From contig NZ_CABPSK010000001.1 of assembly GCF_902459645.1 (NCBI RefSeq), positions 372,001 to 436,000 on the forward strand: a stretch of 64,000 bases of DNA, in the 5' to 3' direction. The notes under the pieces are model-generated. The model was given only the letters and a program-made list of their open reading frames with translations. It was not told where the DNA came from and made no database searches. The DNA is from Pandoraea pneumonica. GTDB lineage: Bacteria; Pseudomonadota; Gammaproteobacteria; Burkholderiales; Burkholderiaceae. Shown here piece by piece: positions 1 to 64,000 of the stretch. How positions within the stretch are numbered: the stretch's first letter is position 1; the number at the start of each line of letters is the position of its first letter. The position numbers and the translations under genes are program-made.

Positions 1-122
1 AACGAAAGGACGGCTTCGACGACATGTGCAATATGTTCTTTTCGGTAGGACGAAGTATAACGGGAGTCTGACGCGAAATTACGCCCGAAACCCGTTCCTG
101 CGAGGGTTTGCGAGCCGATTTG

Positions 123-1760
123 TCATGGTAAAGGGGCTCGCTTGAGGCACTGCCCCAGTTCGTTGCGCATTGCCGGTAAAAGTTCAGATGCCGTTAATCC
201 GGCGGGGCCGGTGCCTTCGCTCACACATCGCTCGGCAGCGCGGCCATGCAGCCACACCCCAGCGAGCGCCGCGCTCGTCGCGCTCATCCCTTGTGCGAGT
301 AACGCGCCGATCGCCCCGGTGAGCACGTCACCCGTGCCCGCCGTCGCGAGCCCCGCGTTGCCGGTGGTGTTGATCCACGCACGCGAGCCGTCGTCGACGA
401 CACTGCCGGAGCCCTTCAACACCACGGTCGCGCCGAAATGTCGGGCCAGCGCCCGCGCCGACGCGAGCCGGTCCGATTGAATGCGCTGCACGTCGCATCC
501 TGCGAGTCTCGCCGCTTCGAGCGGGTGAGGCGTGAGCACGGTCGGACCCGGGCGGGCGCGCACTCGCTCAGCGAGCGAGGGTTCTGCGGCGAGCAAGTTG
601 AGCGCATCGGCATCGAGCACCAGCGGCGTGTGTTCCATCGCAAGAACGCGCGACAGGCACGCGGCCGACGCTGCCGACGTGCCGAGCCCCGGGCCGATAG
701 CGACGGCTTGCATGGCAGCGAGATCGATGCCTTCAGCGTGACGCAGCATCAACTCGGGGTGAACCGGGTCCCAGGCGGGTGCATCGTGTGCGACGAAACC
801 GACGTAGACGCGCCCGGCACCATGCATCAACGCCGTACGCGCCGAGAGAAGCGGGGCGCCGATCATGCCGTCGTAGCCCCCCAGCACGGCGAGCGAGCCG
901 TAACTGCCCTTGTGCGTCGCATGATGCCGCTGTGGCAGATCGGCAAGGAAGGCATCGGGGGCGCTAGTCGATAAACACGCGGTCGCCGCTGCCGTTACCA
1001 GGGCACTGTCCGCCCCCAGTGTCGCGACGACGACACGGCCCGCGATATCGCGTCCCCCGCCGGTGAATAGCCCGGGGCAGGCGCCCAGCATCGCCATGGT
1101 GACGTCTGCACGAACGACCGGGCCGCTCACTACGCCGTTAGCGGCCCCCAATCCACTTGGAATGTCGATAGCCAGCACCGGGGTGCCCTGCGTATGCGCG
1201 TACCCAATGTTCTCCACGAGGCGGCCCGCAGCGCCATCGAGCGGGCGCGACAGGCCGATGCCGAACAGGCCGTCGACAATCCACGCATAGGCGGAAGGCG
1301 CGGGCCACGTCTCGGGCGCAGGACGGATGGGTACACCGGCCGCGGCAGCCTCAGCGTGCGCCCATTGCGCGTCGCTGGCGGTTGGCGGCGCGAGTTGCCA
1401 GACATCGACGAGCACGCCCCGGCGATGCAATTCGCGGGCGGCGACATAGGCATCGCCGCCATTGTTGCCGGGGCCTGCGAGCAGTAGGACAGGCTGGCGT
1501 CCGGCCGTCGCGAGCGCGGGCAAGTGCCCGTACAACCAATCGGCAACGGCAGCGCCCGCGCGCGCCATGAGCATATGCGGCGGCAACTGCGCGGCGCTTG
1601 CGCGTTCGATGTCGCGCAAATCGGCGGGCAAAAACAGTGGGAGCGAGGTATCGGCGAGCGGCCTGTCGATGATGCTGGACGGCCCAGCCGTGCGCGCGGG
1701 CGATGCGAGCGGACTCGGCGTCGCGGGGGCGGCGGCGGCGGCGCGCTGGTGAACGGTCAT
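123..1760 (-). CDS. nnr: Bifunctional NAD(P)H-hydrate epimerase / ADP-dependent (S)-NAD(P)H-hydrate dehydratase
   Basis: Repairs hydrated NADH and NADPH: the N-terminal YjeF_N domain interconverts the R and S epimers and the C-terminal ribokinase-like domain dehydrates the S form using ADP. The 545-aa product has the usual length for the fused enzyme. An N-terminal tail rich in Ala/Pro/Ser (about residues 1-40) precedes the epimerase domain (about 45-250) with its GPGNNGGD nucleotide motif. The kinase-like domain (about 275-535) shows LDADALNLL and the catalytic GTGD motif at 475-478. The ATG at 1760 has a GGGAG about 11 bases upstream. It is a single minus-strand gene with 206 bases to dadA. 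Cytosolic; family assignment is firm. Confidence 0.93.
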   Translation of the reverse strand: MTVHQRAAAAAPATPSPLASPARTAGPSSIIDRPLADTSLPLFLPADLRDIERASAAQLPPHMLMARAGAAVADWLYGHLPALATAGRQPVLLLAGPGNNGGDAYVAARELHRRGVLVDVWQLAPPTASDAQWAHAEAAAAGVPIRPAPETWPAPSAYAWIVDGLFGIGLSRPLDGAAGRLVENIGYAHTQGTPVLAIDIPSGLGAANGVVSGPVVRADVTMAMLGACPGLFTGGGRDIAGRVVVATLGADSALVTAAATACLSTSAPDAFLADLPQRHHATHKGSYGSLAVLGGYDGMIGAPLLSARTALMHGAGRVYVGFVAHDAPAWDPVHPELMLRHAEGIDLAAMQAVAIGPGLGTSAASAACLSRVLAMEHTPLVLDADALNLLAAEPSLAERVRARPGPTVLTPHPLEAARLAGCDVQRIQSDRLASARALARHFGATVVLKGSGSVVDDGSRAWINTTGNAGLATAGTGDVLTGAIGALLAQGMSATSAALAGVWLHGRAAERCVSEGTGPAGLTASELLPAMRNELGQCLKRAPLP

Positions 1761-1966
1761 GACAGTCGGAACTCCCGGAAGGCACGGGCACCGTCGAAGC
1801 TTCGAACGGGTGCGGTAATTCGACGATTATGCCGCGATTGCCGCCGTGTGCCTGCCAGCGCATTCCCCGACGTGCCGTCGGTATTCACTGACGGCCGAAG
1901 CCATCAGTGCCACGGTCATGTGCGCAACCCGTGGATAAGTGGGGGGAATCAATGTGATCGGTGCGA

Positions 1967-3241
1967 TCAGTGGGAATACCGCGCGAGCGTCAGCCCGTTG
2001 AGATCGATATCGGGCGTTTGGCCGGAGATGACGTCGGCCAGGATGCGTCCTGAGCCGCAAGCCATCGCCCAGCCGGTCGAGCCGTGGCCGAGATTGAGGT
2101 AGATGCCGGGCAAATGCGTCGCGCCGAGCAAAGGCGGGCCATCGGGCAGCATCGGGCGGGCGCCGACCCAAGCACGGGCTTCACGGTACTTGCCTGCACC
2201 GGGGAACCAGTCCGTCGCCACTTTGTAGAGCGTGGCGATGGCGCGCTCGCGCAGCACGAGTTGCGTGTCACCCAACTCGGCCGTGCCTGCGATACGCAGC
2301 CGGTTGCCTTGCGGCGTGATCGCCGTTTTGTACGACTCGTCCATCACCGCGATGCGCGGGCTGAACAGTTCGTTTTTCACGGGGACGGTGAGCGAATAGC
2401 CCTTGATCGGCCAAAGCGGCAGATCGATGCCGAGTGGCCCGAGCAGCGCCGTACTTGCCACACCTGCGGCGATGACGACGGCATCCGCTTCCAGAATGGC
2501 GACTTGCAGCGGGTCGGCCGTGCTGGCGGTCTCGACGCTCACACCGGCGCGGCCCAGATTCGGCCGCACGGCGAGCACCGTCGTCTCGGTGGCGAGCGTC
2601 ACGCCCATGTCGCGCGCGATTTGCGCGAGACGCTTGGTGAACAGGGGGCAGTTGCCGGTTTCGTCGCGCGGCAGATGCAGGCCGCCCGCGAGCGGCGCGT
2701 CGGTCGAAATCGACGGTTCGAGCTTGCGGCACTCGTCGGCGGTGAGCAGACGGTGCGGCACCTCGTTCTCGGCGAGCATGGCGCGCGCCGGTTCGTTCAT
2801 CTTGATGTCGCGCTCGGTGCGGAACAGTTGCAGATAACCCTGCGTGTGTTCGTACTCGAAGACATGCTGTTCGCGCAGCTCATGCAGGCAGCGCTGGCTA
2901 TAGAACGCCAGACGTTGCATACGCTCGCGATTGGCGCGATAGCGTTCGATCTTGCATTCGCGCAGCCAGCGCGCCGCCCAGCGCCACGTACCGCGCGACA
3001 GGCCGGGACGGAAAATCAACGGGCTTGCCGAACTGAACATGTAGCCGAGCAGTTTGCGCGGCATGCCGGGCGCGGCCCACGGCGTGACGTAGCCGGGTGC
3101 GATGACACCGGCGTTGCCGAAGCTGCTTTCCTGCGCGACTGTGCTGTTGCGCTCGACGAGCGTAACGGTATGCCCCGAGGCGGCCAGATAGTAGGCGGTG
3201 CATGTGCCGATAACCCCGCCGCCGATAACGATGACCTTCAT
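1967..3241 (-). CDS. dadA: D-amino acid dehydrogenase, small subunit (FAD)
   Basis: Oxidatively deaminates D-amino acids to 2-oxo acids, passing electrons to the respiratory chain at the inner membrane. The protein begins with a dinucleotide-binding GxGxxG motif (GGGVIGTCTAYYLA, residues 8-21), followed by the acidic residue that ends strand 2 (LVERNS), and continues through a DAO-type fold to a C-terminal GHGSTGWAMACGSG segment that contacts FAD. I chose the ATG at 3241 (424 aa) because it places the FAD motif at the extreme N terminus, as is normal for DadA; a longer reading starting at 3364 adds 41 residues of non-conserved sequence. No alanine racemase neighbour is present. About 405 bases separate it from the divergent purL. 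Confidence 0.92.
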   Translation of the reverse strand: MKVIVIGGGVIGTCTAYYLAASGHTVTLVERNSTVAQESSFGNAGVIAPGYVTPWAAPGMPRKLLGYMFSSASPLIFRPGLSRGTWRWAARWLRECKIERYRANRERMQRLAFYSQRCLHELREQHVFEYEHTQGYLQLFRTERDIKMNEPARAMLAENEVPHRLLTADECRKLEPSISTDAPLAGGLHLPRDETGNCPLFTKRLAQIARDMGVTLATETTVLAVRPNLGRAGVSVETASTADPLQVAILEADAVVIAAGVASTALLGPLGIDLPLWPIKGYSLTVPVKNELFSPRIAVMDESYKTAITPQGNRLRIAGTAELGDTQLVLRERAIATLYKVATDWFPGAGKYREARAWVGARPMLPDGPPLLGATHLPGIYLNLGHGSTGWAMACGSGRILADVISGQTPDIDLNGLTLARYSH

Positions 3242-3646
3242 TCCCAACCGTCTGGTGTGTGGCAAACGCCCGTACGTTCGCTTGTTAGTGTCGTTCTGTA
3301 TTGCCTGACTGAGTCGCGCGCATGCCGAAAAACTTGGGCCGCGTGTGCTCGTCACGGGGCGCATAGGTTACCAGAGAGCGGCCACGGCAGGGCGCCTCGC
3401 GGGGAGAAGGCCCGTGCGACAAGGGTTTGCGGGCAGAAAAAGTGGGCGGGTGCCCAGCTTGAGCCGGTCCCGAGGCGTTGGCAAAGCCCCCGTGCCGCCC
3501 GGTTCCTATGGCCGCGATCGCCCTGAGTTTGGCGTTCCGGCTTGCAAAATCGGACAACGCGCACTCGGGTATAACCCCGGGTAAGCAGGGTATAATCGCG
3601 GTTTGTCGTTCCCCCGCGTTTTGAACGCCTCGCCTTCCGTCCTTCC
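3242..3646. other. dadA-purL divergent intergenic region
   Basis: This stretch of about 405 bases lies between the divergent starts of dadA and purL. I see no convincing gene in it; short open frames lack a ribosome site and family resemblance. It should hold both promoters. The clearest element is a TATAAT on the purL side at 3591-3596. A GGTATAA motif occurs twice (around 3569 and 3589). Confidence 0.6.
3591..3596 (+). promoter_or_regulatory. Candidate purL -10 box
   Basis: A perfect TATAAT lies about 50 bases ahead of the purL start codon. No good -35 hexamer sits at 16-18 bases upstream, so this is a candidate only. No PurR-type palindrome was recognised. Confidence 0.4.
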
Positions 3647-6600
3647 ATGACTCACATTGCCTGCTTCGCCGGCGCCTTGGCGCTCTCCGAATTCCGCCAG
3701 CAACGTCTTTTGCAGACCCTGCAAGCCATCGACAGCTCGATCGTGCGTATCGACGCGCGCTACGTGCACCTGGTGGCCAGCGCCGCGCCGCTATCGAGCG
3801 ACGACGTGGCCCGTGTGGCGGGCCTGCTGACCTACGGTGAGCCGGTGCGCGAAGAGCCGGTGGGCGACCAGTTGCTGGTCATCCCGCGTCTGGGCACGAT
3901 CTCGCCGTGGGCGAGCAAGGCCACCGATATTGCGCACAACTGCGGTATCGCCGACGTACGCCGTATCGAGCGCGCCGTCGAATACACCGTTGGTGTGAAG
4001 TCGGGCCTGCTGGGCGGCAAGAAGTCGCTGTCGGCCGACGTCCTCGCACGCGTCGCGGACGTGCTGCACGACCGCATGACCGAGACGGTCGTCGCCACGC
4101 GCAAAGATGCCGAGGCGCTGTTCGTCGAGTTGCCCGCTAAGCCGTTGCAAACGGTCGACGTGATCGGAGTGGGCCGCAGCGCGCTGGAAGCCGCGAACCG
4201 CGAACTGGGTCTGGCGCTGGCCGAAGATGAAATCGACTATCTGGTTGAAGCGTTCGTCGGCCTGAAGCGTAACCCGACCGATGTCGAATTGATGATGTTC
4301 GCGCAGGCCAACAGCGAGCATTGCCGCCACAAGATTTTCAACGCGCAGTGGACGATCGACGGCGAAGCGCAAGACAAGTCGCTGTTCCAGATGATCAAGA
4401 ACACGCACCAACTGCACCCGCAAGGTACGGTGGTGGCGTACTCGGACAACGCGTCGGTGATGGAAGGTGCCGAGGTCGAGCGTTGGTATCCGCGCGGTGC
4501 CGATGCCAAGTACGGCCGCAGCGTCGAGCTGACGCACACGCTGATGAAGGTCGAGACGCACAACCACCCGACGGCCATTTCGCCGTTCCCGGGCGCGTCG
4601 ACGGGCGCGGGCGGCGAGATCCGCGACGAAGGCGCAACGGGCCGTGGATCGACGCCGAAGTCGGGGCTGACCGGCTTCACCGTCTCGAATCTGGCCCTGC
4701 CGGATGCACGCGAGCCGTGGGAAAACGACCGCGACGTCGCGGTGCCGCTCACGTTGCGCAAGCCTGACGACACCGGCGCCGATTACGGCCGCCCGGATCG
4801 CATCGCGTCGCCGCTGCAAATCATGATCGACGGCCCGCTCGGCGGCGCTGCGTTCAACAACGAATTTGGCCGTCCGAACCTCGGCGGTTACTTCCGTGTT
4901 TACGAGCAGAATGTCGGTGGCCGCGTACGTGGCTATCACAAGCCGATCATGATTGCCGGCGGGTTGGGCAATATCGCGGCACAACACACCCACAAACACG
5001 ACCTGCCGGCCGGCACGCTGCTCATCCAGATCGGCGGCCCGGGCATGCGCATCGGCATGGGCGGCGGCGCTGCCAGCTCGATGGCCACCGGCACCAACAC
5101 GGCGGAACTCGACTTCGACTCGGTGCAGCGCGGGAATCCGGAAATCGAACGCCGTGCGCAGGAAGTCATCAACTGGTGCTGGCGTCAGGGCGAGGCCAAC
5201 CCGATCCTGTCGATTCATGACGTGGGCGCGGGCGGTATCTCGAACGCATTCCCCGAATTGGTCGACGGCGCAGGCAAGGGCGCGCTGTTCGATCTGCGTC
5301 AGGTGCAGCTTGAAGAGTCGGGCATGTCGCCTGCCGAGATTTGGAGCAATGAAGCGCAAGAGCGCTACGTGCTGGCGATTGCGCCGGACAGCTTCCCGGC
5401 ATTCCAGGCGGTTTGCCAGCGTGAGCGTTGCCCGGTCGCTGTGGTCGGTGTTTCGACCGAAGAACGTCAACTGAAGCTGGTCGACCCGATGCATCCGGAG
5501 TCGCCGGATCCGGTCGACATGCCGATGGATGTGCTGCTCGGCAAGCCGCCGCGTATGCACCGCGATGTCACGCGTGTCGCGGCGGAACTTCCGCCGGTCG
5601 ACGTGACCGGTCTGTCGCTCGACGAAGTGGCGCGTGCCGTGCTGCGTCACCCGACGGTGGCGAGCAAGTCGTTCCTGATTACCATTGGCGACCGTACCGT
5701 GGGCGGCTTGACCGCACGCGATCAGATGGTCGGTCCGTGGCAAGTGCCGGTGGCCGATTGCGCGATTTCGCTGATGGATTACGCCGGTTTCCGCGGCGAG
5801 GCGATGACGATGGGCGAGCGGACTCCGCTGGCCGTGATCAACGCCCCGGCATCGGGCCGCATGGCCGTTGGTGAAGCGATTACCAATATCGCCGCCGCGC
5901 CGATTGCTTCGCTGGATCAAATCAAGCTGTCGGCCAACTGGATGGCAGCGTGCGGTACCGAAGGCGAAGACGCTGCGCTGTTCGATACGGTCAAGGCTGT
6001 GGGCATGGAACTGTGCCCGGCGCTGGGGCTGTCGATTCCGGTCGGTAAAGATTCGTTGTCGATGCGCACCAAGTGGGAAGACGCTGGCCGCAGCAAGGAC
6101 GTGGTGGCACCGGTTTCGTTGATCGTGTCGGCCTTTGCGCCGGTCGAAGACGTGCGTGGTCATCTGACGCCGCAACTGCGCTCGGCCGCCGAGGTGGGCG
6201 AGACGGTGCTGATCGCTATCGATCTGGGCCACAACAAGAACCGTTTGGGCGGCAGTATCCTCGCCCAAGTGACGCAGCAGATCGGCGACGTGGCACCGGA
6301 TCTCGACGATCCGATGGACCTCAAGCGCTTCTTCGATGCGATTCAAGCGCTCAATAGCGACGGCAAGCTGCTGGCTTATCACGACCGCTCGGATGGCGGT
6401 CTGTTTGCCACGGTGGCCGAGATGGCGTTTGCCGGTCACGTGGGCGTGTCGCTCAATGTCGACATGCTTACGCTGGACGAAGGCTTCGAATCCGATTACG
6501 GCGACGCCAAAGACTGGGCGAAGCAGACGGTGGGCCGTCGCGAAGACAAGACGCTGCGCGCGCTGTTCTCCGAAGAGCTGGGCGGCGTGATTCAGGTGCG

Positions 6601-7678
6601 CGCGAGCGATCGCGACGCGGTGCTGCAAGCGCTGCGTGAAGCGGGTTTGTCGGCTTGCACGAACGTGATCGGCAAGCCGAACACGAACGACGTGATCGAG
6701 ATTTATCGCGATGCCAAGAAAGTGTTCGGTGCGCCGCGTGCTGAACTGCAACGTCTCTGGTCGGAAGTCAGCTGGCGCATTGCGCGCCTGCGCGACAACC
6801 CGGCGGCTGCCGATGCGGAATACGAAGCGCTGAACGACACGAGCGATCCGGGCCTGTCGCCGAAACTCACGTTCGACGCGAACGAAGATATCGCGGCACC
6901 GTTCATCGCAACGGGTGTTCGCCCGAAGGTGGCGGTGTTGCGCGAGCAGGGTGTGAACTCGCACCTGGAAATGGCCTACGTGCTCGACAAGGCCGGTTTC
7001 GAAGCGTACGACGTGCACATGAGCGATCTGCTCGCTGGTCGTCAGGCGCTGGCCGACTTCAAGGGCTTTATCGCCTGCGGCGGCTTCTCGTATGGCGACA
7101 CGCTGGGCGCGGGCGAAGGCTGGGCGAAGACGATTTTGTTCAACCCGGCGCTGGCCGAACAGTTTGCGGGCTTCTTCAACCGTGCCGATACGTTCGCGCT
7201 GGGCGTGTGCAACGGTTGCCAGATGATGAGCAACTTGTCGAACCTGATTCCGGGCGCTGCGGCTTGGCCGAAGTTCACGTACAACCAGTCGAAGTACGAA
7301 GCGCGTCTGACGCAAGTCGAAGTGCTCGACTCGCCGTCGTTGTTCTTTAAGGACATGGCGGGCTCGCAACTGCCGATCGTGATCGCGCACGGCGAGGGCT
7401 TCGCCAACTTCGGCCAGCAGGGCAACATCGATCAGGCGATTGCCGCGATGCGCTTTGTCGATCACCGTGGTCAGCCGACCGAGCAGTATCCGTTCAACCC
7501 GAACGGTTCGCCGCGCGGCCTTACGTCGGTGACGACGGCCGATGGCCGCTTCACGGTCATGATGCCGCACCCGGAGCGCGTGTTCCGCACGGTGCAAATG
7601 AGCTGGGCACCGGCGCAATGGGGTGAAGACAGCCCGTGGATGCGCATGTTCCGCAACGCACGCCGCTGGGTCGCGTAA
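3647..7678 (+). CDS. purL: Phosphoribosylformylglycinamidine synthase (FGAM synthetase)
   Basis: Fourth step of de novo purine synthesis: FGAR + glutamine + ATP to FGAM. The 1343-aa product is the large single-chain form of proteobacteria, carrying the PurS-like N-terminal domain (about 1-160), the linker and two AIRS-type synthetase halves (about 170-1030) and the C-terminal class I glutaminase (about 1055-1343). Glutaminase residues are visible: the nucleophile Cys1188 in GVCNGCQMM, and His/Glu in PHPERVF near the C terminus. The active-site segment [13 protein letters not shown] is present in the first synthetase half. The ATG at 3647 gives a standard N terminus (MTHIACF). A strong hairpin terminator follows. 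Confidence 0.98.
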
Positions 7679-7724
7679 GTCTGCTTTGTGAAGTATTGGG
7701 CGACGCCTCGGCGTCGTTGACGAG

Positions 7725-7763
7725 AAACCACCTGCCCTGTGATGGGACAGGTGGTTTTTTTAT
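7725..7763 (+). terminator. Rho-independent terminator after purL
   Basis: AACCACCTG pairs with CAGGTGGTT across a loop of about 13 bases, and a run of seven T follows at once. It lies about 50 bases past the purL stop. Confidence 0.85.
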
Positions 7764-7794
7764 TGGACGCGCTGCGCGATGCGATCGCCCAAAG

Positions 7795-7820
7795 AAAAAC
7801 CCGCCTCGCGGCGGGTTTTT
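7795..7820 (-). terminator. Terminator of the PpiC-type gene (bidirectional hairpin)
   Basis: AAAAACCCGCC, a TCGC loop, then GGCGGGTTTTT forms a symmetric hairpin with T-runs on both strands. It sits 27 bases past the minus-strand stop at 7847, so it serves that gene and may back up the purL terminator. Confidence 0.8.
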
Positions 7821-7846
7821 CAAGTCAGACAAGACAGCGAAGATGC

Positions 7847-8641
7847 TTACTGAATCTTGGCTTTCTTCTCAAGACCGTCGATGAAGTTTTGAAGCTTCTC
7901 TTCTTGCATCTGTTGCACGAGTTGCGGCTTGACGTCGGCCAGCGGCGGGATCTGTGCGTCACGCATGTCGTCGAGCTCGATGACGTGATAGCCGAACGAG
8001 GTCTTCACCGGGGCTTGCGTGTACTGACCCTTTTGCAGCTTTTGCAGGGCATCGGCGAACTCCGGCACGTACGCATTCGCCGGCGACCAGTCGAGGTCAC
8101 CACCGTTTTGCGCCGAACCCGGGTCCTTCGAGTACTGCTTGGCCAGATCGGCGAAACTTGCACCGCCCTTGAGCTTGGCAATGATGTCGTTGGCCGTCTT
8201 TTCATCCGGCACGAGGATGTGGCGAGCGTGGTATTCCTTGTCGCCGAATTGCTTCTTCAACTGGTCGTAGCGAGCCTGCAAGTCGGCATCGGTGACCGGC
8301 GAGGTCTTCTGGAAGTTGGCGATCAGCGCGCGGATCAGCACGCCTTGCTTAGCCAGTTCGACCTGAGCCTTCACGTCGGTGTTGCTTGCGAGGCCTTGAC
8401 GCACAGCTTCTTGCGCGAGAATTTCGCGCTTGACCAGTTCTTCGCGCACTTGCTGTTGCAGTTGCGGCGAGTTCGGTTGGCCCTGACGAACCATTTCACG
8501 CACCATTGCGTCGGCACGCGAAACGGGCACCGGCGTGCCGTTCACGACGGCAACATTCTGGGCAAGGGCGGGGAGGGAGACGGCGGTCAGCGACACGGTG
8601 GCGGCAAGCGCCAAGGCCGTGCGGGCGAGTTTCAATGCCAT
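7847..8641 (-). CDS. Periplasmic peptidyl-prolyl cis-trans isomerase, parvulin (PpiC) type
   Basis: Probably a periplasmic folding catalyst for exported proteins. The 264-aa reading from the ATG at 8641 opens with a classical signal peptide (about residues 1-28, ending in LPALAQ) and has AGGAAAA ahead of the start; an upstream in-frame start at 8698 would bury the signal sequence. A SurA/PrsA-like helical N-terminal region (about 30-125) is followed by a parvulin domain (about 130-230) with the hallmark HARHIL, GGASFADLAKQYS, GGDLDW and FGYHVIEL blocks. It ends in a Lys-rich tail. The gene lies just downstream of bolA and yciB on the same strand and likely shares their transcript. Confidence 0.92.
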   Translation of the reverse strand: MALKLARTALALAATVSLTAVSLPALAQNVAVVNGTPVPVSRADAMVREMVRQGQPNSPQLQQQVREELVKREILAQEAVRQGLASNTDVKAQVELAKQGVLIRALIANFQKTSPVTDADLQARYDQLKKQFGDKEYHARHILVPDEKTANDIIAKLKGGASFADLAKQYSKDPGSAQNGGDLDWSPANAYVPEFADALQKLQKGQYTQAPVKTSFGYHVIELDDMRDAQIPPLADVKPQLVQQMQEEKLQNFIDGLEKKAKIQ

Positions 8642-8704
8642 GCTGTTTTTCCTAACGAATGACGAAGGCAAGGTTAATCGACGGGGGACGCGTCGCACGC
8701 GTTC

Positions 8705-8968
8705 TTACGCTTCGCCTGGGGCGAGCGCGACGATGGCGAGGGCGTGAATGCCGTTCTGCATCAAATCGGCAAGCGCATCATACACCAGCCGATGCCGCGC
8801 CACGCGGTTGCGGCCGGTGAAAGCGGCGGAGACGATACGAAGGTTGTAATGCCCGCCCGACGCCGCACCGGCATGGCCGGCATGACGCGCGCTGTCGTTC
8901 TCGAGCGCGAACTCGGTGGGAGCGAGGGCGGCAGTCAGACGCGCCTCGATTTGCTGTTCCATGGTCAT
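8705..8968 (-). CDS. BolA family protein
   Basis: Small (87 aa) protein of the BolA/IbaG class. These proteins partner monothiol glutaredoxins in handling iron-sulfur clusters and influence cell shape under stress. Seen here are the N-terminal EQQIEARL helix, a long His/Gly/Ala-containing loop (residues about 22-40) and the FTGRNRVARHRLVYDAL segment with the conserved histidine near residue 58. The ATG at 8968 follows a GGAG about eight bases upstream; the second ATG at 8962 is possible. It sits between yciB (19-base gap) and the PpiC-type isomerase, a placement I associate with Burkholderiales. Confidence 0.9.
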   Translation of the reverse strand: MTMEQQIEARLTAALAPTEFALENDSARHAGHAGAASGGHYNLRIVSAAFTGRNRVARHRLVYDALADLMQNGIHALAIVALAPGEA

Positions 8969-8987
8969 GAGGGGGCTCCGGAGCGAA

Positions 8988-9521
8988 TTAGTCGTCTTGC
9001 TTGATGTACTTCGCGAGCCAAAGGCTCTGCACGACGATGAACACCACCATGAGGCCCATGCCGCCGAACAGCTTGAAGTTCACCCAGACGTCGGTCGAGA
9101 ACTGATAAGCGATGACCAGATTGAGCGCACCCATCGCGAGGAAGAAAAGCGCCCAGCTGAAATTCACGGAGCGCCACAGGTGCTCGGGCAAGGCCATTTG
9201 CTTTTCCATCATGGCGCGAATCAGGTTCTTATCGAACATGAGTTCCGCCACGAACAACGTCACCGCGAACAGCCAATAAAGCGCGGTGGGCTTCCACTTG
9301 ATGAAGGTGTCGTTGTGCAACAGGATGGTGGCACCGCCGAAAACCACGATGATGCCGAGGCTCACCCACTGCATAGGCTCGACCTTGCGGTGGCGAACCC
9401 ACATCCAGATGACCTGCGCGATCGTGGCGGCAATCGCAATGCCCGTGGCAACGTAAATGCCGGCGAACTTGAAGGCGACGAAAAACAGAATGACCGGTAA
9501 CAGGTCGAACAGAAATTTCAT
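8988..9521 (-). CDS. yciB: Inner-membrane-spanning septation protein YciB/IspA
   Basis: An integral membrane protein of 177 aa with about five hydrophobic helices (roughly 3-24, 50-68, 77-95, 118-138 and 148-168). The family is implicated in septation and cell-envelope integrity, with no known enzymatic activity. Conserved blocks visible are [14 protein letters not shown] at the N terminus, [10 protein letters not shown] in the middle and [13 protein letters not shown] near the C terminus. It is the likely first gene of a yciB-bolA-PpiC unit; a minus-strand TATAAT lies about 100 bases upstream. Confidence 0.95.
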
Positions 9522-9621
9522 GGGGTCTCGACTTGGGGGCTGCGGGCTTGCCAGTCTGAAGCATTCACGCTGAATCCGCGCTCAGCGCGCATCGGTGAAT
9601 CCCGTCGAGCGGCAAACCCGC

Positions 9622-9627
9622 ATTATA
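9622..9627 (-). promoter_or_regulatory. Candidate -10 box for yciB-bolA-PpiC unit
   Basis: Read on the minus strand this is TATAAT about 100 bases ahead of yciB. The -35 position is poor, so confidence is limited. Confidence 0.4.
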
Positions 9628-9657
9628 TTTCAAAGCCCCTGCTATCAGAATGTGCGC

Positions 9658-10068
9658 TTAGCGAACGATTTCGAGTCGCTTCACGTCGATGTCGCTCGGA
9701 CGATGACGATGGCGATCCACTTCACCGGTAATGCGCACGCGGGTCTTGTCGTCGATCTTGACGCCTTGCGGCCAGTACTTGTCGTCGAGCTCGATTTCGA
9801 TGGTGTGGCCGGCGTCGTCGCGGAACGTGTAGTGCTCGTGCTTGATGCGGTTGACGATGAAGCCTTCAATGATGGCTTGCGAATCGTCGGGGGCGGAGAG
9901 TGCCTGCTGAACGTTCGTCACGCCGGGCATCACTGCCGGGCCGATCGTGCTGCCGGCGGCGGGGGCACCCGGGCCCGTGTACTGCGCGCTGGCCGGCGTA
10001 GCCGACAGCGCCGCAACGGTGGTGGCCGCTGCGAGAAGCAGGGCGAAGCGAGACTTTTGCACGGACAT
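9658..10068 (-). CDS. YgiW/YdeI-type periplasmic OB-fold stress protein
   Basis: A 136-aa exported protein with a signal peptide (about residues 1-28, ending TPASAQ) and a single OB-fold domain of the NirD/YgiW/YdeI type (about 55-136). Features typical of the fold are the GFIVNRIKHEHYTFRD strand pair, the acidic IEIELDDKYWPQG segment and the final VDVKRLEI-like strand. Members have been linked to tolerance of peroxide, cationic peptides and other stress; the biochemical role is unclear. The ATG at 10068 has AAGGAA upstream. The ligand remains unknown. Confidence 0.85.
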   Translation of the reverse strand: MSVQKSRFALLLAAATTVAALSATPASAQYTGPGAPAAGSTIGPAVMPGVTNVQQALSAPDDSQAIIEGFIVNRIKHEHYTFRDDAGHTIEIELDDKYWPQGVKIDDKTRVRITGEVDRHRHRPSDIDVKRLEIVR

Positions 10069-10202
10069 GAGAGGCGTTCCTTGTTTTTGATAGAGGAAAC
10101 CCAGCATAGCAGAATACCAACCGCCAATCGGTGACTTCCCTGTATCGCTGCGGCGAGCCCATCGGCTCGATGGGACTCGCCAAACCAGGCGCGTTCGTCG
10201 CT

Positions 10203-10637
10203 TTAGTCGCCTTTTTCGGTCTTGCTACCGGCTTCGGCTTCGCCCGGTTTGTCGTCGAAGTTCAACGACGCCGAGTTGATGCAGTAACGCAAACCGGTCG
10301 GTGCGGGGCCGTCTTCGAACACGTGGCCAAGGTGCGCGTCGCAGTTATGGCAACGCACTTCCACGCGCACCATGCCGTGGCTGTAATCCATCACCTGATC
10401 GACACCCGCGCCCTCGATCGGCTTGCTATAGCTGGGCCAGCCGCAACCGGCGTCGAATTTGTCCGTCGATTGGAAGAGCGGCTCGCCGCAACAAACGCAC
10501 CGGTAAGTGCCGTCTTTCCAGTGATCCCAATAGCGCCCGGTGAAGGCGCGTTCGGTCGCGGCGTTTCGGGTGACTTGGTACTCGACATCGTCGAGCTGGG
10601 CACGCCACTCGGCATCGCTCTTTTCCACTTTGCTCAT
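10203..10637 (-). CDS. msrB: Peptide-methionine (R)-S-oxide reductase
   Basis: Reduces the R epimer of methionine sulfoxide in proteins. The 144-aa reading from ATG 10637 has all expected residues: the two zinc-binding pairs Cys47/Cys50 and Cys96/Cys99, the substrate-binding CGWPSY block at 65-70, HLGHVF at 102-107 and the catalytic cysteine Cys119 in [12 protein letters not shown] charged, low-complexity tail (after residue 130) is not part of the fold. No signal peptide, so cytosolic. The next gene upstream on the same strand is selO, another redox-stress gene, 119 bases away. Confidence 0.96.
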
Positions 10638-10756
10638 GAAAACTCTCCTGACTATTTCCAGACCCGTCGTTACCCGGAATTCTACGTTCCGAGTGTCATC
10701 TGACGAGTCACATATTGGGATAATTCCCGGATTCGCAATGCGTCGCAACGTGTCAG

Positions 10757-12322
10757 TTACGACGAGCAGCTCACTTCCAATTGACCGGCCCAGTCGGGCG
10801 GCAGTTCGGCGTAGCGCGCAAACTCCGGTTGCTCGTCGTACGGGCGTGACAGCACGCGCAGCAACGTGTCGACTTCCGAAAAATCCTTCACTTGCGCTTG
10901 TCGAATGGCGACTTCGGCGAGATGGTTGCGCAGCACGTATTTCGGATTGACCAGACGCATCGCAACAGCGCGCTTCGCATCGGTGCTGGCCTCGTGGCGC
11001 AGACGTGCCCGATAGTCGACGGCCCACGCATCGAACCCCGGACGATCGATGAACATGTCACGCAGCGGTGCGTCTGCCGCTGGGTTATCGAGTTGCAGCG
11101 TCGCCAGCGAGCGGAACAGGTGCGTGAAGTCCACGCGCCCCTCATGCATCAGCTTGAAAAGACGGTTGATCAACGCCTCGTCATCGGCGTGCGACTCGCG
11201 CAGCCCCAGCTTGGCGCGCATGCGCAGGTCGATTTCCTCGGCAAAGCGTGTCTTGAAGACGGGCAACACCGATTGCGCGCGCTCGATCGCCTCATCTCCT
11301 TCACCGAACAGCGGCAGCAGCGCTTGCGCGAGACAGAACAGATTCCAGTACGCCACGTTGGGCTGTGCCTGATAGGCGTAGCGTCCCTGCGTATCCGAGT
11401 GATTGCAGATGTGATGGGCGTTGAATGCGTCGAGAAAACCGAACGGGCCGTAATCGATCGTGAGGCCCAGAATCGACATGTTGTCCGTATTCATCACGCC
11501 ATGGCAGAAGCCCACGGCTTGCCAGTGCGCAATGAGTTCTGCGGTCGCGTCGCAGACGGCTTCGAGCAGCGCGAGATACGGATTGTCGGCGTCGCGGCAA
11601 TGCGGGTAATGGTGATCGATGGTGAAGTCGGCGAGTTGGCGCAAGGCCTCGTGCTGACCGGCCGCCCAGAAGTGCTCGAAGTGCCCGAAGCGGATGAAGC
11701 TGGGCGAGAGGCGCGTGACGACGGCCGCCGTCTCGATCGTTTCGCGGCGCACCGGCGCATCCGAGCCGATCACGCAAAGCGCGCGGGTCGTCGGCACGCC
11801 GAGATGGAACATGGCTTCCGAACAGAGAAACTCGCGAATCGACGAGCGCAACACGGCGCGGCCATCGCCCATACGCGAGTACGGCGTGAGGCCGCCCCCT
11901 TTGAGCTGAATTTCCCAGCGCCCGCCGGCGCCATCGGCTTCTCCGAGAAGCAGCGCACGGCCGTCGCCAAGCTGACCGGCCCAGACCCCGAACTGATGAC
12001 CCGAGTAGACGCTGGCGAGCGGATCGCCGCCTGGCAACGGCTGATTGCCGGCGAACGTTGCCAGAAACTCCGGATCGCGCGCAGCCTCGGGCGACCATCC
12101 GAGCAGGCGTGCGGCGTCGGCAGAAAAGCCGACGAGATAAGGCTCGGGCAACGGCTGGGGTGAGAGGCGGGTGTAGAAGTCGGGGCCGAGCGTCGCGAAT
12201 CGGTTCGCCAAATTAAGGGTGCCGAAATTTTTGAGCGAAGAGGACGACGCGGGGGACGACGCGGGGGACGACGCGGGGGCCGACGCCGAGGAGGCGCTTG
12301 CGGGGCGGTCTGAAGCCGACAT
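10757..12322 (-). CDS. selO: Protein adenylyltransferase SelO (YdiU family)
   Basis: Pseudokinase-fold enzyme that transfers AMP from ATP to Ser/Thr/Tyr of target proteins, in a flipped ATP orientation, and is tied to redox homeostasis. Family blocks are present: [37 protein letters not shown], the [10 protein letters not shown] segment, the [10 protein letters not shown] metal-binding loop and [11 protein letters not shown]. The C terminus is SCSS, so a cysteine (residue 519) stands three residues from the end, where animal SelO carries selenocysteine. The N terminus (1-30) is an Ala/Ser/Pro stretch encoded by tandem 12-base repeats, so the exact start is uncertain. At 521 aa it is of normal length. 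Confidence 0.94.
12243..12278. repeat. Three perfect 12-base tandem repeats in the selO N terminus
   Basis: GACGACGCGGGG occurs three times head to tail. On the minus strand it encodes PASS repeats in the low-complexity N-terminal tail of SelO. The unit is a multiple of three, so slippage would change tail length but keep the frame. Confidence 0.85.
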
Positions 12323-12647
12323 TGGGGACGTTCCTGATGGTGAACAAACATTCTACTTGAGGTGTCCTGTGCCTGCTGCCGCTTGGCGAGGCAGCGAGGA
12401 GCCATGGTGCAGGGCACTTTGCTGGTGTTTCGCGTGGAAGGCCAGCAGGCGGGGGATGCCGCGCTTGCTGCGCCGCACAAGCGATCGGCGTTGACCGGCG
12501 GCCCGGGCGCGTCAAGAATCGGAGTGCGTGGCACCATGAATGCACGCATGAGACGTGCCAGCCTGCCACGTGCCGTGTTTCATCCCAGCCGTAGCCCAGA
12601 CGTATCCCGATATTCCGGTAATCCCGACTTTTCTGGAGATTCGACGC
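12323..12647. other. selO / acyl-CoA ligase divergent intergenic region
   Basis: About 325 bases between divergent starts. I see no supported gene. It should contain the selO promoter and that of the acyl-CoA ligase. No strong palindromes were noticed. Confidence 0.5.
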
Positions 12648-14279
12648 ATGGCAACACCGCTCCTCGGCCAGATGATGGCCGCGCCGCTGCTGATTTCTTC
12701 GCTACTCACGCACGCTGCCCGCCATCATGGCGACACCGAAATCGTTTCGCGTCGCGTGGAAGGCGACATTCATCGCTACACCTGGCGCGACGCCGAGCAG
12801 CGAAGCCGGCAACTGGCCCAGGCGTTGCAACGGCTTGGCGTGGGCGCGGGCGAGCGGGTGGGCACGCTGGCATGGAACGGTTATCGCCATCTCGAGCTCT
12901 ACTACGGCGTCTCGGGCATGGGCAGCGTCGTGCACACGATCAACCCGCGCCTGTTCCCCGAGCAAATTGCCTTCATCGTGAATCACGCCGAAGACCGCTA
13001 CGTGGCCTTCGACATCAACTTCATGCCGCTGGTCGAAGCGATCGCGCCGCAATGCCCCGGGGTTCAGGGCTGGATCGCCATGACCGACCGCGCGCATCTG
13101 CCCGCGTCGACGCTGCCGTTGCTGTGCTACGAAGACCTGCTCGCGGCCGAGGACGCCAACGCTTACCAATGGCCCGAGATGGACGAAAACACGGCCTCCG
13201 GGTTGTGCTACACGTCGGGCACCACCGGCAACCCCAAGGGCGTGCTCTACAGTCATCGCTCGACGGTGTTGCACGCATTTGGCGCCTCGCTGCCCGACGC
13301 CATGGCGATGTCGGCGCGCGACGCCGTGCTGCCCGTCGTGCCGATGTTCCATGTCAATGCGTGGGGTATGCCGTATTCCAGCGCGCTCGTCGGTGCCAAG
13401 CTGGTGTTCCCCGGCAAAGACCTCGACGGCAAGTCCCTCTATGAATTGTTCGAAGCCGAGGGCGTGACGTTCTCGGCGGGCGTGCCGACCGTCTGGCTCG
13501 GTTTGCTCACGTATGTGAAGTCGATCGGCGCGCGATTCTCGACGCTGGAGCGCACGGTGATCGGCGGCTCGGCGTGCCCACCGGCGATGCTCACGACGTT
13601 CGAGCGCGATTACGGCGTGCGCGTCATCCATGCCTGGGGCATGAGCGAGATGTCGCCGCTCGGCACGCTTTGCCACCTGCGCAAGCATCATCGCGACCTG
13701 CCCGAGGACGCCCAGCAACACATTCTGGAGAAGCAGGGCACGGCGATTTATGGCGTCGATCTGAAGATTGTCGGCCCCGAAGGCGAAGAATTGCCATGGG
13801 ACGGCAAGGCATTCGGCGACCTCCACGCTCGGGGTCCGTGGGTGCTCGACCGGTATTTCCGTGGTGAGTCGTCGCCGCTGGTGGATGGCTGGTTCCCAAC
13901 AGGCGATGTGGCGACGATCGACCCCGAGGGCTACGTTCAGATCACCGACCGCAGTAAGGACGTGATCAAGTCGGGCGGCGAGTGGATCAGCTCCATCGAT
14001 GTGGAAAACATTGCAATGGCCCACCCCGAGATTCACGAGGCGGCGTGCATTGCGGTTCGACATCCGAAGTGGGAGGAGCGCCCGTTGCTGGTGGTCGTGC
14101 GCAAGCCCGGTTCGTCGCTCACCCGCGAGGACGTGTTGGCGTTCTACGAGGGCCGCGTCGTGAAGTGGTGGATTCCCGATGACGTCGTGTTTGTCGACGA
14201 GATTCCCCACACCGCGACCGGCAAGATGCTCAAGCTCAAACTACGTGAGCGATTCCGCGACTATCAAGCGGCGTCATAA
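12648..14279 (+). CDS. AMP-dependent acyl-CoA synthetase (medium/long-chain or DmdB-like)
   Basis: Adenylate-forming enzyme that converts a carboxylate, ATP and CoA to acyl-CoA. The 543-aa frame from ATG 12648 (GGAG about 9 bases upstream) shows the P-loop [11 protein letters not shown], the [10 protein letters not shown] block of the long-chain ligase / methylmercaptopropionate-CoA ligase group, the WGMSEMSP motif, the [12 protein letters not shown] motif and the C-terminal hinge [14 protein letters not shown]. The catalytic lysine is in [12 protein letters not shown]. Substrate cannot be read from sequence. It precedes a LivHMGF-type transporter by 233 bases and a FadB-like gene downstream, suggesting uptake and activation of a common substrate, which is inference. 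Confidence 0.9.
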
Positions 14280-14399
14280 GCTACGCAATCACCGAACGTC
14301 TGCCGGAATTGTCTGACGGGACAACCGGCAGTGTCTCAAAAGCCAGTCGCGACGCGGATTCAAGGCAGATTCGCCGTGAATCCGGCGGTCGGCGGCCCC

Positions 14400-14405
14400 T
14401 ATAAT
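14400..14405 (+). promoter_or_regulatory. Candidate -10 box for the livHMGF-type operon
   Basis: TATAAT about 108 bases ahead of the GTG start of the first permease gene, in the 233-base gap after the ligase. The -35 region is weak. Confidence 0.4.
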
Positions 14406-14512
14406 GTCAGCCAGATTTTCGTTCGACGCGGCGCAGCGCCTGCTCGCTGAATAGGCGCGAGTTGCCGCGTCTTTCGTTGGCATCGACACAAGACATTGAC
14501 CAAGGAGTCGCA

Positions 14513-15469
14513 GTGCATTTTCTGAGCGCCACGGCTGGCCTCATCCTCGTGAACGGCGTGAGCTACGGCTTGCTGCTCTTCATGTTGTCGAGCGGGCTCA
14601 CGTTGATTTTCAGCATGCTCGGCGTGCTGAACTTCGCGCATGCCAGCTTCTACATGCTCGGGGCGTACTTTGCTTATGCGTTGTCTTCGGCAATCGGTTT
14701 CTGGCCCGCACTGATCTTCGCGCCACTGATCGTAGGCGTCTTCGGCGCCGCGTTCGAGCGTGGCATCTTGCGGCGCCTGCGCTCCCGAGGGGCATTGGCG
14801 GAACTGCTGGCGACCTTCGGTCTGGCGTATCTCGTGGTGGAACTGGTGCAACTGGTTTGGGGGCGCGGGCCTGTCGACTACGTCGTGCCAGCAGCGTTCG
14901 AGGGCGTGCTGGTCAATGTGATGGGCGTGGCGGTACCGGCTTACCGGCTGTTCCTGATGGCGCTCGCGTGTGCGGTTGCGTTGCTGGTGTGGGTCGCGTT
15001 TCGTGCCACGCGTGCCGGGCTGGTGCTACAGGCGGCGTTGGCGCAACCGGCCATGACGCAGGCCCTTGGCTATAACGTGCCTGCGCTTTACACGGGGGTG
15101 TTTGCTTGCGGCGCTGCGTTGGCGGCACTCGCGGGCGCGGCGGGCGGTAACGTGTTGGTCACTGAGCCGGGCATGGCCGCGACGGTTGGCAGTGTGGTTT
15201 TTGTCGTGGTTGTGGTGGGCGGACTAGGTTCGTTGAGTGGCGCATTCGTCGCGTCGCTGCTGATCGGCGTCTTGCAGACATGGGCGGTGACGAGCGATGC
15301 GAGTCTAGCGCCATGGTGGCCGCAGGCCACGCAGAGCGCGCTGCTCGATGCGCTCGCGCCGCTCTCCCGATTGACGTTGTCGCAGTTGGCACCCGCCGTG
15401 CCATATCTGCTGATGGTAGCGGTGCTGTTGTGGCGGCCACGCGGTTTGCTCGGCGTGCGGGAGGGGTGA
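14513..15469 (+). CDS. Branched-chain amino acid-type ABC transporter permease (LivH family)
   Basis: First of two membrane subunits of a hydrophobic-amino-acid-type ABC importer. The start is the GTG at 14513, supported by AAGGAG five bases upstream; the longer open frame from 14462 has no ribosome site. The 318-aa protein is almost wholly hydrophobic with about eight helices. It carries the LivH-typical LTLIFSMLGVLNFAHASFYMLG stretch in its first 50 residues and the cytoplasmic coupling loop GGLGSLSGAFVASLLIG near residue 240. The stop overlaps the next start by one base (TGATG). Substrate is not determinable; members carry branched-chain amino acids, urea, amides or aromatic acids. Confidence 0.9.
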   Translation: MHFLSATAGLILVNGVSYGLLLFMLSSGLTLIFSMLGVLNFAHASFYMLGAYFAYALSSAIGFWPALIFAPLIVGVFGAAFERGILRRLRSRGALAELLATFGLAYLVVELVQLVWGRGPVDYVVPAAFEGVLVNVMGVAVPAYRLFLMALACAVALLVWVAFRATRAGLVLQAALAQPAMTQALGYNVPALYTGVFACGAALAALAGAAGGNVLVTEPGMAATVGSVVFVVVVVGGLGSLSGAFVASLLIGVLQTWAVTSDASLAPWWPQATQSALLDALAPLSRLTLSQLAPAVPYLLMVAVLLWRPRGLLGVREG

Positions 15470-16851
15470 TGCTCGACGTACCCGACAACGCATCTCGCAG
15501 CCACATTGATCCTCTTGATCCCCTTGGCCCCGTCGGCCCCATCCAGCACGCCGATCGCAATGACCAGCGTGCGAGCGCGGCGATTTGGGCGGCATTCGCG
15601 ATGCTGCTCGTCGCGTTACCGCTGTGCTTCCCGTCCGACGCTGCGCTCACGCTGATGACGCAGATGGGGACGGCGGCCATTCTTGCGCTGTCGTTCAACT
15701 TGCTGCTTGGTTCGACGGGCTTGCTGAGTTTTTGTCACGCGACGTATGCGGGCATCGGTGCGTATGCGGGGGTCTGGTGCATGAATCGCATCGGTGCCGG
15801 GGCGTTGCCGGTATCGATGATCGTCGTGCCGCTCGCCGGTGCGGTGGCAGGAGCGCTGGCGGGGGCGACGCTCGGTTTTGTCACCACGCGCCGCGCGGGG
15901 ATGACGTTCGCGATGATTACGCTGGGCGTGGCGGAATTGGTCTGGGTCATGGCCGCGATGTTGCCCGAGTGGTTCGGCGGGGAGCGCGGCATTGCCACCG
16001 ACCGCACGCTGGGCGCGCCATGGCTCGGCCTGACCTTCGGTTCCCAGCGCGAGGTCTATGGTCTCGTCGCCGTCTGGCTCTTCGTGTGCGCGGCGTTGAT
16101 GTATGGCGTGACGCGCACACCACTCGGTTTTCTCGCGCGTGCGGTGCGCGACAACGCGGCGCGCGTCGCGTTTCTGGGGCAGTCGCCTGCGGCCGTACGT
16201 TACCGGATGCAGATCATTGCCGCGGCGTTTGCCGGGGTGGCTGGGGCGCTCGGTGCGCTCAATTTCGAACTGGTCAGCGCAGACACCTTCAGTCTTGAGC
16301 GCTCCGGCGTCGTGTTGGTATTCACGGTGCTGGGCGGCACGGCCTACTTCGCCGGTCCGATCGCGGGTGCGGTCATCGGCGTTTTCGCGACCGTGGTGCT
16401 GGCAACGCTCACGAGGGCGTGGCAGTTGTATCTAGGGTTGAGTTTTCTTGCCGTCGTGGTGTTTGCGCCGGGCGGCATCGCAGGGCTGGCCGCTGCGCAC
16501 GTGCGGGCGCTTCGAGGGCTTCGCGCGCAGCATCGTGGCGGGTTACGGCATCTGTGGCGTCCGTATCTGGCCGTTTGCGCGGGGTGCGCGCTGTTGGCGG
16601 GCGGACTGATTGCCTTGGTGGAAATGACTTACAGCGCGCGTCTCGCCGTGACCGCTACGGCCGAGCGCGGACCGTCGTGGCTGGGCGACATGAGCGCACC
16701 TCATGGATGGCATGTTTTGGTACCGTGGGGCATTGCGATGATCAGTCTGCTGCTCGGTGTGGCGTGCCTGCGCCGGGCGTGGCCCCGCTTGTGCCACGTT
16801 TCGCGCCAAGTCGCGCGCTCGGCGATCAAAGCACCCGGAGGGCAGCCATGA
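15469..16851 (+). CDS. Branched-chain amino acid-type ABC transporter permease (LivM family) with C-terminal extension
   Basis: Second permease subunit, 460 aa. The LivM core (about 35-345) has LNLLLGSTGLLSFCHATYAGIG-like sequence early on, the DNAARVAFLG segment and the coupling loop LGGTAYFAGPIAGAVIG near residue 290. Usual LivM proteins are about 300-360 aa; here an extra C-terminal part of about 110 residues contains two more hydrophobic segments (about 365-385 and 420-442) separated by a polar loop. A Pro/Asp-rich cytosolic head (1-30) is also present. The start overlaps the LivH stop by one base and the stop overlaps the next ATG by four. Confidence 0.88.
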   Translation: MLDVPDNASRSHIDPLDPLGPVGPIQHADRNDQRASAAIWAAFAMLLVALPLCFPSDAALTLMTQMGTAAILALSFNLLLGSTGLLSFCHATYAGIGAYAGVWCMNRIGAGALPVSMIVVPLAGAVAGALAGATLGFVTTRRAGMTFAMITLGVAELVWVMAAMLPEWFGGERGIATDRTLGAPWLGLTFGSQREVYGLVAVWLFVCAALMYGVTRTPLGFLARAVRDNAARVAFLGQSPAAVRYRMQIIAAAFAGVAGALGALNFELVSADTFSLERSGVVLVFTVLGGTAYFAGPIAGAVIGVFATVVLATLTRAWQLYLGLSFLAVVVFAPGGIAGLAAAHVRALRGLRAQHRGGLRHLWRPYLAVCAGCALLAGGLIALVEMTYSARLAVTATAERGPSWLGDMSAPHGWHVLVPWGIAMISLLLGVACLRRAWPRLCHVSRQVARSAIKAPGGQP

Positions 16852-17669
16852 CGCGCGCAAACAGCGACGCACGCGTGTCGTCACAGCCGATCCTCAGCGT
16901 GCGCGGGGTCCGGAAGTCGTTCGGGCGCACGCAGGTGCTCGACTCCGTCGACCTGACACTGGCGCCGGGCGAGCGGCTGGCGATCATCGGCCCGAATGGC
17001 GCGGGCAAGAGCACGCTCTTCGACGTAATCTCCGGGCGTACGACGCCTGACCATGGCCGCGTCTTACTCGGCGAGCACGATGTGACAGGCCGGGCGCCCC
17101 ATGTCATCAGCCGTCTGGGCTTATCGCGCAGCTTCCAGACGTCGCAACTGTTTATGGAGACGAGCGTCGTCGATCATCTGCGATGTGCGGCGTTGTGGCC
17201 GAGCGGGCACCGCTACACCTTCTGGCGACGTATGCGCGGGTTGCGCGACGTCACGGCCATCAGTGAGGCGTGGTTGGTGCGGCTCGGGCTGGATACCCGC
17301 CGCGATGATCCGGCGGGCGCACTTAGCTACGCCGAGCAACGCGTACTGGAGATCGGCCTGTGTGCCGCGGCTGCCGGGCAGGTGATGCTGCTCGACGAGC
17401 CGACGGCAGGCATGAGTCAGTCCGAATCGGCCCGCGTCGTTGCGCTTATCGCCGAGCTTAGCCGTGGCCGGTCGCTGTTGATGATCGAGCACGATATGCG
17501 CGTCGTATTTTCGCTCGCCGACCGGATCGCCGTGCTCGCGCGCGGAAAGATTATCGCGTGCGATGCGCCGTCGCGGATTCGCGAACACCCGGATGTCCGC
17601 ACGGCGTATCTAGGCGAGTATGCCGATGCCTTGGGCGCGGCCTCTGCCGGAAGGGGGCGCGATGCTTGA
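16848..17669 (+). CDS. ABC transporter ATP-binding protein (LivG family)
   Basis: Nucleotide-binding subunit of the importer, 273 aa. It has an intact Walker A (GPNGAGKST, residues about 47-55), Q-loop region SRSFQTSQLF, signature LSYAEQR (LivG proteins usually read LSYGQQR), Walker B VMLLDEPTAGMS and switch histidine in MIEHDM. The ATG at 16848 overlaps the preceding stop (ATGA), so translation is coupled. A second open frame upstream in the same phase is only read-through of the permease region. Confidence 0.92.
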   Translation: MTRANSDARVSSQPILSVRGVRKSFGRTQVLDSVDLTLAPGERLAIIGPNGAGKSTLFDVISGRTTPDHGRVLLGEHDVTGRAPHVISRLGLSRSFQTSQLFMETSVVDHLRCAALWPSGHRYTFWRRMRGLRDVTAISEAWLVRLGLDTRRDDPAGALSYAEQRVLEIGLCAAAAGQVMLLDEPTAGMSQSESARVVALIAELSRGRSLLMIEHDMRVVFSLADRIAVLARGKIIACDAPSRIREHPDVRTAYLGEYADALGAASAGRGRDA

Positions 17670-18438
17670 TCTCGTCGACGTGAAGGCTGGCTATGGCGGC
17701 GCTCGCGTGCTCAACGGCGTCACGTTGCGTGTGGAACCTGGCGAAATCGTGGCCGTGCTGGGGCGCAACGGCGCTGGCCGGTCCACGCTCGCGCGCGCCA
17801 TCATGGGACAACTGCCTCGGCAGGGCGAGATTCGCTGGCAGGGCAAATCGCTCGTGTCGCTGGCCCCGCACGAGATCGCCCGGCTCGGCATCGGCTATGT
17901 CCCGGAGACGCGTGACGTTTTCGGCCCACTCACCGTGACGCAAAACCTGCTGCTAGGTCAGCGAGGCACGCACGCGCCCAGCCGGTGGTGGCAGCGAGCG
18001 GGGCGTCGCAGCGAGCCGGAACAGGCGGGACAGGGGGTGCAGGGGCAGGCGTCGAGGCCCCGAGCGCTCACGCTGGCGCAGGCCTTCGAGCGCTTCGAGG
18101 AACTGGCACCGCGCCGGGACGCCCCGTCGGCGGCGCTCTCAGGCGGCGAGCAACAATTGCTGTCGCTGTGCCGCGCGTTAATGGCCGGTCCCGATCTGCT
18201 AATTGTCGACGAGCCCACCGAAGGGCTGGCGCCACGCGTGGTCGCCCGTATCGGGCGCATTCTGACGGAGCTGCGCGCGTCCGGCGTCGCCATCTTGCTC
18301 ATCGAGCAGAAGCTGTCGCTCGCGCTGAGTTGTGCACAACGCGTGGCGGTCATGGGCCGCGGCGCACTGGTATTCGAAGGCACGCCGGGCGAACTGGCGG
18401 GCGCAGACGACATTCGTGCCGAATGGTTGGAGGTCTAG
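17662..18438 (+). CDS. ABC transporter ATP-binding protein (LivF family) with Walker A Lys-to-Arg change
   Basis: Second nucleotide-binding subunit, 258 aa, overlapping livG by eight bases with AAGGGGG upstream. The signature LSGGEQQ, Walker B LLIVDEPTEGLAP and switch histidine-equivalent region (LLIEQKLSLAL, with Gln in place of His) are visible. The Walker A reads GRNGAGRST (residues 34-42): residue 40, normally the phosphate-binding lysine, is arginine, encoded CGG at 17779-17781. Between residues about 100 and 130 there is a Gln/Arg/Gly-rich insertion relative to usual LivF proteins. The frame is otherwise intact, so this is not an obvious pseudogene. Confidence 0.88.
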   Translation: MLDLVDVKAGYGGARVLNGVTLRVEPGEIVAVLGRNGAGRSTLARAIMGQLPRQGEIRWQGKSLVSLAPHEIARLGIGYVPETRDVFGPLTVTQNLLLGQRGTHAPSRWWQRAGRRSEPEQAGQGVQGQASRPRALTLAQAFERFEELAPRRDAPSAALSGGEQQLLSLCRALMAGPDLLIVDEPTEGLAPRVVARIGRILTELRASGVAILLIEQKLSLALSCAQRVAVMGRGALVFEGTPGELAGADDIRAEWLEV

Positions 18439-18523
18439 CTGCGCTAGAATCGAACGATCGTTCTGCCGCAGTCGACGCACTGACGGCACCCCCAACGGCA
18501 CCACAATAAGGAAAGAGACAACG

Positions 18524-20620
18524 ATGAGCACGGCATATGAAGTCCGTGACGGCGTAGCCGTCATTACGCTGGAGAATCCCCCGGTCAATGGGCTGGGGCA
18601 CGCGACGCGTACCGGCATTGCCGAGGGGCTGACCACGGCGCAGGCCGACGCACAGGTACGCGCCATCGTGCTGATCGGCAGCGGCAAGGCGTTCTCGGGC
18701 GGTGCGGACATTCGCGAGTTCAATACGCCGAAGGCCACGCAAAGCCCGCTGCTCGTCGATGTGATCAATGCGCTGGACGCCTGCGCGAAGCCGGTGGTCG
18801 CTGCCGTACACGCTGTCGCGATGGGCGGCGGGCTGGAACTTGCGCTGGCGTGTCATTACCGCGTGGCGTTGCCGGGCGCACAAATTGCCCTGCCTGAAGT
18901 CAAGCTCGGGCTGCTGCCCGGTGCGGGCGGCACACAACGGCTGCCGCGCGCCATCGGCGTGACGCGCGCGCTCGATATGGTGGTGACGGGCAAAGTCGTG
19001 AAATCGGAAGCGCTGGCAGGCTCGCTGTTTGCCAAGATGCTCGAAGGCACGCATGACGATCTTCTGACGGGCGCTATCGCCTTTGCGAACGAAGTCGCCG
19101 CGCATGGAGAATCGCTTCCGCGCTTGCGCGATGTTGCGATCGAAGACGCCGATGGTTCGGCGCAGGCTGCCATCGACGCGGCGCGCGAGAAAGTGCAGCG
19201 CGAGCAACCGCATTTCCCCGCGCCGCAAAAATGCGTGGCAGCGGTGGAGGCGGCGCTGCTGCGTCCGTTTGACGATGGCGTGAAGTTCGAGCGTGAATGT
19301 TTCGTGTCGCTCGTCACGTCGCCGGAATCGAAAGCGCTGCGGCATGCGTTCCTCGGTGAGCGTGCAGCGGCCAAGATTGCGGACGTGCCCGACGATACGC
19401 CGGTTCGCAACATCGAGCGTGTGGCGGTGATCGGCGCGGGCACGATGGGCAGCGGCATCGCCATGACGTTTGCCAATGCCGGAATTCCCGTGACGCTGGT
19501 CGATACCACGGACGCGGCGCTCGCCCGGGGCTTTGAGGCGATGCGCGGCAATTACGCACGCGCTGTGACACGCGGCAAGATGGCCGCCGACGAAGCACAG
19601 AAGCGCCTCGCGCGCATTCACGGCAGTTCCGACTTCAACGCCGTGGCAAACGCCGACCTGATCGTCGAAGCCGTCTTCGAAGACATGGCGATCAAGCAGG
19701 TGGTGTTCCGCGAACTCGACAAGGTGGCAAAGTCGGGCGCGATCCTCGCGTCGAATACGTCGACTCTCAATCTGGATGTGCTCGCTGAAACCACAGGACG
19801 TGCGCAAGACGTGATCGGCATGCATTTCTTCAGCCCGGCCAATGTCATGCGGTTGCTCGAAGTTGTGCGTGGTGCCCATACCGCCAACGATGTGCTGGCC
19901 ACGGTGATGAAGCTCGCCAAACGTATCGGCAAGCTCGCCGTTGTGGCGCGCGTGTGCGACGGTTTCATCGGCAACCGCATGCTCGAACCGTATTTCAAAC
20001 AATCGCAATGGATGATCGAGCAGGGCGCGTCGCCCGCGCAAATCGATGCTGCCATCGAGCGGTTCGGCTTTGCGATGGGGCCGTTCCGGACCAGCGATCT
20101 GGCGGGTAACGACGTGAGCTGGGCGATTCGCAAGCGTCGGCATGCCGAACAGCCGGGGCTGGTGTATCCGAAGATTGCCGATGTGCTGTGCGAAGCCGGT
20201 CGCTATGGTCAGAAGACCCATGCCGGTTGGTACAACTATTCCGATGGCGACCGTACTCCGCATGAGTCGGCCGAGGTCGAGCGGATGATCGACGACTATC
20301 GCCGCGAACACGGCATCGTGCCGCACTCGTTCACCGATGCCGAAATCGTCGATCGGCTCGTCTATGCGCTGGTCAATGAAGGTGCAAAGGTGCTGGCCGA
20401 CGGCACGGCGGCGCGCGCGTCGGACATCGATATGGTGTATCTGAACGGTTACGGTTTCCCGTTATGGCGCGGCGGACCGATGCTCTACGCCGATACGGTG
20501 GGGCTCGACAAGGTGCTGGCGCGCGTACGCGAATTCGAAGCGAGTGCGCATGGTGAAGATTGGACGCCTGCGGCACGCCTTGTCGAATTGGCCGAGAGCG
20601 GGAAGCGTTTTAACGGGTAA
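18524..20620 (+). CDS. FadB/FadJ-like enoyl-CoA hydratase / 3-hydroxyacyl-CoA dehydrogenase
   Basis: Bifunctional beta-oxidation enzyme of 698 aa. The N-terminal crotonase domain (about 1-190) has the oxyanion-hole GKAFSGGADIREF segment and both catalytic glutamates in MGGGLELALAC and LPEVKLGLLPGAGGTQR. The NAD-binding dehydrogenase domain (about 297-475) opens with VAVIGAGTMGSGIAM and contains the catalytic histidine in VIGMHFFSPANVM. Two C-terminal 3HCDH domains follow (DGFIGNRML and a second copy near 600). ATG 18524 follows AAGGAAAG. Unlike true FadB it has no adjacent thiolase. Located 86 bases after the ABC transporter operon. Confidence 0.93.
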   Translation: MSTAYEVRDGVAVITLENPPVNGLGHATRTGIAEGLTTAQADAQVRAIVLIGSGKAFSGGADIREFNTPKATQSPLLVDVINALDACAKPVVAAVHAVAMGGGLELALACHYRVALPGAQIALPEVKLGLLPGAGGTQRLPRAIGVTRALDMVVTGKVVKSEALAGSLFAKMLEGTHDDLLTGAIAFANEVAAHGESLPRLRDVAIEDADGSAQAAIDAAREKVQREQPHFPAPQKCVAAVEAALLRPFDDGVKFERECFVSLVTSPESKALRHAFLGERAAAKIADVPDDTPVRNIERVAVIGAGTMGSGIAMTFANAGIPVTLVDTTDAALARGFEAMRGNYARAVTRGKMAADEAQKRLARIHGSSDFNAVANADLIVEAVFEDMAIKQVVFRELDKVAKSGAILASNTSTLNLDVLAETTGRAQDVIGMHFFSPANVMRLLEVVRGAHTANDVLATVMKLAKRIGKLAVVARVCDGFIGNRMLEPYFKQSQWMIEQGASPAQIDAAIERFGFAMGPFRTSDLAGNDVSWAIRKRRHAEQPGLVYPKIADVLCEAGRYGQKTHAGWYNYSDGDRTPHESAEVERMIDDYRREHGIVPHSFTDAEIVDRLVYALVNEGAKVLADGTAARASDIDMVYLNGYGFPLWRGGPMLYADTVGLDKVLARVREFEASAHGEDWTPAARLVELAESGKRFNG

Positions 20621-20672
20621 TGGCAATGCGCGGCAGCGGGTTCGCCGCGCGACAAGCGGGCAGGAGAATGCA

Positions 20673-21278
20673 ATGAAACCGATGGACGAAGTCTTGCTCG
20701 TGATCGACGTGCAATACGATTTCATGCCCGGTGGCGCGCTTGCGGTGCCGCATGGCGACGAGGTCGTACCGGCCATCAACGCGCTGGCTGGCGGCTTTTC
20801 GCACGTGGTACTCACGCAAGACTGGCATCCGTCGGGGCATGTCTCGTTTGCCGAGAATCATCCCGGACGGCAGCCGTTCGAGACGATCGCGCTGCCCTAC
20901 GGCGAGCAGGTGCTGTGGCCGGCGCACTGTGTGCAAGACACGCGCGGCGCGGCCTTGCACGACGCACTGCACATTCCGCAAGCGCAGGCCATAGTACGCA
21001 AGGGCTATCACCCTGCGGTGGACAGCTATTCCGCGTTTCTCGAGGCCGATCGAAAGACGCCGACCGGACTGACCGGCTATTTGCGAGACAAAGGTGTCCG
21101 GCGCGTGCATTGCGTGGGGCTGGCGACCGACTTTTGTGTGGCATGGAGCGCACTCGACGCCAAGGCGGCGGGCTTCGAAGTTTGCGTGATCGAGCACGCT
21201 TGTCGTGCCATCGATTTGAATGGCTCGCTGGCCAAGGCGTGGGCGTCGTTGTCTGACGCGGGCGTGGCGCGCGAGTGA
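20673..21278 (+). CDS. pncA: Nicotinamidase / pyrazinamidase
   Basis: Hydrolyses nicotinamide to nicotinate in NAD salvage. The 201-aa isochorismatase-fold protein shows the full catalytic triad, Asp12 (LLVIDVQYDFMPGG), Lys110 (VRKGYHP) and Cys155 (LATDFCVAWSA), and metal-binding residues in TQDWHP (Asp50, His52). Start ATG 20673 has CAGGAG nine bases upstream. The last codons overlap the next open frame only by chance. It lies 52 bases after the FadB-like gene on the same strand and could be co-transcribed. Confidence 0.95.
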   Translation: MKPMDEVLLVIDVQYDFMPGGALAVPHGDEVVPAINALAGGFSHVVLTQDWHPSGHVSFAENHPGRQPFETIALPYGEQVLWPAHCVQDTRGAALHDALHIPQAQAIVRKGYHPAVDSYSAFLEADRKTPTGLTGYLRDKGVRRVHCVGLATDFCVAWSALDAKAAGFEVCVIEHACRAIDLNGSLAKAWASLSDAGVARE

Positions 21279-21409
21279 ATGATTTAACCGGGACGCAGCC
21301 GCTGTGGACTGCGTCTCATGCTGAAAATGACGGAAATGTTTTACCCAATGCCTTATCGACACGACAGCCGCCGTTGCGGCGCATCCCATTTGAATCACTG
21401 GAGCCCGCG

Positions 21410-21850
21410 ATGAGCACGTTATCGATCCGCTCCGGCTTTATCGATCACCTCGGCATCGAGCTTTTGCGTGCCGAAGGGGGCGAGTCCGAACTGCGTCTGA
21501 ATCTCGCACCCCAGCACTTGAACAGTTGGGAAGTGATGCACGGGGGCGTGACGATGGCGCTGCTCGATGTGGCGCTGAGTACCGCGAGCCGCAGTGCCGC
21601 ACCGGAGGGCAGCGGTGTCGTGACCATCGAAATGAAGACGAGCTTTATGCAACCGGGGTCGGGCGAGATGCGCGCGTTTGGCCGCGTGCTGCATCGCTCG
21701 ACGACGATGGCGTATTGCGAAGGCGAAGTGCGCGACGCCGACGGCAAATTGGTTGCCAAGGCGATGGGCACGTTCAAATATTTGCGTCGATTGGCGGTGG
21801 GCCGCGAGGTTCGCCAGCAACGACGTCCCGACGATCCGCAAGGCGACTAA
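21410..21850 (+). CDS. Hotdog-fold thioesterase (PaaI/YigI family)
   Basis: Likely acyl-CoA thioesterase of 146 aa. The hotdog core contains LNSWEVMHGGVTMALLDVA, where the MHGG histidine and the acidic residue further along (LLD) fit the PaaI active-site pattern, plus VTIEMKTSFMQPG and the late MAYCEGEVRDADG strand. The chosen ATG 21410 follows CTGGAG; a longer frame starting at 21275 would overlap pncA and lacks conservation. The neighbourhood (acyl-CoA ligase, FadB-like enzyme) supports action on CoA thioesters, substrate unknown. Confidence 0.88.
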   Translation: MSTLSIRSGFIDHLGIELLRAEGGESELRLNLAPQHLNSWEVMHGGVTMALLDVALSTASRSAAPEGSGVVTIEMKTSFMQPGSGEMRAFGRVLHRSTTMAYCEGEVRDADGKLVAKAMGTFKYLRRLAVGREVRQQRRPDDPQGD

Positions 21851-21864
21851 CCGGAGCGTAAGTC

Positions 21865-22860
21865 ATGACGATCAACCGCCAAATTCTGTTGGTTTCGCGT
21901 CCCAAGGGCGAGGCCACGCTGGACAACTTCCACCTCGCCGCGCCCGAACTGCCCGAACTCGGCGACGGGCAGGTGCTGGTGCGCAATTTCTATCTGTCGC
22001 TCGACCCCTATATGCGCGGCCGCATGAACGACACCAAGTCGTACGCGCCGCCGCAACCGCTCGACGCCGTGATGGTGGGAGCGACGGTCGGCGAGGTCAT
22101 CGAGTCGCGGCATCCCGACTGGCAGCCCGGCGACGCAGTGACGGCGATGTTCGGTTGGCAGGAGTACGGCATCTCCGACGGTAGCAACTTGCGCCGTGTC
22201 GATGCGGTGCGGGTGCCGATGAGTGTGTATCTCGGTGCGGCCGGTATGCCGGGGGTGACGGCGTGGTACGGCTTGAACAAGATCATCGCGCCCAAGGCAG
22301 GCGAGACGGTGGCCGTGAGCGCGGCGTCAGGCGCGGTAGGCAGCGTGGTTGGCCAGTTGGCTAAGCGTATGGGATGCCGCGTCGTCGGTATCGCAGGCGG
22401 GCCGCAAAAGTGCGCGTATGTCACCGAAACGCTAGGGTTCGATGCCTGCGTCGACTATAAGGCGGGCAATGTGTACGAGGCATTGCGTGCTGCGGCGCCC
22501 GACGGTATCGACGGGTATTTCGAAAACGTGGGAGGCGCCGTATTCGATGCCGTGCTGGGCAACATCAACGCCCATTCGCGCATTGCGTTGTGCGGCATGA
22601 TCGCCGGGTACGACGGGCAACCCGCGCCATTGAAATATCCGGCGCTATTGCTGACGAACCGCGTGCGGCTCGAGGGCTTCATCGTTACCGAGCATCTCGA
22701 TATCTGGCCGCAGGCACTCACCGAACTGACCGACGCCATCGCCGCGGGCGAATTGCATTATCGCGAAACGATGACGCAAGGATTGGAGAGTGCCCCTGCG
22801 GCGTTCCTCGGTTTGCTCAAGGGCGAAAACTTCGGCAAGCAGATCGTTCGGCTGGTGTAA
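21865..22860 (+). CDS. NADP-dependent oxidoreductase, zinc-independent MDR family (CurA/leukotriene B4 dehydrogenase-like)
   Basis: 331-aa medium-chain dehydrogenase/reductase that likely reduces alpha,beta-unsaturated ketones or aldehydes using NADPH. It shows the family-specific LSLDPYMRGRMND segment, GMPGVTAWYGL, the nucleotide motif AASGAVGSVVGQLAK, and YFENVGGAVFDAVL followed by NAHSRIALCGMI. There are no zinc-ligand cysteines. It begins 14 bases after the thioesterase and probably ends the transcript that starts near the FadB-like gene. Confidence 0.92.
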   Translation: MTINRQILLVSRPKGEATLDNFHLAAPELPELGDGQVLVRNFYLSLDPYMRGRMNDTKSYAPPQPLDAVMVGATVGEVIESRHPDWQPGDAVTAMFGWQEYGISDGSNLRRVDAVRVPMSVYLGAAGMPGVTAWYGLNKIIAPKAGETVAVSAASGAVGSVVGQLAKRMGCRVVGIAGGPQKCAYVTETLGFDACVDYKAGNVYEALRAAAPDGIDGYFENVGGAVFDAVLGNINAHSRIALCGMIAGYDGQPAPLKYPALLLTNRVRLEGFIVTEHLDIWPQALTELTDAIAAGELHYRETMTQGLESAPAAFLGLLKGENFGKQIVRLV

Positions 22861-22972
22861 CCGGGCGCGCGAATAGGCCGATACGGCGCAGGATTTTTCT
22901 CGAATTTATCAAGTACCCCTGAATTTCAGGGGGATAGCGCTTCGCGTCCTTTCCATGAGATGAGGCAGTTGG

Positions 22973-23026
22973 CACAATAGCGGGATTCCATTCAATAAAC
23001 CGCCAGAGCGGTACCCCGCTATTGTG
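22973..23026. repeat. Perfect 12-bp inverted repeat covering the methyltransferase start codon
   Basis: CACAATAGCGGG at 22973-22984 and its exact reverse complement CCCGCTATTGTG at 23015-23026 are separated by 30 bases. The right arm ends in the GTG start codon of the downstream methyltransferase. It could be a dyad operator or, in RNA, a stem that sequesters the start. Confidence 0.8.
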
Positions 23027-23764
23027 ACCAGCGCTGCCAATCCGTCTTCCCTGTCATCCGCCAAGGCGTTCGTTCCCGAAACCCGCTTCGGAAATTGGTT
23101 CCTCAAGACCTACACATGGCGTCATCACGTGTTGCGTGTGGCGATCGAGGACTTGTTGCAACTGGCGCGCGGTACCGTGCCGCCTGCACCCGTCGTACTC
23201 GACGCCGGTTGCGGCCATGGGCAGTCGCTGCCTCTGCTGCATCGTTATTTCGTACCCTCGCGTCTGATCGGGGTGGATTGCTTCGCGCCGGCGCTCGACG
23301 ATGCCCAAGCGCATGCGCGCGCCGCCGGGGTGCCGGTCGAACTGCATTCGGGGGATTGTTCGGCGATTCCGCTGCCCGATGCCAGTTGCGATATCGTCTT
23401 CTGCCATCAGACGTTCCATCATCTGGTCTATCAGGAGGCCGCGCTGGCCGAGTTCTATCGTGTCCTCAAGCCGGGCGGTCTGCTGTGCTTCGCCGAGTCG
23501 ACGGAGGCCTACATCCGATCATGGGTGATCCGATTGCTGTTCCGCCATCCGATGCACGTTCAGCGCAGCGCAGAGGGTTACCTCGACATGATTCGCGAGG
23601 CGGGATTCACGTTCGAGCCTGAGAACGTTTCCTACCCCTACTTGTGGTGGAGCCGGGCCAAGGACTTCGGGCTGCTCGAACGCATGAAGTTGCAGCGACG
23701 CCGAGTGTTCGGCGAACGCGAAGAGACGTTGGTGAACGTGGTCGCGAGAAAACCGCTGGCGTAA
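23024..23764 (+). CDS. Class I SAM-dependent methyltransferase
   Basis: A 246-aa methyltransferase of the UbiE/Methyltransf_11 type. The SAM motif VVLDAGCGHGQSLPLL lies at about 57-72, followed by an acidic strand 2 end (IGVDCF), a DCSAIPLPD segment, the HQTFHHL post-motif and LKPGGLLCFAEST. The acceptor is unknown. No in-frame ATG exists before the first stop upstream, so GTG 23024 is the probable start; it lacks a clear ribosome site and lies inside an inverted repeat. It is convergent with the 3' end of the aryl polyene operon (6 bases between stops), so a role in methylating the polyene head group is possible but unproven. Confidence 0.82.
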   Translation: MTSAANPSSLSSAKAFVPETRFGNWFLKTYTWRHHVLRVAIEDLLQLARGTVPPAPVVLDAGCGHGQSLPLLHRYFVPSRLIGVDCFAPALDDAQAHARAAGVPVELHSGDCSAIPLPDASCDIVFCHQTFHHLVYQEAALAEFYRVLKPGGLLCFAESTEAYIRSWVIRLLFRHPMHVQRSAEGYLDMIREAGFTFEPENVSYPYLWWSRAKDFGLLERMKLQRRRVFGEREETLVNVVARKPLA

Positions 23765-23770
23765 CCGCCC

Positions 23771-25018
23771 TTAGATGCGCGCCAGTGTGAGCGCGCCGTA
23801 GGTGCCACCAAAGCCGAACGTATTGATCAACGCGCTGCGGGCAGCAGCGTCGCGGCTCTCTCTCCAGATCGGATAAGCGGCGGCTTCGGCGGGCAGGCTA
23901 TCGATGTTGGCCGCGCCCGGGACGAAGCCCTCGTGCATCGCCCAGATGGCACAGGCAATCTGCATCGCACCGGCCGCGGCGACCGTGTGACCAGTGATGC
24001 CTTTGATCGAAGTGATGGCCGGTAGCTCGGACACACCGCCGAAGGCATCGGCCAGTGCTGCCAACTCCACGGTATCGCCCTCGACCGACCCATTGGCATG
24101 GGCGCTGATAAAGCCGGGCGGTGCCGGAATATCCTGACAAGCGGCTTTGACGACATCGCTCATTGTCGCGATATCCACACCGAACGCACGCGAAGCGCAA
24201 GTGCCAACACCCACCCCTGTAATTTCGGCGAGCGCTCGGGCACCGCGTGCTTCGGCATGTGCGAGGGTTTCCAGCACGACGATGGCGCCACCGCCTCCGA
24301 GCACGAAGCCGTCGCGCTCGGCGTCGAACGGCCGGGATGCCTTGTCGGGTGTCGCATTGCGCGCGCGGGAGAGGACGCCCATCGCATCGAAACACATCGC
24401 GGCACCCCAAGGGGCTTCCTCACTGCCGCCCGCGAGCATCACATCTTGGCGGCCGAGACGCAGCAGATCGACCGCGTGTCCGACGCAATGAATCGACGTC
24501 GAGCATGCCGACGAAATGGCATATCCCACGCCGCGCAGATCGAATAGGGCAGATAACGCGGCTTGCGCCGTGCTCGACATGGCGCGTGGCACGACGTAGG
24601 GCAATACGCGTGTCGCACCACTTTCTCGCGCGACGTCCAGCGCCTCTTCGAAGTCTTTCATCGCCCCGGTACCGGAGCCGACGACGACACCGCATCGTCC
24701 GTTGCTCAGTGTCGCGGCGTCGAGTCCGGCGTCTGCCACGGCGCGCAGGGCGGCGTGGCTGGCATATAGCGCCGTGTCGCCCATGAACCGCCGCAGCTTG
24801 CGTGGTAACGCCGCGTCGTCGAGCGATCCGGCGTGCGGCCGCCCGGTGACGGTGCTGCGCAGGCCGTGTGCGACGTAATCCGGTGCCTCATGCACGCCGC
24901 TTTTCTGCTGGCGCAACGCGTCGACGATCACCTCGCGCGAATGACCGGCCGCGGAAACCATCCCGAGGCCGGTGACGACCACCCGAGCCAATCCGTCGGG
25001 GCGATGAAAGCGAGACAT
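23771..25018 (-). CDS. Beta-ketoacyl-ACP synthase (additional FabF/FabB-like ketosynthase of the APE cluster)
   Basis: Condensing enzyme of 415 aa with an intact catalytic triad: Cys172 (SSACSTS), His307 (SAHANGSVEGD, a variant of the usual HGT block) and His344 (GITGHTVAAAG), plus the C-terminal NTFGFGGT glycine loop. It should catalyse decarboxylative condensation of malonyl-ACP. The ATG 25018 overlaps the stop of the small exported protein upstream by one base (TGATG), so the two are coupled. It is the fourth KS-family protein of the cluster besides ApeO, ApeR and the ApeC-like protein, and is not in the standard E. coli-type APE gene set as I recall it. Confidence 0.9.
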   Translation of the reverse strand: MSRFHRPDGLARVVVTGLGMVSAAGHSREVIVDALRQQKSGVHEAPDYVAHGLRSTVTGRPHAGSLDDAALPRKLRRFMGDTALYASHAALRAVADAGLDAATLSNGRCGVVVGSGTGAMKDFEEALDVARESGATRVLPYVVPRAMSSTAQAALSALFDLRGVGYAISSACSTSIHCVGHAVDLLRLGRQDVMLAGGSEEAPWGAAMCFDAMGVLSRARNATPDKASRPFDAERDGFVLGGGGAIVVLETLAHAEARGARALAEITGVGVGTCASRAFGVDIATMSDVVKAACQDIPAPPGFISAHANGSVEGDTVELAALADAFGGVSELPAITSIKGITGHTVAAAGAMQIACAIWAMHEGFVPGAANIDSLPAEAAAYPIWRESRDAAARSALINTFGFGGTYGALTLARI

Positions 25019-25503
25019 CAGAGGCGGCGCAGTTCCGCGTTGATGTCGCGGATCAGCGTGTCGACCCAACGGTTGTAGTTGGGGTGAATCATCGGCGTAT
25101 TGGCGGGCAGCGCGGTGTTATTGAAGTCTTCGCGGCGTGAGGAGGCCGCCGGTGCGCCGGAGAGAGCGTACTCGAGATTCGTGCTGTCGCGGTAGGACAC
25201 CGAATACGCCGTTTCCGTGTACTTGATGGTCACCGACGCGTAGTGCTTGTTGCGCACATTGATCGAGGCAACGAGTTCGCCCGGCTTGTCTTGCGTGGTG
25301 GCCCAGTCGTGCCCGGCGGCACCGCGCGTGATAGCACCACGGATCTCTTCGAGCGACAACGGTTTGCCGCTGCCCGAGACGATCGGCATGTTGTCGTGCG
25401 GCACGATCGGCACGGCGGGACGGGCGGCGTGTGCGGCAGGGGCGAGCATGGCCGTCAGGGTGACAGCGAGCGAGGCGGCGAGCAGGCGTCGACGAGTCTG
25501 CAT
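25018..25503 (-). CDS. Small exported protein of unknown function in the APE cluster
   Basis: A 161-aa protein with a Sec signal peptide (about 1-27: Arg-rich start, hydrophobic core, AHAA cleavage region). The mature part is mixed alpha/beta with a SLEEIRGAI segment, a run of beta strands around NKHYASVTIKYTETAYSV, and a C-terminal YNRWVDTLIRDINAELRRL helix. No lipobox cysteine. I recognise no enzyme motif; it resembles small periplasmic proteins of unknown function in Burkholderiales. GGAG precedes ATG 25503. It is separated from apeR by 110 bases that include a hairpin, and its stop overlaps the next KS start. Confidence 0.75.
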   Translation of the reverse strand: MQTRRRLLAASLAVTLTAMLAPAAHAARPAVPIVPHDNMPIVSGSGKPLSLEEIRGAITRGAAGHDWATTQDKPGELVASINVRNKHYASVTIKYTETAYSVSYRDSTNLEYALSGAPAASSRREDFNNTALPANTPMIHPNYNRWVDTLIRDINAELRRL

Positions 25504-25543
25504 GTTTTCTCCATTGCGTTTGTGAGCGACGTTACTGGGTATA

Positions 25544-25563
25544 TCGCCGGTTAGGCCCGGCGA
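25544..25563 (-). repeat. Hairpin between apeR and the two distal genes
   Basis: TCGCCGG and CCGGCGA, perfect 7-bp arms around a 6-base loop, in the only sizeable gap (110 bases) of the operon. No T-run follows on the minus strand, so it is not a standard terminator; it may act as a processing or stability hairpin. Confidence 0.5.
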
Positions 25564-25613
25564 TGACCCCGTTGCGTCATTGGGTTACCAACGTGTTGCG
25601 TAATTGATCGCGT

Positions 25614-26843
25614 TCAATCCACAAATCGTTGAAAGATCAGCGACGTATTGATGCCACCGAACGCGAAGTTATTGCTCATGATTCGCTGCGTTTCCAGTTG
25701 ACGGCCAGCGGCACCGCCGATGTGGTCGAGTGAAGCGCAGGCCGGGTCTGGGGTATCGAGATTGAGCGTGCCGGCAAACCAGTCGCGACGCATCATTTCG
25801 ATGGCCCACCAGGCTTCGATCGCCCCGCAGGCACCCAGCGTGTGACCGAGGTAACTCTTCATGGCGCTAATCGGTACACCGCTTCCGAAGAGGCTGGCGG
25901 TCGCTTCGCTCTCGGCGATATCGCCCCGGTCGGTTGCGGTGCCGTGGGCGCTGATGTAGTCGATGGCGTGCGGTGTCAGCCCGGCATCGTCGAGCGCCAG
26001 TTGCATGGCACGCGCCATGGTGGCAGCGGTAGGTTGCGTGACGTGATTGCCGTCGGTATTACATCCGAAACCGACAATTTCCGCGAGAATCGTGGCGCCG
26101 CGCGCCTGCGCGTGTTCGAGCGATTCGAGCACCAGCGTGGCGGCCCCTTCACCCACGACGAGACCGTCGCGTGCCGCATCGAACGGGCGGGGCGTGAGCT
26201 GCGGTTCGTCATTGCGCGTGCTCGTCGCGTACAGCGTGTCGAACACGGCACTGCCGGGGCCGGACAACTCTTCGGCACCGCCGGCGAGCATCACTTTCGT
26301 GCGGCCGAACCGGATGGCCTCGTAGGCGTAGCCGATCGCCTGACTGCCCGAGGTACATGCGCTCGACGTGGGAATGATGCGGCCTTGCAGTCCGAAATGC
26401 ACGCCGATGTTGACGGCCGTCGTGTGCGGCATCATCTGGATGTAGCTCGTCGAGGTGACGCCCGCCATCGATCCCGTTTCGACCATCACGCCAAACGCTT
26501 GAATCGGCGCGATGCTGCCGGACGACGAACCGTAAGCTACGCCGATATCGCCCGGATCGCCCGCCGTCACGTCGAGCCCAGCATGGGCAAGGGCGTGTTC
26601 GGTGGCCCGAAGCGCCAACTGGGCCACGCGCCCCATCGAGCGCAGTTGCTTGCGTGGCCAGTGGGGCGGCGGCGCGAAGTCTTCTACGGGACAGGCGAGA
26701 CGCCCGTTGAGCATTTCGAAGTAGTCCCACTCCGGCATGCGGCGCACGGCATTCCGGCCGGCGCGCAGTGCAATCTCGATATCTTCCCAGCGGCTGCCTA
26801 AGGCCGTGATGCCGCCGTATCCGGTAACCACAACACGCGTCAT
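25614..26843 (-). CDS. apeR: Beta-ketoacyl-ACP synthase, ApeR-like
   Basis: A 409-aa FabF-type ketosynthase with the full triad Cys163 (SSACTSGSQ), His300 (SAHGTATDRGD) and His334 (KSYLGHTLGACG), and the NNFAFGGIN loop at the C terminus. Position after the ketoreductase matches apeR of aryl polyene clusters (order O-P-Q-R). Start ATG 26843 overlaps the ApeQ stop by one base. It likely condenses malonyl-ACP with the aryl-acyl chain, possibly in priming or a distinct elongation step; the division of labour among the ketosynthases cannot be read from sequence. Confidence 0.92.
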   Translation of the reverse strand: MTRVVVTGYGGITALGSRWEDIEIALRAGRNAVRRMPEWDYFEMLNGRLACPVEDFAPPPHWPRKQLRSMGRVAQLALRATEHALAHAGLDVTAGDPGDIGVAYGSSSGSIAPIQAFGVMVETGSMAGVTSTSYIQMMPHTTAVNIGVHFGLQGRIIPTSSACTSGSQAIGYAYEAIRFGRTKVMLAGGAEELSGPGSAVFDTLYATSTRNDEPQLTPRPFDAARDGLVVGEGAATLVLESLEHAQARGATILAEIVGFGCNTDGNHVTQPTAATMARAMQLALDDAGLTPHAIDYISAHGTATDRGDIAESEATASLFGSGVPISAMKSYLGHTLGACGAIEAWWAIEMMRRDWFAGTLNLDTPDPACASLDHIGGAAGRQLETQRIMSNNFAFGGINTSLIFQRFVD

Positions 26844-27568
26844 CAGATGATCCCTCCATTGACACCGATCACCTGACGCGTCACGTAGCTCGCGCCGTCA
26901 GACATCAAGAACGACACCACGTGCGCCACCTCGTCCGGCGTGCCGACGCGATTCATCGGCACCATGCGCAGGGCTTCGTCCAGCGCTACCCCTTCGAGCA
27001 TGCCCGTGTCCACCAGACCGGGGGCGACGCAGTTCACGGTAATGCGGCGCGATGCGAGTTCGGCCGCCAGTGCTTTAGTGGCGCCGATCAGGCCCGCCTT
27101 GGCAGCGCTGTAATTCACCTGCCCGCGATTGCCCATGACACCGGAGACCGAAGCCACCGTGACAATGCGCCCGCCGGCGCGCAGGCGCACCATCGGCATG
27201 CTGAGCGGGTGAACGACGTTGAAGAAGCCGTCGAGACTTGTATCGAGCACGCTGTCCCAATCGTCGTCGGACAGCGCGGGGAACGCGTTATCGCGTGTGA
27301 TGCCTGCGCCGCAAACAATGCCGTAATAGGCGCCGTGTTCGGCGACATCCGCTTCGAGGGTCTCGCGGCAGGTCTGCCGGTCGCGCACGTCGAACTGCAC
27401 GAGATGGGCGGTACCGCCGGCCGCGCGAATTTCGGCCACGGTGGCCTCACCGGGGCCGACTTGTTCGCGGCAATGGACGGTGACGGCAAAGCCGTCCTGA
27501 GCGAGGCGCAGGGCAATTGCCCGCCCGATGCCCCGGCTGCTGCCGGTGACGAGAACGCGTCGGGTCAT
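26843..27568 (-). CDS. apeQ: 3-oxoacyl-ACP reductase, ApeQ-like
   Basis: A 241-aa FabG-type short-chain dehydrogenase that would reduce the beta-keto group on the growing polyene using NADPH. It has the cofactor motif TGSSRGIG (8-15), the catalytic Ser140, Tyr153 and Lys157 in ASVSGVMGNRGQVNYSAAKAG-type context, and the C-terminal VNGGII. Its ATG overlaps the ApeP-like stop by four bases. Cytosolic. Placement between dehydratase and ketosynthase genes supports the APE role over housekeeping fatty-acid synthesis. Confidence 0.94.
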   Translation of the reverse strand: MTRRVLVTGSSRGIGRAIALRLAQDGFAVTVHCREQVGPGEATVAEIRAAGGTAHLVQFDVRDRQTCRETLEADVAEHGAYYGIVCGAGITRDNAFPALSDDDWDSVLDTSLDGFFNVVHPLSMPMVRLRAGGRIVTVASVSGVMGNRGQVNYSAAKAGLIGATKALAAELASRRITVNCVAPGLVDTGMLEGVALDEALRMVPMNRVGTPDEVAHVVSFLMSDGASYVTRQVIGVNGGII

Positions 27569-28032
27569 GATAGATGCTCCAACAAAAATGCAGAAAAATC
27601 GGTCGGCTGATGAACCTTGATCGTGGCGCTGGCAACGGCGTCGCCGTCGATGTCCACGCGGCAGTCGTAAGCTCCGTTGCCAGTGTCGTCGCGCAGCACG
27701 CAGGCCGCGCGCACCAGCACCGGCACGCCGGCGCGCAGCGACGCGACATTCGCTTCGAGCCTGCGCGTACCGAGCAACACGCCGGGTGCCGGTGGCAGGC
27801 CGCTGTTGCGGCGTGTGAGCGCCTCATGCGCGGCAATCGCCTGCGCCATGAGTTCGATCACGATATGAACGGGCATGTTGCCGCTCGCGTCGGCGTACCA
27901 CGCATGCGCGTCGGGCGTTGCCTGAACGCAGATCGACTCGGCATCGTATTCGCAGACGGCGTCGATCAACAGCATGGGCGGCCGGTGCGGTAGCAGGGTT
28001 TCGATGGGCGGCCATGGCGTCGACGCGGTCAT
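27565..28032 (-). CDS. apeP: ApeP-like hotdog 3-hydroxyacyl-ACP dehydratase
   Basis: A 155-aa hotdog protein starting with the FabZ-type LLPHRPPMLLID block (13-24) and carrying HIVIELMAQAIAAHEAL, where Glu and Gln occupy the usual active-site helix. In characterised APE systems ApeP pairs with ApeI as a dehydratase heterocomplex; the ApeI partner here is fused to ApeH. Start and stop overlap the flanking genes by four bases each. Confidence 0.88.
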   Translation of the reverse strand: MTASTPWPPIETLLPHRPPMLLIDAVCEYDAESICVQATPDAHAWYADASGNMPVHIVIELMAQAIAAHEALTRRNSGLPPAPGVLLGTRRLEANVASLRAGVPVLVRAACVLRDDTGNGAYDCRVDIDGDAVASATIKVHQPTDFSAFLLEHLS

Positions 28033-29237
28033 TGCCAGGCCTCCGCACGCGAGAGAATCACACTGGCGTTGTTACCGCCGAATGCATACGCGTTCGTCAT
28101 CACATGACGGGGCGCGCGGCCCAGTGTGGTGCCGACAGGGGTGAGACGTAACGGGCTGAGTGTCTCATCGGTAGCGCCGTCCCAGACGTGCGGCGGCAAA
28201 CGGCCGCCGGCTTCTAGCGTGAGCCAGCAAATGCCGATGCCGGTGGCGCCTGCGGCACCGAGCAGATGGCCTGTCATCGGCTTGGTGCCACTCACCCAAG
28301 GCGAATGCTCGAAGCAGGTGTGCGTCGCGAGACTTTCCATGGCGTCGTTCTTCGGTGTGCCCGTGGCATGCAGATGCACGTAGTCGATTTGCGCAGGAGC
28401 GAGACCGGCGTCGCGTAATGCGGCGCGCATGGCATCGATGGCACCGCTGCCGTCAGGGGCCGGCGCCGAAATGTGATGGGCGTCGCTCGAATCGCCAATG
28501 CCGGAAAAGACGATGTTCCCGGGCGTGCGTGACATCAGGCAGAGCATCGCCCCTTCGCCGATGTTGATGCCGTCGCGATGACGGCTCATGGGGCGCGACA
28601 GACCTTGCGCGAGCGACTCGAGCGCGCCAAAACCACCGAGCGTCAGCGCACACAGGGCATCTGCACCACCGGTCACCACCGCATCGCACACGCCGCTATC
28701 GATGAGACGGCGAGCCGCGCCAAACGCCTTTGCACTCGAGGTGCAGGCCGTCGAAATGGTGTAGGCGGGGCCATGGACCCCCAGCAGTTCGGCAAGGAAC
28801 TGCGCCGGGGCGCCGAGCGCCTGCTGCCGGTAGTGATAGTGGCCCGGCAATGTGCCGCTGGCGGCGAGTGAGCGCAGTGCCGCTTCGCCTTCTGCGATAC
28901 CCGAGGTACTCGTGCCGATGACCACGCCGATGCGCGTCGCGCCATGGCGTTGAATGTGTTCTGCCAGCACGGCACGCAAGGGTTCGGCGGCGGCAACCAA
29001 AAAGCGGTTGTTGCGGCAGTCGTAGCGCTTTAGCCGGTCGGGAAGCGAGGGAAGTTCGTGATCGGGAAGGCGCACCGCACCGACCACAGGCGCCGAATGC
29101 GTACCAGCGGCATGCCATTGGCCGTGCGCCTGCATGCCCGACGTGTCGCCGGCGAACAGACGCTCGGCGATATCGGGCAGATCATGGCCCAGCGCATTGA
29201 TCATGCCGAGCGCGTGGAGATAGACAGGGGACTTCAT
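28029..29237 (-). CDS. apeO: Beta-ketoacyl-ACP synthase, ApeO-like
   Basis: A 402-aa FabF-type ketosynthase. Catalytic residues are Cys165 (ISTACTSSAKAF), His290 (HLHATGTPKND) and His324 (MTGHLLGAAGA), with NAYAFGGNN near the C terminus. In studied aryl polyene systems ApeO forms a ketosynthase/chain-length-factor pair with ApeC, which is present at the head of this operon. Its ATG overlaps the MMPL stop by four bases and its stop overlaps apeP by four. Confidence 0.92.
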   Translation of the reverse strand: MKSPVYLHALGMINALGHDLPDIAERLFAGDTSGMQAHGQWHAAGTHSAPVVGAVRLPDHELPSLPDRLKRYDCRNNRFLVAAAEPLRAVLAEHIQRHGATRIGVVIGTSTSGIAEGEAALRSLAASGTLPGHYHYRQQALGAPAQFLAELLGVHGPAYTISTACTSSAKAFGAARRLIDSGVCDAVVTGGADALCALTLGGFGALESLAQGLSRPMSRHRDGINIGEGAMLCLMSRTPGNIVFSGIGDSSDAHHISAPAPDGSGAIDAMRAALRDAGLAPAQIDYVHLHATGTPKNDAMESLATHTCFEHSPWVSGTKPMTGHLLGAAGATGIGICWLTLEAGGRLPPHVWDGATDETLSPLRLTPVGTTLGRAPRHVMTNAYAFGGNNASVILSRAEAWQ

Positions 29238-31690
29238 GAACGCAATTCCGGAAAACGCAAGCTGTAGGGCGCAAGCAGTAGCGCGAGCGCGATGCCGATC
29301 GTCAGCGTCAGGCCGAAGGCTTGCAAGCTCGGCATGCCGCTAAAGGCGAGCAAGCCAAACGACAGCAGCGTGGTGGCTGCCGACATCAGCGTACCGGCCA
29401 CCGCAATCGCAGCCATCTGTTCATCGTCACCCGCACGCAGCTCACCCTCGCGCAGAAAGATCGCGTAGTTCACCCCCACGCCCAGCACGAGCATCAAGCC
29501 CATCTGTGCGAACAACGTGAGTGGCAAACCGAGGTAGCCGAACGCGGCGAAGACGGCGGCTGACGCGAGTAGCGTGGGCATGAGGGTGGCAATGGCGCCG
29601 CGCCACCCATATCGACGGGCGAGCAGAACGGCCACCACCGCCAGCGCCGCGCCGAACCACAAGCCGCTCGCGTGCCGATAGCGCGCAAACAGATTGGAAA
29701 TGGACGCCGCTTTATCGACGTAGGTCACGCCGGGCAAATCGGCCGCCACTTGCGCTGCCGCCGCGCTGTCACGCAGCCCCAGCGGGCGCACGAGGCTGGC
29801 GAAGCCGTTGGCGTTTGCGTTTGAGGTCCCGGCGTGGAGCGTGGCGATCGCGCCGACCTGTCCCATCCAGAGCATGCGGTACGGCGTCGAGCCGGGCCAC
29901 GCGAGCCAGTCGCCGATGCGAAGCGGCGGCGTGTCGCTCTCGGTCGCAAAGGCATTGGCGTATTGACGCGCGAAGTCGGCACGGAACCCGGCACGGGTCA
30001 TGGCAGCCGTCAGTGCGTCGGGCGAATCGAAACGGGCCGCACCGAAGAGCGCGCGATTGTCGAGTTGACGTTGCATGGAAGGCACAAACTGAGACACGCC
30101 CGTCCAGCCAGTGAACGGCGCGTCTTTGCCGCTGGCAACTTGATCGAGACGCGCGCCAAGCTGCTCTTCGCGACGCAGCAACGCTTCGTCGCTATCGGCT
30201 TGCACCAGCCAGAACTGCGTCGCGCCGTCGATACCGGTGATGCGCGAGATCGCTTGTTCCTGTGCGACCAGCGACGGTTCACGGGAAATCAGGCGGCGGA
30301 TGTCGTCGTCGACACCCAGCCGCCACCATCCGGGCAGGCATGCCAGCAGGATCAGGCAGCCGATAACCGTGCCTTTGCGGCCCGCGAGTGCCGCGCCCCA
30401 GACCCGAAGCCAACGGTGCGCCAGCCGGATGACCGGTGCGCGCAGCGGCGGTACGTTTCGCGGGAGGAAGGCCGGCAACGCCCAGACAACGAAGGTATAG
30501 GACGAGAGTAGACCGGCAAGTGCGAAGACGGCGATCTGGCGCAACGCGGGGAACGGCACCGCGCCGAGAATTGCGTAGCCCAGCACGCTAGTGGCGAGCG
30601 CGATACGCAACGCCGGACGAATCACGGGCAAGGTTCGCTGCGCGGCGTCGCGCGACAGACCGCCGACACCGACGAAGTACTGGATGGCGTAGTCGACCGT
30701 CTCGCCGATCAGCGCGGCGCCAAAGACGAGCGTGAGCAGATGCATCTCGCCGAAGATTGCCAGCGTGGCGACCGCCGCGCACAGGGTGCCGAAGGCGACG
30801 GTGGCTAACCCCATGGCAAGCAAGCGGCCCGAACGGAACGCCCAGAGCGTGAGCAGTGCAATTCCTAGTGTTGCCACGATGCCGATGCGGTGCAATTCCC
30901 GCTCGGCTTGCGCTCTCGCGCTCGCCGCGTGAAAGACGGCGCCGCTGCGCAGCATCTCCACGCCCGGCGTGGCTTCGACGATCTGCGATTGCGCGGTCTC
31001 GAAACATCGCGTGACACGTTGCTGGACATTGCTCTCGAAGGCGGCGCCACGCGTTTGCAGCAGCACCAGCACCCACGTCTTGTCGTCATGACGGGCGCTG
31101 AGCCAGCCCGCGTCCGGCAACATGCGAAGCTGACCGAACGGTAGGCGAATGAGCCAGCGGTCGAGCCAGCCGAACGGATCGTCGGCGGCATCGGTCAGGC
31201 CAAACGGTGAATTGGTCAGCGATAGCGACGGCAGTGACGTGTTGGAGGTCGGCGCGTCGTCTACGGCGCTGGCTGGGTGGCGTCGCAGCTCGGCTTCAAG
31301 CGCCGCGCGGTCGTCCTGCGAGAGCAGCTGGAAGCGGTGAGGGAGGTAAAAATTCGAGAGAAACGCGGGATCGAACGGCGGGATTTTGCCCTGCACGTTG
31401 GAGAAAGCATCGCTCTCGCGTGCAAGCGCATCGAAGCGCGCCGCGGCCGCGCGCGCCGTGCTGGCGTCCTTGGCCCCGATCAACACCACCACGCGATCGC
31501 TCACGCTGCCCGCGAGGTGGTCGACGGCTTGCTCGGCTACGGGGTTTCTCTCCGTTGTCGGCAACAAGGCCAGCACGTTGGTCTCAAGCGGCAGATGGCG
31601 CACGGCAATCAGCCACAGTCCCAACAGCACGACGCCCGTGGTGAAGGCGAACGTGAGTGCACGGCGAAGTGCCCGGATTCGTGGCGTCAT
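29234..31690 (-). CDS. apeM: MMPL/RND-family exporter, ApeM-like
   Basis: An 818-aa inner-membrane protein built as two similar halves: a single N-terminal helix (about 12-32), a large periplasmic domain, then about five helices (about 265-420), repeated after residue 425 with a second periplasmic domain and a final helix bundle (about 690-812). This is the MMPL/RND arrangement found in aryl polyene clusters and thought to move the lipid-linked pigment out of the inner membrane. ATG 31690 overlaps the LolA-like stop by four bases; the frame extends upstream to 31762 but that part overlaps the preceding gene and is not conserved in character. Confidence 0.9.
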   Translation of the reverse strand: MTPRIRALRRALTFAFTTGVVLLGLWLIAVRHLPLETNVLALLPTTERNPVAEQAVDHLAGSVSDRVVVLIGAKDASTARAAAARFDALARESDAFSNVQGKIPPFDPAFLSNFYLPHRFQLLSQDDRAALEAELRRHPASAVDDAPTSNTSLPSLSLTNSPFGLTDAADDPFGWLDRWLIRLPFGQLRMLPDAGWLSARHDDKTWVLVLLQTRGAAFESNVQQRVTRCFETAQSQIVEATPGVEMLRSGAVFHAASARAQAERELHRIGIVATLGIALLTLWAFRSGRLLAMGLATVAFGTLCAAVATLAIFGEMHLLTLVFGAALIGETVDYAIQYFVGVGGLSRDAAQRTLPVIRPALRIALATSVLGYAILGAVPFPALRQIAVFALAGLLSSYTFVVWALPAFLPRNVPPLRAPVIRLAHRWLRVWGAALAGRKGTVIGCLILLACLPGWWRLGVDDDIRRLISREPSLVAQEQAISRITGIDGATQFWLVQADSDEALLRREEQLGARLDQVASGKDAPFTGWTGVSQFVPSMQRQLDNRALFGAARFDSPDALTAAMTRAGFRADFARQYANAFATESDTPPLRIGDWLAWPGSTPYRMLWMGQVGAIATLHAGTSNANANGFASLVRPLGLRDSAAAAQVAADLPGVTYVDKAASISNLFARYRHASGLWFGAALAVVAVLLARRYGWRGAIATLMPTLLASAAVFAAFGYLGLPLTLFAQMGLMLVLGVGVNYAIFLREGELRAGDDEQMAAIAVAGTLMSAATTLLSFGLLAFSGMPSLQAFGLTLTIGIALALLLAPYSLRFPELRS

Positions 31691-32379
31691 TCGACTGTTC
31701 GCAGCAAACGTTGCTCGTTCGCATCGAGCGCGTCGCCCGTGCGCACCTTCTCGAACTGCCATCGCACGGACTCGCCACGCCGGGTCTCGAGCGCGACACC
31801 GCGCACGACGGTATCACCGTTGAGCGTGAGGCGGCGCATGGCCTGCGCAACCTGCGGTTGCGATGGCGTCAGCACGATCTGCCAGCGGTTCACGGTGCCT
31901 GTGACGGCGACCGAGAATTGCGACGCTAACCCGCTGGTGTCGCCGTGCATGAATGCGCTAGTCCACTCGTTGATTTGTTGCGTGAGCGCCGACGCTTGCA
32001 TGTCGAGCGACAACACCGTGCCGTCGGCATCGAGGCGGGCGCTGCGCTGCCGGCCGTAGACATACCCTTGCGGCTGGGGCGAATGCACTTGCCAGACCAC
32101 CCCGCGTTCACGCGCGAATACGAGCGAGCCGCGGGTGATCGCCGGCGCTGAGAGTAGCGGCGACGTGCGCGTCTGGAGAAAATCAGCGTGCACGACGGGG
32201 TAGGCGCCGATCTGCGCAAGAATGCGCTTGAGCAATGCCAGGTCTGCCGCCGCAGAGTCTTGTGTCGGCACCGGCGCGGACTCGACGGCCACAACCGCAG
32301 GCGCCGCGGACATACCGATGAGCGATAGCACGACGGGAAGCAGTGCGCTTGCCGCGCGCTGGGTCAGGCGGCGGCCCAT
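31687..32379 (-). CDS. apeL: LolA-like outer-membrane lipoprotein carrier, ApeL-like
   Basis: A 230-aa exported protein with a signal peptide (about 1-31) and a LolA-type half-barrel: an initial LLKRILAQIGAYPVVHADFLQTRTSPLL segment resembles the N-terminal helix and first strands, followed by SLVFARERGVVWQVHSP. In APE clusters such carriers are presumed to ferry the lipidated pigment across the periplasm, in line with the MMPL exporter encoded next. It overlaps the thioesterase gene by 16 bases. Confidence 0.87.
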   Translation of the reverse strand: MGRRLTQRAASALLPVVLSLIGMSAAPAVVAVESAPVPTQDSAAADLALLKRILAQIGAYPVVHADFLQTRTSPLLSAPAITRGSLVFARERGVVWQVHSPQPQGYVYGRQRSARLDADGTVLSLDMQASALTQQINEWTSAFMHGDTSGLASQFSVAVTGTVNRWQIVLTPSQPQVAQAMRRLTLNGDTVVRGVALETRRGESVRWQFEKVRTGDALDANEQRLLRTVE

Positions 32380-32822
32380 GCGGCCTCCAACTTCTCAACG
32401 ACCACAGGCGGACTCACGAATTGCAGTTCACCGTTGCGCGCATCGACGGCAACTTGCACGGTGTAGCCCTTGGTGATGCGTTCTTCGGTGGCGATATCGT
32501 GAATCTCATACGCAATACGTAAGCGGTTCTCGTACTCGGTGAGCGACGCGCTCACGCGCACGCGCTGTCCGTAACGCGCCGGACGGACGTATTTGAGATG
32601 ACACTCGACAACCGGCCACACGTAACCGGAAGCCTGCATTTGCGGATAGTCGTAGTCGAAGCGGCGCAGCAGTGCGCAGCGAGCGAGTTCGAAGTATTTG
32701 ACGTAATGGCCGTGCCATGCGACTTGCATCACATCGACGTCATGGAAGGGAATCTCGACGTCGGCCGTCGCAACGAGCCACGGTGCCTTTTCCGGCCGGC
32801 GGCCGACGGTGTCAGTCGTCAT
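32364..32822 (-). CDS. apeK: Acyl thioesterase (4HBT family), ApeK-like
   Basis: A 152-aa hotdog thioesterase of the 4-hydroxybenzoyl-CoA thioesterase/YbgC class. The active-site block FHDVDVMQVAWHGHYVKYFE (27-46) contains the catalytic aspartate and the HGHY tract, followed by VVECHLKYVRPARYGQ. It may release stalled or finished chains from ACP. ATG 32822 lies inside the end of the ammonia-lyase gene (11-base overlap). Confidence 0.88.
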   Translation of the reverse strand: MTTDTVGRRPEKAPWLVATADVEIPFHDVDVMQVAWHGHYVKYFELARCALLRRFDYDYPQMQASGYVWPVVECHLKYVRPARYGQRVRVSASLTEYENRLRIAYEIHDIATEERITKGYTVQVAVDARNGELQFVSPPVVVEKLEAAWAAA

Positions 32823-34434
32823 GGGGCAGGTCGCCTCCTTCGGCAATCCACGCACGTACGGTACGCAACTCGTGTTCAAGCGCGCGATCTTCGTCGACGA
32901 ACGGCGACCGAGCGGCGACGCTATCGAGCCACTGGCGCAACGTGTCAGGCAACGGTGCGCTGTCGGGCGAGAGGCGTTCGCGCAGTTTTACCGCTTGCGC
33001 GACGGCGAGCGTGTGGGCGGCAGCCACCTGCTCGGTGAGCATCAGTACGCGCAGGCAATCGCGCGCCGCGATCGTCCCCATGCTGACCTTGTCTTGGTTA
33101 TGCGACTCGGTGGAGCGTGAGAACACGCTGGCCGGCATGGTGTGCTTGAGTGCCTCGGCGGTCCACGCCGACGCGCCGATCTGCACCGCCTTGAAGCCGT
33201 GATTGATCGGGGCGCGCGGTCCGGTAGCGCCGCTGAGATTGCGGGGCAGGCCGTTGTTGAACTTGTCGTCCACGAGCAGCGCCAGTTGGCGGTCCATCAG
33301 GTCCGCGATATTGGCGACCGCCGTTTTCAGGCTGTCCATCGCGAACGCAATGTGCCCGCCGTAGAAGTTGCCGCCGTGATGCACTTCACCGGTATCGGGA
33401 TCGATGAGCGGATTGTCGTTGGCGCTGTTGATCTCGTTCTCGACGTCGCGACGCACCCAACTGAGGGCATCGACGAGCACCCCGACGACGTGCGGCGCGC
33501 ATCGCAGCGAGTAACGATCTTGAATCCGAGCTTCTGGCGGTTCCATGCGGCCGGCCAGATCGTCGCGAATCCAACGGGCGGCGTCGCGTTGCCCTTCGTG
33601 CGGCTTCGCGTCGAAGAGCGTCGGGTGGAAGTGTGCTGCGCGGCCGTCGAGCGCCACGGTCGTGAGTGCCGTCAGGCGGGACGCCAGTCGCGCCAGTGAG
33701 CGGCTTCGCGCGAAAGCGAGGCTGGCCAGCGCCGTCATGACGGCCGTGCCGTTCATCAGCGCGAGGCCTTCCTTGGGGGCCAGGCGAATCGGTGCACCGC
33801 CCGTGGCGGCCAGCGCTTCGGTGGCAGCGCACAGGCGGCCGCGATACCTGACGTCACGCTCACCGATAAGGGTGGCTGCCACGTAGGAGAGCGGTGTGAG
33901 GTCGCCGCTGGCGCCCACGGAGCCTTCCGCCGGAATGCGCGGCAACACGTCATGTGTGAGCAGGTGGACGAGCGCCTCGAGCAGTTCCGGACGGACCGCC
34001 GAGTATCCCTGGGCAAGCGACGCCAGACGGCAGGCGAGCACGGCACGTACGGCGTCGTCGTCGAGCCATTCCCCCATGCCGCAGCCGTGATAGCGGGTGA
34101 GTTGGGCGGGCAGGGCTTCGATGAGCGTGGCTGGCACGTCGACGACGCAGGCATCGCCATAGCCGGTAGTCACGCCATAGACGGGGCGTCCCGCCGCGAG
34201 ATGGGCGTGGAGTGCGTCGACGCCGCGACGAATGCGGTCTCGCCACGCAGCGTCGGTCGACAAACGCGCGCGACGGGTGCGCTGCGCCAGCGCCAGAATG
34301 TCTTCGATCGTCAGCCGGTCGTGACCGAACACCACGGCCGACGCGTCGCTGAGGCGGGCATCGGGCACAGCATGGCGAGCGGGGTTGCCGGTGCCGTCGA
34401 GGGCGCCGGAGAGTGAAATCGGGAGTTCCATCAT
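32812..34434 (-). CDS. MIO-dependent aromatic amino acid ammonia-lyase (HAL/PAL/TAL family)
   Basis: A 540-aa lyase of the histidine/phenylalanine/tyrosine ammonia-lyase family. The MIO-forming Ala175-Ser176-Gly177 (GSVGASGDLTPLS), catalytic Tyr86 (PVYGVTTGYG), NGT at 228-230 and the SANDNP loop are present, so it should be active. Substrate reading: the glutamate that binds histidine in true HutH (ANQEDHVSM) is replaced by Gln447 (HNQDKVSM), as in tyrosine ammonia-lyases; the substrate-ring selectivity pair is Tyr115-His116. It therefore probably makes cinnamate or 4-coumarate as the aryl starter rather than urocanate. ATG 34434 overlaps the preceding stop by four bases. Confidence 0.87.
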   Translation of the reverse strand: MMELPISLSGALDGTGNPARHAVPDARLSDASAVVFGHDRLTIEDILALAQRTRRARLSTDAAWRDRIRRGVDALHAHLAAGRPVYGVTTGYGDACVVDVPATLIEALPAQLTRYHGCGMGEWLDDDAVRAVLACRLASLAQGYSAVRPELLEALVHLLTHDVLPRIPAEGSVGASGDLTPLSYVAATLIGERDVRYRGRLCAATEALAATGGAPIRLAPKEGLALMNGTAVMTALASLAFARSRSLARLASRLTALTTVALDGRAAHFHPTLFDAKPHEGQRDAARWIRDDLAGRMEPPEARIQDRYSLRCAPHVVGVLVDALSWVRRDVENEINSANDNPLIDPDTGEVHHGGNFYGGHIAFAMDSLKTAVANIADLMDRQLALLVDDKFNNGLPRNLSGATGPRAPINHGFKAVQIGASAWTAEALKHTMPASVFSRSTESHNQDKVSMGTIAARDCLRVLMLTEQVAAAHTLAVAQAVKLRERLSPDSAPLPDTLRQWLDSVAARSPFVDEDRALEHELRTVRAWIAEGGDLPHDD

Positions 34435-36245
34435 GACTGTGGCGACTTGCCTTGCCAGAAATCGAAAAAGTTGAACCACTGCGTCGGGTATTGCCGGCAG
34501 TAGTGCTCGAGACGTTGCGCGTACTGCTCGGCGTAGCTGCGCAATGCCGCTTCGCGTCGGGCGCGTGGCAATGTCACCGCATCGGCGAACCGTTCGAAAT
34601 ACAGCCGGTAAATATCCGTGCCGCGACGTTTGTTAGGGCCTTTGTCGCGCAGGCAGAAGAGCAGATACACCGGACATTCGAGCAACGCGGCAAGAATGAA
34701 CGGGCCTTGGGCAAAGGGGGCGGGTTCGCCGAAGAAGGGCACCTGCACCACGCGTCCACCGTCGGCGGACGGCACGCGATCGCCCACAATGACAAGCCAG
34801 TCGCCACGGTCGATGCGCTCGCGCAGCATGATGGCGGTGGCGGGGCCGATGTCGTCGACTTCGATCAGGTTGTGCGCAAAGTCCTGATTCGTCCCGGCGA
34901 GCATGGAACGGAAGCGCTGCGCGTGGCGGGTGTAGACCACCGCGTGAATGCGATCGATGCCGCGCGAACGGGCGAGTGCCCGCGTCATCTCCAGATTGCC
35001 GAGGTGCGATCCGATCACGAGCGCGCCACGGGCATCGTTGGCGGCGGTGTCGAGCGTTGCGTCGTCCTCGACCTGCACGTGGCGCTCACCGAGCAGTCCG
35101 CGCCAGGCGGCGAATTTGTCCAGTGCGGCGTTGGCGAACGCGAGTAGATGCTGGAACGTGCGCCAGCGCGTCGGGGCTGCCCAGCCAAGTTCGGGGGCCG
35201 CCGTGCCAAGCCGCTGTTGGTAGTCGCGCGAGGCGGCACAGGCCTGCGTGTCCTTCAAGGCGAAATAGGCCACCACCGGGATCAGGCAGACGCGCGCCGT
35301 ACGCAGGCCAAACCATCGGCAGGCAAGCGCCAGCACGCGCATGCCTAGCAGACTACCGCGCTCGGGGCGCCGCCACCAAGCGAGGTTGGTCGTAGCGTCG
35401 GGCGCGTCGGGCGTGGGAAGTGAGGCCGGTGGTGTTGCCGATGTCCGGCACAGCTTGCGCCATAACAATGCCGGTATGCGGGGCAGCATCGCGCAAACGA
35501 GCCGCGTATGCATCCACGAAATGCCCACGTTGTCGCGGAACATCTGGAAGTGCGATACCCCGTTGTCCGGATAGACGACGCGTGTGCGCCGGTTCTGCAC
35601 GGGCACCCCTTGCCAGTACAGGCGCACCAGAATGTCCGTGTCGAACGCCATGCGCGGTGGCGGCCGATGCCGTGCGAGCAGGGCGGCGGTGGCGGCTAGC
35701 GGATACACGCGAAACCCGCACATCGAATCGGCGATATCGAACGACAGCGTCTCGACCCACACCCAAAAGTGCGTGATATAGCGGCCGTACAAACGCCCCT
35801 TGGGGACCGACGCATCGTAGCGAGGCGTTCCGCAGATCACCGCATCGGGGCGCTGACGTGCGTCATCGAGAAAGACGGGGACGTCCGCGAGATCGTGCTG
35901 ACCATCGGCGTCGACTTGCAACGCGTGCGTATAGCCAAGCGTATGCGCCCGACGTAATCCGTGGGCGACCGCGCCGCCTTTGCCGAGGTTGCGCGGCAGG
36001 CGTTCGAGCGTCACCGTGTGCGGATGCGCAGCATGAATGGCATCGAGCACGGCCCGCGTGGGCGCATCGCTGCCGTCGTCGACCAGCAGAACCGGCAGCG
36101 CTTGGGCGAGCAAGGTCTCGACGATGCGCGCGATATGCGCCGGGTGGTTGTACACCGGAATCAGAATGCAAGGCCGGAAGGGCTGGCAGGGCTGGCAAGG
36201 CGAAGCGGCATCGGGCAAGCGCTGGGCATCGAGGCGTGCGTTCAT
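34431..36245 (-). CDS. apeJ: Fused family 2 glycosyltransferase and LpxL/HtrB-like acyltransferase, ApeJ-like
   Basis: A 604-aa two-domain protein. The N-terminal GT2 domain (about 24-250) opens with ILIPVYN, has the acidic LLVDDGSD and the LQVDADGQHD motif (Asp112, Asp114). The C-terminal domain (about 295-600) resembles lysophospholipid/lauroyl acyltransferases, with the HX4E catalytic pair His414/Glu419 in GSHLGNLE, VGDRVP and the PFFGEPAPFAQGP block. A hydrophobic stretch (about 308-330) may anchor it. It would decorate and acylate the polyene with a sugar/lipid moiety at the inner membrane. ATG 36245 overlaps the ApeHI stop by four bases. Confidence 0.87.
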   Translation of the reverse strand: MNARLDAQRLPDAASPCQPCQPFRPCILIPVYNHPAHIARIVETLLAQALPVLLVDDGSDAPTRAVLDAIHAAHPHTVTLERLPRNLGKGGAVAHGLRRAHTLGYTHALQVDADGQHDLADVPVFLDDARQRPDAVICGTPRYDASVPKGRLYGRYITHFWVWVETLSFDIADSMCGFRVYPLAATAALLARHRPPPRMAFDTDILVRLYWQGVPVQNRRTRVVYPDNGVSHFQMFRDNVGISWMHTRLVCAMLPRIPALLWRKLCRTSATPPASLPTPDAPDATTNLAWWRRPERGSLLGMRVLALACRWFGLRTARVCLIPVVAYFALKDTQACAASRDYQQRLGTAAPELGWAAPTRWRTFQHLLAFANAALDKFAAWRGLLGERHVQVEDDATLDTAANDARGALVIGSHLGNLEMTRALARSRGIDRIHAVVYTRHAQRFRSMLAGTNQDFAHNLIEVDDIGPATAIMLRERIDRGDWLVIVGDRVPSADGGRVVQVPFFGEPAPFAQGPFILAALLECPVYLLFCLRDKGPNKRRGTDIYRLYFERFADAVTLPRARREAALRSYAEQYAQRLEHYCRQYPTQWFNFFDFWQGKSPQS

Positions 36246-38152
36246 TGCGGCACATCTCCGGCAACGACGTCCGCGGAGGCGGACGGCGCGGGATATGCGA
36301 GATAGCCGGTGGCGGCCGTGCCTTTCGCCCCTTCGTAGGCGTAGTGCACGCGGCAGCGGGAAACATCGTACGTCAGCGAGAGATCGAACCGTGTCCCTGG
36401 CAATACAGGGGCAGAGAATTTCACTTGCTGCAACGTGTTCGGCGCGCTCACCCACGCACCTAGCGCGGGGTCGGCCGACGCATGTTCCGCGGCGAATCGG
36501 GTGGCCCAGTCGATGAGCACGACGCCGGGCAACAGCGGCAGTCCGGGGAAATGGCCTTCGAAATGCGCCAGATCGGGCGGCACGCGCAATGACAGCACGA
36601 CCGCGCGCGCCTTGTCCGGCAGCGTCCCGGTGCCATTCGCCTCGTCTGTGTCGTTCAGGCGAACGCCCATCACCGACGGCAGCCACGGGGAGGCCGGTGA
36701 GAAGAGCGCGGCCACGTCCGCAGCCGTGCGCTTACCCCGATCATTCAGGGGAAGCGCCGCGAGAAAACGCCAGCGTCTTGGGAGCAAGGTCGCATCGAAC
36801 GTCTCTGCCAGCGAGTTGCGCATAGCGGTGCGTACCGCACCCAGCGATTGTTCGCGCCATGCACGCCGACCGGCGCGGCTCAACACGACCGCAGCAGCAA
36901 GACGTCCGGCAATCACTACCGTAGCTGCGTCGTCGACCCATGCATGGCGCAACAGCGCCGCTTCCACCGCCGGTAACGAGACTCGCTTGCCTTCGATCTT
37001 CACCGTGCGGTCGAGCCGCCCCGTCATGACGAACGAACCGTCTGGGTTCACGATGGCCCCGTCGTCGGTCGGCCACCATTGCCCGTCGTTCACGCGCGGC
37101 GAACGGATTTCTAATGCGCCATGGTCCGAGACTCGCACCGTCGTGTCGTCAAACGGCGTCCATTGCGATGTGCGGTCTTGCTGGCGCCACGCGATGCCGC
37201 CGGTCTCGGTGCTGCCGAAGACTTCGACCGGCGCACAGGCATCGCTAACCGAGGCCGCCGCGCGCGACACGCGTGCGAGGCGGGCGCATTGCAGTGCAGC
37301 GTCAGCCGGTAGCGGACCGCCGGAGGAAAACGTGAGGCGCGGGGCGTCGGGCCAGGCACCGGCGCTGTCGCTGATGTCGACGTCGACACCGAGTAGCGCC
37401 GGCCAGCGCGTCAATTGGGCGGGGCCGGCGATCCAGACCACGGCCGGCCACGTGCGCCATGCCACGGCTTGCGAGGGCTCTGCGAAGGTGTGGCGGGCGA
37501 ACGGAACGCCAGCGGCCAACGGCCACAGCACACGGAACCACAGCCCATAAATGTGATGACACGGCACACTGGCGACCACCAGCGCGTTCTGAAGTTGTGC
37601 GCCCCAATGCCGGTGCAGTGCCTGCACTTCATCGTCGAGCTGTGCCAGCGTTTTCGTGATCGCCTTCGGTTCGCCGCTGCTCCCCGATGTGTAAATGATC
37701 AACTGACAGGACGCGGCGAGCGCCTCGTGCGGTGTCGACGTTTCACTCTGCGTCGCAGCATTCGCGGCGTCGTGGCTTATCGCGTCGCACGCCAATGTTT
37801 CGGCATCGACGGCCTCGTCGAAGGCGAACGCGAAGTCGCGTCGCGTCTGAGGCAGCGCGTTGGGCAGCACGACCGGCGTTTTGCCCGCCGACCAAGCGGC
37901 GAAGAGCGCACTGCTCATGTCGAACGGATCGTCCAGACAGAGTGCGAGACGTTGCGCGGGTCGCGCGGAAAAAGCGATCCGCAACAACTGAACGCGGGCA
38001 TGCCACGCGTGCGCCGTCAGTGGAGCGGCGTTGTCTGCGGGCGATCGGCCGTCCACGCAGACAACAAGTGTCGGCGCACGCGGCCGACACACGATCTCGG
38101 CCAGCGGCGTGCAGCCTAGGGCTTGCTGTGAAACGGGATTCACACGACTCAT
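36242..38152 (-). CDS. apeH: Aryl-acid:ACP ligase fused to hotdog dehydratase (ApeH-ApeI fusion)
   Basis: A 636-aa fusion. Residues 1-480 are an ANL adenylating enzyme: P-loop YTSGSSGEPK (154-163), the FGSTETGG block (312-319), the TGRLDRTVKIEGKR hinge (377-390) and the catalytic Lys474 (LNDRGKRT). After a short linker, residues about 515-636 form an ApeI/FabA-type hotdog dehydratase with FEGHFPGLPLLPG, whose His534 is the expected catalytic base. In the APE genes I know, ApeH and ApeI are separate. ApeH would activate the aryl acid and load it on ACP; ApeI with ApeP dehydrates 3-hydroxyacyl-ACP. ATG 38152 overlaps the apeG stop by four bases. Confidence 0.9.
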   Translation of the reverse strand: MSRVNPVSQQALGCTPLAEIVCRPRAPTLVVCVDGRSPADNAAPLTAHAWHARVQLLRIAFSARPAQRLALCLDDPFDMSSALFAAWSAGKTPVVLPNALPQTRRDFAFAFDEAVDAETLACDAISHDAANAATQSETSTPHEALAASCQLIIYTSGSSGEPKAITKTLAQLDDEVQALHRHWGAQLQNALVVASVPCHHIYGLWFRVLWPLAAGVPFARHTFAEPSQAVAWRTWPAVVWIAGPAQLTRWPALLGVDVDISDSAGAWPDAPRLTFSSGGPLPADAALQCARLARVSRAAASVSDACAPVEVFGSTETGGIAWRQQDRTSQWTPFDDTTVRVSDHGALEIRSPRVNDGQWWPTDDGAIVNPDGSFVMTGRLDRTVKIEGKRVSLPAVEAALLRHAWVDDAATVVIAGRLAAAVVLSRAGRRAWREQSLGAVRTAMRNSLAETFDATLLPRRWRFLAALPLNDRGKRTAADVAALFSPASPWLPSVMGVRLNDTDEANGTGTLPDKARAVVLSLRVPPDLAHFEGHFPGLPLLPGVVLIDWATRFAAEHASADPALGAWVSAPNTLQQVKFSAPVLPGTRFDLSLTYDVSRCRVHYAYEGAKGTAATGYLAYPAPSASADVVAGDVPQ

Positions 38153-38799
38153 GCCGATGCCTCCGGCGGTTGCACGTGCCCGGCTTTGGCGGCGGCCTGC
38201 TTTGCAAGCATGCGGCGGCGCCAAAGCCATTCGGCAGCGAATAGCAGACCGATCAGGACATAGGCGATACCGCCGTTATAGAGGGACCAGACTTCGCGCG
38301 ACGCCCAAAGGGCCGTGGCCAGCGCGACGGCGCCATTGAAGACGAAGAAGCCAATCCATACCCGCGTGACCTTACGCAAATAGGGCGTGGCGTCCGCCGG
38401 CAAATCGGGCTGATGCAGCCGGGCAATACGTTCGACCATCGGCATCGGCGAGCGCAACGACATGGCGAACGTCAGTCCCATGCCGACATTGACGGCCACC
38501 GGGTAGCAGCGCAGCAGCAGTTCGCTGTTACTGAGCGCCGTGGCGCAAGCGAGGGCAGCCAGTCCACCGGCAACGGCCCATTCGACCGGCATGAGCAGAC
38601 GGTGAGACTTCAGATTGCGACGGTAACGCAGGTAGATCCCGACGAGCAGCAGTAACGCGAGATAACGCGGCGCGAGCAGCGAGATCCCGGCGAGTATCAG
38701 CACCGGGTAGGCGAGCGCCGCGATAACGGACTGCCAGCGCACTCTCGCCTGCGTAGCGTGCGGCAGCGAGGCCGCGGCATCGGCATGAAGTCGGGACAT
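38149..38799 (-). CDS. apeG: ApeG-like integral membrane protein (COG4648 type)
   Basis: A 216-aa predicted inner-membrane protein with about five hydrophobic segments (about 24-50, 55-75 weaker, 85-105, 140-160 and 165-185) and a Lys/Ala-rich cytosolic tail. Such proteins are a regular member of aryl polyene clusters; the function is unknown. A nine-base gap separates it from the upstream ACP gene, and its stop overlaps the next start by four. Confidence 0.82.
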   Translation of the reverse strand: MSRLHADAAASLPHATQARVRWQSVIAALAYPVLILAGISLLAPRYLALLLLVGIYLRYRRNLKSHRLLMPVEWAVAGGLAALACATALSNSELLLRCYPVAVNVGMGLTFAMSLRSPMPMVERIARLHQPDLPADATPYLRKVTRVWIGFFVFNGAVALATALWASREVWSLYNGGIAYVLIGLLFAAEWLWRRRMLAKQAAAKAGHVQPPEASA

Positions 38800-38808
38800 A
38801 CAAGCGAA

Positions 38809-39075
38809 TCAGCCGTTGAGCAGGGTACGGACGGCGGACACCACGTCAGCGACGGTGCGCACGCTCTTGAATTCTTCAGGCTGGATGCGTTTGCCGGTCA
38901 TCCGTTGCAACTGGATGGCGAGATCCACCGCATCGATGCTGTCGAGATCCAACTCTTCGAACAGATGCGCCTGCAATGTGATGCGCTCGGGCGCGATCTC
39001 GAACGTGTCATGCAGGATGGTACGCAGACGCGACAGAATTTCGTCGTCGGACAGGGGTAACGTCAAGGTGCTCAT
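38809..39075 (-). CDS. apeF: Acyl carrier protein, ApeF-like
   Basis: An 88-aa carrier protein with the phosphopantetheine attachment serine Ser46 in LDLDSIDAVDL. Four-helix ACP pattern and an acidic helix II region are evident. One of two tandem ACPs that carry the growing polyene. It starts 12 bases after the stop of the other ACP. Confidence 0.93.
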   Translation of the reverse strand: MSTLTLPLSDDEILSRLRTILHDTFEIAPERITLQAHLFEELDLDSIDAVDLAIQLQRMTGKRIQPEEFKSVRTVADVVSAVRTLLNG

Positions 39076-39087
39076 CGCTAGGGTTCC

Positions 39088-39351
39088 TTACTGGGCGCAA
39101 CCGCGCTCGCGCAACAACTGCGCCAGGGTGGCAACGCTGCGGAACTGCGCGCGCGCTGCCTCATCGTTCGCTTCGATCTGCAAGCCAAAGCGCTTGCGCA
39201 GGGCAATGCCCAGCTCGAGCGCGTCGATGGAGTCCAGGCCGAGGCCGTCACCAAAAAGGGGGACGTCGTCGACGATGTCGTCCACGCCGATGTCTTCCAG
39301 TTCAAGTGCCTGGACAATCAATTGCTTGATCTCAAGTTCTAGAGAAGCCAT
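39088..39351 (-). CDS. apeE: Acyl carrier protein, ApeE-like
   Basis: An 87-aa carrier protein with Ser41 in GLDSIDALEL as the modification site. It is more acidic than the second ACP, and the two are clearly different sequences, suggesting separate roles (starter loading versus elongation), which is inference. Its start overlaps the acyltransferase gene by 20 bases. Confidence 0.93.
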   Translation of the reverse strand: MASLELEIKQLIVQALELEDIGVDDIVDDVPLFGDGLGLDSIDALELGIALRKRFGLQIEANDEAARAQFRSVATLAQLLRERGCAQ

Positions 39352-40225
39352 GTTGAGAAATCTGATCGATGAAGAAATGTTCGGCGAGCGTGGTCAAACG
39401 TCTCGCTGCCAAAGGCATCTGTGTGCCAATCGTTTCGCCGCTCGCGTTGCCGGTTGTAACGACGCTTGCGTCATGCCGAGTCGGGCTCGCCGGCGACTCG
39501 GCGCGGCTGCCGTGCGGTTGCGCGACAGCGGGGCTCAGGTCGGCATCCAGAACGCGAATGCGCAGGGTCGGCTGAGCGGCGGGTACGGAGTACCAACGGT
39601 GTTGTTTGGTGTAGGCGGGCGGGTCGCAGTCGATCAGCACCGGCACGATCGGACAGTCATGCGCCAGCGAGATATGCGCGAAGCCACGTGAGAACTTGCC
39701 GAGGCGGCCCCGCGACGGACTGCGCGTGCCTTCGGGAAAGACGATGAGCGGCACGTTGTCGGCCAGTGCCGCTTCGCTGGCGCTCACGAGCGACGGACCC
39801 CCGTCATTACGCAGGTAGCCGGCCGAGCGCACGATGCCCGCGAAGAATGGGTTACGCCAGTGGCGGCTCGTGACGATGCAACACGCACGCGGCATGAGCG
39901 CGAGCAACACGGCCACGTCCAGATATGACGGGTGGTTGGCGATGACGATGACGCGCCCCAAATGGCGCAGTCTGTCGGCATTCTCGATCTCGAACCGCAT
40001 GACACCCAAGGCGCGGCACGCCGCGACCAGTGATGCAAAACAGCGATGCACCATGGCCATCGCATAGCGCCGACGACGACGCACGGACACCGGCAACAGG
40101 AGCAACGACGGGAAGACGATCAGCGAGAAGACCAGACCGCCGACGGCAAAGCAAGACCAAAGGAGCAGCGAAGCCGCCCGGCGGTGCAACGGTGCGCCCC
40201 GGCGCAGGATGTCAGGCGCACGCAT
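39332..40225 (-). CDS. apeD: 1-acyl-sn-glycerol-3-phosphate acyltransferase-like protein, ApeD-like
   Basis: A 297-aa membrane-anchored acyltransferase of the PlsC class. An N-terminal hydrophobic segment (about 15-45) precedes the catalytic block with the HX4D motif in IANHPSYLDV (around 92-101), and the substrate block FPEGTRSPSRGRLGKFSRG lies near 155-175. It probably transfers an acyl group to or from the aryl polyene at the inner membrane. I chose ATG 40225 (overlapping the ApeC stop by 14 bases); an upstream start at 40261 would lengthen it by 12 residues. Confidence 0.88.
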   Translation of the reverse strand: MRAPDILRRGAPLHRRAASLLLWSCFAVGGLVFSLIVFPSLLLLPVSVRRRRRYAMAMVHRCFASLVAACRALGVMRFEIENADRLRHLGRVIVIANHPSYLDVAVLLALMPRACCIVTSRHWRNPFFAGIVRSAGYLRNDGGPSLVSASEAALADNVPLIVFPEGTRSPSRGRLGKFSRGFAHISLAHDCPIVPVLIDCDPPAYTKQHRWYSVPAAQPTLRIRVLDADLSPAVAQPHGSRAESPASPTRHDASVVTTGNASGETIGTQMPLAARRLTTLAEHFFIDQISQHGFSRT

Positions 40226-41054
40226 GCTGAGTCTCCTCCTGCCATGCCCACTGCCAGTCATGCCGCTCGCCGCGCCAGATATCGCTGCCGCCGCCCATGA
40301 GCGACGTGAGCAGGCTGCTGCTTTGCGAGCGCGACTCGGCGCAGGTGTCGCGCCCGGCGGGCAAATGCATCGTGCAGGTCAGGCGCGCGGTCGCGTCGGC
40401 CGAGATCAGCAGCGCAATGGCATTGGCACTGTCGTCGGGTTGTCCTGCCGTGGGGCCATAACAGGCGGGTGGCGCATCGAACGCGAAAATCACCAGCAGC
40501 GGCGTGTCCGGCGTTTCGCGATGCTGCGTCCACGCGTCGAGCAGGGCATAGCCGAGCGTGTCGTCGGCGGCCGAGACGGCGTTGATGGCGGAGCGGTCGT
40601 GACGCGCAATGCTGAGCACGCCTGGCGTGGCATTGAGTACCGACAGGCTGAACGCGGTAGGCGACGGCGGTTCGCGCCGCACCAGCGCTTCTAGCATTTG
40701 CGTGGTGCGTTGAATTTCGCCGTGCTGCGATGCGTACACCACGCGGCAGGCAGGCGGCAGCGGGCCGCAGGCGACGGCAGCCGACAGCGCGAGCCGCGCG
40801 AGGGGGCTCAGACGGCGGCGCAGCATGGGGTCGATGTCGCCGACGTCCGGTTTGCCGGGCGTCGCCGCATTCAACTGACGATAGGCCCAACGGCGCACCG
40901 GCAGATCCCAGCGCGCAACGGGGCCCGCCAATGCGGCAGCCGCCGTGGCTTGCTCGGATATCGCCGGCTCCGGCGCGGATTCCACAATGCTGACTTCCCC
41001 CGAAGCCCATTGCGGCGCGCGACGCATCGTTTGCGCGTCGATGTTATCTGGCAT
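40212..41054 (-). CDS. apeC: Ketosynthase-like chain length factor, ApeC-like
   Basis: A 280-aa protein of the truncated ketoacyl-synthase-like family (Ketoacyl-synt_2). The block FSLSVLNATPGVLSIAR (about 134-150) aligns with the condensing-enzyme active site but has no cysteine, as expected of a chain-length factor rather than an active KS. In characterised APE systems ApeC pairs with ApeO. It is the first gene of the operon. A Met-Pro start at 41054 lies after an AT-rich leader; no strong ribosome site is obvious. Confidence 0.85.
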   Translation of the reverse strand: MPDNIDAQTMRRAPQWASGEVSIVESAPEPAISEQATAAAALAGPVARWDLPVRRWAYRQLNAATPGKPDVGDIDPMLRRRLSPLARLALSAAVACGPLPPACRVVYASQHGEIQRTTQMLEALVRREPPSPTAFSLSVLNATPGVLSIARHDRSAINAVSAADDTLGYALLDAWTQHRETPDTPLLVIFAFDAPPACYGPTAGQPDDSANAIALLISADATARLTCTMHLPAGRDTCAESRSQSSSLLTSLMGGGSDIWRGERHDWQWAWQEETQHACA

Positions 41055-41454
41055 GGCTAATTAGTGGAAATGAGGCGATTGCCGCTTTTGCTGTGCCACG
41101 CGCTATTTCCGTCTTATGCGTTTTCTCGGCCGCTTTTCAGTACGGCCGGATATGGCGAGAAGGCCGACGCTGTCTCGCGTCGTGCATTCCATAGCACCCC
41201 CGAAAGTTTCGGCGTGCAATTATAGCCAAATGTAAGAGTGTGAAATGTTTGTATGACGAAGAATGTGGCGTTTTTGCAGGAAAGCGGAAAATGCCTACTG
41301 GACAGATTCGCCGAACGTTGCTTGCTAACGCGCAAAAAATGCACGAAACAACGCGAAAAGCAAGGCGCCACAACACGCCACGGGATTGATTCCCAATTTA
41401 AATGCCGAAATTGGGAATCGTGTGAATGGCCTGGGGAAATACGGCGGGGTGCCG
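41055..41454. promoter_or_regulatory. Aryl polyene operon promoter region
   Basis: About 400 bases between the NRDE gene stop and apeC, markedly richer in A and T than the flanking sequence, especially 41,210-41,420. Short open frames here have no support. It should contain the APE operon promoter; a perfect inverted repeat lies at 41388-41419. The AT-rich character would suit binding by a nucleoid protein of the H-NS type, which is inference. Confidence 0.6.
41388..41419. repeat. Perfect 12-bp inverted repeat upstream of the APE operon
   Basis: GATTCCCAATTT (41388-41399) and AAATTGGGAATC (41408-41419) are exact reverse complements around an 8-base loop. No T-run follows on the minus strand, so it does not look like a terminator for the NRDE gene. 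A dimeric regulator site is the alternative reading. Confidence 0.8.
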
Positions 41455-42351
41455 CTAATTGCGGAGTGTTTCGACGGTGAAAGCGAAACTGCGTTGATCG
41501 GAGAGTTCGCTGGGTGACTGCCCGGGGGTGACGGTCGCCTCCACCATATCGACGCGGCCGTCGCGATGGTAGCGAAGCAGCGTCGTACAGCGGGTGCCGT
41601 AGGCTGGCGACGCGATGAACGCGGCGGAGAGCGTCTTTTCCCACGGATGGGGCACGCCGGTTTCCGGTAGCGCGTCATCGGGTGCTTCGGTGGCGTCGCG
41701 CATCAGGCGTAGCAACGTGGCGTCGTCGGCATTGGCGGCGTTGTCGGCAAGGGCGGCGGACAAGGCATTGCGCCGGCTCACGAGCTTCGGCCAGGGCGTG
41801 TCGAGCAAGGCATTCGATAGGCCATGGACGCCGGGCGCGATGGCATGCGCGATCGGTAGGCCCACCCCGGCGGGCAACGTCACGGCGGCACCATTCATGC
41901 GAACGTGATCGCCCGCAGCACCGTCGCTGCGGTCGTCAGTGCTGCCACGCTGATCTCGATTCCCCAGCCAGAACAACTTCCTGCCCGGTAAATCGCCAGC
42001 AAGCAGATTGAAGCCTGCGTAGTCGTGGGCGTGCTTTTCCACGCGCGCAAGATCGGCGTCGAGCGGTGTGTCGTCGAGCATGGCCGAGACGAGCAGTCCG
42101 CGTGAGGGCGCGTCTTTGGGTGCCATGGGCGCTCGCCCGTCACGGAAGTTGGTCAATGCGGCGAAGCGTCCGGCCCGGTTGATCCCCATCCACGTCCCGC
42201 CACCGCGCAGATCACGCCCGGCGAGGACTGAGGGGCGGTCTCGCCACCAGTGCATCGGTTCGGCCGCGCGTTCGAAGAACTCATCGCGATTGGCGAGTAG
42301 CACGAGCGGTGTCTCGGCATCGGGCTGCCACGAGAAGACGATCAGGCACAT
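41455..42351 (-). CDS. NRDE (TANGO2-like) family protein
   Basis: A 298-aa protein of the NRDE/TANGO2 family, with the conserved Cys2 and the name-giving Asn21-Arg-Asp-Glu24 in LANRDEFF, then the GGGTWMGINRAGRFAALTNFR block. The fold is related to Ntn hydrolases; TANGO2 has been linked to heme and lipid handling, but no bacterial activity is settled. It is the last gene of a ygfZ-DUF4936-NRDE unit and overlaps the DUF4936 gene by 10 bases. Confidence 0.9.
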   Translation of the reverse strand: MCLIVFSWQPDAETPLVLLANRDEFFERAAEPMHWWRDRPSVLAGRDLRGGGTWMGINRAGRFAALTNFRDGRAPMAPKDAPSRGLLVSAMLDDTPLDADLARVEKHAHDYAGFNLLAGDLPGRKLFWLGNRDQRGSTDDRSDGAAGDHVRMNGAAVTLPAGVGLPIAHAIAPGVHGLSNALLDTPWPKLVSRRNALSAALADNAANADDATLLRLMRDATEAPDDALPETGVPHPWEKTLSAAFIASPAYGTRCTTLLRYHRDGRVDMVEATVTPGQSPSELSDQRSFAFTVETLRN

Positions 42352-42668
42352 GGCGATGGCCTATCCACAAAACACTCCACGTGACGCTCACCGTCGATGA
42401 GCGCGGGCAGGCCGCATTGCGTTGCCATGTCGGGCAACGCCGCTACGAACGCTGGCGTTGCGCCGTCGTAGCGCTCCATCCATGTCGTAGTGGTCGTAGT
42501 GGCCAAGGGGGCCGCGCCGCCCCGCGCATCGGCCTGTTCATCGGCCCGCTGTTGCAGGCGCGCCGATACGCCGAAGCGTGATGTTGCTAATGCGAAGAGG
42601 CTCACGACGGCCTGAGCCGCCGCGGCCTCATGCGTGGATGCGACACGGTAATAGACGTAACAGTCCAT
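42342..42668 (-). CDS. DUF4936 family protein
   Basis: A 108-aa protein starting MDCYVYYRVAS, typical of DUF4936, a small family of ferredoxin-like fold proteins in Burkholderiales with no known function. It has no signal peptide or membrane segment and a run of threonines near residue 60. It begins directly after the ygfZ stop with no gap and overlaps the NRDE gene by 10 bases, so the three are co-transcribed. Confidence 0.82.
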   Translation of the reverse strand: MDCYVYYRVASTHEAAAAQAVVSLFALATSRFGVSARLQQRADEQADARGGAAPLATTTTTTWMERYDGATPAFVAALPDMATQCGLPALIDGERHVECFVDRPSPCA

Positions 42669-43787
42669 TCAGGATGCTGCTGCCGCCGATGCCGACGAGG
42701 CCGGTGCTTCCGTCGGATCGAAGATCTCGTATGGCAACTCGGAGAATTGCAGCGCGGGGCCGTCGGCGCTGCCAAGACGGACGTCGTTGGCTTCGCGGGC
42801 GGCGAGTTTGAGTTCGACGAGGAGGTCGTAGCCGCCGTTCGGTGCGGTGGCCGCTTGCACGACCATGCCGCACGGTTGGTCTGGATCGCTCACTTCGACC
42901 AACTCCTGTGCAGGCACTGGTGCGGCACCGCCTTCGGCCACATGGGCCAGATGCAGGCGGCGCTTGATCGTGCCGCGATACTGGCTGCGGGCGACGACTT
43001 CTTGCCCGGGATAGCAACCCTTGCGGAAGCTCACGCCGCCCACAACTTCCCAATTCACCATTTGCGGGACGAATTGCTCTTGGGTCGCGGTCACGATATT
43101 GGCCACGCCGCTGTGCACGTCGAGCCACGCCGTGAGTGCGGAATCGACCACGACGAGGCCGGGCGAAGCCTGCAACGCAGCCCACACCTGCGCGGCCTGT
43201 GCGACCGGCACGCTCCAGAGATAACGGGGCAGCGCGCGTGCCGAGCCAGCGTCAGGCAGGCGCACGAGCGTGGTCGGGGCATCGCCCAGCGTGCCATGCA
43301 CGGCGGCTAGCGACACGGCGGGCAGTGCCGCGAACGTTTGCGTCAGCACCGCTTCGGCAGCCGGGCCGCCCACTTGCAGCAAGACATGCGTGGCTGTCGC
43401 ATCGGTCAGCTTGGCCTTTGCACGCAGCACAAACATCGACAGCCGCTTTTGCACGGCGGCCTGAACGTCGGCGGCACCGGCCAGATAGATCGTGGCGTCG
43501 GCGGTAGCGTCCCGCCACATCAGGAACGTGGCGAGCAACCGGCCCTTGGCCGAGCAATAGCCGCTCAGCCGGGCTTGCGCCGGCTTGAGGTGTTCCACAT
43601 CGTTGGTCAGTTGTCCGTGGAGGAAGCTTTCGGCATCGGCACCGGTCACGGCGATGAGGCCCGTGTCGTGTGCCAGCGCGGCGAAGCTGCCCGATTGGAG
43701 CGCAGCGAACTGCGCTGCCCGCGCTTGCGCGTCGGAAGAAGATGCGGCTGCCGCTTGCGGCAGAAGTTCACGCCATTGGGAATTCAT
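42669..43787 (-). CDS. ygfZ: tRNA-modifying / iron-sulfur assembly folate-binding protein YgfZ
   Basis: A 372-aa folate-binding protein of the GcvT-like YgfZ/IBA57 family, which helps maturation or repair of certain 4Fe-4S enzymes such as MiaB. The family signature KGCYPGQEVVARSQYRG with its conserved cysteine is near residue 256-272. I chose ATG 43787; a TTG 14 codons upstream is open but non-conserved. First gene of the unit with DUF4936 and NRDE, divergent from mltG. Confidence 0.93.
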   Translation of the reverse strand: MNSQWRELLPQAAAASSSDAQARAAQFAALQSGSFAALAHDTGLIAVTGADAESFLHGQLTNDVEHLKPAQARLSGYCSAKGRLLATFLMWRDATADATIYLAGAADVQAAVQKRLSMFVLRAKAKLTDATATHVLLQVGGPAAEAVLTQTFAALPAVSLAAVHGTLGDAPTTLVRLPDAGSARALPRYLWSVPVAQAAQVWAALQASPGLVVVDSALTAWLDVHSGVANIVTATQEQFVPQMVNWEVVGGVSFRKGCYPGQEVVARSQYRGTIKRRLHLAHVAEGGAAPVPAQELVEVSDPDQPCGMVVQAATAPNGGYDLLVELKLAAREANDVRLGSADGPALQFSELPYEIFDPTEAPASSASAAAAS

Positions 43788-43809
43788 ATACGGGAGTGCC
43801 TGTCTATCT

Positions 43810-43837
43810 TTGAGGGTTCGGCAAGTCAAAGTATTAT
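43810..43837 (+). promoter_or_regulatory. Candidate promoter for mltG-tmk-holB
   Basis: TTGAGG and TATTAT separated by 16 bases, about 137 bases ahead of the mltG start in the ygfZ/mltG divergent gap. Confidence 0.35.
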
Positions 43838-43973
43838 ATTGGGTCTTCCGCTTGGGCGTACGAGCCCGGTTTGGCGCGCAAAACGCGCAGCACGAACCGC
43901 CCCGTCATACTAGCCCGGGTAGACCGAGTCCCCCGAACCCGCTGCCGTCCACGCGCGACTTACTCTGCAATTC

Positions 43974-44966
43974 ATGTCCTTCATCAAACGCCTGTTCGTG
44001 CTGTTGATCGTCGTAACGCTAGCGGCGGGTGGCGCTTTCTATTACTGGGCTCAGGCCCCGATGCAACTCGCCAAGCCCACGCTCGACGTCACCATCAAGC
44101 CCTACAGTTCGGTGCGCAGCGTCGCGACCCAGCTTCACTCCGGCGGCGTGCCGGTGCACCCGCTGTTGTTCAATCTGCTCGCACGGATCATGGATGTGGG
44201 CACCAAGCTCAAATCCGGTAATTACGAGTTTGCGACCGGCGTCACGCCCGTCGACGTCATGGAGAAACTCGCGCGCGGCGACGTCAATCAGTACGTGGTG
44301 ACGATCATCGAAGGCTGGACCTTCAAGAAGATGCGCGCCGAGCTCGACCTCAATCCGGCATTGCGTCACGACACCGCCGGGCTGCCCGACGCCGACATCA
44401 TGCAGCTCGTCGGTGCCGATCGTGCCGAAGCCGAGGGCATGTTCTTTCCGGACACCTATCTCTTTCCGAAGGGCACGAGCGACGTCGATATCTATAAGCG
44501 CGCCTATCGTCTGATGCAGAAACGTCTGGACGAAGCCTGGGCCGCGCGTGCGCCGGGCCTGCCGTACACCACCCCTTACGAGGCGCTCATCATGGCGTCG
44601 CTCGTCGAGAAGGAAACGGGGCAGGCCGTCGAGCGCGGGCAAGTCGCCGCTGTGTTCGTGAACCGCTTGAAAAAACGCATGCTGCTCCAGACCGACCCGA
44701 CGGTGATCTACGGCATGGGCGATCTGTACACCGGGCGCCTGCGCAAGCGCGACTTGCAAACCGATACGCCGTACAACACCTACACGCGCGCCGGGCTGCC
44801 GCCTACGCCGATTGCACTGCCCGGCGTGGCATCGCTGGCTGCCGCGCTCAATCCGGCACCGACCGATGCGCTCTATTTCGTGGCGCGCGGCGACGGCACC
44901 AGCCATTTCTCGACCAATCTCCAGGAGCACAATCGCGCCGTGGACAAATACCAGCGAGGTGATTAA
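43974..44966 (+). CDS. mltG: Endolytic murein transglycosylase MltG
   Basis: A 330-aa inner-membrane enzyme that cleaves nascent peptidoglycan glycan strands and so sets their length. A single N-terminal transmembrane helix (about 5-27) is followed by a LysM-like region and the YceG catalytic domain, with the catalytic Glu212 in SLVEKETG and the [13 protein letters not shown] block. Its stop shares one base with the tmk start. Confidence 0.96.
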
Positions 44967-45628
44967 TGACGCAACCTAACGCTGCACCGGCGGCGGTGCC
45001 GGGCAAGTTCGTGACTTTCGAAGGCATCGACGGCGCGGGCAAAAGCACGCACGTGAACGCTTTCGTCGAAACGCTGCGTCAGGGGCTCGCCCGCGTAGGC
45101 CGTGACGTCGTGGCCACGCGGGAGCCGGGCGGCACGCCGCTGGGCGAGGCATTGCGCAAGCTGGTGCTCGACGAGCCGATGGATATCGAAACCGAAGCGC
45201 TGCTGATGTTTGCCGGGCGCCGCGAGCATCTGGTCAAAGTCATCGAGCCGGCGCTCGCGCGTGGCGACTGGGTGGTCTCCGACCGCTTTACCGACGCGAC
45301 GTTCGCCTACCAGGGCGGCGGGCGCGGCCTTTCGCTCGACAAACTGTCGGTACTCGAACAGTGGGTACAAGGCACGCGCCAGCCCGATCTGACGATTCTG
45401 TTCGACCTCGATCCGTCGATTGCCGCTGCCCGTCTGGCCGGTGCCCGCGCGCCGGACAAGTTCGAGCGCGAGTCGGCCGCCTTCTTCACCCGCGTGCGCG
45501 AAGAGTACCTGCGCCGTGCGCAGGCCTCGGCAGGCCGTTTCGTTGTGATCGACGCGGCCCAGAGCATCGACACGATTGCGGCGGAGCTCGCGGGCGTGTT
45601 CGCGCGATTGGGCTTGCCAGGGCACTAA
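44966..45628 (+). CDS. tmk: Thymidylate kinase
   Basis: Phosphorylates dTMP to dTDP with ATP. The 220-aa protein shows the P-loop [11 protein letters not shown] (18-28), the DR motif in [18 protein letters not shown] and the lid around [13 protein letters not shown]. The first 12 residues are an Ala/Pro-rich tail. Overlaps mltG by one base and is followed 87 bases later by holB, the common mltG-tmk-holB order. Confidence 0.97.
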
Positions 45629-45715
45629 TCGCGCGGCTTGCGCCAACGTGTGACGAATGGGGCGATAATCGCGCTATCCATGCGTTTCGGCGCACTTTCA
45701 GGCCAAGGAGTCCCC

Positions 45716-46756
45716 ATGCTGTATCCGTGGCAGTCGCAGGACTGGACACGCCTTAACGATCTGCGCAGTCAGATGCCGCACGCGCTGCTGTTGCAGGCCG
45801 TGCCCGGCATCGGCGAGCTCGCGCTCGCGCGCACGTTCGCGCAGGGCTTGCTCTGCGAATCGCCGCGCGACGATCTGTCGCCCTGCGGCACGTGCAGTGC
45901 CTGCCAGTGGTTCGCAAGCGGCAATCACCCGGATTTTCGTGCGATCTGTCCGGAAATCATGGCCGACACGCTGCCTGGCGCCGATGCACGCGCCGAGGCC
46001 GATGCCGACAAGAAAACGAAGACGCCCAGTAAAGAAATCAAGATCGAGCAAGTGCGCGAGGTCATCGATTTCGCCAGTCTGGGCTCGCATCGTCAGGGGC
46101 GCCGCGTCGTGCTGCTGTACCCGGCGGAAGCGCTCAACGTGCACGCGGCCAATGCGCTGCTCAAAACCCTTGAAGAGCCGCCGGAAGGCGTCGTCTTTTT
46201 GCTGGTGACCACGCAACCCGACCGCCTGCTGCCGACGATTCTGTCGCGTTGCCGCCGCGTGGTGCTCACGCGCCCCGACGACAAGCAATCGACGCAATGG
46301 CTCATGGGCGACGCAGGTCTCGATGCCGCGACGGCTGCCGCGGTGCTCGCCGAAGCCGGCGGTGCACCGCTTGCCGCCCGCACGTTGGCAGAACCGGAAG
46401 AGCGTAGCTGGCGCGACTGGCTGCTCGGGCAGTTGGCGCAGGGCGGAGCGGTCGACGCCTTCGCTTGTGCCGAACAACTGCACAAGGGCAATCTGCCGGG
46501 CATTCTGGAAACGCTGCAACGCTGGTGCTTCGACGTGCTTGCCGAACGCATGACCGGCAAACCCCGTTTTTACCCGGCCCATGCCAAGGCGCTGCGCCAA
46601 TGTGGCGATGCCACCGACGACGTGCGGCTGCTCGGCTTTCTGCGCGAACTTGCCCAGCAGCGCCAGGTGCAGAACCACCCGCTTAACACCCGCGTGCTGC
46701 TCGAAGCGCTATTCCTGCAATACAAACAGTTGTTCGGCGCACCGGCGTCGCTCTGA
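45716..46756 (+). CDS. holB: DNA polymerase III subunit delta'
   Basis: Clamp-loader subunit of 346 aa. It has the zinc-binding cysteine cluster (CGTCSACQWF, about 62-71 after an upstream Cys), a degenerate P-loop (VPGIGELAL instead of GKT), as expected for non-ATP-binding delta', and the SRC motif in ILSRCRRVVL. An insertion rich in Asp/Lys (about 88-102) precedes KIEQVREVI. ATG 45716 follows AAGGAG. Confidence 0.95.
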   Translation: MLYPWQSQDWTRLNDLRSQMPHALLLQAVPGIGELALARTFAQGLLCESPRDDLSPCGTCSACQWFASGNHPDFRAICPEIMADTLPGADARAEADADKKTKTPSKEIKIEQVREVIDFASLGSHRQGRRVVLLYPAEALNVHAANALLKTLEEPPEGVVFLLVTTQPDRLLPTILSRCRRVVLTRPDDKQSTQWLMGDAGLDAATAAAVLAEAGGAPLAARTLAEPEERSWRDWLLGQLAQGGAVDAFACAEQLHKGNLPGILETLQRWCFDVLAERMTGKPRFYPAHAKALRQCGDATDDVRLLGFLRELAQQRQVQNHPLNTRVLLEALFLQYKQLFGAPASL

Positions 46757-46785
46757 ACACCGACACCGGACACCGATCGTTCATC

Positions 46786-47568
46786 ATGTTTATCGATTCA
46801 CACTGTCACATCAATTTCCCCGAGCTGGCCGAGCAGATGCCCGACCTGCTGGCGCGTATGCGCGAGAACAAGGTCAGTCATGCCTTGTGCGTTTCGGTCG
46901 ATTTGCCCACGCTGCCGCAAGTGCTGGCGATCGCCGCGCAGCACGAGAATGTCTATGCGTCGGTGGGCGTGCATCCCGATTACGAAGACACGCCCGAGCC
47001 GAGCGTCGACGATCTCGTGCGTTTGGCGGCCACGCCCAAGGTGGTGGCGATCGGTGAGACCGGGCTCGACTATTACCGGCTCGAAGGCCGTTCCATCGAA
47101 GACATGGAGTGGCAACGCGAGCGCTTTCGCACCCACATTCGCGCGGCGCGCGTGACGGGCAAGCCGCTCATCATCCACACGCGCTCGGCGGCCGACGACA
47201 CGTTGCGTCTGATGCGCGAAGAAAACGCGGGTGAACCGGCCGGCGTGATGCACTGCTTCACTGAAAGCTGGGACGTGGCGCAAGGCGCGCTCGACCAGAA
47301 TTTCTACATCTCGTTCTCGGGGATTGTCACCTTCAAGAGTGCGCGCGACTTGCAGGACGTCGCGCGCCGCGTGCCGCTCGATCGCATGCTGATCGAGACC
47401 GATTCGCCTTACCTCGCCCCGGTGCCGTATCGCGGCAAGCTCAACCAGCCCGGCTATGTGCGTCATGTGGCGGAGTTCATTGCCGATTTGCGCGGCGAGC
47501 CGGTGCAGAAAATTGCCGAAGTAACGACGGAAAACTTCTTCCGGTTGTTTGCTACGGCGGCCCACTGA
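46786..47568 (+). CDS. TatD family metal-dependent hydrolase
   Basis: A 260-aa TIM-barrel hydrolase. Metal ligands are visible: HCH at 5-7 (DSHCHINF), Glu in IGETGLDYYR, His in IIHTRSA, the MHCFTES histidine, and Asp in IETDSPYLAP. Members act as 3'-5' exonucleases on DNA or RNA. It follows holB by 29 bases, as in many proteobacteria (the YcfH position). Confidence 0.94.
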   Translation: MFIDSHCHINFPELAEQMPDLLARMRENKVSHALCVSVDLPTLPQVLAIAAQHENVYASVGVHPDYEDTPEPSVDDLVRLAATPKVVAIGETGLDYYRLEGRSIEDMEWQRERFRTHIRAARVTGKPLIIHTRSAADDTLRLMREENAGEPAGVMHCFTESWDVAQGALDQNFYISFSGIVTFKSARDLQDVARRVPLDRMLIETDSPYLAPVPYRGKLNQPGYVRHVAEFIADLRGEPVQKIAEVTTENFFRLFATAAH

Positions 47569-47660
47569 GTCCTAAGGAAACCGGCGGCATAGGCCGCGCG
47601 GTCTCATTGTTTTTTCTCCAGTTTTCTTAATTTCAACGGACTACCGACAGGAGCCCACCG

Positions 47661-48335
47661 ATGCGCAAATTTCCGATGATCCGAGCCTGGATGTTGCTCA
47701 GCGTGCTTTGGCTGACGGCATGTGCCACGGCGGCAACGTCGAATACGGCACTCGTGAAGGCCGTCGTATTCAACGATACGAAGGCGGTGGCCGAAGCGCT
47801 CAAGGCCGGTGTCGATCCGAACACGCGCGACGAGAAGGGCAACCCGCTGCTGGTGATCGCCCTGCGCGAGAAGTCGGTGGACGTGGCGCGTTTGCTCATC
47901 AACAACGACAAGACGGATCTCGACGCGACCAATGCGGCGGGTGAGAACGCGCTGATGATCGCGTCGCTGCAAGGTCTCACGCCGATGGTCAAGCTGCTGA
48001 TCGACAAGGAAGCGGAAGTCAACAAGAAGGGCTGGGCGCCGCTGCATTACGCCGCAACGAATGGCCATGACGATATCGTGCAGTTGCTGCTCGATGCCTC
48101 GGCCTATGTCGATGCCGAGTCGCCTAACGGCACCACGCCGCTGATGATGGCTGCGCGCGGTGGTCATATCACCACGTGCAAGGTGCTGCTCGATGGCGGC
48201 GCGGATGTACGTCTGAAGAACCAACTGGGGCTCACCGCCATCGACTTCGCGAATCAGTCGAACCAGAAGGAAATCGCCGATGGCCTGCGCAAGCGTCTGG
48301 AGCAAGTGCAGCAGTCGCGCCCGGCAGGCAAGTAA
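47661..48335 (+). CDS. Ankyrin-repeat lipoprotein
   Basis: A 224-aa predicted lipoprotein: the signal peptide ends in the lipobox LTAC with Cys21. The mature part is about five ankyrin repeats (about 30-205), seen as repeated G-ADVN/TPLMMAA/GH-type units such as GWAPLHYAATNGHDDIVQLL and TTPLMMAARGGHITTCKVLL. It likely makes protein contacts in the periplasm or at the outer membrane; the partner is unknown. Same strand, 92 bases after tatD. Confidence 0.88.
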   Translation: MRKFPMIRAWMLLSVLWLTACATAATSNTALVKAVVFNDTKAVAEALKAGVDPNTRDEKGNPLLVIALREKSVDVARLLINNDKTDLDATNAAGENALMIASLQGLTPMVKLLIDKEAEVNKKGWAPLHYAATNGHDDIVQLLLDASAYVDAESPNGTTPLMMAARGGHITTCKVLLDGGADVRLKNQLGLTAIDFANQSNQKEIADGLRKRLEQVQQSRPAGK

Positions 48336-48348
48336 CAGTTAGCAACGC

Positions 48349-49152
48349 TCATTCTCGCGGCGCCCCGTGGCGGCCCGCGCCGCTGAGGAAGGCGCGAGCG
48401 CCTTCGAGCCCCTCCGAGAACACCACGTCGTGACCCGCTGCGCCTTCCTGGCGCAGCGCTTCTTCCAGCGGTAAGTCCCACTGCGCATAGGCCGCCCGGC
48501 GGTCGGCGCGCAATGCTCCCTGCGGCAGTTCGGCGAGTTGATGCGCCAGCGCAACCGCCCCCTGAAGCACCATGCCTTCGGGCACCAGCCGATTCACCAG
48601 CCCAATCTCGAACGCTTCCTGAGCCCCGACGGCACGCCCGGTCAGAATCATGTCGAGCGCGCGGCTCATGCCGATCAGGCGTGGCAAGCGTACCGTCCCG
48701 CCGTCGATGAGCGGCACACCGAAGCGTCGGCAGAACACACCGAACGTCGCGGAAACATCGGCGACGCGCAAGTCGCACCACAGCGTCAGTTCGAGACCGC
48801 CCGCGACGGCATGACCCGTCACTGCGGCGATCACCGGTTTATCGAGATGTCGGCGCGTCAGCCCCATGGGGCCGTCGCCGCTGCCGTCCGGCGTGACGAC
48901 GTTGCGCCGTTGTGGATCGTCGAAGGCCGAGAGATCGGCGCCGGCGCAGAACGTCGAGCCTTTGCCACACAACACCGCAACACTTGCCTTGTCGTCGCGC
49001 TCGAACGCGAGCAGGGCGTCGCGCAACGCCGCGGCCATGTCGCGGTCGACGGCGTTGCGCCGTGCGGCGCGCTCAAGCGTGATGATGGTGACCGGCCCGT
49101 CGTGTTCGACGCTCACGCTCGGTGCCGCACGATCCTCCTGACGTTGGCTCAT
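48349..49152 (-). CDS. Enoyl-CoA hydratase/isomerase (crotonase) family protein
   Basis: A 267-aa crotonase. The oxyanion-hole segments GSTFCAGADLSAF and HAVAGGLELTLWCD are present, with Glu121 matching the first catalytic glutamate of hydratase. The second glutamate (Glu164 of rat hydratase) falls on Cys141 in FGVFCRRFGVP, so classical hydratase activity is doubtful; another crotonase reaction on an acyl-CoA is more likely. It faces the ankyrin lipoprotein tail to tail with 13 bases between stops. Confidence 0.87.
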   Translation of the reverse strand: MSQRQEDRAAPSVSVEHDGPVTIITLERAARRNAVDRDMAAALRDALLAFERDDKASVAVLCGKGSTFCAGADLSAFDDPQRRNVVTPDGSGDGPMGLTRRHLDKPVIAAVTGHAVAGGLELTLWCDLRVADVSATFGVFCRRFGVPLIDGGTVRLPRLIGMSRALDMILTGRAVGAQEAFEIGLVNRLVPEGMVLQGAVALAHQLAELPQGALRADRRAAYAQWDLPLEEALRQEGAAGHDVVFSEGLEGARAFLSGAGRHGAPRE

Positions 49153-49227
49153 GACATGTCTCCTTGCGAGGTTGACGGCACCGGTCGCGTAGTGCGCCTG
49201 CTCCTGCGCCTGCTTTTGCTTAGGTCA

Positions 49228-50658
49228 TCAGGCCGCCGCAGGTTGAACGCAGCGCACCAGTGCCGGGGTGGTGGGCGTGGCAGTGACGGCAGGCTCGCGA
49301 AGATCGTTCATGAACCGGTCGCGCCACGTCGACAAATTGTGCTTGCGCAAGGTGGCCATCATGCCTTCGTAGCGCGACTGGCGTTCCGAGAGCGACATAT
49401 TGAGCGCCGAACGCAGCGCTTCGGCCATTTCGTCGATGTCGTACGGATTGACGATCAGCGCACCGTCGAGCTCCTGCGCCGCGCCCGCGAAGCACGACAG
49501 CACCAGCACGCCCGGGTCGGCAGGGTCTTGCGACGCGACGTATTCCTTGGCCACCAGATTCATCCCGTCGCGCAACGGCGTGACATAACCCACTTGCGAC
49601 GCCCGGAAAAACGACATTAGCACTTCGTGATCGTAGCGCTTGTTGATATAGCGCAACGGCGTCCAGGCCAGGTCGGAGAAGCGGCCGTTGATGTGCCCCG
49701 CCTCGGTTTCCAACTGACGCCGGATCTCGCCGTAACCCGCCACATCCGAGCGGCTAGGCGGCGCCACCTGCACGAAACTCACGGTGCCTTGCTGGTTCGG
49801 CCAAAGCTCGAGCAGGCGCTCGAACGCGCGAAAGCGCTCGAGCATCCCCTTCGAATAATCCAGCCGGTCCACGCTCATGATGAGCTTGCGTTCCTGCAAC
49901 CCTTGTTTCAGATCGAGGATGTGTTTGACGGTCGCGCGCGCGGTCGCTTGTTGCTGAATTTCGTCGGGATACACGCCGATCGGATACACCCCCGTGCGGA
50001 TGGTGCGGCCATAAACGGTGACCACGCCGTCGTCATGCAAGGTGCCGCCCCCATAACGCACCAGATAGTCGGTGAACGCCGTGCGGTCGTGCTCCGTTTG
50101 AAAGCCGACGAGGTCGTACTCGCACATCGCGCGCACGAGCGCCTCATGCGGTGGCACGGTCATCAACACTTGCGGCGACGGAAACGGGATATGCAAAAAG
50201 AACCCGAGCCGTTGCTTGATGCCGATTTGCCGACACGCCTGCGCAAAGGGGAGCAAGTGGTAGTCGTGCACCCAGATCAAGTCGTCGGGGCGCAGCAGCG
50301 GCGCGAGCAGCGTGGCAAAGCGCGCGTTCACATGGCGGTAGCCGTTGTAGTCGTCGCGCTGGAATCGCGTGAGGTCGTCGCGATAGTGGAATGTCGGCCA
50401 GAGCGTGGCATTGGAGAAGCCGCGATAGTAAGTGTTGTAGTCGCGGCGCGTGAGCGGCACGGTGGCGAACGTGACGTTGTTGCGATGCGCGATGCTAGGG
50501 GCCGAGGCCGGTTCCGCATCGATTTCGCCATTCCATCCGAACCACATACCACCCGTGTTCTTGAGCGCGTCGAACACGCCGATGGCGAGCCCGCCAGCGG
50601 TGGGCTTGCCCTCGGTGATCGGGGCGACCCGGTTCGACACGATGACTAAGCGACTCAT
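49228..50658 (-). CDS. otsA: Alpha,alpha-trehalose-phosphate synthase
   Basis: Makes trehalose 6-phosphate from UDP-glucose and glucose 6-phosphate. The 476-aa GT20 protein has LVIVSNRVAP at the N terminus, VHDYHLLPFA, the DYSKGMLERF block and RDGMNLVAKEYVASQ, with the expected phosphate- and nucleotide-contacting residues. Start ATG 50658 overlaps the otsB stop by four bases, so otsB and otsA are coupled, with the phosphatase gene first. Confidence 0.96.
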   Translation of the reverse strand: MSRLVIVSNRVAPITEGKPTAGGLAIGVFDALKNTGGMWFGWNGEIDAEPASAPSIAHRNNVTFATVPLTRRDYNTYYRGFSNATLWPTFHYRDDLTRFQRDDYNGYRHVNARFATLLAPLLRPDDLIWVHDYHLLPFAQACRQIGIKQRLGFFLHIPFPSPQVLMTVPPHEALVRAMCEYDLVGFQTEHDRTAFTDYLVRYGGGTLHDDGVVTVYGRTIRTGVYPIGVYPDEIQQQATARATVKHILDLKQGLQERKLIMSVDRLDYSKGMLERFRAFERLLELWPNQQGTVSFVQVAPPSRSDVAGYGEIRRQLETEAGHINGRFSDLAWTPLRYINKRYDHEVLMSFFRASQVGYVTPLRDGMNLVAKEYVASQDPADPGVLVLSCFAGAAQELDGALIVNPYDIDEMAEALRSALNMSLSERQSRYEGMMATLRKHNLSTWRDRFMNDLREPAVTATPTTPALVRCVQPAAA

Positions 50659-51452
50659 ACGGCTTTCTCCTGTGAGGGCGGGCGCAGTGTCAACAGCCAG
50701 GCTGTGAGCGCCTCGGGGGACGGCAGGCGGTGACGGGCGCAGGTCTCGCCTTCGCCAATCTTGATGGTGATACCGCCGTGCGCATTGACATCGGCAAACC
50801 CGGCTTCGTCGGTCAGGTCGTCGCCCGCAAACAGCGGCGTGCGGCCAGCGAAGGGCGGGGTTTGCATGAGAAGGGAAATGGCGCGGCCCTTGCTGACGTT
50901 GCGAGGGCGCAATTCGAATACCAGCTTGCCGGGTTGCAAGGCGAAGGTGTCTGCGTGGAGTTCGGCCAGCGCGCGCATGGTGTCGCGCGCCACCCCCGCC
51001 AACTCCGGTGCACCACGATAGTGCAGGGCCAGTGCGCTGCCTTTGTTCTCTAGTAGCAGCCCCGGATGTTGATCGACCAGCGCTCGCAGCGGCGCCACCA
51101 TTGCGGCAATGCGGGCCGTGTCGTGCGCCACGCCGTCCGCGCGTTGCAAATCGTCGTTGGCATAGCGAATCTCTGCGCCATGCAGGCCAGCGGCGCTCAC
51201 ATGTAAGGGGGCGAGCAGGCCGTCGATCTCGTCGATGCGGCGGCCGGACACCACCGCCAAAGCGCCCTGGGTCCGCTCTTTCAGGCGGGCAAGCACGCTG
51301 GCAGTGTCGCGCGGCAGCTTTACGGCGTCGGGGCGGGCCGCCAGCGGGGCCAGCGTGCCATCCAGATCGAAGAAGAAGGCCGTGGTGTTCACGTCGACGA
51401 CACAGGTGTCGGCGGGTGTGGTGGCGGGCGGGGCTAACGTTGGTTGTTCCAT
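50655..51452 (-). CDS. otsB: Trehalose-phosphatase
   Basis: A 265-aa HAD-superfamily phosphatase that releases trehalose from trehalose 6-phosphate. It has motif I FFFDLDGTLAPL (nucleophile Asp near residue 31), ALAVVSGRRIDEID, the lysine-bearing RNVSKGRAI block and the GDDLTDEAGF motif IV. ATG 51452 follows GGAG; the longer open frame to 51524 is not supported. First gene of the otsBA operon, which supports osmotic and desiccation stress tolerance. Confidence 0.95.
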   Translation of the reverse strand: MEQPTLAPPATTPADTCVVDVNTTAFFFDLDGTLAPLAARPDAVKLPRDTASVLARLKERTQGALAVVSGRRIDEIDGLLAPLHVSAAGLHGAEIRYANDDLQRADGVAHDTARIAAMVAPLRALVDQHPGLLLENKGSALALHYRGAPELAGVARDTMRALAELHADTFALQPGKLVFELRPRNVSKGRAISLLMQTPPFAGRTPLFAGDDLTDEAGFADVNAHGGITIKIGEGETCARHRLPSPEALTAWLLTLRPPSQEKAV

Positions 51453-51904
51453 GGCACTCCGTCGCTGTCGTGCCGAAAGGTCGAATCCAGATCCAGGCGC
51501 GGGGCCAAACTCAGGGCCAAACACAGAGGCGTTGGCGCAGGGGAAGGGAGGGGTACGACGAGACGGCGGTTCGGTGGGGCGGGAGCGCGAACTTCCGCGC
51601 GGGATAAATTCATCCTAACCGCTCAAAAAGCGACAGGGCGTCGTCCGTTCTATGAAATTCTTGTGGGATATCGCTGACAGGGCGCTGACAGGGGCCGAAA
51701 TATCGGCGCCTGAGGTAAAGATTGAAATTGAGAATCGTTTGCAATAACATTCGACATTGCCGCAAAGCATCTTCACGGGAATTGCGGCATGGCACACCGG
51801 CATTGCGCGTGGCGGGATGGCAGGGTTGAGGCGCTGAAAACCCGCAATCCCCGAGACTTCCGCGTGTGCCGCCAAAGGCGCCCAGAGTTGCGCCGGACAA
51901 CACA
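51453..51904. other. otsB / PepSY-reductase divergent intergenic region
   Basis: About 450 bases. No supported gene. It holds the otsBA promoter side and, nearer the plus-strand reductase, a Fur-box-like element at 51725-51745. Confidence 0.55.
51725..51745. promoter_or_regulatory. Candidate Fur box
   Basis: AAATTGAGAATCGTTTGCAAT matches the TGAGAATnnTTTGCA pattern typical of Fur sites in Burkholderiales; against TGATAAT-n-ATTATCA most of the left arm and part of the right arm agree. It lies about 160 bases before the flavoprotein start, suggesting iron repression. Confidence 0.6.
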
Positions 51905-54559
51905 ATGATGAAAAGACTGTGGTTTCAACTGCACTGGTTTTTCGGCATTACCGCCGGGCTGGTGCTGGCGGTGGTCGGCCTGACCGGCGCGCTTCTCTCC
52001 TACGATGACGAACTCACGCGAGCGTTCAGCTCCGGCGTGATGACCGTGCCTGTGCGCGATAGCGGCCGTCTGCCCCTGCCGGAACTGGTCGCGCGCGTGC
52101 ACGAGGCCGTGCCGGATCGCCGCATCTTGCTGATGACCGAGGTGCGCACGCCGGAAGATGCCGTGGGGGTGCGCCTGTCGACCGGCGACGGCCCGCGTGG
52201 CGAGACCTACTTCGTCGATCCGTACACCGGCGAGATGCTGGGGCGCTCCAAAGCCGACGTCGTCTTCCGTTTCATCATGGATATCCACCGCTTTCTCACG
52301 GTGGAAGGCATCGGCAAGCAGATTACCGGCGCGGCTACGCTGCTGCTGTTCCTGCTGGCGCTGAGCGGCTTGTACCTTCGCTGGCCGCGCCGACTGGGCA
52401 ACTGGCGCGCGTGGTTCCATATCGACTTCAAGAAGAAGGGCCGACCGTTCCTCTGGAACTTGCACGCGGTCATCGGCACGGTGGTGCTGGTGCCGTACCT
52501 GCTCTCGGCCACGACCGGGCTCTATTGGTCGTACGACTGGTGGCGCGGCATGCTGTTTTCCATTGCTGGCGTGCAGCAGCCCGTACGTAACAAACCGGCA
52601 CCTGCGCCGAAGATGGCGAAGGGCGAGGGCGGGCAGAAGCGGGGCGGCGCCGAGGGCGGCGAGCGCAAGAAGCCCGCGCTGCCGAACCTGGCCGACACCG
52701 ACGTGAGTGTCGCCTGGGACGCCTTCAAGGCCGAAGTGCCGAACTACACCAAGGTGTATCTGCGCCCCGCGCAGAAGCCTGGCGGTCCGCTCCAGATGAC
52801 GTGGCTCGACGACACCGTGCCGCATGAGCGCGCGTTCAGCCGTCTGGACGTGGACGCGGCGACGGGCAAGGTCAGCAACGTGGAGCGCTACGGGCAAAAG
52901 ACGCTCGGCGGCCAGTTGATGACGAGCATTTATGCGCTACACCGTGGGAGCTTCTTTGGTCCGGTGGGCATCGTCGTCATGATGCTGTCGAGCCTCATGA
53001 TGCCGGTGTTCTTCGTCACGGGCTGGATGCTCTATCTCGACCGCCGCAAGAAAAAGCGGGCGTTGGCTGCCTCGCGGCCTGCGGTCGCGGCGAACGGCAC
53101 GACGGGTGCGAACGGAGCGAACGGCAAGCCAGGCAAGTCGCCTGCTGCGGGATCGTTGGCCGACGAGGGCGTACTGATCGGGTTCGCCAGTCAGAGCGGC
53201 GTGGCGGAAGGGCTTGCATGGCAGACGGCCGGGATGTTGCAGGGCGCGGGCGTGCCTGCACAGATTCAGCCGCTCGCCCGCATTGGCGAAGCGCAACTGG
53301 GCACGGCAAAGCGCGCGCTCTTCATCGTCAGTACCTTTGGCGACGGCGAACCGCCCGATAGCGCGCGCCGTTTCGCGCAGCAATTGATGAATCAGGCCAT
53401 GGCGCTGCCGACGCTGCGTTTCGCGGTGCTCTCGCTGGGCGACAGCCATTACGACACGTTCTGCGGCTTCGGGCGCAAGCTCGACGGCTGGCTGCGCGCG
53501 CAAGGCGGCGTGGCGGCGTTCGAACCGATCGAAGTCGACCGGGGCGACCCGGGCGCATGGGCGCGTTGGCAGGAGCGTCTGGGCGAATGGCTGGGGCGAC
53601 CGTTGGCCACCGTCAAACCGGACGGCGCGGGCAATGCTCCGGTTTTCCAGTCGTGGCAACTGGAGGAGCGCGTGCTGCTCAATCCGGGCAGCACCGGTTT
53701 GCCCGCTTATCACGTTGCGTTCACGCCCCCTGCGGGCGCTAAGTGGGTCGCGGGCGATTTGGTCGAAGTGCTGCCGCGTCACACGCAGGCGCATATCGAC
53801 GCGTGGCTCGCAGGCAGCGTCTGGGCATCGGACGTTCGCGTGACGGTGGCCGGTCGCGAAGCGACACTCGGTGAAGCGTTGCGCGAGCGTGTCTTGCCCG
53901 AGGCTGCCCCGCCCGCAGGGGTGGACTTGCAGGCGTGGCTCGAACCGCTGGCCACGTTGCCAGAGCGCGAGTATTCGATTGCGTCGACGCCTGCGGAAGG
54001 GAAGCTTGCACTGCTGGTTCGGCAAACGCGCAACCCGGATGGCACGCTCGGCCTCGGTTCCGGCTGGCTGACCGACGGCGTGGCACTGGGCGAGGACGTG
54101 ACGATGCGCGTGCGTCCGAACCCCGGTTTCCATGGCCCGCAGGACGATCGCGGCATGATCTTGATCGGCAATGGCACCGGACTCGCCGGATTGCGTGCGC
54201 ATTTGTCCGAGCGCGTTGCGCAAGGGCATCGCCGCAACTGGCTGATCTTCGGTGAACGGCAAGCGGCGCACGACGCCTTCCACGACACCACGTTGCGCGA
54301 GTGGCAAGCGCAAGGCGGTATCGCCCGGCTCGATCGTGTTTATTCGCGCGATCAGGCGGCACGCATCTACGTGCAAGACCGTGTGCGCGAAGCCGCTGCG
54401 GACATCGCCGAATGGGTGCAGCAAGGCGCGTCGATTTACGTCTGCGGCAGCCTTGCAGGCATGGCCCCGGCCGTCGATGCAGCGCTCGCCGAGGCGATCG
54501 GCGCCGACACGCTGCTCGATCTGTCCGCACATGGGCGCTACCGTCGCGACATCTATTAA
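51905..54559 (+). CDS. PepSY-domain membrane protein fused to flavodoxin/FAD-NAD(P) reductase (iron-reductase-like flavoprotein)
   Basis: An 884-aa fusion. Residues about 1-390 are a PepSY-associated transmembrane unit: helices near 10-32, 142-162, 188-210 and 352-376, with a periplasmic PepSY domain between the first two. A Lys/Gly/Ala linker (about 377-415) leads to a flavodoxin domain (about 420-560) with GFASQSGVAEGLA and LSLGDSHYDTFCGFG, then an FNR-type reductase (about 575-884) with EYSIASTP (FAD binding) and ILIGNGTGLAGLRAHL (NADPH binding), ending in DIY. Such proteins are thought to reduce ferric siderophores or other acceptors near the membrane. The Fur-like box upstream supports an iron role. 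ATG 51905 or 51908. Confidence 0.88.
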   Translation: MMKRLWFQLHWFFGITAGLVLAVVGLTGALLSYDDELTRAFSSGVMTVPVRDSGRLPLPELVARVHEAVPDRRILLMTEVRTPEDAVGVRLSTGDGPRGETYFVDPYTGEMLGRSKADVVFRFIMDIHRFLTVEGIGKQITGAATLLLFLLALSGLYLRWPRRLGNWRAWFHIDFKKKGRPFLWNLHAVIGTVVLVPYLLSATTGLYWSYDWWRGMLFSIAGVQQPVRNKPAPAPKMAKGEGGQKRGGAEGGERKKPALPNLADTDVSVAWDAFKAEVPNYTKVYLRPAQKPGGPLQMTWLDDTVPHERAFSRLDVDAATGKVSNVERYGQKTLGGQLMTSIYALHRGSFFGPVGIVVMMLSSLMMPVFFVTGWMLYLDRRKKKRALAASRPAVAANGTTGANGANGKPGKSPAAGSLADEGVLIGFASQSGVAEGLAWQTAGMLQGAGVPAQIQPLARIGEAQLGTAKRALFIVSTFGDGEPPDSARRFAQQLMNQAMALPTLRFAVLSLGDSHYDTFCGFGRKLDGWLRAQGGVAAFEPIEVDRGDPGAWARWQERLGEWLGRPLATVKPDGAGNAPVFQSWQLEERVLLNPGSTGLPAYHVAFTPPAGAKWVAGDLVEVLPRHTQAHIDAWLAGSVWASDVRVTVAGREATLGEALRERVLPEAAPPAGVDLQAWLEPLATLPEREYSIASTPAEGKLALLVRQTRNPDGTLGLGSGWLTDGVALGEDVTMRVRPNPGFHGPQDDRGMILIGNGTGLAGLRAHLSERVAQGHRRNWLIFGERQAAHDAFHDTTLREWQAQGGIARLDRVYSRDQAARIYVQDRVREAAADIAEWVQQGASIYVCGSLAGMAPAVDAALAEAIGADTLLDLSAHGRYRRDIY

Positions 54560-54590
54560 GCGTTCACGCGCAGTGTGCTAATTTGTTGTC

Positions 54591-54618
54591 AGGGCCTGAT
54601 TGTCATCAGGCCCTTTTT
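54591..54618 (+). terminator. Rho-independent terminator after the flavoprotein
   Basis: AGGGCCTGA and TCAGGCCCT form a stem around a short loop, followed by five T, 31 bases past the stop. Confidence 0.85.
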
Positions 54619-54646
54619 CCATGAAACCGGCCTTGCAGGAGGGGGA

Positions 54647-54940
54647 ATGACGACAACGTGGCAAATCATCGTGCATGGGGTGGTGCAGGGCGTCGGCTAT
54701 CGCGCCTCGTGCGTGGTCGCGGCGCGCCGGATTGGCGTGAGCGGCTGGGTGCGTAACCGGCGCGACGGTACGGTCGAAGCCATTGCGCAAGGCAGTGCCG
54801 ATCAGTTGCTCGCGTTTTGCGAATGGATGCGGCAGGGGCCGCCGGGGGCGCAAGTCACGTCTTGCGAGGTGGATAAGGCGTGGGTCGCCGAAATGGCGGA
54901 CGCGCCGCTCAAAGGGTTCGAACAGCGCGCGAGCGTCTAA
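54647..54940 (+). CDS. acyP: Acylphosphatase
   Basis: A 97-aa enzyme that hydrolyses acyl phosphates. The active-site block VHGVVQGVGYRASCVVAARR contains the phosphate loop and the catalytic Arg (about residue 22), and the catalytic Asn lies in GVSGWVRNRRDGTVE (about residue 40). ATG 54647 is preceded by AGGAGGGGG. Confidence 0.95.
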   Translation: MTTTWQIIVHGVVQGVGYRASCVVAARRIGVSGWVRNRRDGTVEAIAQGSADQLLAFCEWMRQGPPGAQVTSCEVDKAWVAEMADAPLKGFEQRASV

Positions 54941-54942
54941 TG

Positions 54943-54970
54943 AAAAACGGGCGGTCGAATGACCGCCCGC
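54943..54970 (-). terminator. Terminator of the chemoreceptor gene (minus strand)
   Basis: Read on the minus strand, CGGGCGGTC / GACCGCCCG forms a hairpin with an ATTC loop followed by TTTTTC. It lies 50 bases past the chemoreceptor stop at 55020. On the plus strand it may also limit read-through from the acylphosphatase gene. Confidence 0.75.
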
Positions 54971-55019
54971 TTGTTGTTGCCTAGGCACTGCCTAGCTGCT
55001 GCCTAGCGCACTTTGCCGA

Positions 55020-56663
55020 TCAAGCGGCCAGCGCCAACGTCCCGTGCGACGGTGCGGCGGACATCGCAGTGGCCGTGCCTGCCGAAGCGTGGGCCGAATC
55101 GTAAGACGACAACCGGAACAGCGCGACCGACTCGCGCAGGCGCGCCGCTTGCGATTCCAGCGCGGCGGCGGCGGCCGAGGCTTCCTCGACGAGCGCCGCG
55201 TTTTGTTGCGTCATCTCGTCCATCTGCGTGACGGCCCCGTTGACTTGCTCGATGCCGCTGGATTGCTCGACGCTGGCGGCGGAAATCTCGCCCATGATGT
55301 CGGTCACGCGTTTGACCGACTGCACCACCTCGATCATCGTGGCACCCGCGCGCTCGACCAGACGCGTGCCAGCTTCGACACGGCTGCCCGACGCATCGAT
55401 CAATCCCTTGATTTCCTTAGCGGCTGCCGCGCTGCGCTGCGCCAGCGTGCGCACTTCACCGGCCACCACCGCAAAGCCACGACCCTGTTCACCGGCGCGG
55501 GCCGCTTCGACAGCCGCATTGAGCGCCAGGATGTTGGTCTGGAAGGCGATGCCGTCGATGACGGTGAGAATGTCGTTGACCTTCTGCGAGGCGTCCGAGA
55601 TGTCGCGCATCGTCGTCACCACTTCCTGCACCACTTCACCGCCGCGCGACGCGGTGTCGGACGCCGTCACGGCCAGTTGGCTCGCAGCACGCGCGTTTTC
55701 GGCGTTTTGCTTCACCACAGCGGTCAACTGCTCCATGCTGGCCGCCGTTTGTTCCAGCGACGAGGCTTGCGACTCGGTGCGTGCCGACAGATCGGCGTTG
55801 CCATCGGCAATTTCGCGTGCGCTGCCGTGAATGGCTTCCGTGCTCTCGCGCACGGTGCCGACCGTGCCCGCAATGCCGTCGCGCATGCGCCCGAGGGCGC
55901 CGAACAATTGGCCCATTTCGTTATTGGTACGCTGCTCCACGCGTTGGCTGAGGTCGCCCGCGGCCATGCGCTCGAAGTGCCCGATGGCTTCGCGAATCGG
56001 GCGCAGTACGGCGCGAGCGAGCATGGCGCGGCCCCACAGCGCCACGAGCAGTGCGATGACGAGCGTGACGCCCAACGCAATGCGCATCACGTTATAGCGC
56101 TGCTGCGCCGCCTCGAAGCGGTCTTTCTGACGCGCGATCTGAATGTCTTGCAACTCGCGCATGGGAGTGTCCAAGGCGTTATAGGCCGCCGGGGCGACAC
56201 GCGCCTGAATCTGGTGGAAGCCTGCCACGTCGCCCTGTTTCAGCGCATTCATCGCGGGGGTGATGACATTTTCGAAGAAGGCGCGGCGTTTCACGTCGGC
56301 GGTTTTGGCCAACTCCGCTTCTCGCGGATCGTCCTTGGGACGATTCAGATAATCCTTCCAGAGCGCATCGGACGCGGCGATGTATTGATTACCGCGCTTG
56401 AGCACCTTTTCCGATTCGTCGGGGTCGGCGCCGAGGCTGACATACGAGGCGAAAGTCGCCATCGAGAGCCGGGTACGAAGCATTTGTTCGCCCGTACCTT
56501 TGAGCTCGGCCAGGGCGGGGGTATCGTCCGTGGCCATTTTGCTCAGGGACTCGTTGCTGGAGCTGAGGGCTTGCAAGCCCAGCACGCTAACGAGGACGAG
56601 AACTGCACCAAGCAAACCAAGAACCAGTGTCAGGCTGGTCCGAATCGTCATGTTCTTATACAT
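55020..56663 (-). CDS. Methyl-accepting chemotaxis protein (4HB sensor, HAMP, MA domains)
   Basis: A 547-aa transmembrane chemoreceptor. A first membrane helix (about 10-30) precedes a four-helix-bundle type periplasmic domain (about 35-190); the second helix (about 190-210) leads to a HAMP domain (about 212-265). The signalling domain (about 270-530) has the hairpin tip EAARAGEQGRGFAVVAGEVRTLAQRSA, which binds CheA/CheW. The C terminus (GTLALAA) lacks the NWETF-type CheR tether. Two nearby ATGs (56663 and 56651) are possible. No che genes adjoin it; the ligand is unknown. Confidence 0.93.
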   Translation of the reverse strand: MYKNMTIRTSLTLVLGLLGAVLVLVSVLGLQALSSSNESLSKMATDDTPALAELKGTGEQMLRTRLSMATFASYVSLGADPDESEKVLKRGNQYIAASDALWKDYLNRPKDDPREAELAKTADVKRRAFFENVITPAMNALKQGDVAGFHQIQARVAPAAYNALDTPMRELQDIQIARQKDRFEAAQQRYNVMRIALGVTLVIALLVALWGRAMLARAVLRPIREAIGHFERMAAGDLSQRVEQRTNNEMGQLFGALGRMRDGIAGTVGTVRESTEAIHGSAREIADGNADLSARTESQASSLEQTAASMEQLTAVVKQNAENARAASQLAVTASDTASRGGEVVQEVVTTMRDISDASQKVNDILTVIDGIAFQTNILALNAAVEAARAGEQGRGFAVVAGEVRTLAQRSAAAAKEIKGLIDASGSRVEAGTRLVERAGATMIEVVQSVKRVTDIMGEISAASVEQSSGIEQVNGAVTQMDEMTQQNAALVEEASAAAAALESQAARLRESVALFRLSSYDSAHASAGTATAMSAAPSHGTLALAA

Positions 56664-56934
56664 ATTTATCGATGGAATGTGTGCCCGGGTCGCGGTGTGT
56701 GAGCGCGCGGCCTCCCCCGCCGGATGCTTCGAACAAGGCGGGTCATAGGGATTATCGGCAGATGAGACGCGGAACTTGAGCGGAATCGTCCGGGGGAATC
56801 CGAAAGCGTCCGCGCGCGCAAAAAAGATCGGAATTTGCGCAGTCTCAAGACGCTCGCCAAACGCCAGACTCGGGGCTGTTTCCGTTTATCAGTACGCCGA
56901 AGCGCTCACGGGCGCGATGAGGCGTCTTCACACG

Positions 56935-58401
56935 ATGACCCAGGAGAATCTCCCCGATGATGCACACGACCGTTGCCGCGACGAAGGGGCCGAAGATGCC
57001 GTCGACACGTTTCGTTTAGCGCTGGTGCACGAATTGCGCGCGCCGTTGCAGGTGCTGCAAGGGCAATTGGAGGGGCTGGCGGGAGACGCGGGCGATGGCG
57101 TGCGTGTCGATACCATGCGCGAGGCGCTGGATGTTTTGGCGCGGGTCGTGGACGATGTCCTGCAATTAGGGCAGGGGGGCGAGATGCAGTTGCCCCTTGC
57201 CGCCGAGCCTTTCGAGGTGCGGGCCAGCGTGGATGGTGAAGTCACGTTCTTTGCCGCGACGGCGCAAGCGAAAGGCTTGGCGCTGCACTGCGACATCGAC
57301 GACGAGGTGCCGGTCATGCTCGTGGGCGACGCCACGCGGTTGCGGCAGATCTTGCGCGTATTGCTGGCCAACGCACTCAAGTACACGGACGCGGGGGCGG
57401 TCCATGTACGGGTGTCGTGGCGAACGGCGCAGGCGCAGTTGATCCTCGACGTCGCCGATACGGGACCGGGCATTCCCGCCGAGGCGCAGAAAGCCATTTT
57501 TCGCGCGTTTTTCCGAGCACATCAGGATTCGGCAGGCACGGGGCTGGGGTTGTGGATCGCGCGCCGGTGGGCACACCGCATGGGCGGCGTGCTGGTCGCA
57601 GAGTCGCCAGTGAGCGGGGCGCATTTCCGTCTGTCGTTGCCGCTGCCACCGCATTCTTCGTTGCTGGTGGCGCCGCTGGCACATGTGGCACATGCAGCAG
57701 CCGTAGTCCCAATCGACGTTCAGCAGGGGTTGCGGGTGCTGGTGGTGGACGATCATCCCATCAACCGCCGTGTGCTGTGCGATCAATTGAGCGCACTAGG
57801 TTGTATGGCCCATGGCGTCGAAAGCGTGATGGAAGCCCTAGCGCATTGGACGTCGTGCGAAGTCGACGTGGTGCTGACCGATGTGCAGCTTGGGGAAGCG
57901 ACCGGGCTCGAGTTGGCGGGGGAATTACAGCAGCTGGCTGCTGTTCAGCATCGGCAGGTGCCGGTTGTGATCGCCGTCACCGGCTCGGTGATCGACGCGC
58001 GCTTGGCACGAGACGCTGGCATCGATGCCGTGCTGACGAAGCCGGTGTCGCGAGAACGCCTGCGGCAAGTACTTGCGGCGCGTTGGCCAGCGTTCGACGG
58101 TTCGCCGCGAGGTGTGACCTCCCCACTCAGCCATGCCGCACCAGCCTCGGATAGGCCGTGCAAAGCAGCTCAACCGCTGCGCGACGATGCCCAAGCCCGG
58201 GGCATCATGCGCAAAGAAATGGCAAACGATATGGCCAGCTTTCGGCGTTTGCTCATGCGGCGGCGCGAGGGCGATCTTGATGCGGCGCAGCTGTTGCTGC
58301 ATCGGATGCAGGGGGCTTGCCGCATGTTCGGCGATCCCGAGTTGCTGGCACTTTGCGAGGTGCTTGCCGCAAAGCTGACTGCCCGCCGCGCGAAGTCATG
58401 A
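56935..58401 (+). CDS. Soluble hybrid sensor kinase (HisKA-HATPase-receiver-HPt) without sensor domain
   Basis: A 488-aa hybrid kinase. The phospho-accepting His32 lies in LALVHELRAPL; the ATPase domain has NALKYTDAG (N box), DVADTGPGIP (G1) and GTGLGLWIARR (G2). A receiver domain (about 262-385) has LRVLVVDDHPINRR, the phosphorylatable Asp in VLTDVQLG and the conserved Lys in LTKPVS. The C-terminal 75 residues resemble an HPt domain, with His in LLHRMQGACRMFG. No transmembrane helix or input domain is present. ATG 56935 is my choice; 56917 or the open frame from 56776 are alternatives. Divergent from the chemoreceptor gene (271 bases). Confidence 0.88.
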   Translation: MTQENLPDDAHDRCRDEGAEDAVDTFRLALVHELRAPLQVLQGQLEGLAGDAGDGVRVDTMREALDVLARVVDDVLQLGQGGEMQLPLAAEPFEVRASVDGEVTFFAATAQAKGLALHCDIDDEVPVMLVGDATRLRQILRVLLANALKYTDAGAVHVRVSWRTAQAQLILDVADTGPGIPAEAQKAIFRAFFRAHQDSAGTGLGLWIARRWAHRMGGVLVAESPVSGAHFRLSLPLPPHSSLLVAPLAHVAHAAAVVPIDVQQGLRVLVVDDHPINRRVLCDQLSALGCMAHGVESVMEALAHWTSCEVDVVLTDVQLGEATGLELAGELQQLAAVQHRQVPVVIAVTGSVIDARLARDAGIDAVLTKPVSRERLRQVLAARWPAFDGSPRGVTSPLSHAAPASDRPCKAAQPLRDDAQARGIMRKEMANDMASFRRLLMRRREGDLDAAQLLLHRMQGACRMFGDPELLALCEVLAAKLTARRAKS

Positions 58402-58435
58402 GCGCGATGTCGATCACCGTGCAGCCGACGAAGTA

Positions 58436-59098
58436 TCAGGCGCGTTTCGACCCTTGGCGTCGCAGCACCATGTGCGAGGCCTTTTCCGTCGGCACGAATT
58501 CGGCGCATTCGTATCCCAGCGCGCGCAAGTCGATGCCTTCGAACAGCGGTTCGCCGCGACCGAGCAGAATCGGGGAAATGGCGATGTGGAGCTCGTCGAT
58601 CAGCCCTTCACGGAGAAATTGCCGGATCGTGGCTGCGCCGCCGCCGATTCTCACATCCTTACCGGCCGCCGCTTCGCGCGCACGCTCGAGGGCCTCGTGA
58701 ATACCGCCGGTCACGAAGTGGAACGTGGTGCCGCCTTCCATCGCGAGGTCGGGCCGCGCGTGATGCGTCAAGACGAAAACGGGAACGTGATACGGGGGGC
58801 TGTCACCCCACCAGCCTTTCCATGCGTCGTCGGGCCAATCGCCGCGGATCGGGCCGAACATGTTTCGGCCGAGAATCCAGGCCCCGACGTTTTCGAAACT
58901 GCGCGCGGCGAAATCGTCGTCAACCCCGGTAGTGCCGCCGTCTTTGCCGAACAGCGACTTCTGGAACGTGCGCGTTGGCACGAGCCATTGGTGCAAGTCT
59001 GTCCCGCCGATGCCGAGCGGGTTGTTGAGGTCTTGATTCGGCCCGGCGCCGTAACCGTCGAGCGAGAGGGTGAAGCCATTGACGCGAACGCGTGTCAT
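58436..59098 (-). CDS. Dihydrofolate reductase / RibD C-terminal-like family protein
   Basis: A 220-aa protein of the RibD_C/DHFR-like superfamily. It starts MTRVRVNGFTLSLDGYGAGPNQ, has WILGRNMFGP, VFVLTHHARPD, FHFVTGGIHEALERA and the GGGAATIRQFL nucleotide-contact segment, and ends in ISPILLGRGEPLFEG. It likely uses NADPH; the substrate is unknown. Standard length and intact. Confidence 0.88.
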   Translation of the reverse strand: MTRVRVNGFTLSLDGYGAGPNQDLNNPLGIGGTDLHQWLVPTRTFQKSLFGKDGGTTGVDDDFAARSFENVGAWILGRNMFGPIRGDWPDDAWKGWWGDSPPYHVPVFVLTHHARPDLAMEGGTTFHFVTGGIHEALERAREAAAGKDVRIGGGAATIRQFLREGLIDELHIAISPILLGRGEPLFEGIDLRALGYECAEFVPTEKASHMVLRRQGSKRA

Positions 59099-59179
59099 CC
59101 GTTGCCTCCGTTCTTGCGACTAAATACCGTCGCCGTCGCTACCTCGGTTACCGCTGCCGGTAGACTCCGGCAGGGGCGC

Positions 59180-59833
59180 TCAGAGGTAGCGGCAGACGGC
59201 GAGGTAGTGGCACGCCGTGCCGCCGATGGCGAACAGGTGCCAGACGAGGTGCCCGAACTTGATGTGTCCGTCGAGCGAGTAGAAGATGGCGCCCACGGTG
59301 TACGCGACGCCACCGGCGTAGAGCCAGCCCGCGCCGGGCCCCGGAATAGCCGCCAGCACCGGTCCGGCGACCAGCACCGCCACCCAGCCCAGGCCGATGT
59401 AGAGCAGTGTCGAGACGAGGGGCCGATCGAGCAGGCCGAGGGCTTTGGCGATCAGCCCCGCGAGCGCCATCGTCCACACGCCGGTGAGCAAAGGCCAGCC
59501 CCACGGGTCGTGCAGAATTTTGACGGTGAACGGGGTGTAAGTCCCAGCAATGAAAAGAAAGATGGCGCAATGGTCCACGCGCATGAACACGCGCTTGGCG
59601 CGTCCGTCGGGCAGACCATGGTAGAGCGCAGACGAGAGGTAGACCACCACCATCGTGGCCGCAAACACGCCGATGCCGATCTGCTGCGCTACCGTCGGCA
59701 ACGACGTCAGAGGCGCGCGGACTGCACCGAAAAGAAAGGGAATGGCCGCCAACGCCGCCAGACACGCGAGTCCGTGGCTGATGCTGTTGGCGACCTCTTC
59801 ACTGCGAGTCTGTGCGCGTGCCTGAGCCTTCAT
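59180..59833 (-). CDS. Hemolysin III / YqfA family membrane protein
   Basis: A 217-aa PAQR-related membrane protein with about seven helices. Characteristic residues are SISHGLACLAALAA near the N terminus, SSALYHGL, RVDHCAIFLFIAGTYTPF with conserved Asp/His, and the terminal GHLVWHLFAIGGTACHYLAV block. Despite the family name, hemolytic activity is usually not shown. ATG 59833 overlaps the stop of the peroxiredoxin gene by four bases, so the two are coupled. Confidence 0.92.
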   Translation of the reverse strand: MKAQARAQTRSEEVANSISHGLACLAALAAIPFLFGAVRAPLTSLPTVAQQIGIGVFAATMVVVYLSSALYHGLPDGRAKRVFMRVDHCAIFLFIAGTYTPFTVKILHDPWGWPLLTGVWTMALAGLIAKALGLLDRPLVSTLLYIGLGWVAVLVAGPVLAAIPGPGAGWLYAGGVAYTVGAIFYSLDGHIKFGHLVWHLFAIGGTACHYLAVCRYL

Positions 59834-60387
59834 GCCGGATGCGCTGCGCGCCACTTACGCACAGCTTCAAGCGTATTGGCCACGTGTTTGTCCGGATCGA
59901 GACTCACGTAGCTGTAAATGATCTTGCCGTCGGGCGCGATGACGTACGAGACGCGGTTGGCTAGATCGGGCTTGAGCGCGAGCACGGCGTCGTAGGCGCG
60001 CATGATGTGCTGGTCCGTATCGGCCGCGACCGCGAACTTGCTGCGGCATTCCGACACCGAGAATTTATTGAGCGTCTCGATGTTGTCGTGCGACACGCCA
60101 ATGACCGTGGCACCCATCGACTTGAACGTATCGGTGGCTTCGGCGAAGTCGTGTGCTTCGATCGTGCAGCCCGTGGTGAAGGCGGCAGGATAGAAGTACA
60201 GGACGACCGGTCCCTTCTTGAGCGCATCGGCCAGCGAGAACGAGAACACTTGCCCGCCAAGCGATGCCTGTGCGGTGAAGTCCGGCGCGCTGGCGCCATT
60301 CTTCAAGGCCGCGTGCGCGGGGATGAAACACCAGGCCGTCACGCCAAGAATGGCGGCTGCGGCGGTCATTCCGAACCAACGTTTCAT
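59830..60387 (-). CDS. Exported peroxiredoxin (AhpC/TSA, Bcp-like)
   Basis: A 185-aa thioredoxin-fold peroxidase. A signal peptide (about 1-26, ending PAHA) indicates export to the periplasm, unlike cytosolic Bcp. The peroxidatic cysteine is in FYPAAFTTGCTIEAHDF (PxxxTxxC motif); a second cysteine in VSECRSKF may resolve it. The rest of the Prx fold (TVIGVSHDNIETLNKF, FAVAADTDQHIM, SYVIAPDGKIIYSY) is complete. GGGAG precedes ATG 60387. Confidence 0.9.
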   Translation of the reverse strand: MKRWFGMTAAAAILGVTAWCFIPAHAALKNGASAPDFTAQASLGGQVFSFSLADALKKGPVVLYFYPAAFTTGCTIEAHDFAEATDTFKSMGATVIGVSHDNIETLNKFSVSECRSKFAVAADTDQHIMRAYDAVLALKPDLANRVSYVIAPDGKIIYSYVSLDPDKHVANTLEAVRKWRAAHPA

Positions 60388-60515
60388 GCAAGGCTCCCGG
60401 AACACATGTGAAGATTTTCTAAGAATAGAGGCTTGCGCAGGCACTGTCCAACGGATGTGACGCGGGTGACAGTCTACTGTCGGGTTCGTGACACGAATGG
60501 GGCATTTGGCGCTCA

Positions 60516-60541
60516 GGCTCAAGTGGCTCAAGTGGCTCAAG
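60516..60541. repeat. 9-base tandem repeat at the Lrp gene 3' end
   Basis: GGCTCAAGT is repeated about 2.9 times. The last copy holds the Lrp-family stop codon (minus strand TGA). Confidence 0.8.
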
Positions 60542-61010
60542 CGCCTTGCGATCCGATCGGCAACACGGTCGTCGATTTGATCTGCGAGAGGGCGATCATC
60601 GAGTTCACCTCCTGCACCATCGGCAGCTGCGACAGCCGTTCGAAGAAAAAGCGCTCGTAGGCCTCGACGTCGCGCGTGACGATGCGCAACAGAAAGTCGA
60701 CGTTGCCCATGAGCACGTGACATTCGAGTACCTCGGGAAAGTCCTGAATGGCCTTCGAAAACTCGGGGAGGGCGTTTCGGTTGTGACCGGCCAGCTTCAC
60801 GTGGGCGAACAGCATCACGTTCAGGCCGACTTTCTTGCGATCGACCAGGGCGACACGCCGCTCGATGATGCCCTCGGCGTCGAGCCGGTCGATGCGCCGC
60901 CAGCACTGCGACTGCGACAGGCCGATCTGCTCACCGATCTGCGCCGCCGACAGCGAGGCATCCTTTTGCAGGATTGCGAGAATTTTCTCGTCGAATGCAT
61001 CTAGTTGCAT
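60537..61010 (-). CDS. Lrp/AsnC family transcriptional regulator
   Basis: A 157-aa regulator with an N-terminal helix-turn-helix (about 6-60: DEKILAILQKDASLSAAQIGEQIGLSQSQ) and a C-terminal RAM domain (about 70-150) that binds amino acids. It is divergent from an acetolactate-synthase-like gene across 163 bases of AT-rich DNA, an arrangement suggesting that it controls that gene and itself, as Lrp does for ilvIH in E. coli. Effector unknown. Confidence 0.93.
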   Translation of the reverse strand: MQLDAFDEKILAILQKDASLSAAQIGEQIGLSQSQCWRRIDRLDAEGIIERRVALVDRKKVGLNVMLFAHVKLAGHNRNALPEFSKAIQDFPEVLECHVLMGNVDFLLRIVTRDVEAYERFFFERLSQLPMVQEVNSMIALSQIKSTTVLPIGSQGA

Positions 61011-61173
61011 GATCGATTCCTCGTAATTTGAATTTAAGAATGAATCATGTGAAATTGATGCGATTCTGTCAATGTTACGCGAAGCAATTACCCGCGCCTC
61101 GCTTTAAGCTTGAGGCTAGTTTGTTGCCGCTATTGCAACCGTTCGTCTGAAACTGCCGGAAAACCACCCGCCC
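61011..61173. promoter_or_regulatory. Divergent promoter region of the Lrp regulator and TPP enzyme
   Basis: 163 bases, AT-rich next to the regulator (around 61,020-61,075), with imperfect dyads such as TTTGAATTTAAGAAT. Suitable as an Lrp-type control region; no site is defined with confidence. Confidence 0.45.
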
Positions 61174-63003
61174 ATGAAACTCGATCTGTCTCTGCCTGCC
61201 GCCGAAACTGCCACCGGCGCTGTCGCCCAGCCCGTCGCCCCGTTGTCCGCCAAAGGCGCGGACCTGATTGCGCGCACGCTGGTAGAGATTGGCGTCGATA
61301 CGGTGTTCTGCTACCCGGGCGGTGCCAATCTCGAGATGCTCGATGCGCTCTCGCGCGTGTCGATCACGTTGGTGCGCACCGAACACGAGCAAGGCTCGGT
61401 CTTCGGCGCTCAGGGTTATGCCCGTGCCACGGGCAAGCTCGGCGTCTGTCTGGCCACCTCGGGGCCGGGCGCCACCAATCTCGTGACCGGCATTGCCGAC
61501 GCCGCCAGCGACTCCGTGCCGATCCTTGCCATCACTGGCAACGTCGCCACCCATTGGCTCGGTAAAAACGCCTTTCAGGAAGTGGATATCGTCGCCATCA
61601 CCAAGCCGGTGACCAAGCTCGCCCGCCAAGTGCGCGAAGCCCGTGACATCCCGGCGGCGCTGCGTGAAGCCGCCACCTGCGCGTTGGCGGGCCGCCCCGG
61701 CCCTGTGCTGGTGGACTTCCCGAAGGACATTCAACAGGCGCGTCCCGACCAGCCGACCGACAAGCGCTTCACTGCGCCCGTCCCGGCGGGGATGAGCGAT
61801 GAGACGGCCCAGCGCATCGCGGCCTTGCTCGCCAAGAGCGAGCGCCCGGTCATCTACGCCGGTGGCGGGGTGATCGCCTCGGGGACCAGCGACCGCCTCA
61901 AAACGTTGGCCGAAGCCCTCAACTGCCCGGTAGCGCTCACGATGATGGGGCTGGGCGCCATGCCCGACGACCATCCGCTGCTGCTCGGCCCGCTGGGCAT
62001 GCACGGGGCATATGCCGCGAACGTGGCCGTGAACGAAGCGGATCTGGTGCTGGCGCTGGGCGTGCGTTTCGACGACCGGGTGATCGGCGATCCGGCATCG
62101 TTTGCGCGGCACGCGAAGATCGTCCATATCGACGTGGACGCGGCGGAAATCGGCAAGAACAAGCCGGTGACGCTCGGCGTGCATGCCGACTTGCGCGATG
62201 CCTTCAGTGGCTTGCTGGCGCATGCCACCCGGCGCGACGTGCCGGATTGGCACGCCTATCTGCAAAATCACCGCGCCGCGCATCCGCTGCGTGCGCCGGT
62301 TGCCGCCGTATCCGCAGAAGACAGCGACGCAGGCGTGCTCACCGGCGTGGACGTGATCGCAGCCTTGGCGGCGTTGCTTCCGCCCGAAGCCGTGGTGACG
62401 ACCGGCGTGGGCCAGCATCAGATGTGGGCGATGCAGCATCTGCGCCTGCGCGAGCCGCGCACGTTCCTGTCCAGCGCCGGGTTCGGCACCATGGGCTTCG
62501 GCCTGCCTGCCGCCATTGGCGCGAAGGTGGCCTTGCCCGATGTCCCCGTGATCGATATCGACGGCGATGGCAGTCTGAATATGTCCGTCAACGAGCTTTC
62601 CACCTGCCGCCGCTACGGGCTGGGTGTGAAGGTGCTGGTGATCAACAACCAGTGGCTCGGCATGGTGCGTCAGTGGCAGGACATGATCTATTCGCGCAAC
62701 CGCGTCGCGTCGTCGCTCGCCGACCCGAATGCGCCGCAAGGCGCCGACGACGGCCGCCCGTACCCCGATTTCGTGACGATTGCCGCGGGCTACGGCGTGG
62801 CGGGGGCCCGCGTCACGCGTGCCGAGGAACTGCCGGCGGCGCTGGCCCGGATGCTGGCCGATCCGAGCGAGCCGTATCTGCTCGACGTGCTGGTCGCCCG
62901 TGAGGACGACGTCTACCCGATGATCCCAGCCGGAAAGTCGTACCGCGACGTCGTGTTCGGGCCGGGCCAGAGCGCGGGTCCGATCGCGGCAGGGGCCTTC
63001 TGA
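61174..63003 (+). CDS. Acetolactate synthase-like thiamine pyrophosphate enzyme
   Basis: A 609-aa TPP-dependent enzyme of the acetohydroxyacid synthase/pyruvate oxidase family. The N-terminal domain has VFCYPGGANLEMLDAL and the catalytic Glu72 in RTEHEQGSVFGAQGYARATG-type sequence. The central FAD/Rossmann-like domain and the C-terminal domain follow; the TPP-binding motif DGDGSLNMSVNELSTC...NNQ lies near 465-490. A leader of about 25 Ala/Pro-rich residues precedes the fold. No ilvH/ilvN small-subunit gene is next to it, so it may be a catabolic acetolactate synthase or a related carboligase. ATG 61174 is divergent from the Lrp gene. Confidence 0.86.
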   Translation: MKLDLSLPAAETATGAVAQPVAPLSAKGADLIARTLVEIGVDTVFCYPGGANLEMLDALSRVSITLVRTEHEQGSVFGAQGYARATGKLGVCLATSGPGATNLVTGIADAASDSVPILAITGNVATHWLGKNAFQEVDIVAITKPVTKLARQVREARDIPAALREAATCALAGRPGPVLVDFPKDIQQARPDQPTDKRFTAPVPAGMSDETAQRIAALLAKSERPVIYAGGGVIASGTSDRLKTLAEALNCPVALTMMGLGAMPDDHPLLLGPLGMHGAYAANVAVNEADLVLALGVRFDDRVIGDPASFARHAKIVHIDVDAAEIGKNKPVTLGVHADLRDAFSGLLAHATRRDVPDWHAYLQNHRAAHPLRAPVAAVSAEDSDAGVLTGVDVIAALAALLPPEAVVTTGVGQHQMWAMQHLRLREPRTFLSSAGFGTMGFGLPAAIGAKVALPDVPVIDIDGDGSLNMSVNELSTCRRYGLGVKVLVINNQWLGMVRQWQDMIYSRNRVASSLADPNAPQGADDGRPYPDFVTIAAGYGVAGARVTRAEELPAALARMLADPSEPYLLDVLVAREDDVYPMIPAGKSYRDVVFGPGQSAGPIAAGAF

Positions 63004-63077
63004 GTCACGGCTGGTAGGCATTCCCGTGGGGTGGGAATTGACTGCCATGCGCTTGCCACGTCGCGAGAGCGCAACGA

Positions 63078-63103
63078 GAAAACCCGCTACGGCGGGTTTT
63101 TTT
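63078..63103 (+). terminator. Rho-independent terminator after the TPP enzyme
   Basis: AAAACCCGC, a short TACG loop, then GCGGGTTTTTTT, about 75 bases past the stop. Confidence 0.85.
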
Positions 63104-63166
63104 CGTTTCGAGGGCGCCGAGGAGTATCATTGCGAACTTTTACGAATTCTCGCCAAGGAAATCAAC

Positions 63167-63946
63167 ATGTTGACGAAGCGCCTCGTGCTGGCCGCCGCCT
63201 GTTTTCTGACGACCTTCGCCGCGGTGCCGGCAGTTCAGGCCGCCGATCCCACGTACACCGTGGGTGCCGGCGGTACCTATCGTCCGTTCGAGTTCGAAAC
63301 GCCGCAAAAAGAGCTGGTCGGCTTCGATATCGACGTCATCAAGGCGATCGGCAAGGCTGGCGGGTTCAATGTGAAGCTGGTCAGCACCCCGTGGGAAGGC
63401 ATCTTCGCCACGCTCGACCAGGGCGATCGCGACATCATCATTTCCGGCATCACCATCACCGACAAGCGTCGTGAAATGGTCGACTTCTCGGCCCCGTACT
63501 TCCCGGCCGATCAGGTCATCATCACGTCGCCGGGCTCGAAGGTCGCCAATCTGGCCGATCTGAAGAAGCTGCAAGTGGGCGTGGTCAATTCGAGCACTGG
63601 CGACATCGCCGTCTCGGAAGAACTGGGACGCGCCAGCACCTCGATTCGCCGCTTCGACAACACGCCGCTCATGCTCGAAGAGCTGTATCGCGGTGGCGTC
63701 GACGCCGCCGTGGGCGACGTGGGCGTGATCAAGTTCTATATCAAGAGCCACCCGGAAAAGCCGTTCAAGCTCGTCTACGACAGCAAGTTCAAGCGCCAGT
63801 ACTTCGGTATTGCCGTCAAGAAGGGCAACAAGGTCGCGCTCGACAAGATCAACACGGGTCTGAAGAAGATCGTGGCCGACGGCACCTACGCCAAGATCTA
63901 TAAGCAGTGGTTCGACGCGGACGTGCCGACGCTGCCGCAACAATAA
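63167..63946 (+). CDS. Amino-acid ABC transporter substrate-binding protein (family 3)
   Basis: A 259-aa periplasmic binding protein. Signal peptide about 1-24 (ending VQA). The mature protein has the SBP_bac_3 pattern: YTVGAGGTYRPFEF, GFDIDVIKAIGKAGG, the WEGIFATLDQGDRDIIISGITIT hinge-proximal block, VDFSAPYF, and KQWF at the C-terminal end. Family members bind polar amino acids such as Gln, Arg, His or cystine. Its permease and ATPase are not in the window (it ends 54 bases further on). AAGGAAA precedes ATG 63167. Confidence 0.92.
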   Translation: MLTKRLVLAAACFLTTFAAVPAVQAADPTYTVGAGGTYRPFEFETPQKELVGFDIDVIKAIGKAGGFNVKLVSTPWEGIFATLDQGDRDIIISGITITDKRREMVDFSAPYFPADQVIITSPGSKVANLADLKKLQVGVVNSSTGDIAVSEELGRASTSIRRFDNTPLMLEELYRGGVDAAVGDVGVIKFYIKSHPEKPFKLVYDSKFKRQYFGIAVKKGNKVALDKINTGLKKIVADGTYAKIYKQWFDADVPTLPQQ

Positions 63947-64000
63947 GTAACGCGTGTAAGATTCGCGCCACGCGCGCCAGACATCTGGCCTCTCGCGGCC

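Follow-up and report, generated by a model that had tools for sequence, protein, structure and literature searches.

An aryl polyene operon with a predicted aromatic amino acid ammonia-lyase in Pandoraea pneumonica

The window, here the whole stretch of 64,000 nucleotides that was analyzed (Pandoraea pneumonica assembly GCF_902459645.1, contig NZ_CABPSK010000001.1), contains 17 open reading frames between positions 23771 and 41054, all of them on the minus strand. Their proteins belong to Pfam and NCBIfam families that fit an aryl polyene (APE) cluster, and BLASTP against the ape proteins of E. coli CFT073 gave a collinear match order from apeC to apeR (percentages and E values in brackets are to the E. 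coli counterparts). At the high-numbered end lies apeC, coding for a chain-length-factor-like ketosynthase partner (40212-41054; PF13723; 25%, 9e-12), followed by the acyltransferase gene apeD (39332-40225; Pfam; 34%, 1e-30) and two acyl carrier protein genes, apeE (39088-39351; Pfam; 55%) and apeF (38809-39075; Pfam; 55%). The membrane protein gene apeG (38149-38799; 49%) is without a Pfam or NCBIfam match. A single fused gene for an AMP-ligase and a dehydratase (36242-38152) combines apeH (29%, 2e-45) and apeI (32%, 7e-11), and apeJ encodes a glycosyltransferase/acyltransferase (34431-36245; Pfam; 46%). An MIO-type ammonia-lyase gene (32812-34434; PF00221) is placed between apeJ and the thioesterase gene apeK (32364-32822; Pfam; 54%). 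The LolA-like periplasmic carrier ApeL (31687-32379; Pfam; 25%, 9e-10) and the MMPL-type exporter ApeM (29234-31690; Pfam; 28%, 1e-71) are encoded next. The series then continues with the ketosynthase gene apeO (28029-29237; 43%; NF006618 over cut-off), the dehydratase gene apeP (27565-28032; 32%, 1e-15; PF22817 over cut-off), the ketoreductase gene apeQ (26843-27568; 62%; FabG2 model TIGR01831 over cut-off) and the ketosynthase gene apeR (25614-26843; 59%; NF006587 over cut-off). Two extra genes close the 3' end. X1 (25018-25503) encodes an apeA-like exported protein (35% to E. coli ApeA, 1e-15) without a Pfam or NCBIfam match, and X2 (23771-25018) an extra FabB-like ketosynthase recognized by profile matches.

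A sequence-only reading of this DNA had described 17 minus-strand genes in the E. coli/Xenorhabdus-type order, a lyase between apeJ and apeK and two additional 3' genes, and had called the whole an APE pigment cluster; the frames, the families and the gene-by-gene match to E. coli agree with it. It had also placed overlaps of 1 to 20 bases between nearly all genes from 41054 to 25614. With the most plausible start codons, as chosen by us, 13 of the 16 junctions do overlap (by 14, 20, 4, 4, 4, 11, 16, 4, 4, 4, 4, 1 and 1 bases), whereas three are gapped, namely E/F (12 bases), F/G (9 bases) and R/X1 (110 bases). The APE core set is present by BLASTP against E. coli: ketosynthase O, the chain-length-factor-like C, ketoreductase Q, dehydratases I and P, two carrier proteins and ligase H, with the ApeP-like and ApeI-like Pfam models both over cut-off. 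The same comparison also recovered every one of the genes for anchoring and export (D, J, L and M). Neither apeB nor apeN of E. coli CFT073 had a significant BLASTP match among the 17 genes, and it is doubtful that these two genes help to define the APE family. Judged by gene content, 23771-41054 is almost certainly an operon of the Vibrio fischeri type that makes and exports an APE. The cluster is genuine and in essence an ordinary one for an aryl polyene pigment bound to the membrane, and it opens no new class.

The earlier description left out one gene. A SAM-dependent methyltransferase (Methyltransf_11) is encoded on the plus strand at 23024-23764, convergent with the operon, and is present in the same 6 of 32 genomes of the genus as the cluster; because of this co-occurrence we link it to the cluster. 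The idea that it is an ApeB homologue was rejected (BLASTP, E 0.07).

The methyltransferase and the operon belong to one block. ApeP and a close lyase were each found in exactly 6 of the 32 genus genomes, and the six are the same for both. Among 150 genomes of the family, every one of the 36 that bear the lyase also has an ApeP match. In 21 of the 26 genus genomes that lack the block, the TANGO2 and reductase genes that flank it lie 31-968 bases apart with the block absent. From one close relative to the next, the cluster is either present or missing as a single block. Its G+C content (65.3%) is close to that of the window flanks (63.8% and 64.2%), and so composition gives no sign of foreign origin.

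The lyase can be placed by its residues. The Ala-Ser-Gly (MIO) triad is present in 82 of 82 aligned lyase sequences, and the 81 cluster lyases (the window and 80 named loci) all carry [Tyr/Phe]-His in motif 1 and Gln in motif 2, with Tyr as the first residue of motif 1 in the window lyase. The genome's own HutH-like protein (C1:642181-643560), 36% identical to the window lyase, has Ser-His at motif 1 and Glu at motif 2. According to the accessible part of PMC3992019, Glu at motif 2 is characteristic of histidine lyases and Gln of tyrosine and phenylalanine lyases, and the window lyase combines the MIO triad with Gln, not Glu. For tyrosine lyases the same part of that paper gives His as the opening residue of motif 1; this His is absent from all 81 cluster lyases, which have Tyr or Phe instead. 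This leaves phenylalanine as an alternative to tyrosine for the window lyase, with its Tyr at that position. The columns of the motif 1 His and motif 2 Gln of the cluster lyases are likewise filled by His and Gln in the tyrosine enzyme SgTAM (2ohy), which too is without His at the first position, so the His rule for tyrosine lyases is not absolute. Overall similarity hardly separates the candidates among solved structures (SgTAM 5.7e-73; histidine lyases 7tqr 5.4e-71 and 1gkm 3.3e-70). The closest NCBIfam model is the tyrosine ammonia-lyase BagA/FevW (448 bits), and all eight of the NCBIfam models that match are below their own cut-offs. The enzyme probably acts on tyrosine, or on phenylalanine, and 4-coumarate is likely to be the starter. 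The claim that the aryl acid is made in the operon from an aromatic amino acid is supported, at the level of sequence, by the Gln signature, the position of the gene and its co-occurrence with the cluster.

The explanation that we consider probable is an APE operon in which a tyrosine (less likely phenylalanine) lyase makes a 4-coumarate starter. The lyase would deaminate L-tyrosine (less likely L-phenylalanine) to 4-coumarate, which ApeH would activate and load onto carrier protein E or F. ApeO with its partner ApeC, reductase Q and dehydratases I and P would then carry out repeated C2 extension without enoyl reduction, giving a conjugated polyene that K would release. D and J would join the polyene to a lipid or sugar anchor, and L and M would transport the product to the outer membrane, and there it would act as an antioxidant. 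The methyltransferase that is inherited along with the cluster probably acts on the head group or on the acid. Since 4-coumaroyl is 4-hydroxybenzoyl lengthened by one C2 unit, the lyase route would lead to the same skeleton with one round of extension fewer.

The sequence-only reading had gone further and derived the aryl acid from an amino acid "instead of from chorismate", which is too strong. UbiC, the chorismate lyase that is the source of 4-hydroxybenzoate, is encoded in the genome (over cut-off, 74 bits), so 4-hydroxybenzoate is also available. Xenorhabdus ApeH loads 4-hydroxybenzoate, as stated in the accessible part of PMC8253772. It is conceivable, if rather unlikely, that the main starter is 4-hydroxybenzoate supplied by UbiC, as in E. 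coli, and that the lyase tops up the supply or makes a minor second head group. Clusters of the E. coli type function without a lyase, and of the 54 genomes of the family in which ApeP passes its cut-off, 18 lack a lyase match at E 1e-100. However, the close lyase occurs in all six ApeP genomes among the 32 of the genus, and the window lyase lies within a chain of overlapping genes, which points to a constant role.

It is very improbable that the locus is a cluster for xanthomonadin/arcuflavin or for flexirubin, possibly one with a resorcinol partner. LolA, the exporter and the acyltransferase are parts in common with xanthomonadin systems (PMC3949708, accessible part), and a tyrosine ammonia-lyase is used in flexirubin too (PMC3992019, likewise in part), but the E. 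coli ape gene order is retained here and the Pfam and NCBIfam scans of the cluster genes named no resorcinol gene. The lyase reaches 321 bits on the FlxA model against a cut-off of 700. The FkbO/Hyg5-type model TIGR04444, which we take to cover XanB2, was used as the stand-in for a XanB2-type chorismate enzyme, and in the whole genome its sole match was a partial one of 30 bits, in a frame of 139 amino acids. Among the 150 family genomes this model matched 28 at E 0.001 and 23 at E below 1e-30, with only 4 over the curated cut-off. The proposal that lyase and XanB2-type enzyme are mutually exclusive, as alternative starter supplies, failed, since 8 of the 23 strong TIGR04444 genomes also have the lyase; only 1 of the 18 ApeP-positive, lyase-negative genomes is among those 23. 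Finally, that the lyase is a second, histidine-acting HutH unconnected with the pigment is scarcely credible in spite of its family-level likeness (410 bits to TIGR01225, cut-off 539), given that 81 of 81 cluster lyases have Gln where HutH has Glu, that the genome already has a separate HutH-like gene and that 77 of the 80 named loci keep the lyase between J and K.

A more far-reaching joint reading is offered tentatively, as something that may well not hold in full. The lyase would be the main starter source in this APE subtype, 4-coumarate would be loaded directly on the carrier protein, so that both chorismate lyase and the first round of extension are skipped, and output would track the tyrosine pool. 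Lyases with [Tyr/Phe]-His and Gln would be a separate class of tyrosine lyases, the methyltransferase would make a distinct head group, and the whole block would be a single unit, lost again and again within the genus from one fixed site.

The locus is of practical value. APE clusters of the lyase-bearing subtype are widespread, and whether they start from 4-coumarate or 4-hydroxybenzoate can be tested simply. Close relatives that carry the block and others that lack it at the same site provide a natural comparison for pigment function. In the accessible parts of PMC3992019, PMC11596576, PMC8253772, PMC5851621, PMC3949708 and PMC8719888, no proteobacterial APE lyase was tested biochemically; such a test would most probably be found in Grammbitter 2019 and Schoener 2016, and we do not claim that it is unpublished.

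Among known systems, APE_Vf of Vibrio (Aliivibrio) fischeri ES114 (MIBiG BGC0000837, as given in PMC8719888), with homologues in Pseudomonas, Burkholderia and Vibrio, shares with the window the lyase and the ketosynthase, reductase and acyl/glycosyltransferase genes, as far as its published description goes (accessible parts of PMC5851621 and PMC8719888). Both papers name an ammonia lyase as a gene of APE_Vf-type clusters, and the feature of that subtype, a lyase within the ape operon, is present here. Two Aliivibrio loci (L053 and L059) have the lyase between J and K. With the two papers, the frequency of that arrangement means that it is not new; a cluster type with its own aromatic-amino-acid ammonia-lyase is already described, and the lyase, which had been presented as a trait of this strain, is common in the subtype. 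The extra 3' ketosynthase X2 was found in 31 of the 80 named loci, and in many Vibrio/Photobacterium loci the HI matches fall in two pieces, which may mean separate genes, whereas they are fused in the window. The E. coli CFT073 cluster is collinear over C-M and O-R and the window has the apeA-like X1, but E. coli has apeB and apeN and lacks X2 and the lyase (best E 4.4, not significant, for the window lyase against its 36-kb stretch by BLASTP); in the window apeN is absent and the methyltransferase has no significant likeness to apeB. Xanthomonadin/arcuflavin systems resemble the window in having a type II FAS-like apparatus for polyene synthesis and genes for export, but they use a XanB2-type chorismate enzyme and not a lyase (PMC3949708, in part). 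The aryl supply had been likened to both flexirubin and xanthomonadin systems, and only the first likeness stands: in flexirubin the aryl starter is supplied by the tyrosine ammonia-lyase FlxA (PMC3992019, in part), although the window lyase is far below the cut-off of that model. The right comparison for a lyase-fed starter is with flexirubin (FlxA) and the V. fischeri-type APE.

All 17 frames of the 18-kb minus-strand aryl polyene (APE) operon that the sequence-only reading had placed at 23771-41054 are present, and its APE identification is largely right, as judged by Pfam and NCBIfam families and by collinearity with the ape genes of E. coli CFT073. Family searches in Pfam and NCBIfam recovered, all on the minus strand, a chain-length-factor-like ketosynthase domain (apeC), an acyltransferase (apeD), two carrier proteins (apeE and apeF), an AMP-ligase fused to an ApeI-type dehydratase (apeH-apeI), a glycosyltransferase with a lipid-A-type acyltransferase (apeJ), an aromatic lyase between apeJ and apeK (32812..34434), a thioesterase (apeK), LolA (apeL), an MMPL exporter (apeM), ketosynthases (apeO, apeR and X2, the latter one of two extra 3' genes), the ApeP dehydratase and a FabG2-type reductase (apeQ). 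No Pfam or NCBIfam family matched apeG or the other extra gene, X1; by BLASTP the former matches E. coli ApeG at 49% and the latter E. coli ApeA at 35% (1e-15). When the most plausible starts are used, overlaps of 1 to 20 bases occur at 13 of the 16 gene junctions, and the largest gap, between apeR and X1, is 110 bases. G+C content of the window is 64.3%. Presence, gene order, residue signature and co-occurrence are all that is demonstrated for the cluster, and the ape enzymes would have the roles of their homologs in the E. coli/Xenorhabdus pathway.

A SAM methyltransferase gene on the plus strand (23024-23764), missed in the sequence-only reading, converges on the operon, separated from the X2 end by six bases. 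Within the genus its distribution is that of the cluster: all six APE genomes carry it, and none of the 26 others does. Together, operon and methyltransferase form a block at a fixed site (22860-41455) between a zinc-type reductase gene and TANGO2, which flank it in 6/6 APE genomes of the genus and are 18.6 kb apart in the window. The same two genes lie together without the block in 21/26 cluster-less genomes; five were left out of this count owing to a missing TANGO2 match (G010), loci cut short (G165 L142 and G164 L148), a locus in which no reductase was found (G072 L149) or no locus (G048). Between aligned ends, the distance without the block is 31 to 191 bases in 20 genomes and 968 bases at the remaining cluster-less locus, L132, where the extra length could be a cluster remnant. 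A FastTree phylogeny built from three flanking genes (28 genomes) scatters the six APE genomes among block-less ones. The ape-gene tree of the six pairs G000 with G163 and G101 with G160, matching the flank tree; G117 stands beside the G000-G163 pair in the ape-gene tree, but beside G154 in the flank tree. The simplest reading is that the block has been lost repeatedly from one ancestral site.

Relatives of the lyase, of any kind, were sought in one genome per species, yielding at least 594 confirmed relatives, of which the best 80 were taken as named loci. Among these, the order apeJ-lyase-apeK on one strand holds in 77/80, and all 14 other ape genes are found in 63/80, several loci terminating at contig ends. 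The three exceptions have apeJ located elsewhere (L048), just apeC, apeE and the lyase recovered (L056), or the lyase placed after apeR (L075). The methyltransferase accompanies at least 36 of these best 80, with flanks cut in many, and is opposite to the operon in 26 and on the same strand in 10, all Pseudomonas. The best 80 include Paraburkholderia, Burkholderia, Caballeronia, Trinickia, Pseudomonas, Vibrio, Photobacterium and Aliivibrio, and the best matches of the window lyase, among those listed, are from Burkholderiaceae. The ApeJ match is split in two at several loci in the range L041 to L082, Pseudomonas for the most part; either the glycosyltransferase and the acyltransferase are separate genes there or the linker between them has diverged.

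Within the genus, ApeP occurs in 6/32 genomes, and it is these six that carry a close lyase (84-100% identity); the remaining lyase matches (35-39% identity) are comparable to the genome's own histidine lyase, HutH. Across 150 family genomes, apparently the same set for the lyase, ApeP and XanB2-type searches, a lyase at E 1e-100 was found in 36 and ApeP in 59 (54 over cut-off). Every one of the 36 lyase-bearing genomes has an ApeP match, counted per genome and not by gene adjacency. Shared ancestry makes the genomes non-independent, so that Fisher values for this co-occurrence overstate the case. Among the 36, the small genome G023 (2.6 Mb) shows no more than a lyase fragment interrupted by two stops, perhaps from a decayed cluster; this partial match is listed on both C12 and C23. 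A strict need for the lyase is disfavored, since 18 of the 54 genomes with ApeP over cut-off have no lyase at E 1e-100.

The lyase most likely starts at ATG 34434, overlapping apeJ by four bases. An alignment of 82 sequences combined it with its counterparts from the 80 named loci and with HutH. Ala-Ser-Gly is present in 82/82; motif 1 is Tyr-His in 43, Phe-His in 38 and Ser-His in HutH alone, and motif 2 is Gln in 81 and Glu in HutH alone. Under the rule in a supporting legend of PMC3992019, Glu at motif 2 marks histidine lyases and Gln tyrosine and phenylalanine lyases, which disfavors histidine as substrate. By the same legend, motif 1 of tyrosine lyases begins with His, and a textbook tyrosine lyase is thus disfavored by the Tyr or Phe that the cluster lyases have there. 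This His is likewise absent from the tyrosine enzyme SgTAM (2ohy), whose next column holds His and whose motif 2 holds Gln, just as in the cluster lyases. Overall similarity (SgTAM, 5.7e-73; histidine lyases, 5.4e-71 and 3.3e-70) decides nothing between an SgTAM-like and a histidine-lyase identity. Our best guess at the substrate is tyrosine, with phenylalanine a possible alternative.

The lyase likely feeds a starter branch, and another branch may coexist. UbiC is encoded in the genome and 4-hydroxybenzoate is therefore available; Xenorhabdus ApeH uses this acid, according to PMC8253772. No XanB2-type enzyme was found in the genome beyond a 30-bit partial match. Mutual exclusion of XanB2-type enzyme and lyase was rejected, there being no such exclusion in the 150 family genomes. 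Given UbiC, the Xenorhabdus substrate and this lack of exclusion, the lyase-fed branch is not necessarily the sole one. The claim that the aryl acid is made from an aromatic amino acid instead of from chorismate was thus an overstatement, and the xanthomonadin analogy was wrong. Elsewhere in the family, weak ApeP-like matches have an FkbO/Hyg5-type chorismate enzyme at a distance of ~2.5 to 13 kb (G017 C13, G053 C185 and G088 C10), a proximity that may indicate a second, xanthomonadin-like cluster type.

The lyase-bearing arrangement is not special and is an already known cluster type: PMC8719888 counts an ammonia lyase among characteristic APE cluster genes, with APE_Vf as reference, and PMC5851621 lists one among genes shared with the cluster of V. 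fischeri ES114. For comparison protein by protein, the E. coli CFT073 ape locus was used, its letters allotted by gene order; the published gene table (PMC8253772) was consulted through J. None of the 17 operon genes significantly matches E. coli apeB or apeN by BLASTP, the methyltransferase has no significant similarity to ApeB, and the lyase has no significant match in the CFT073 stretch compared (best E 4.4). The window genes apeC through apeM and apeO through apeR are collinear with the E. coli CFT073 ape locus.
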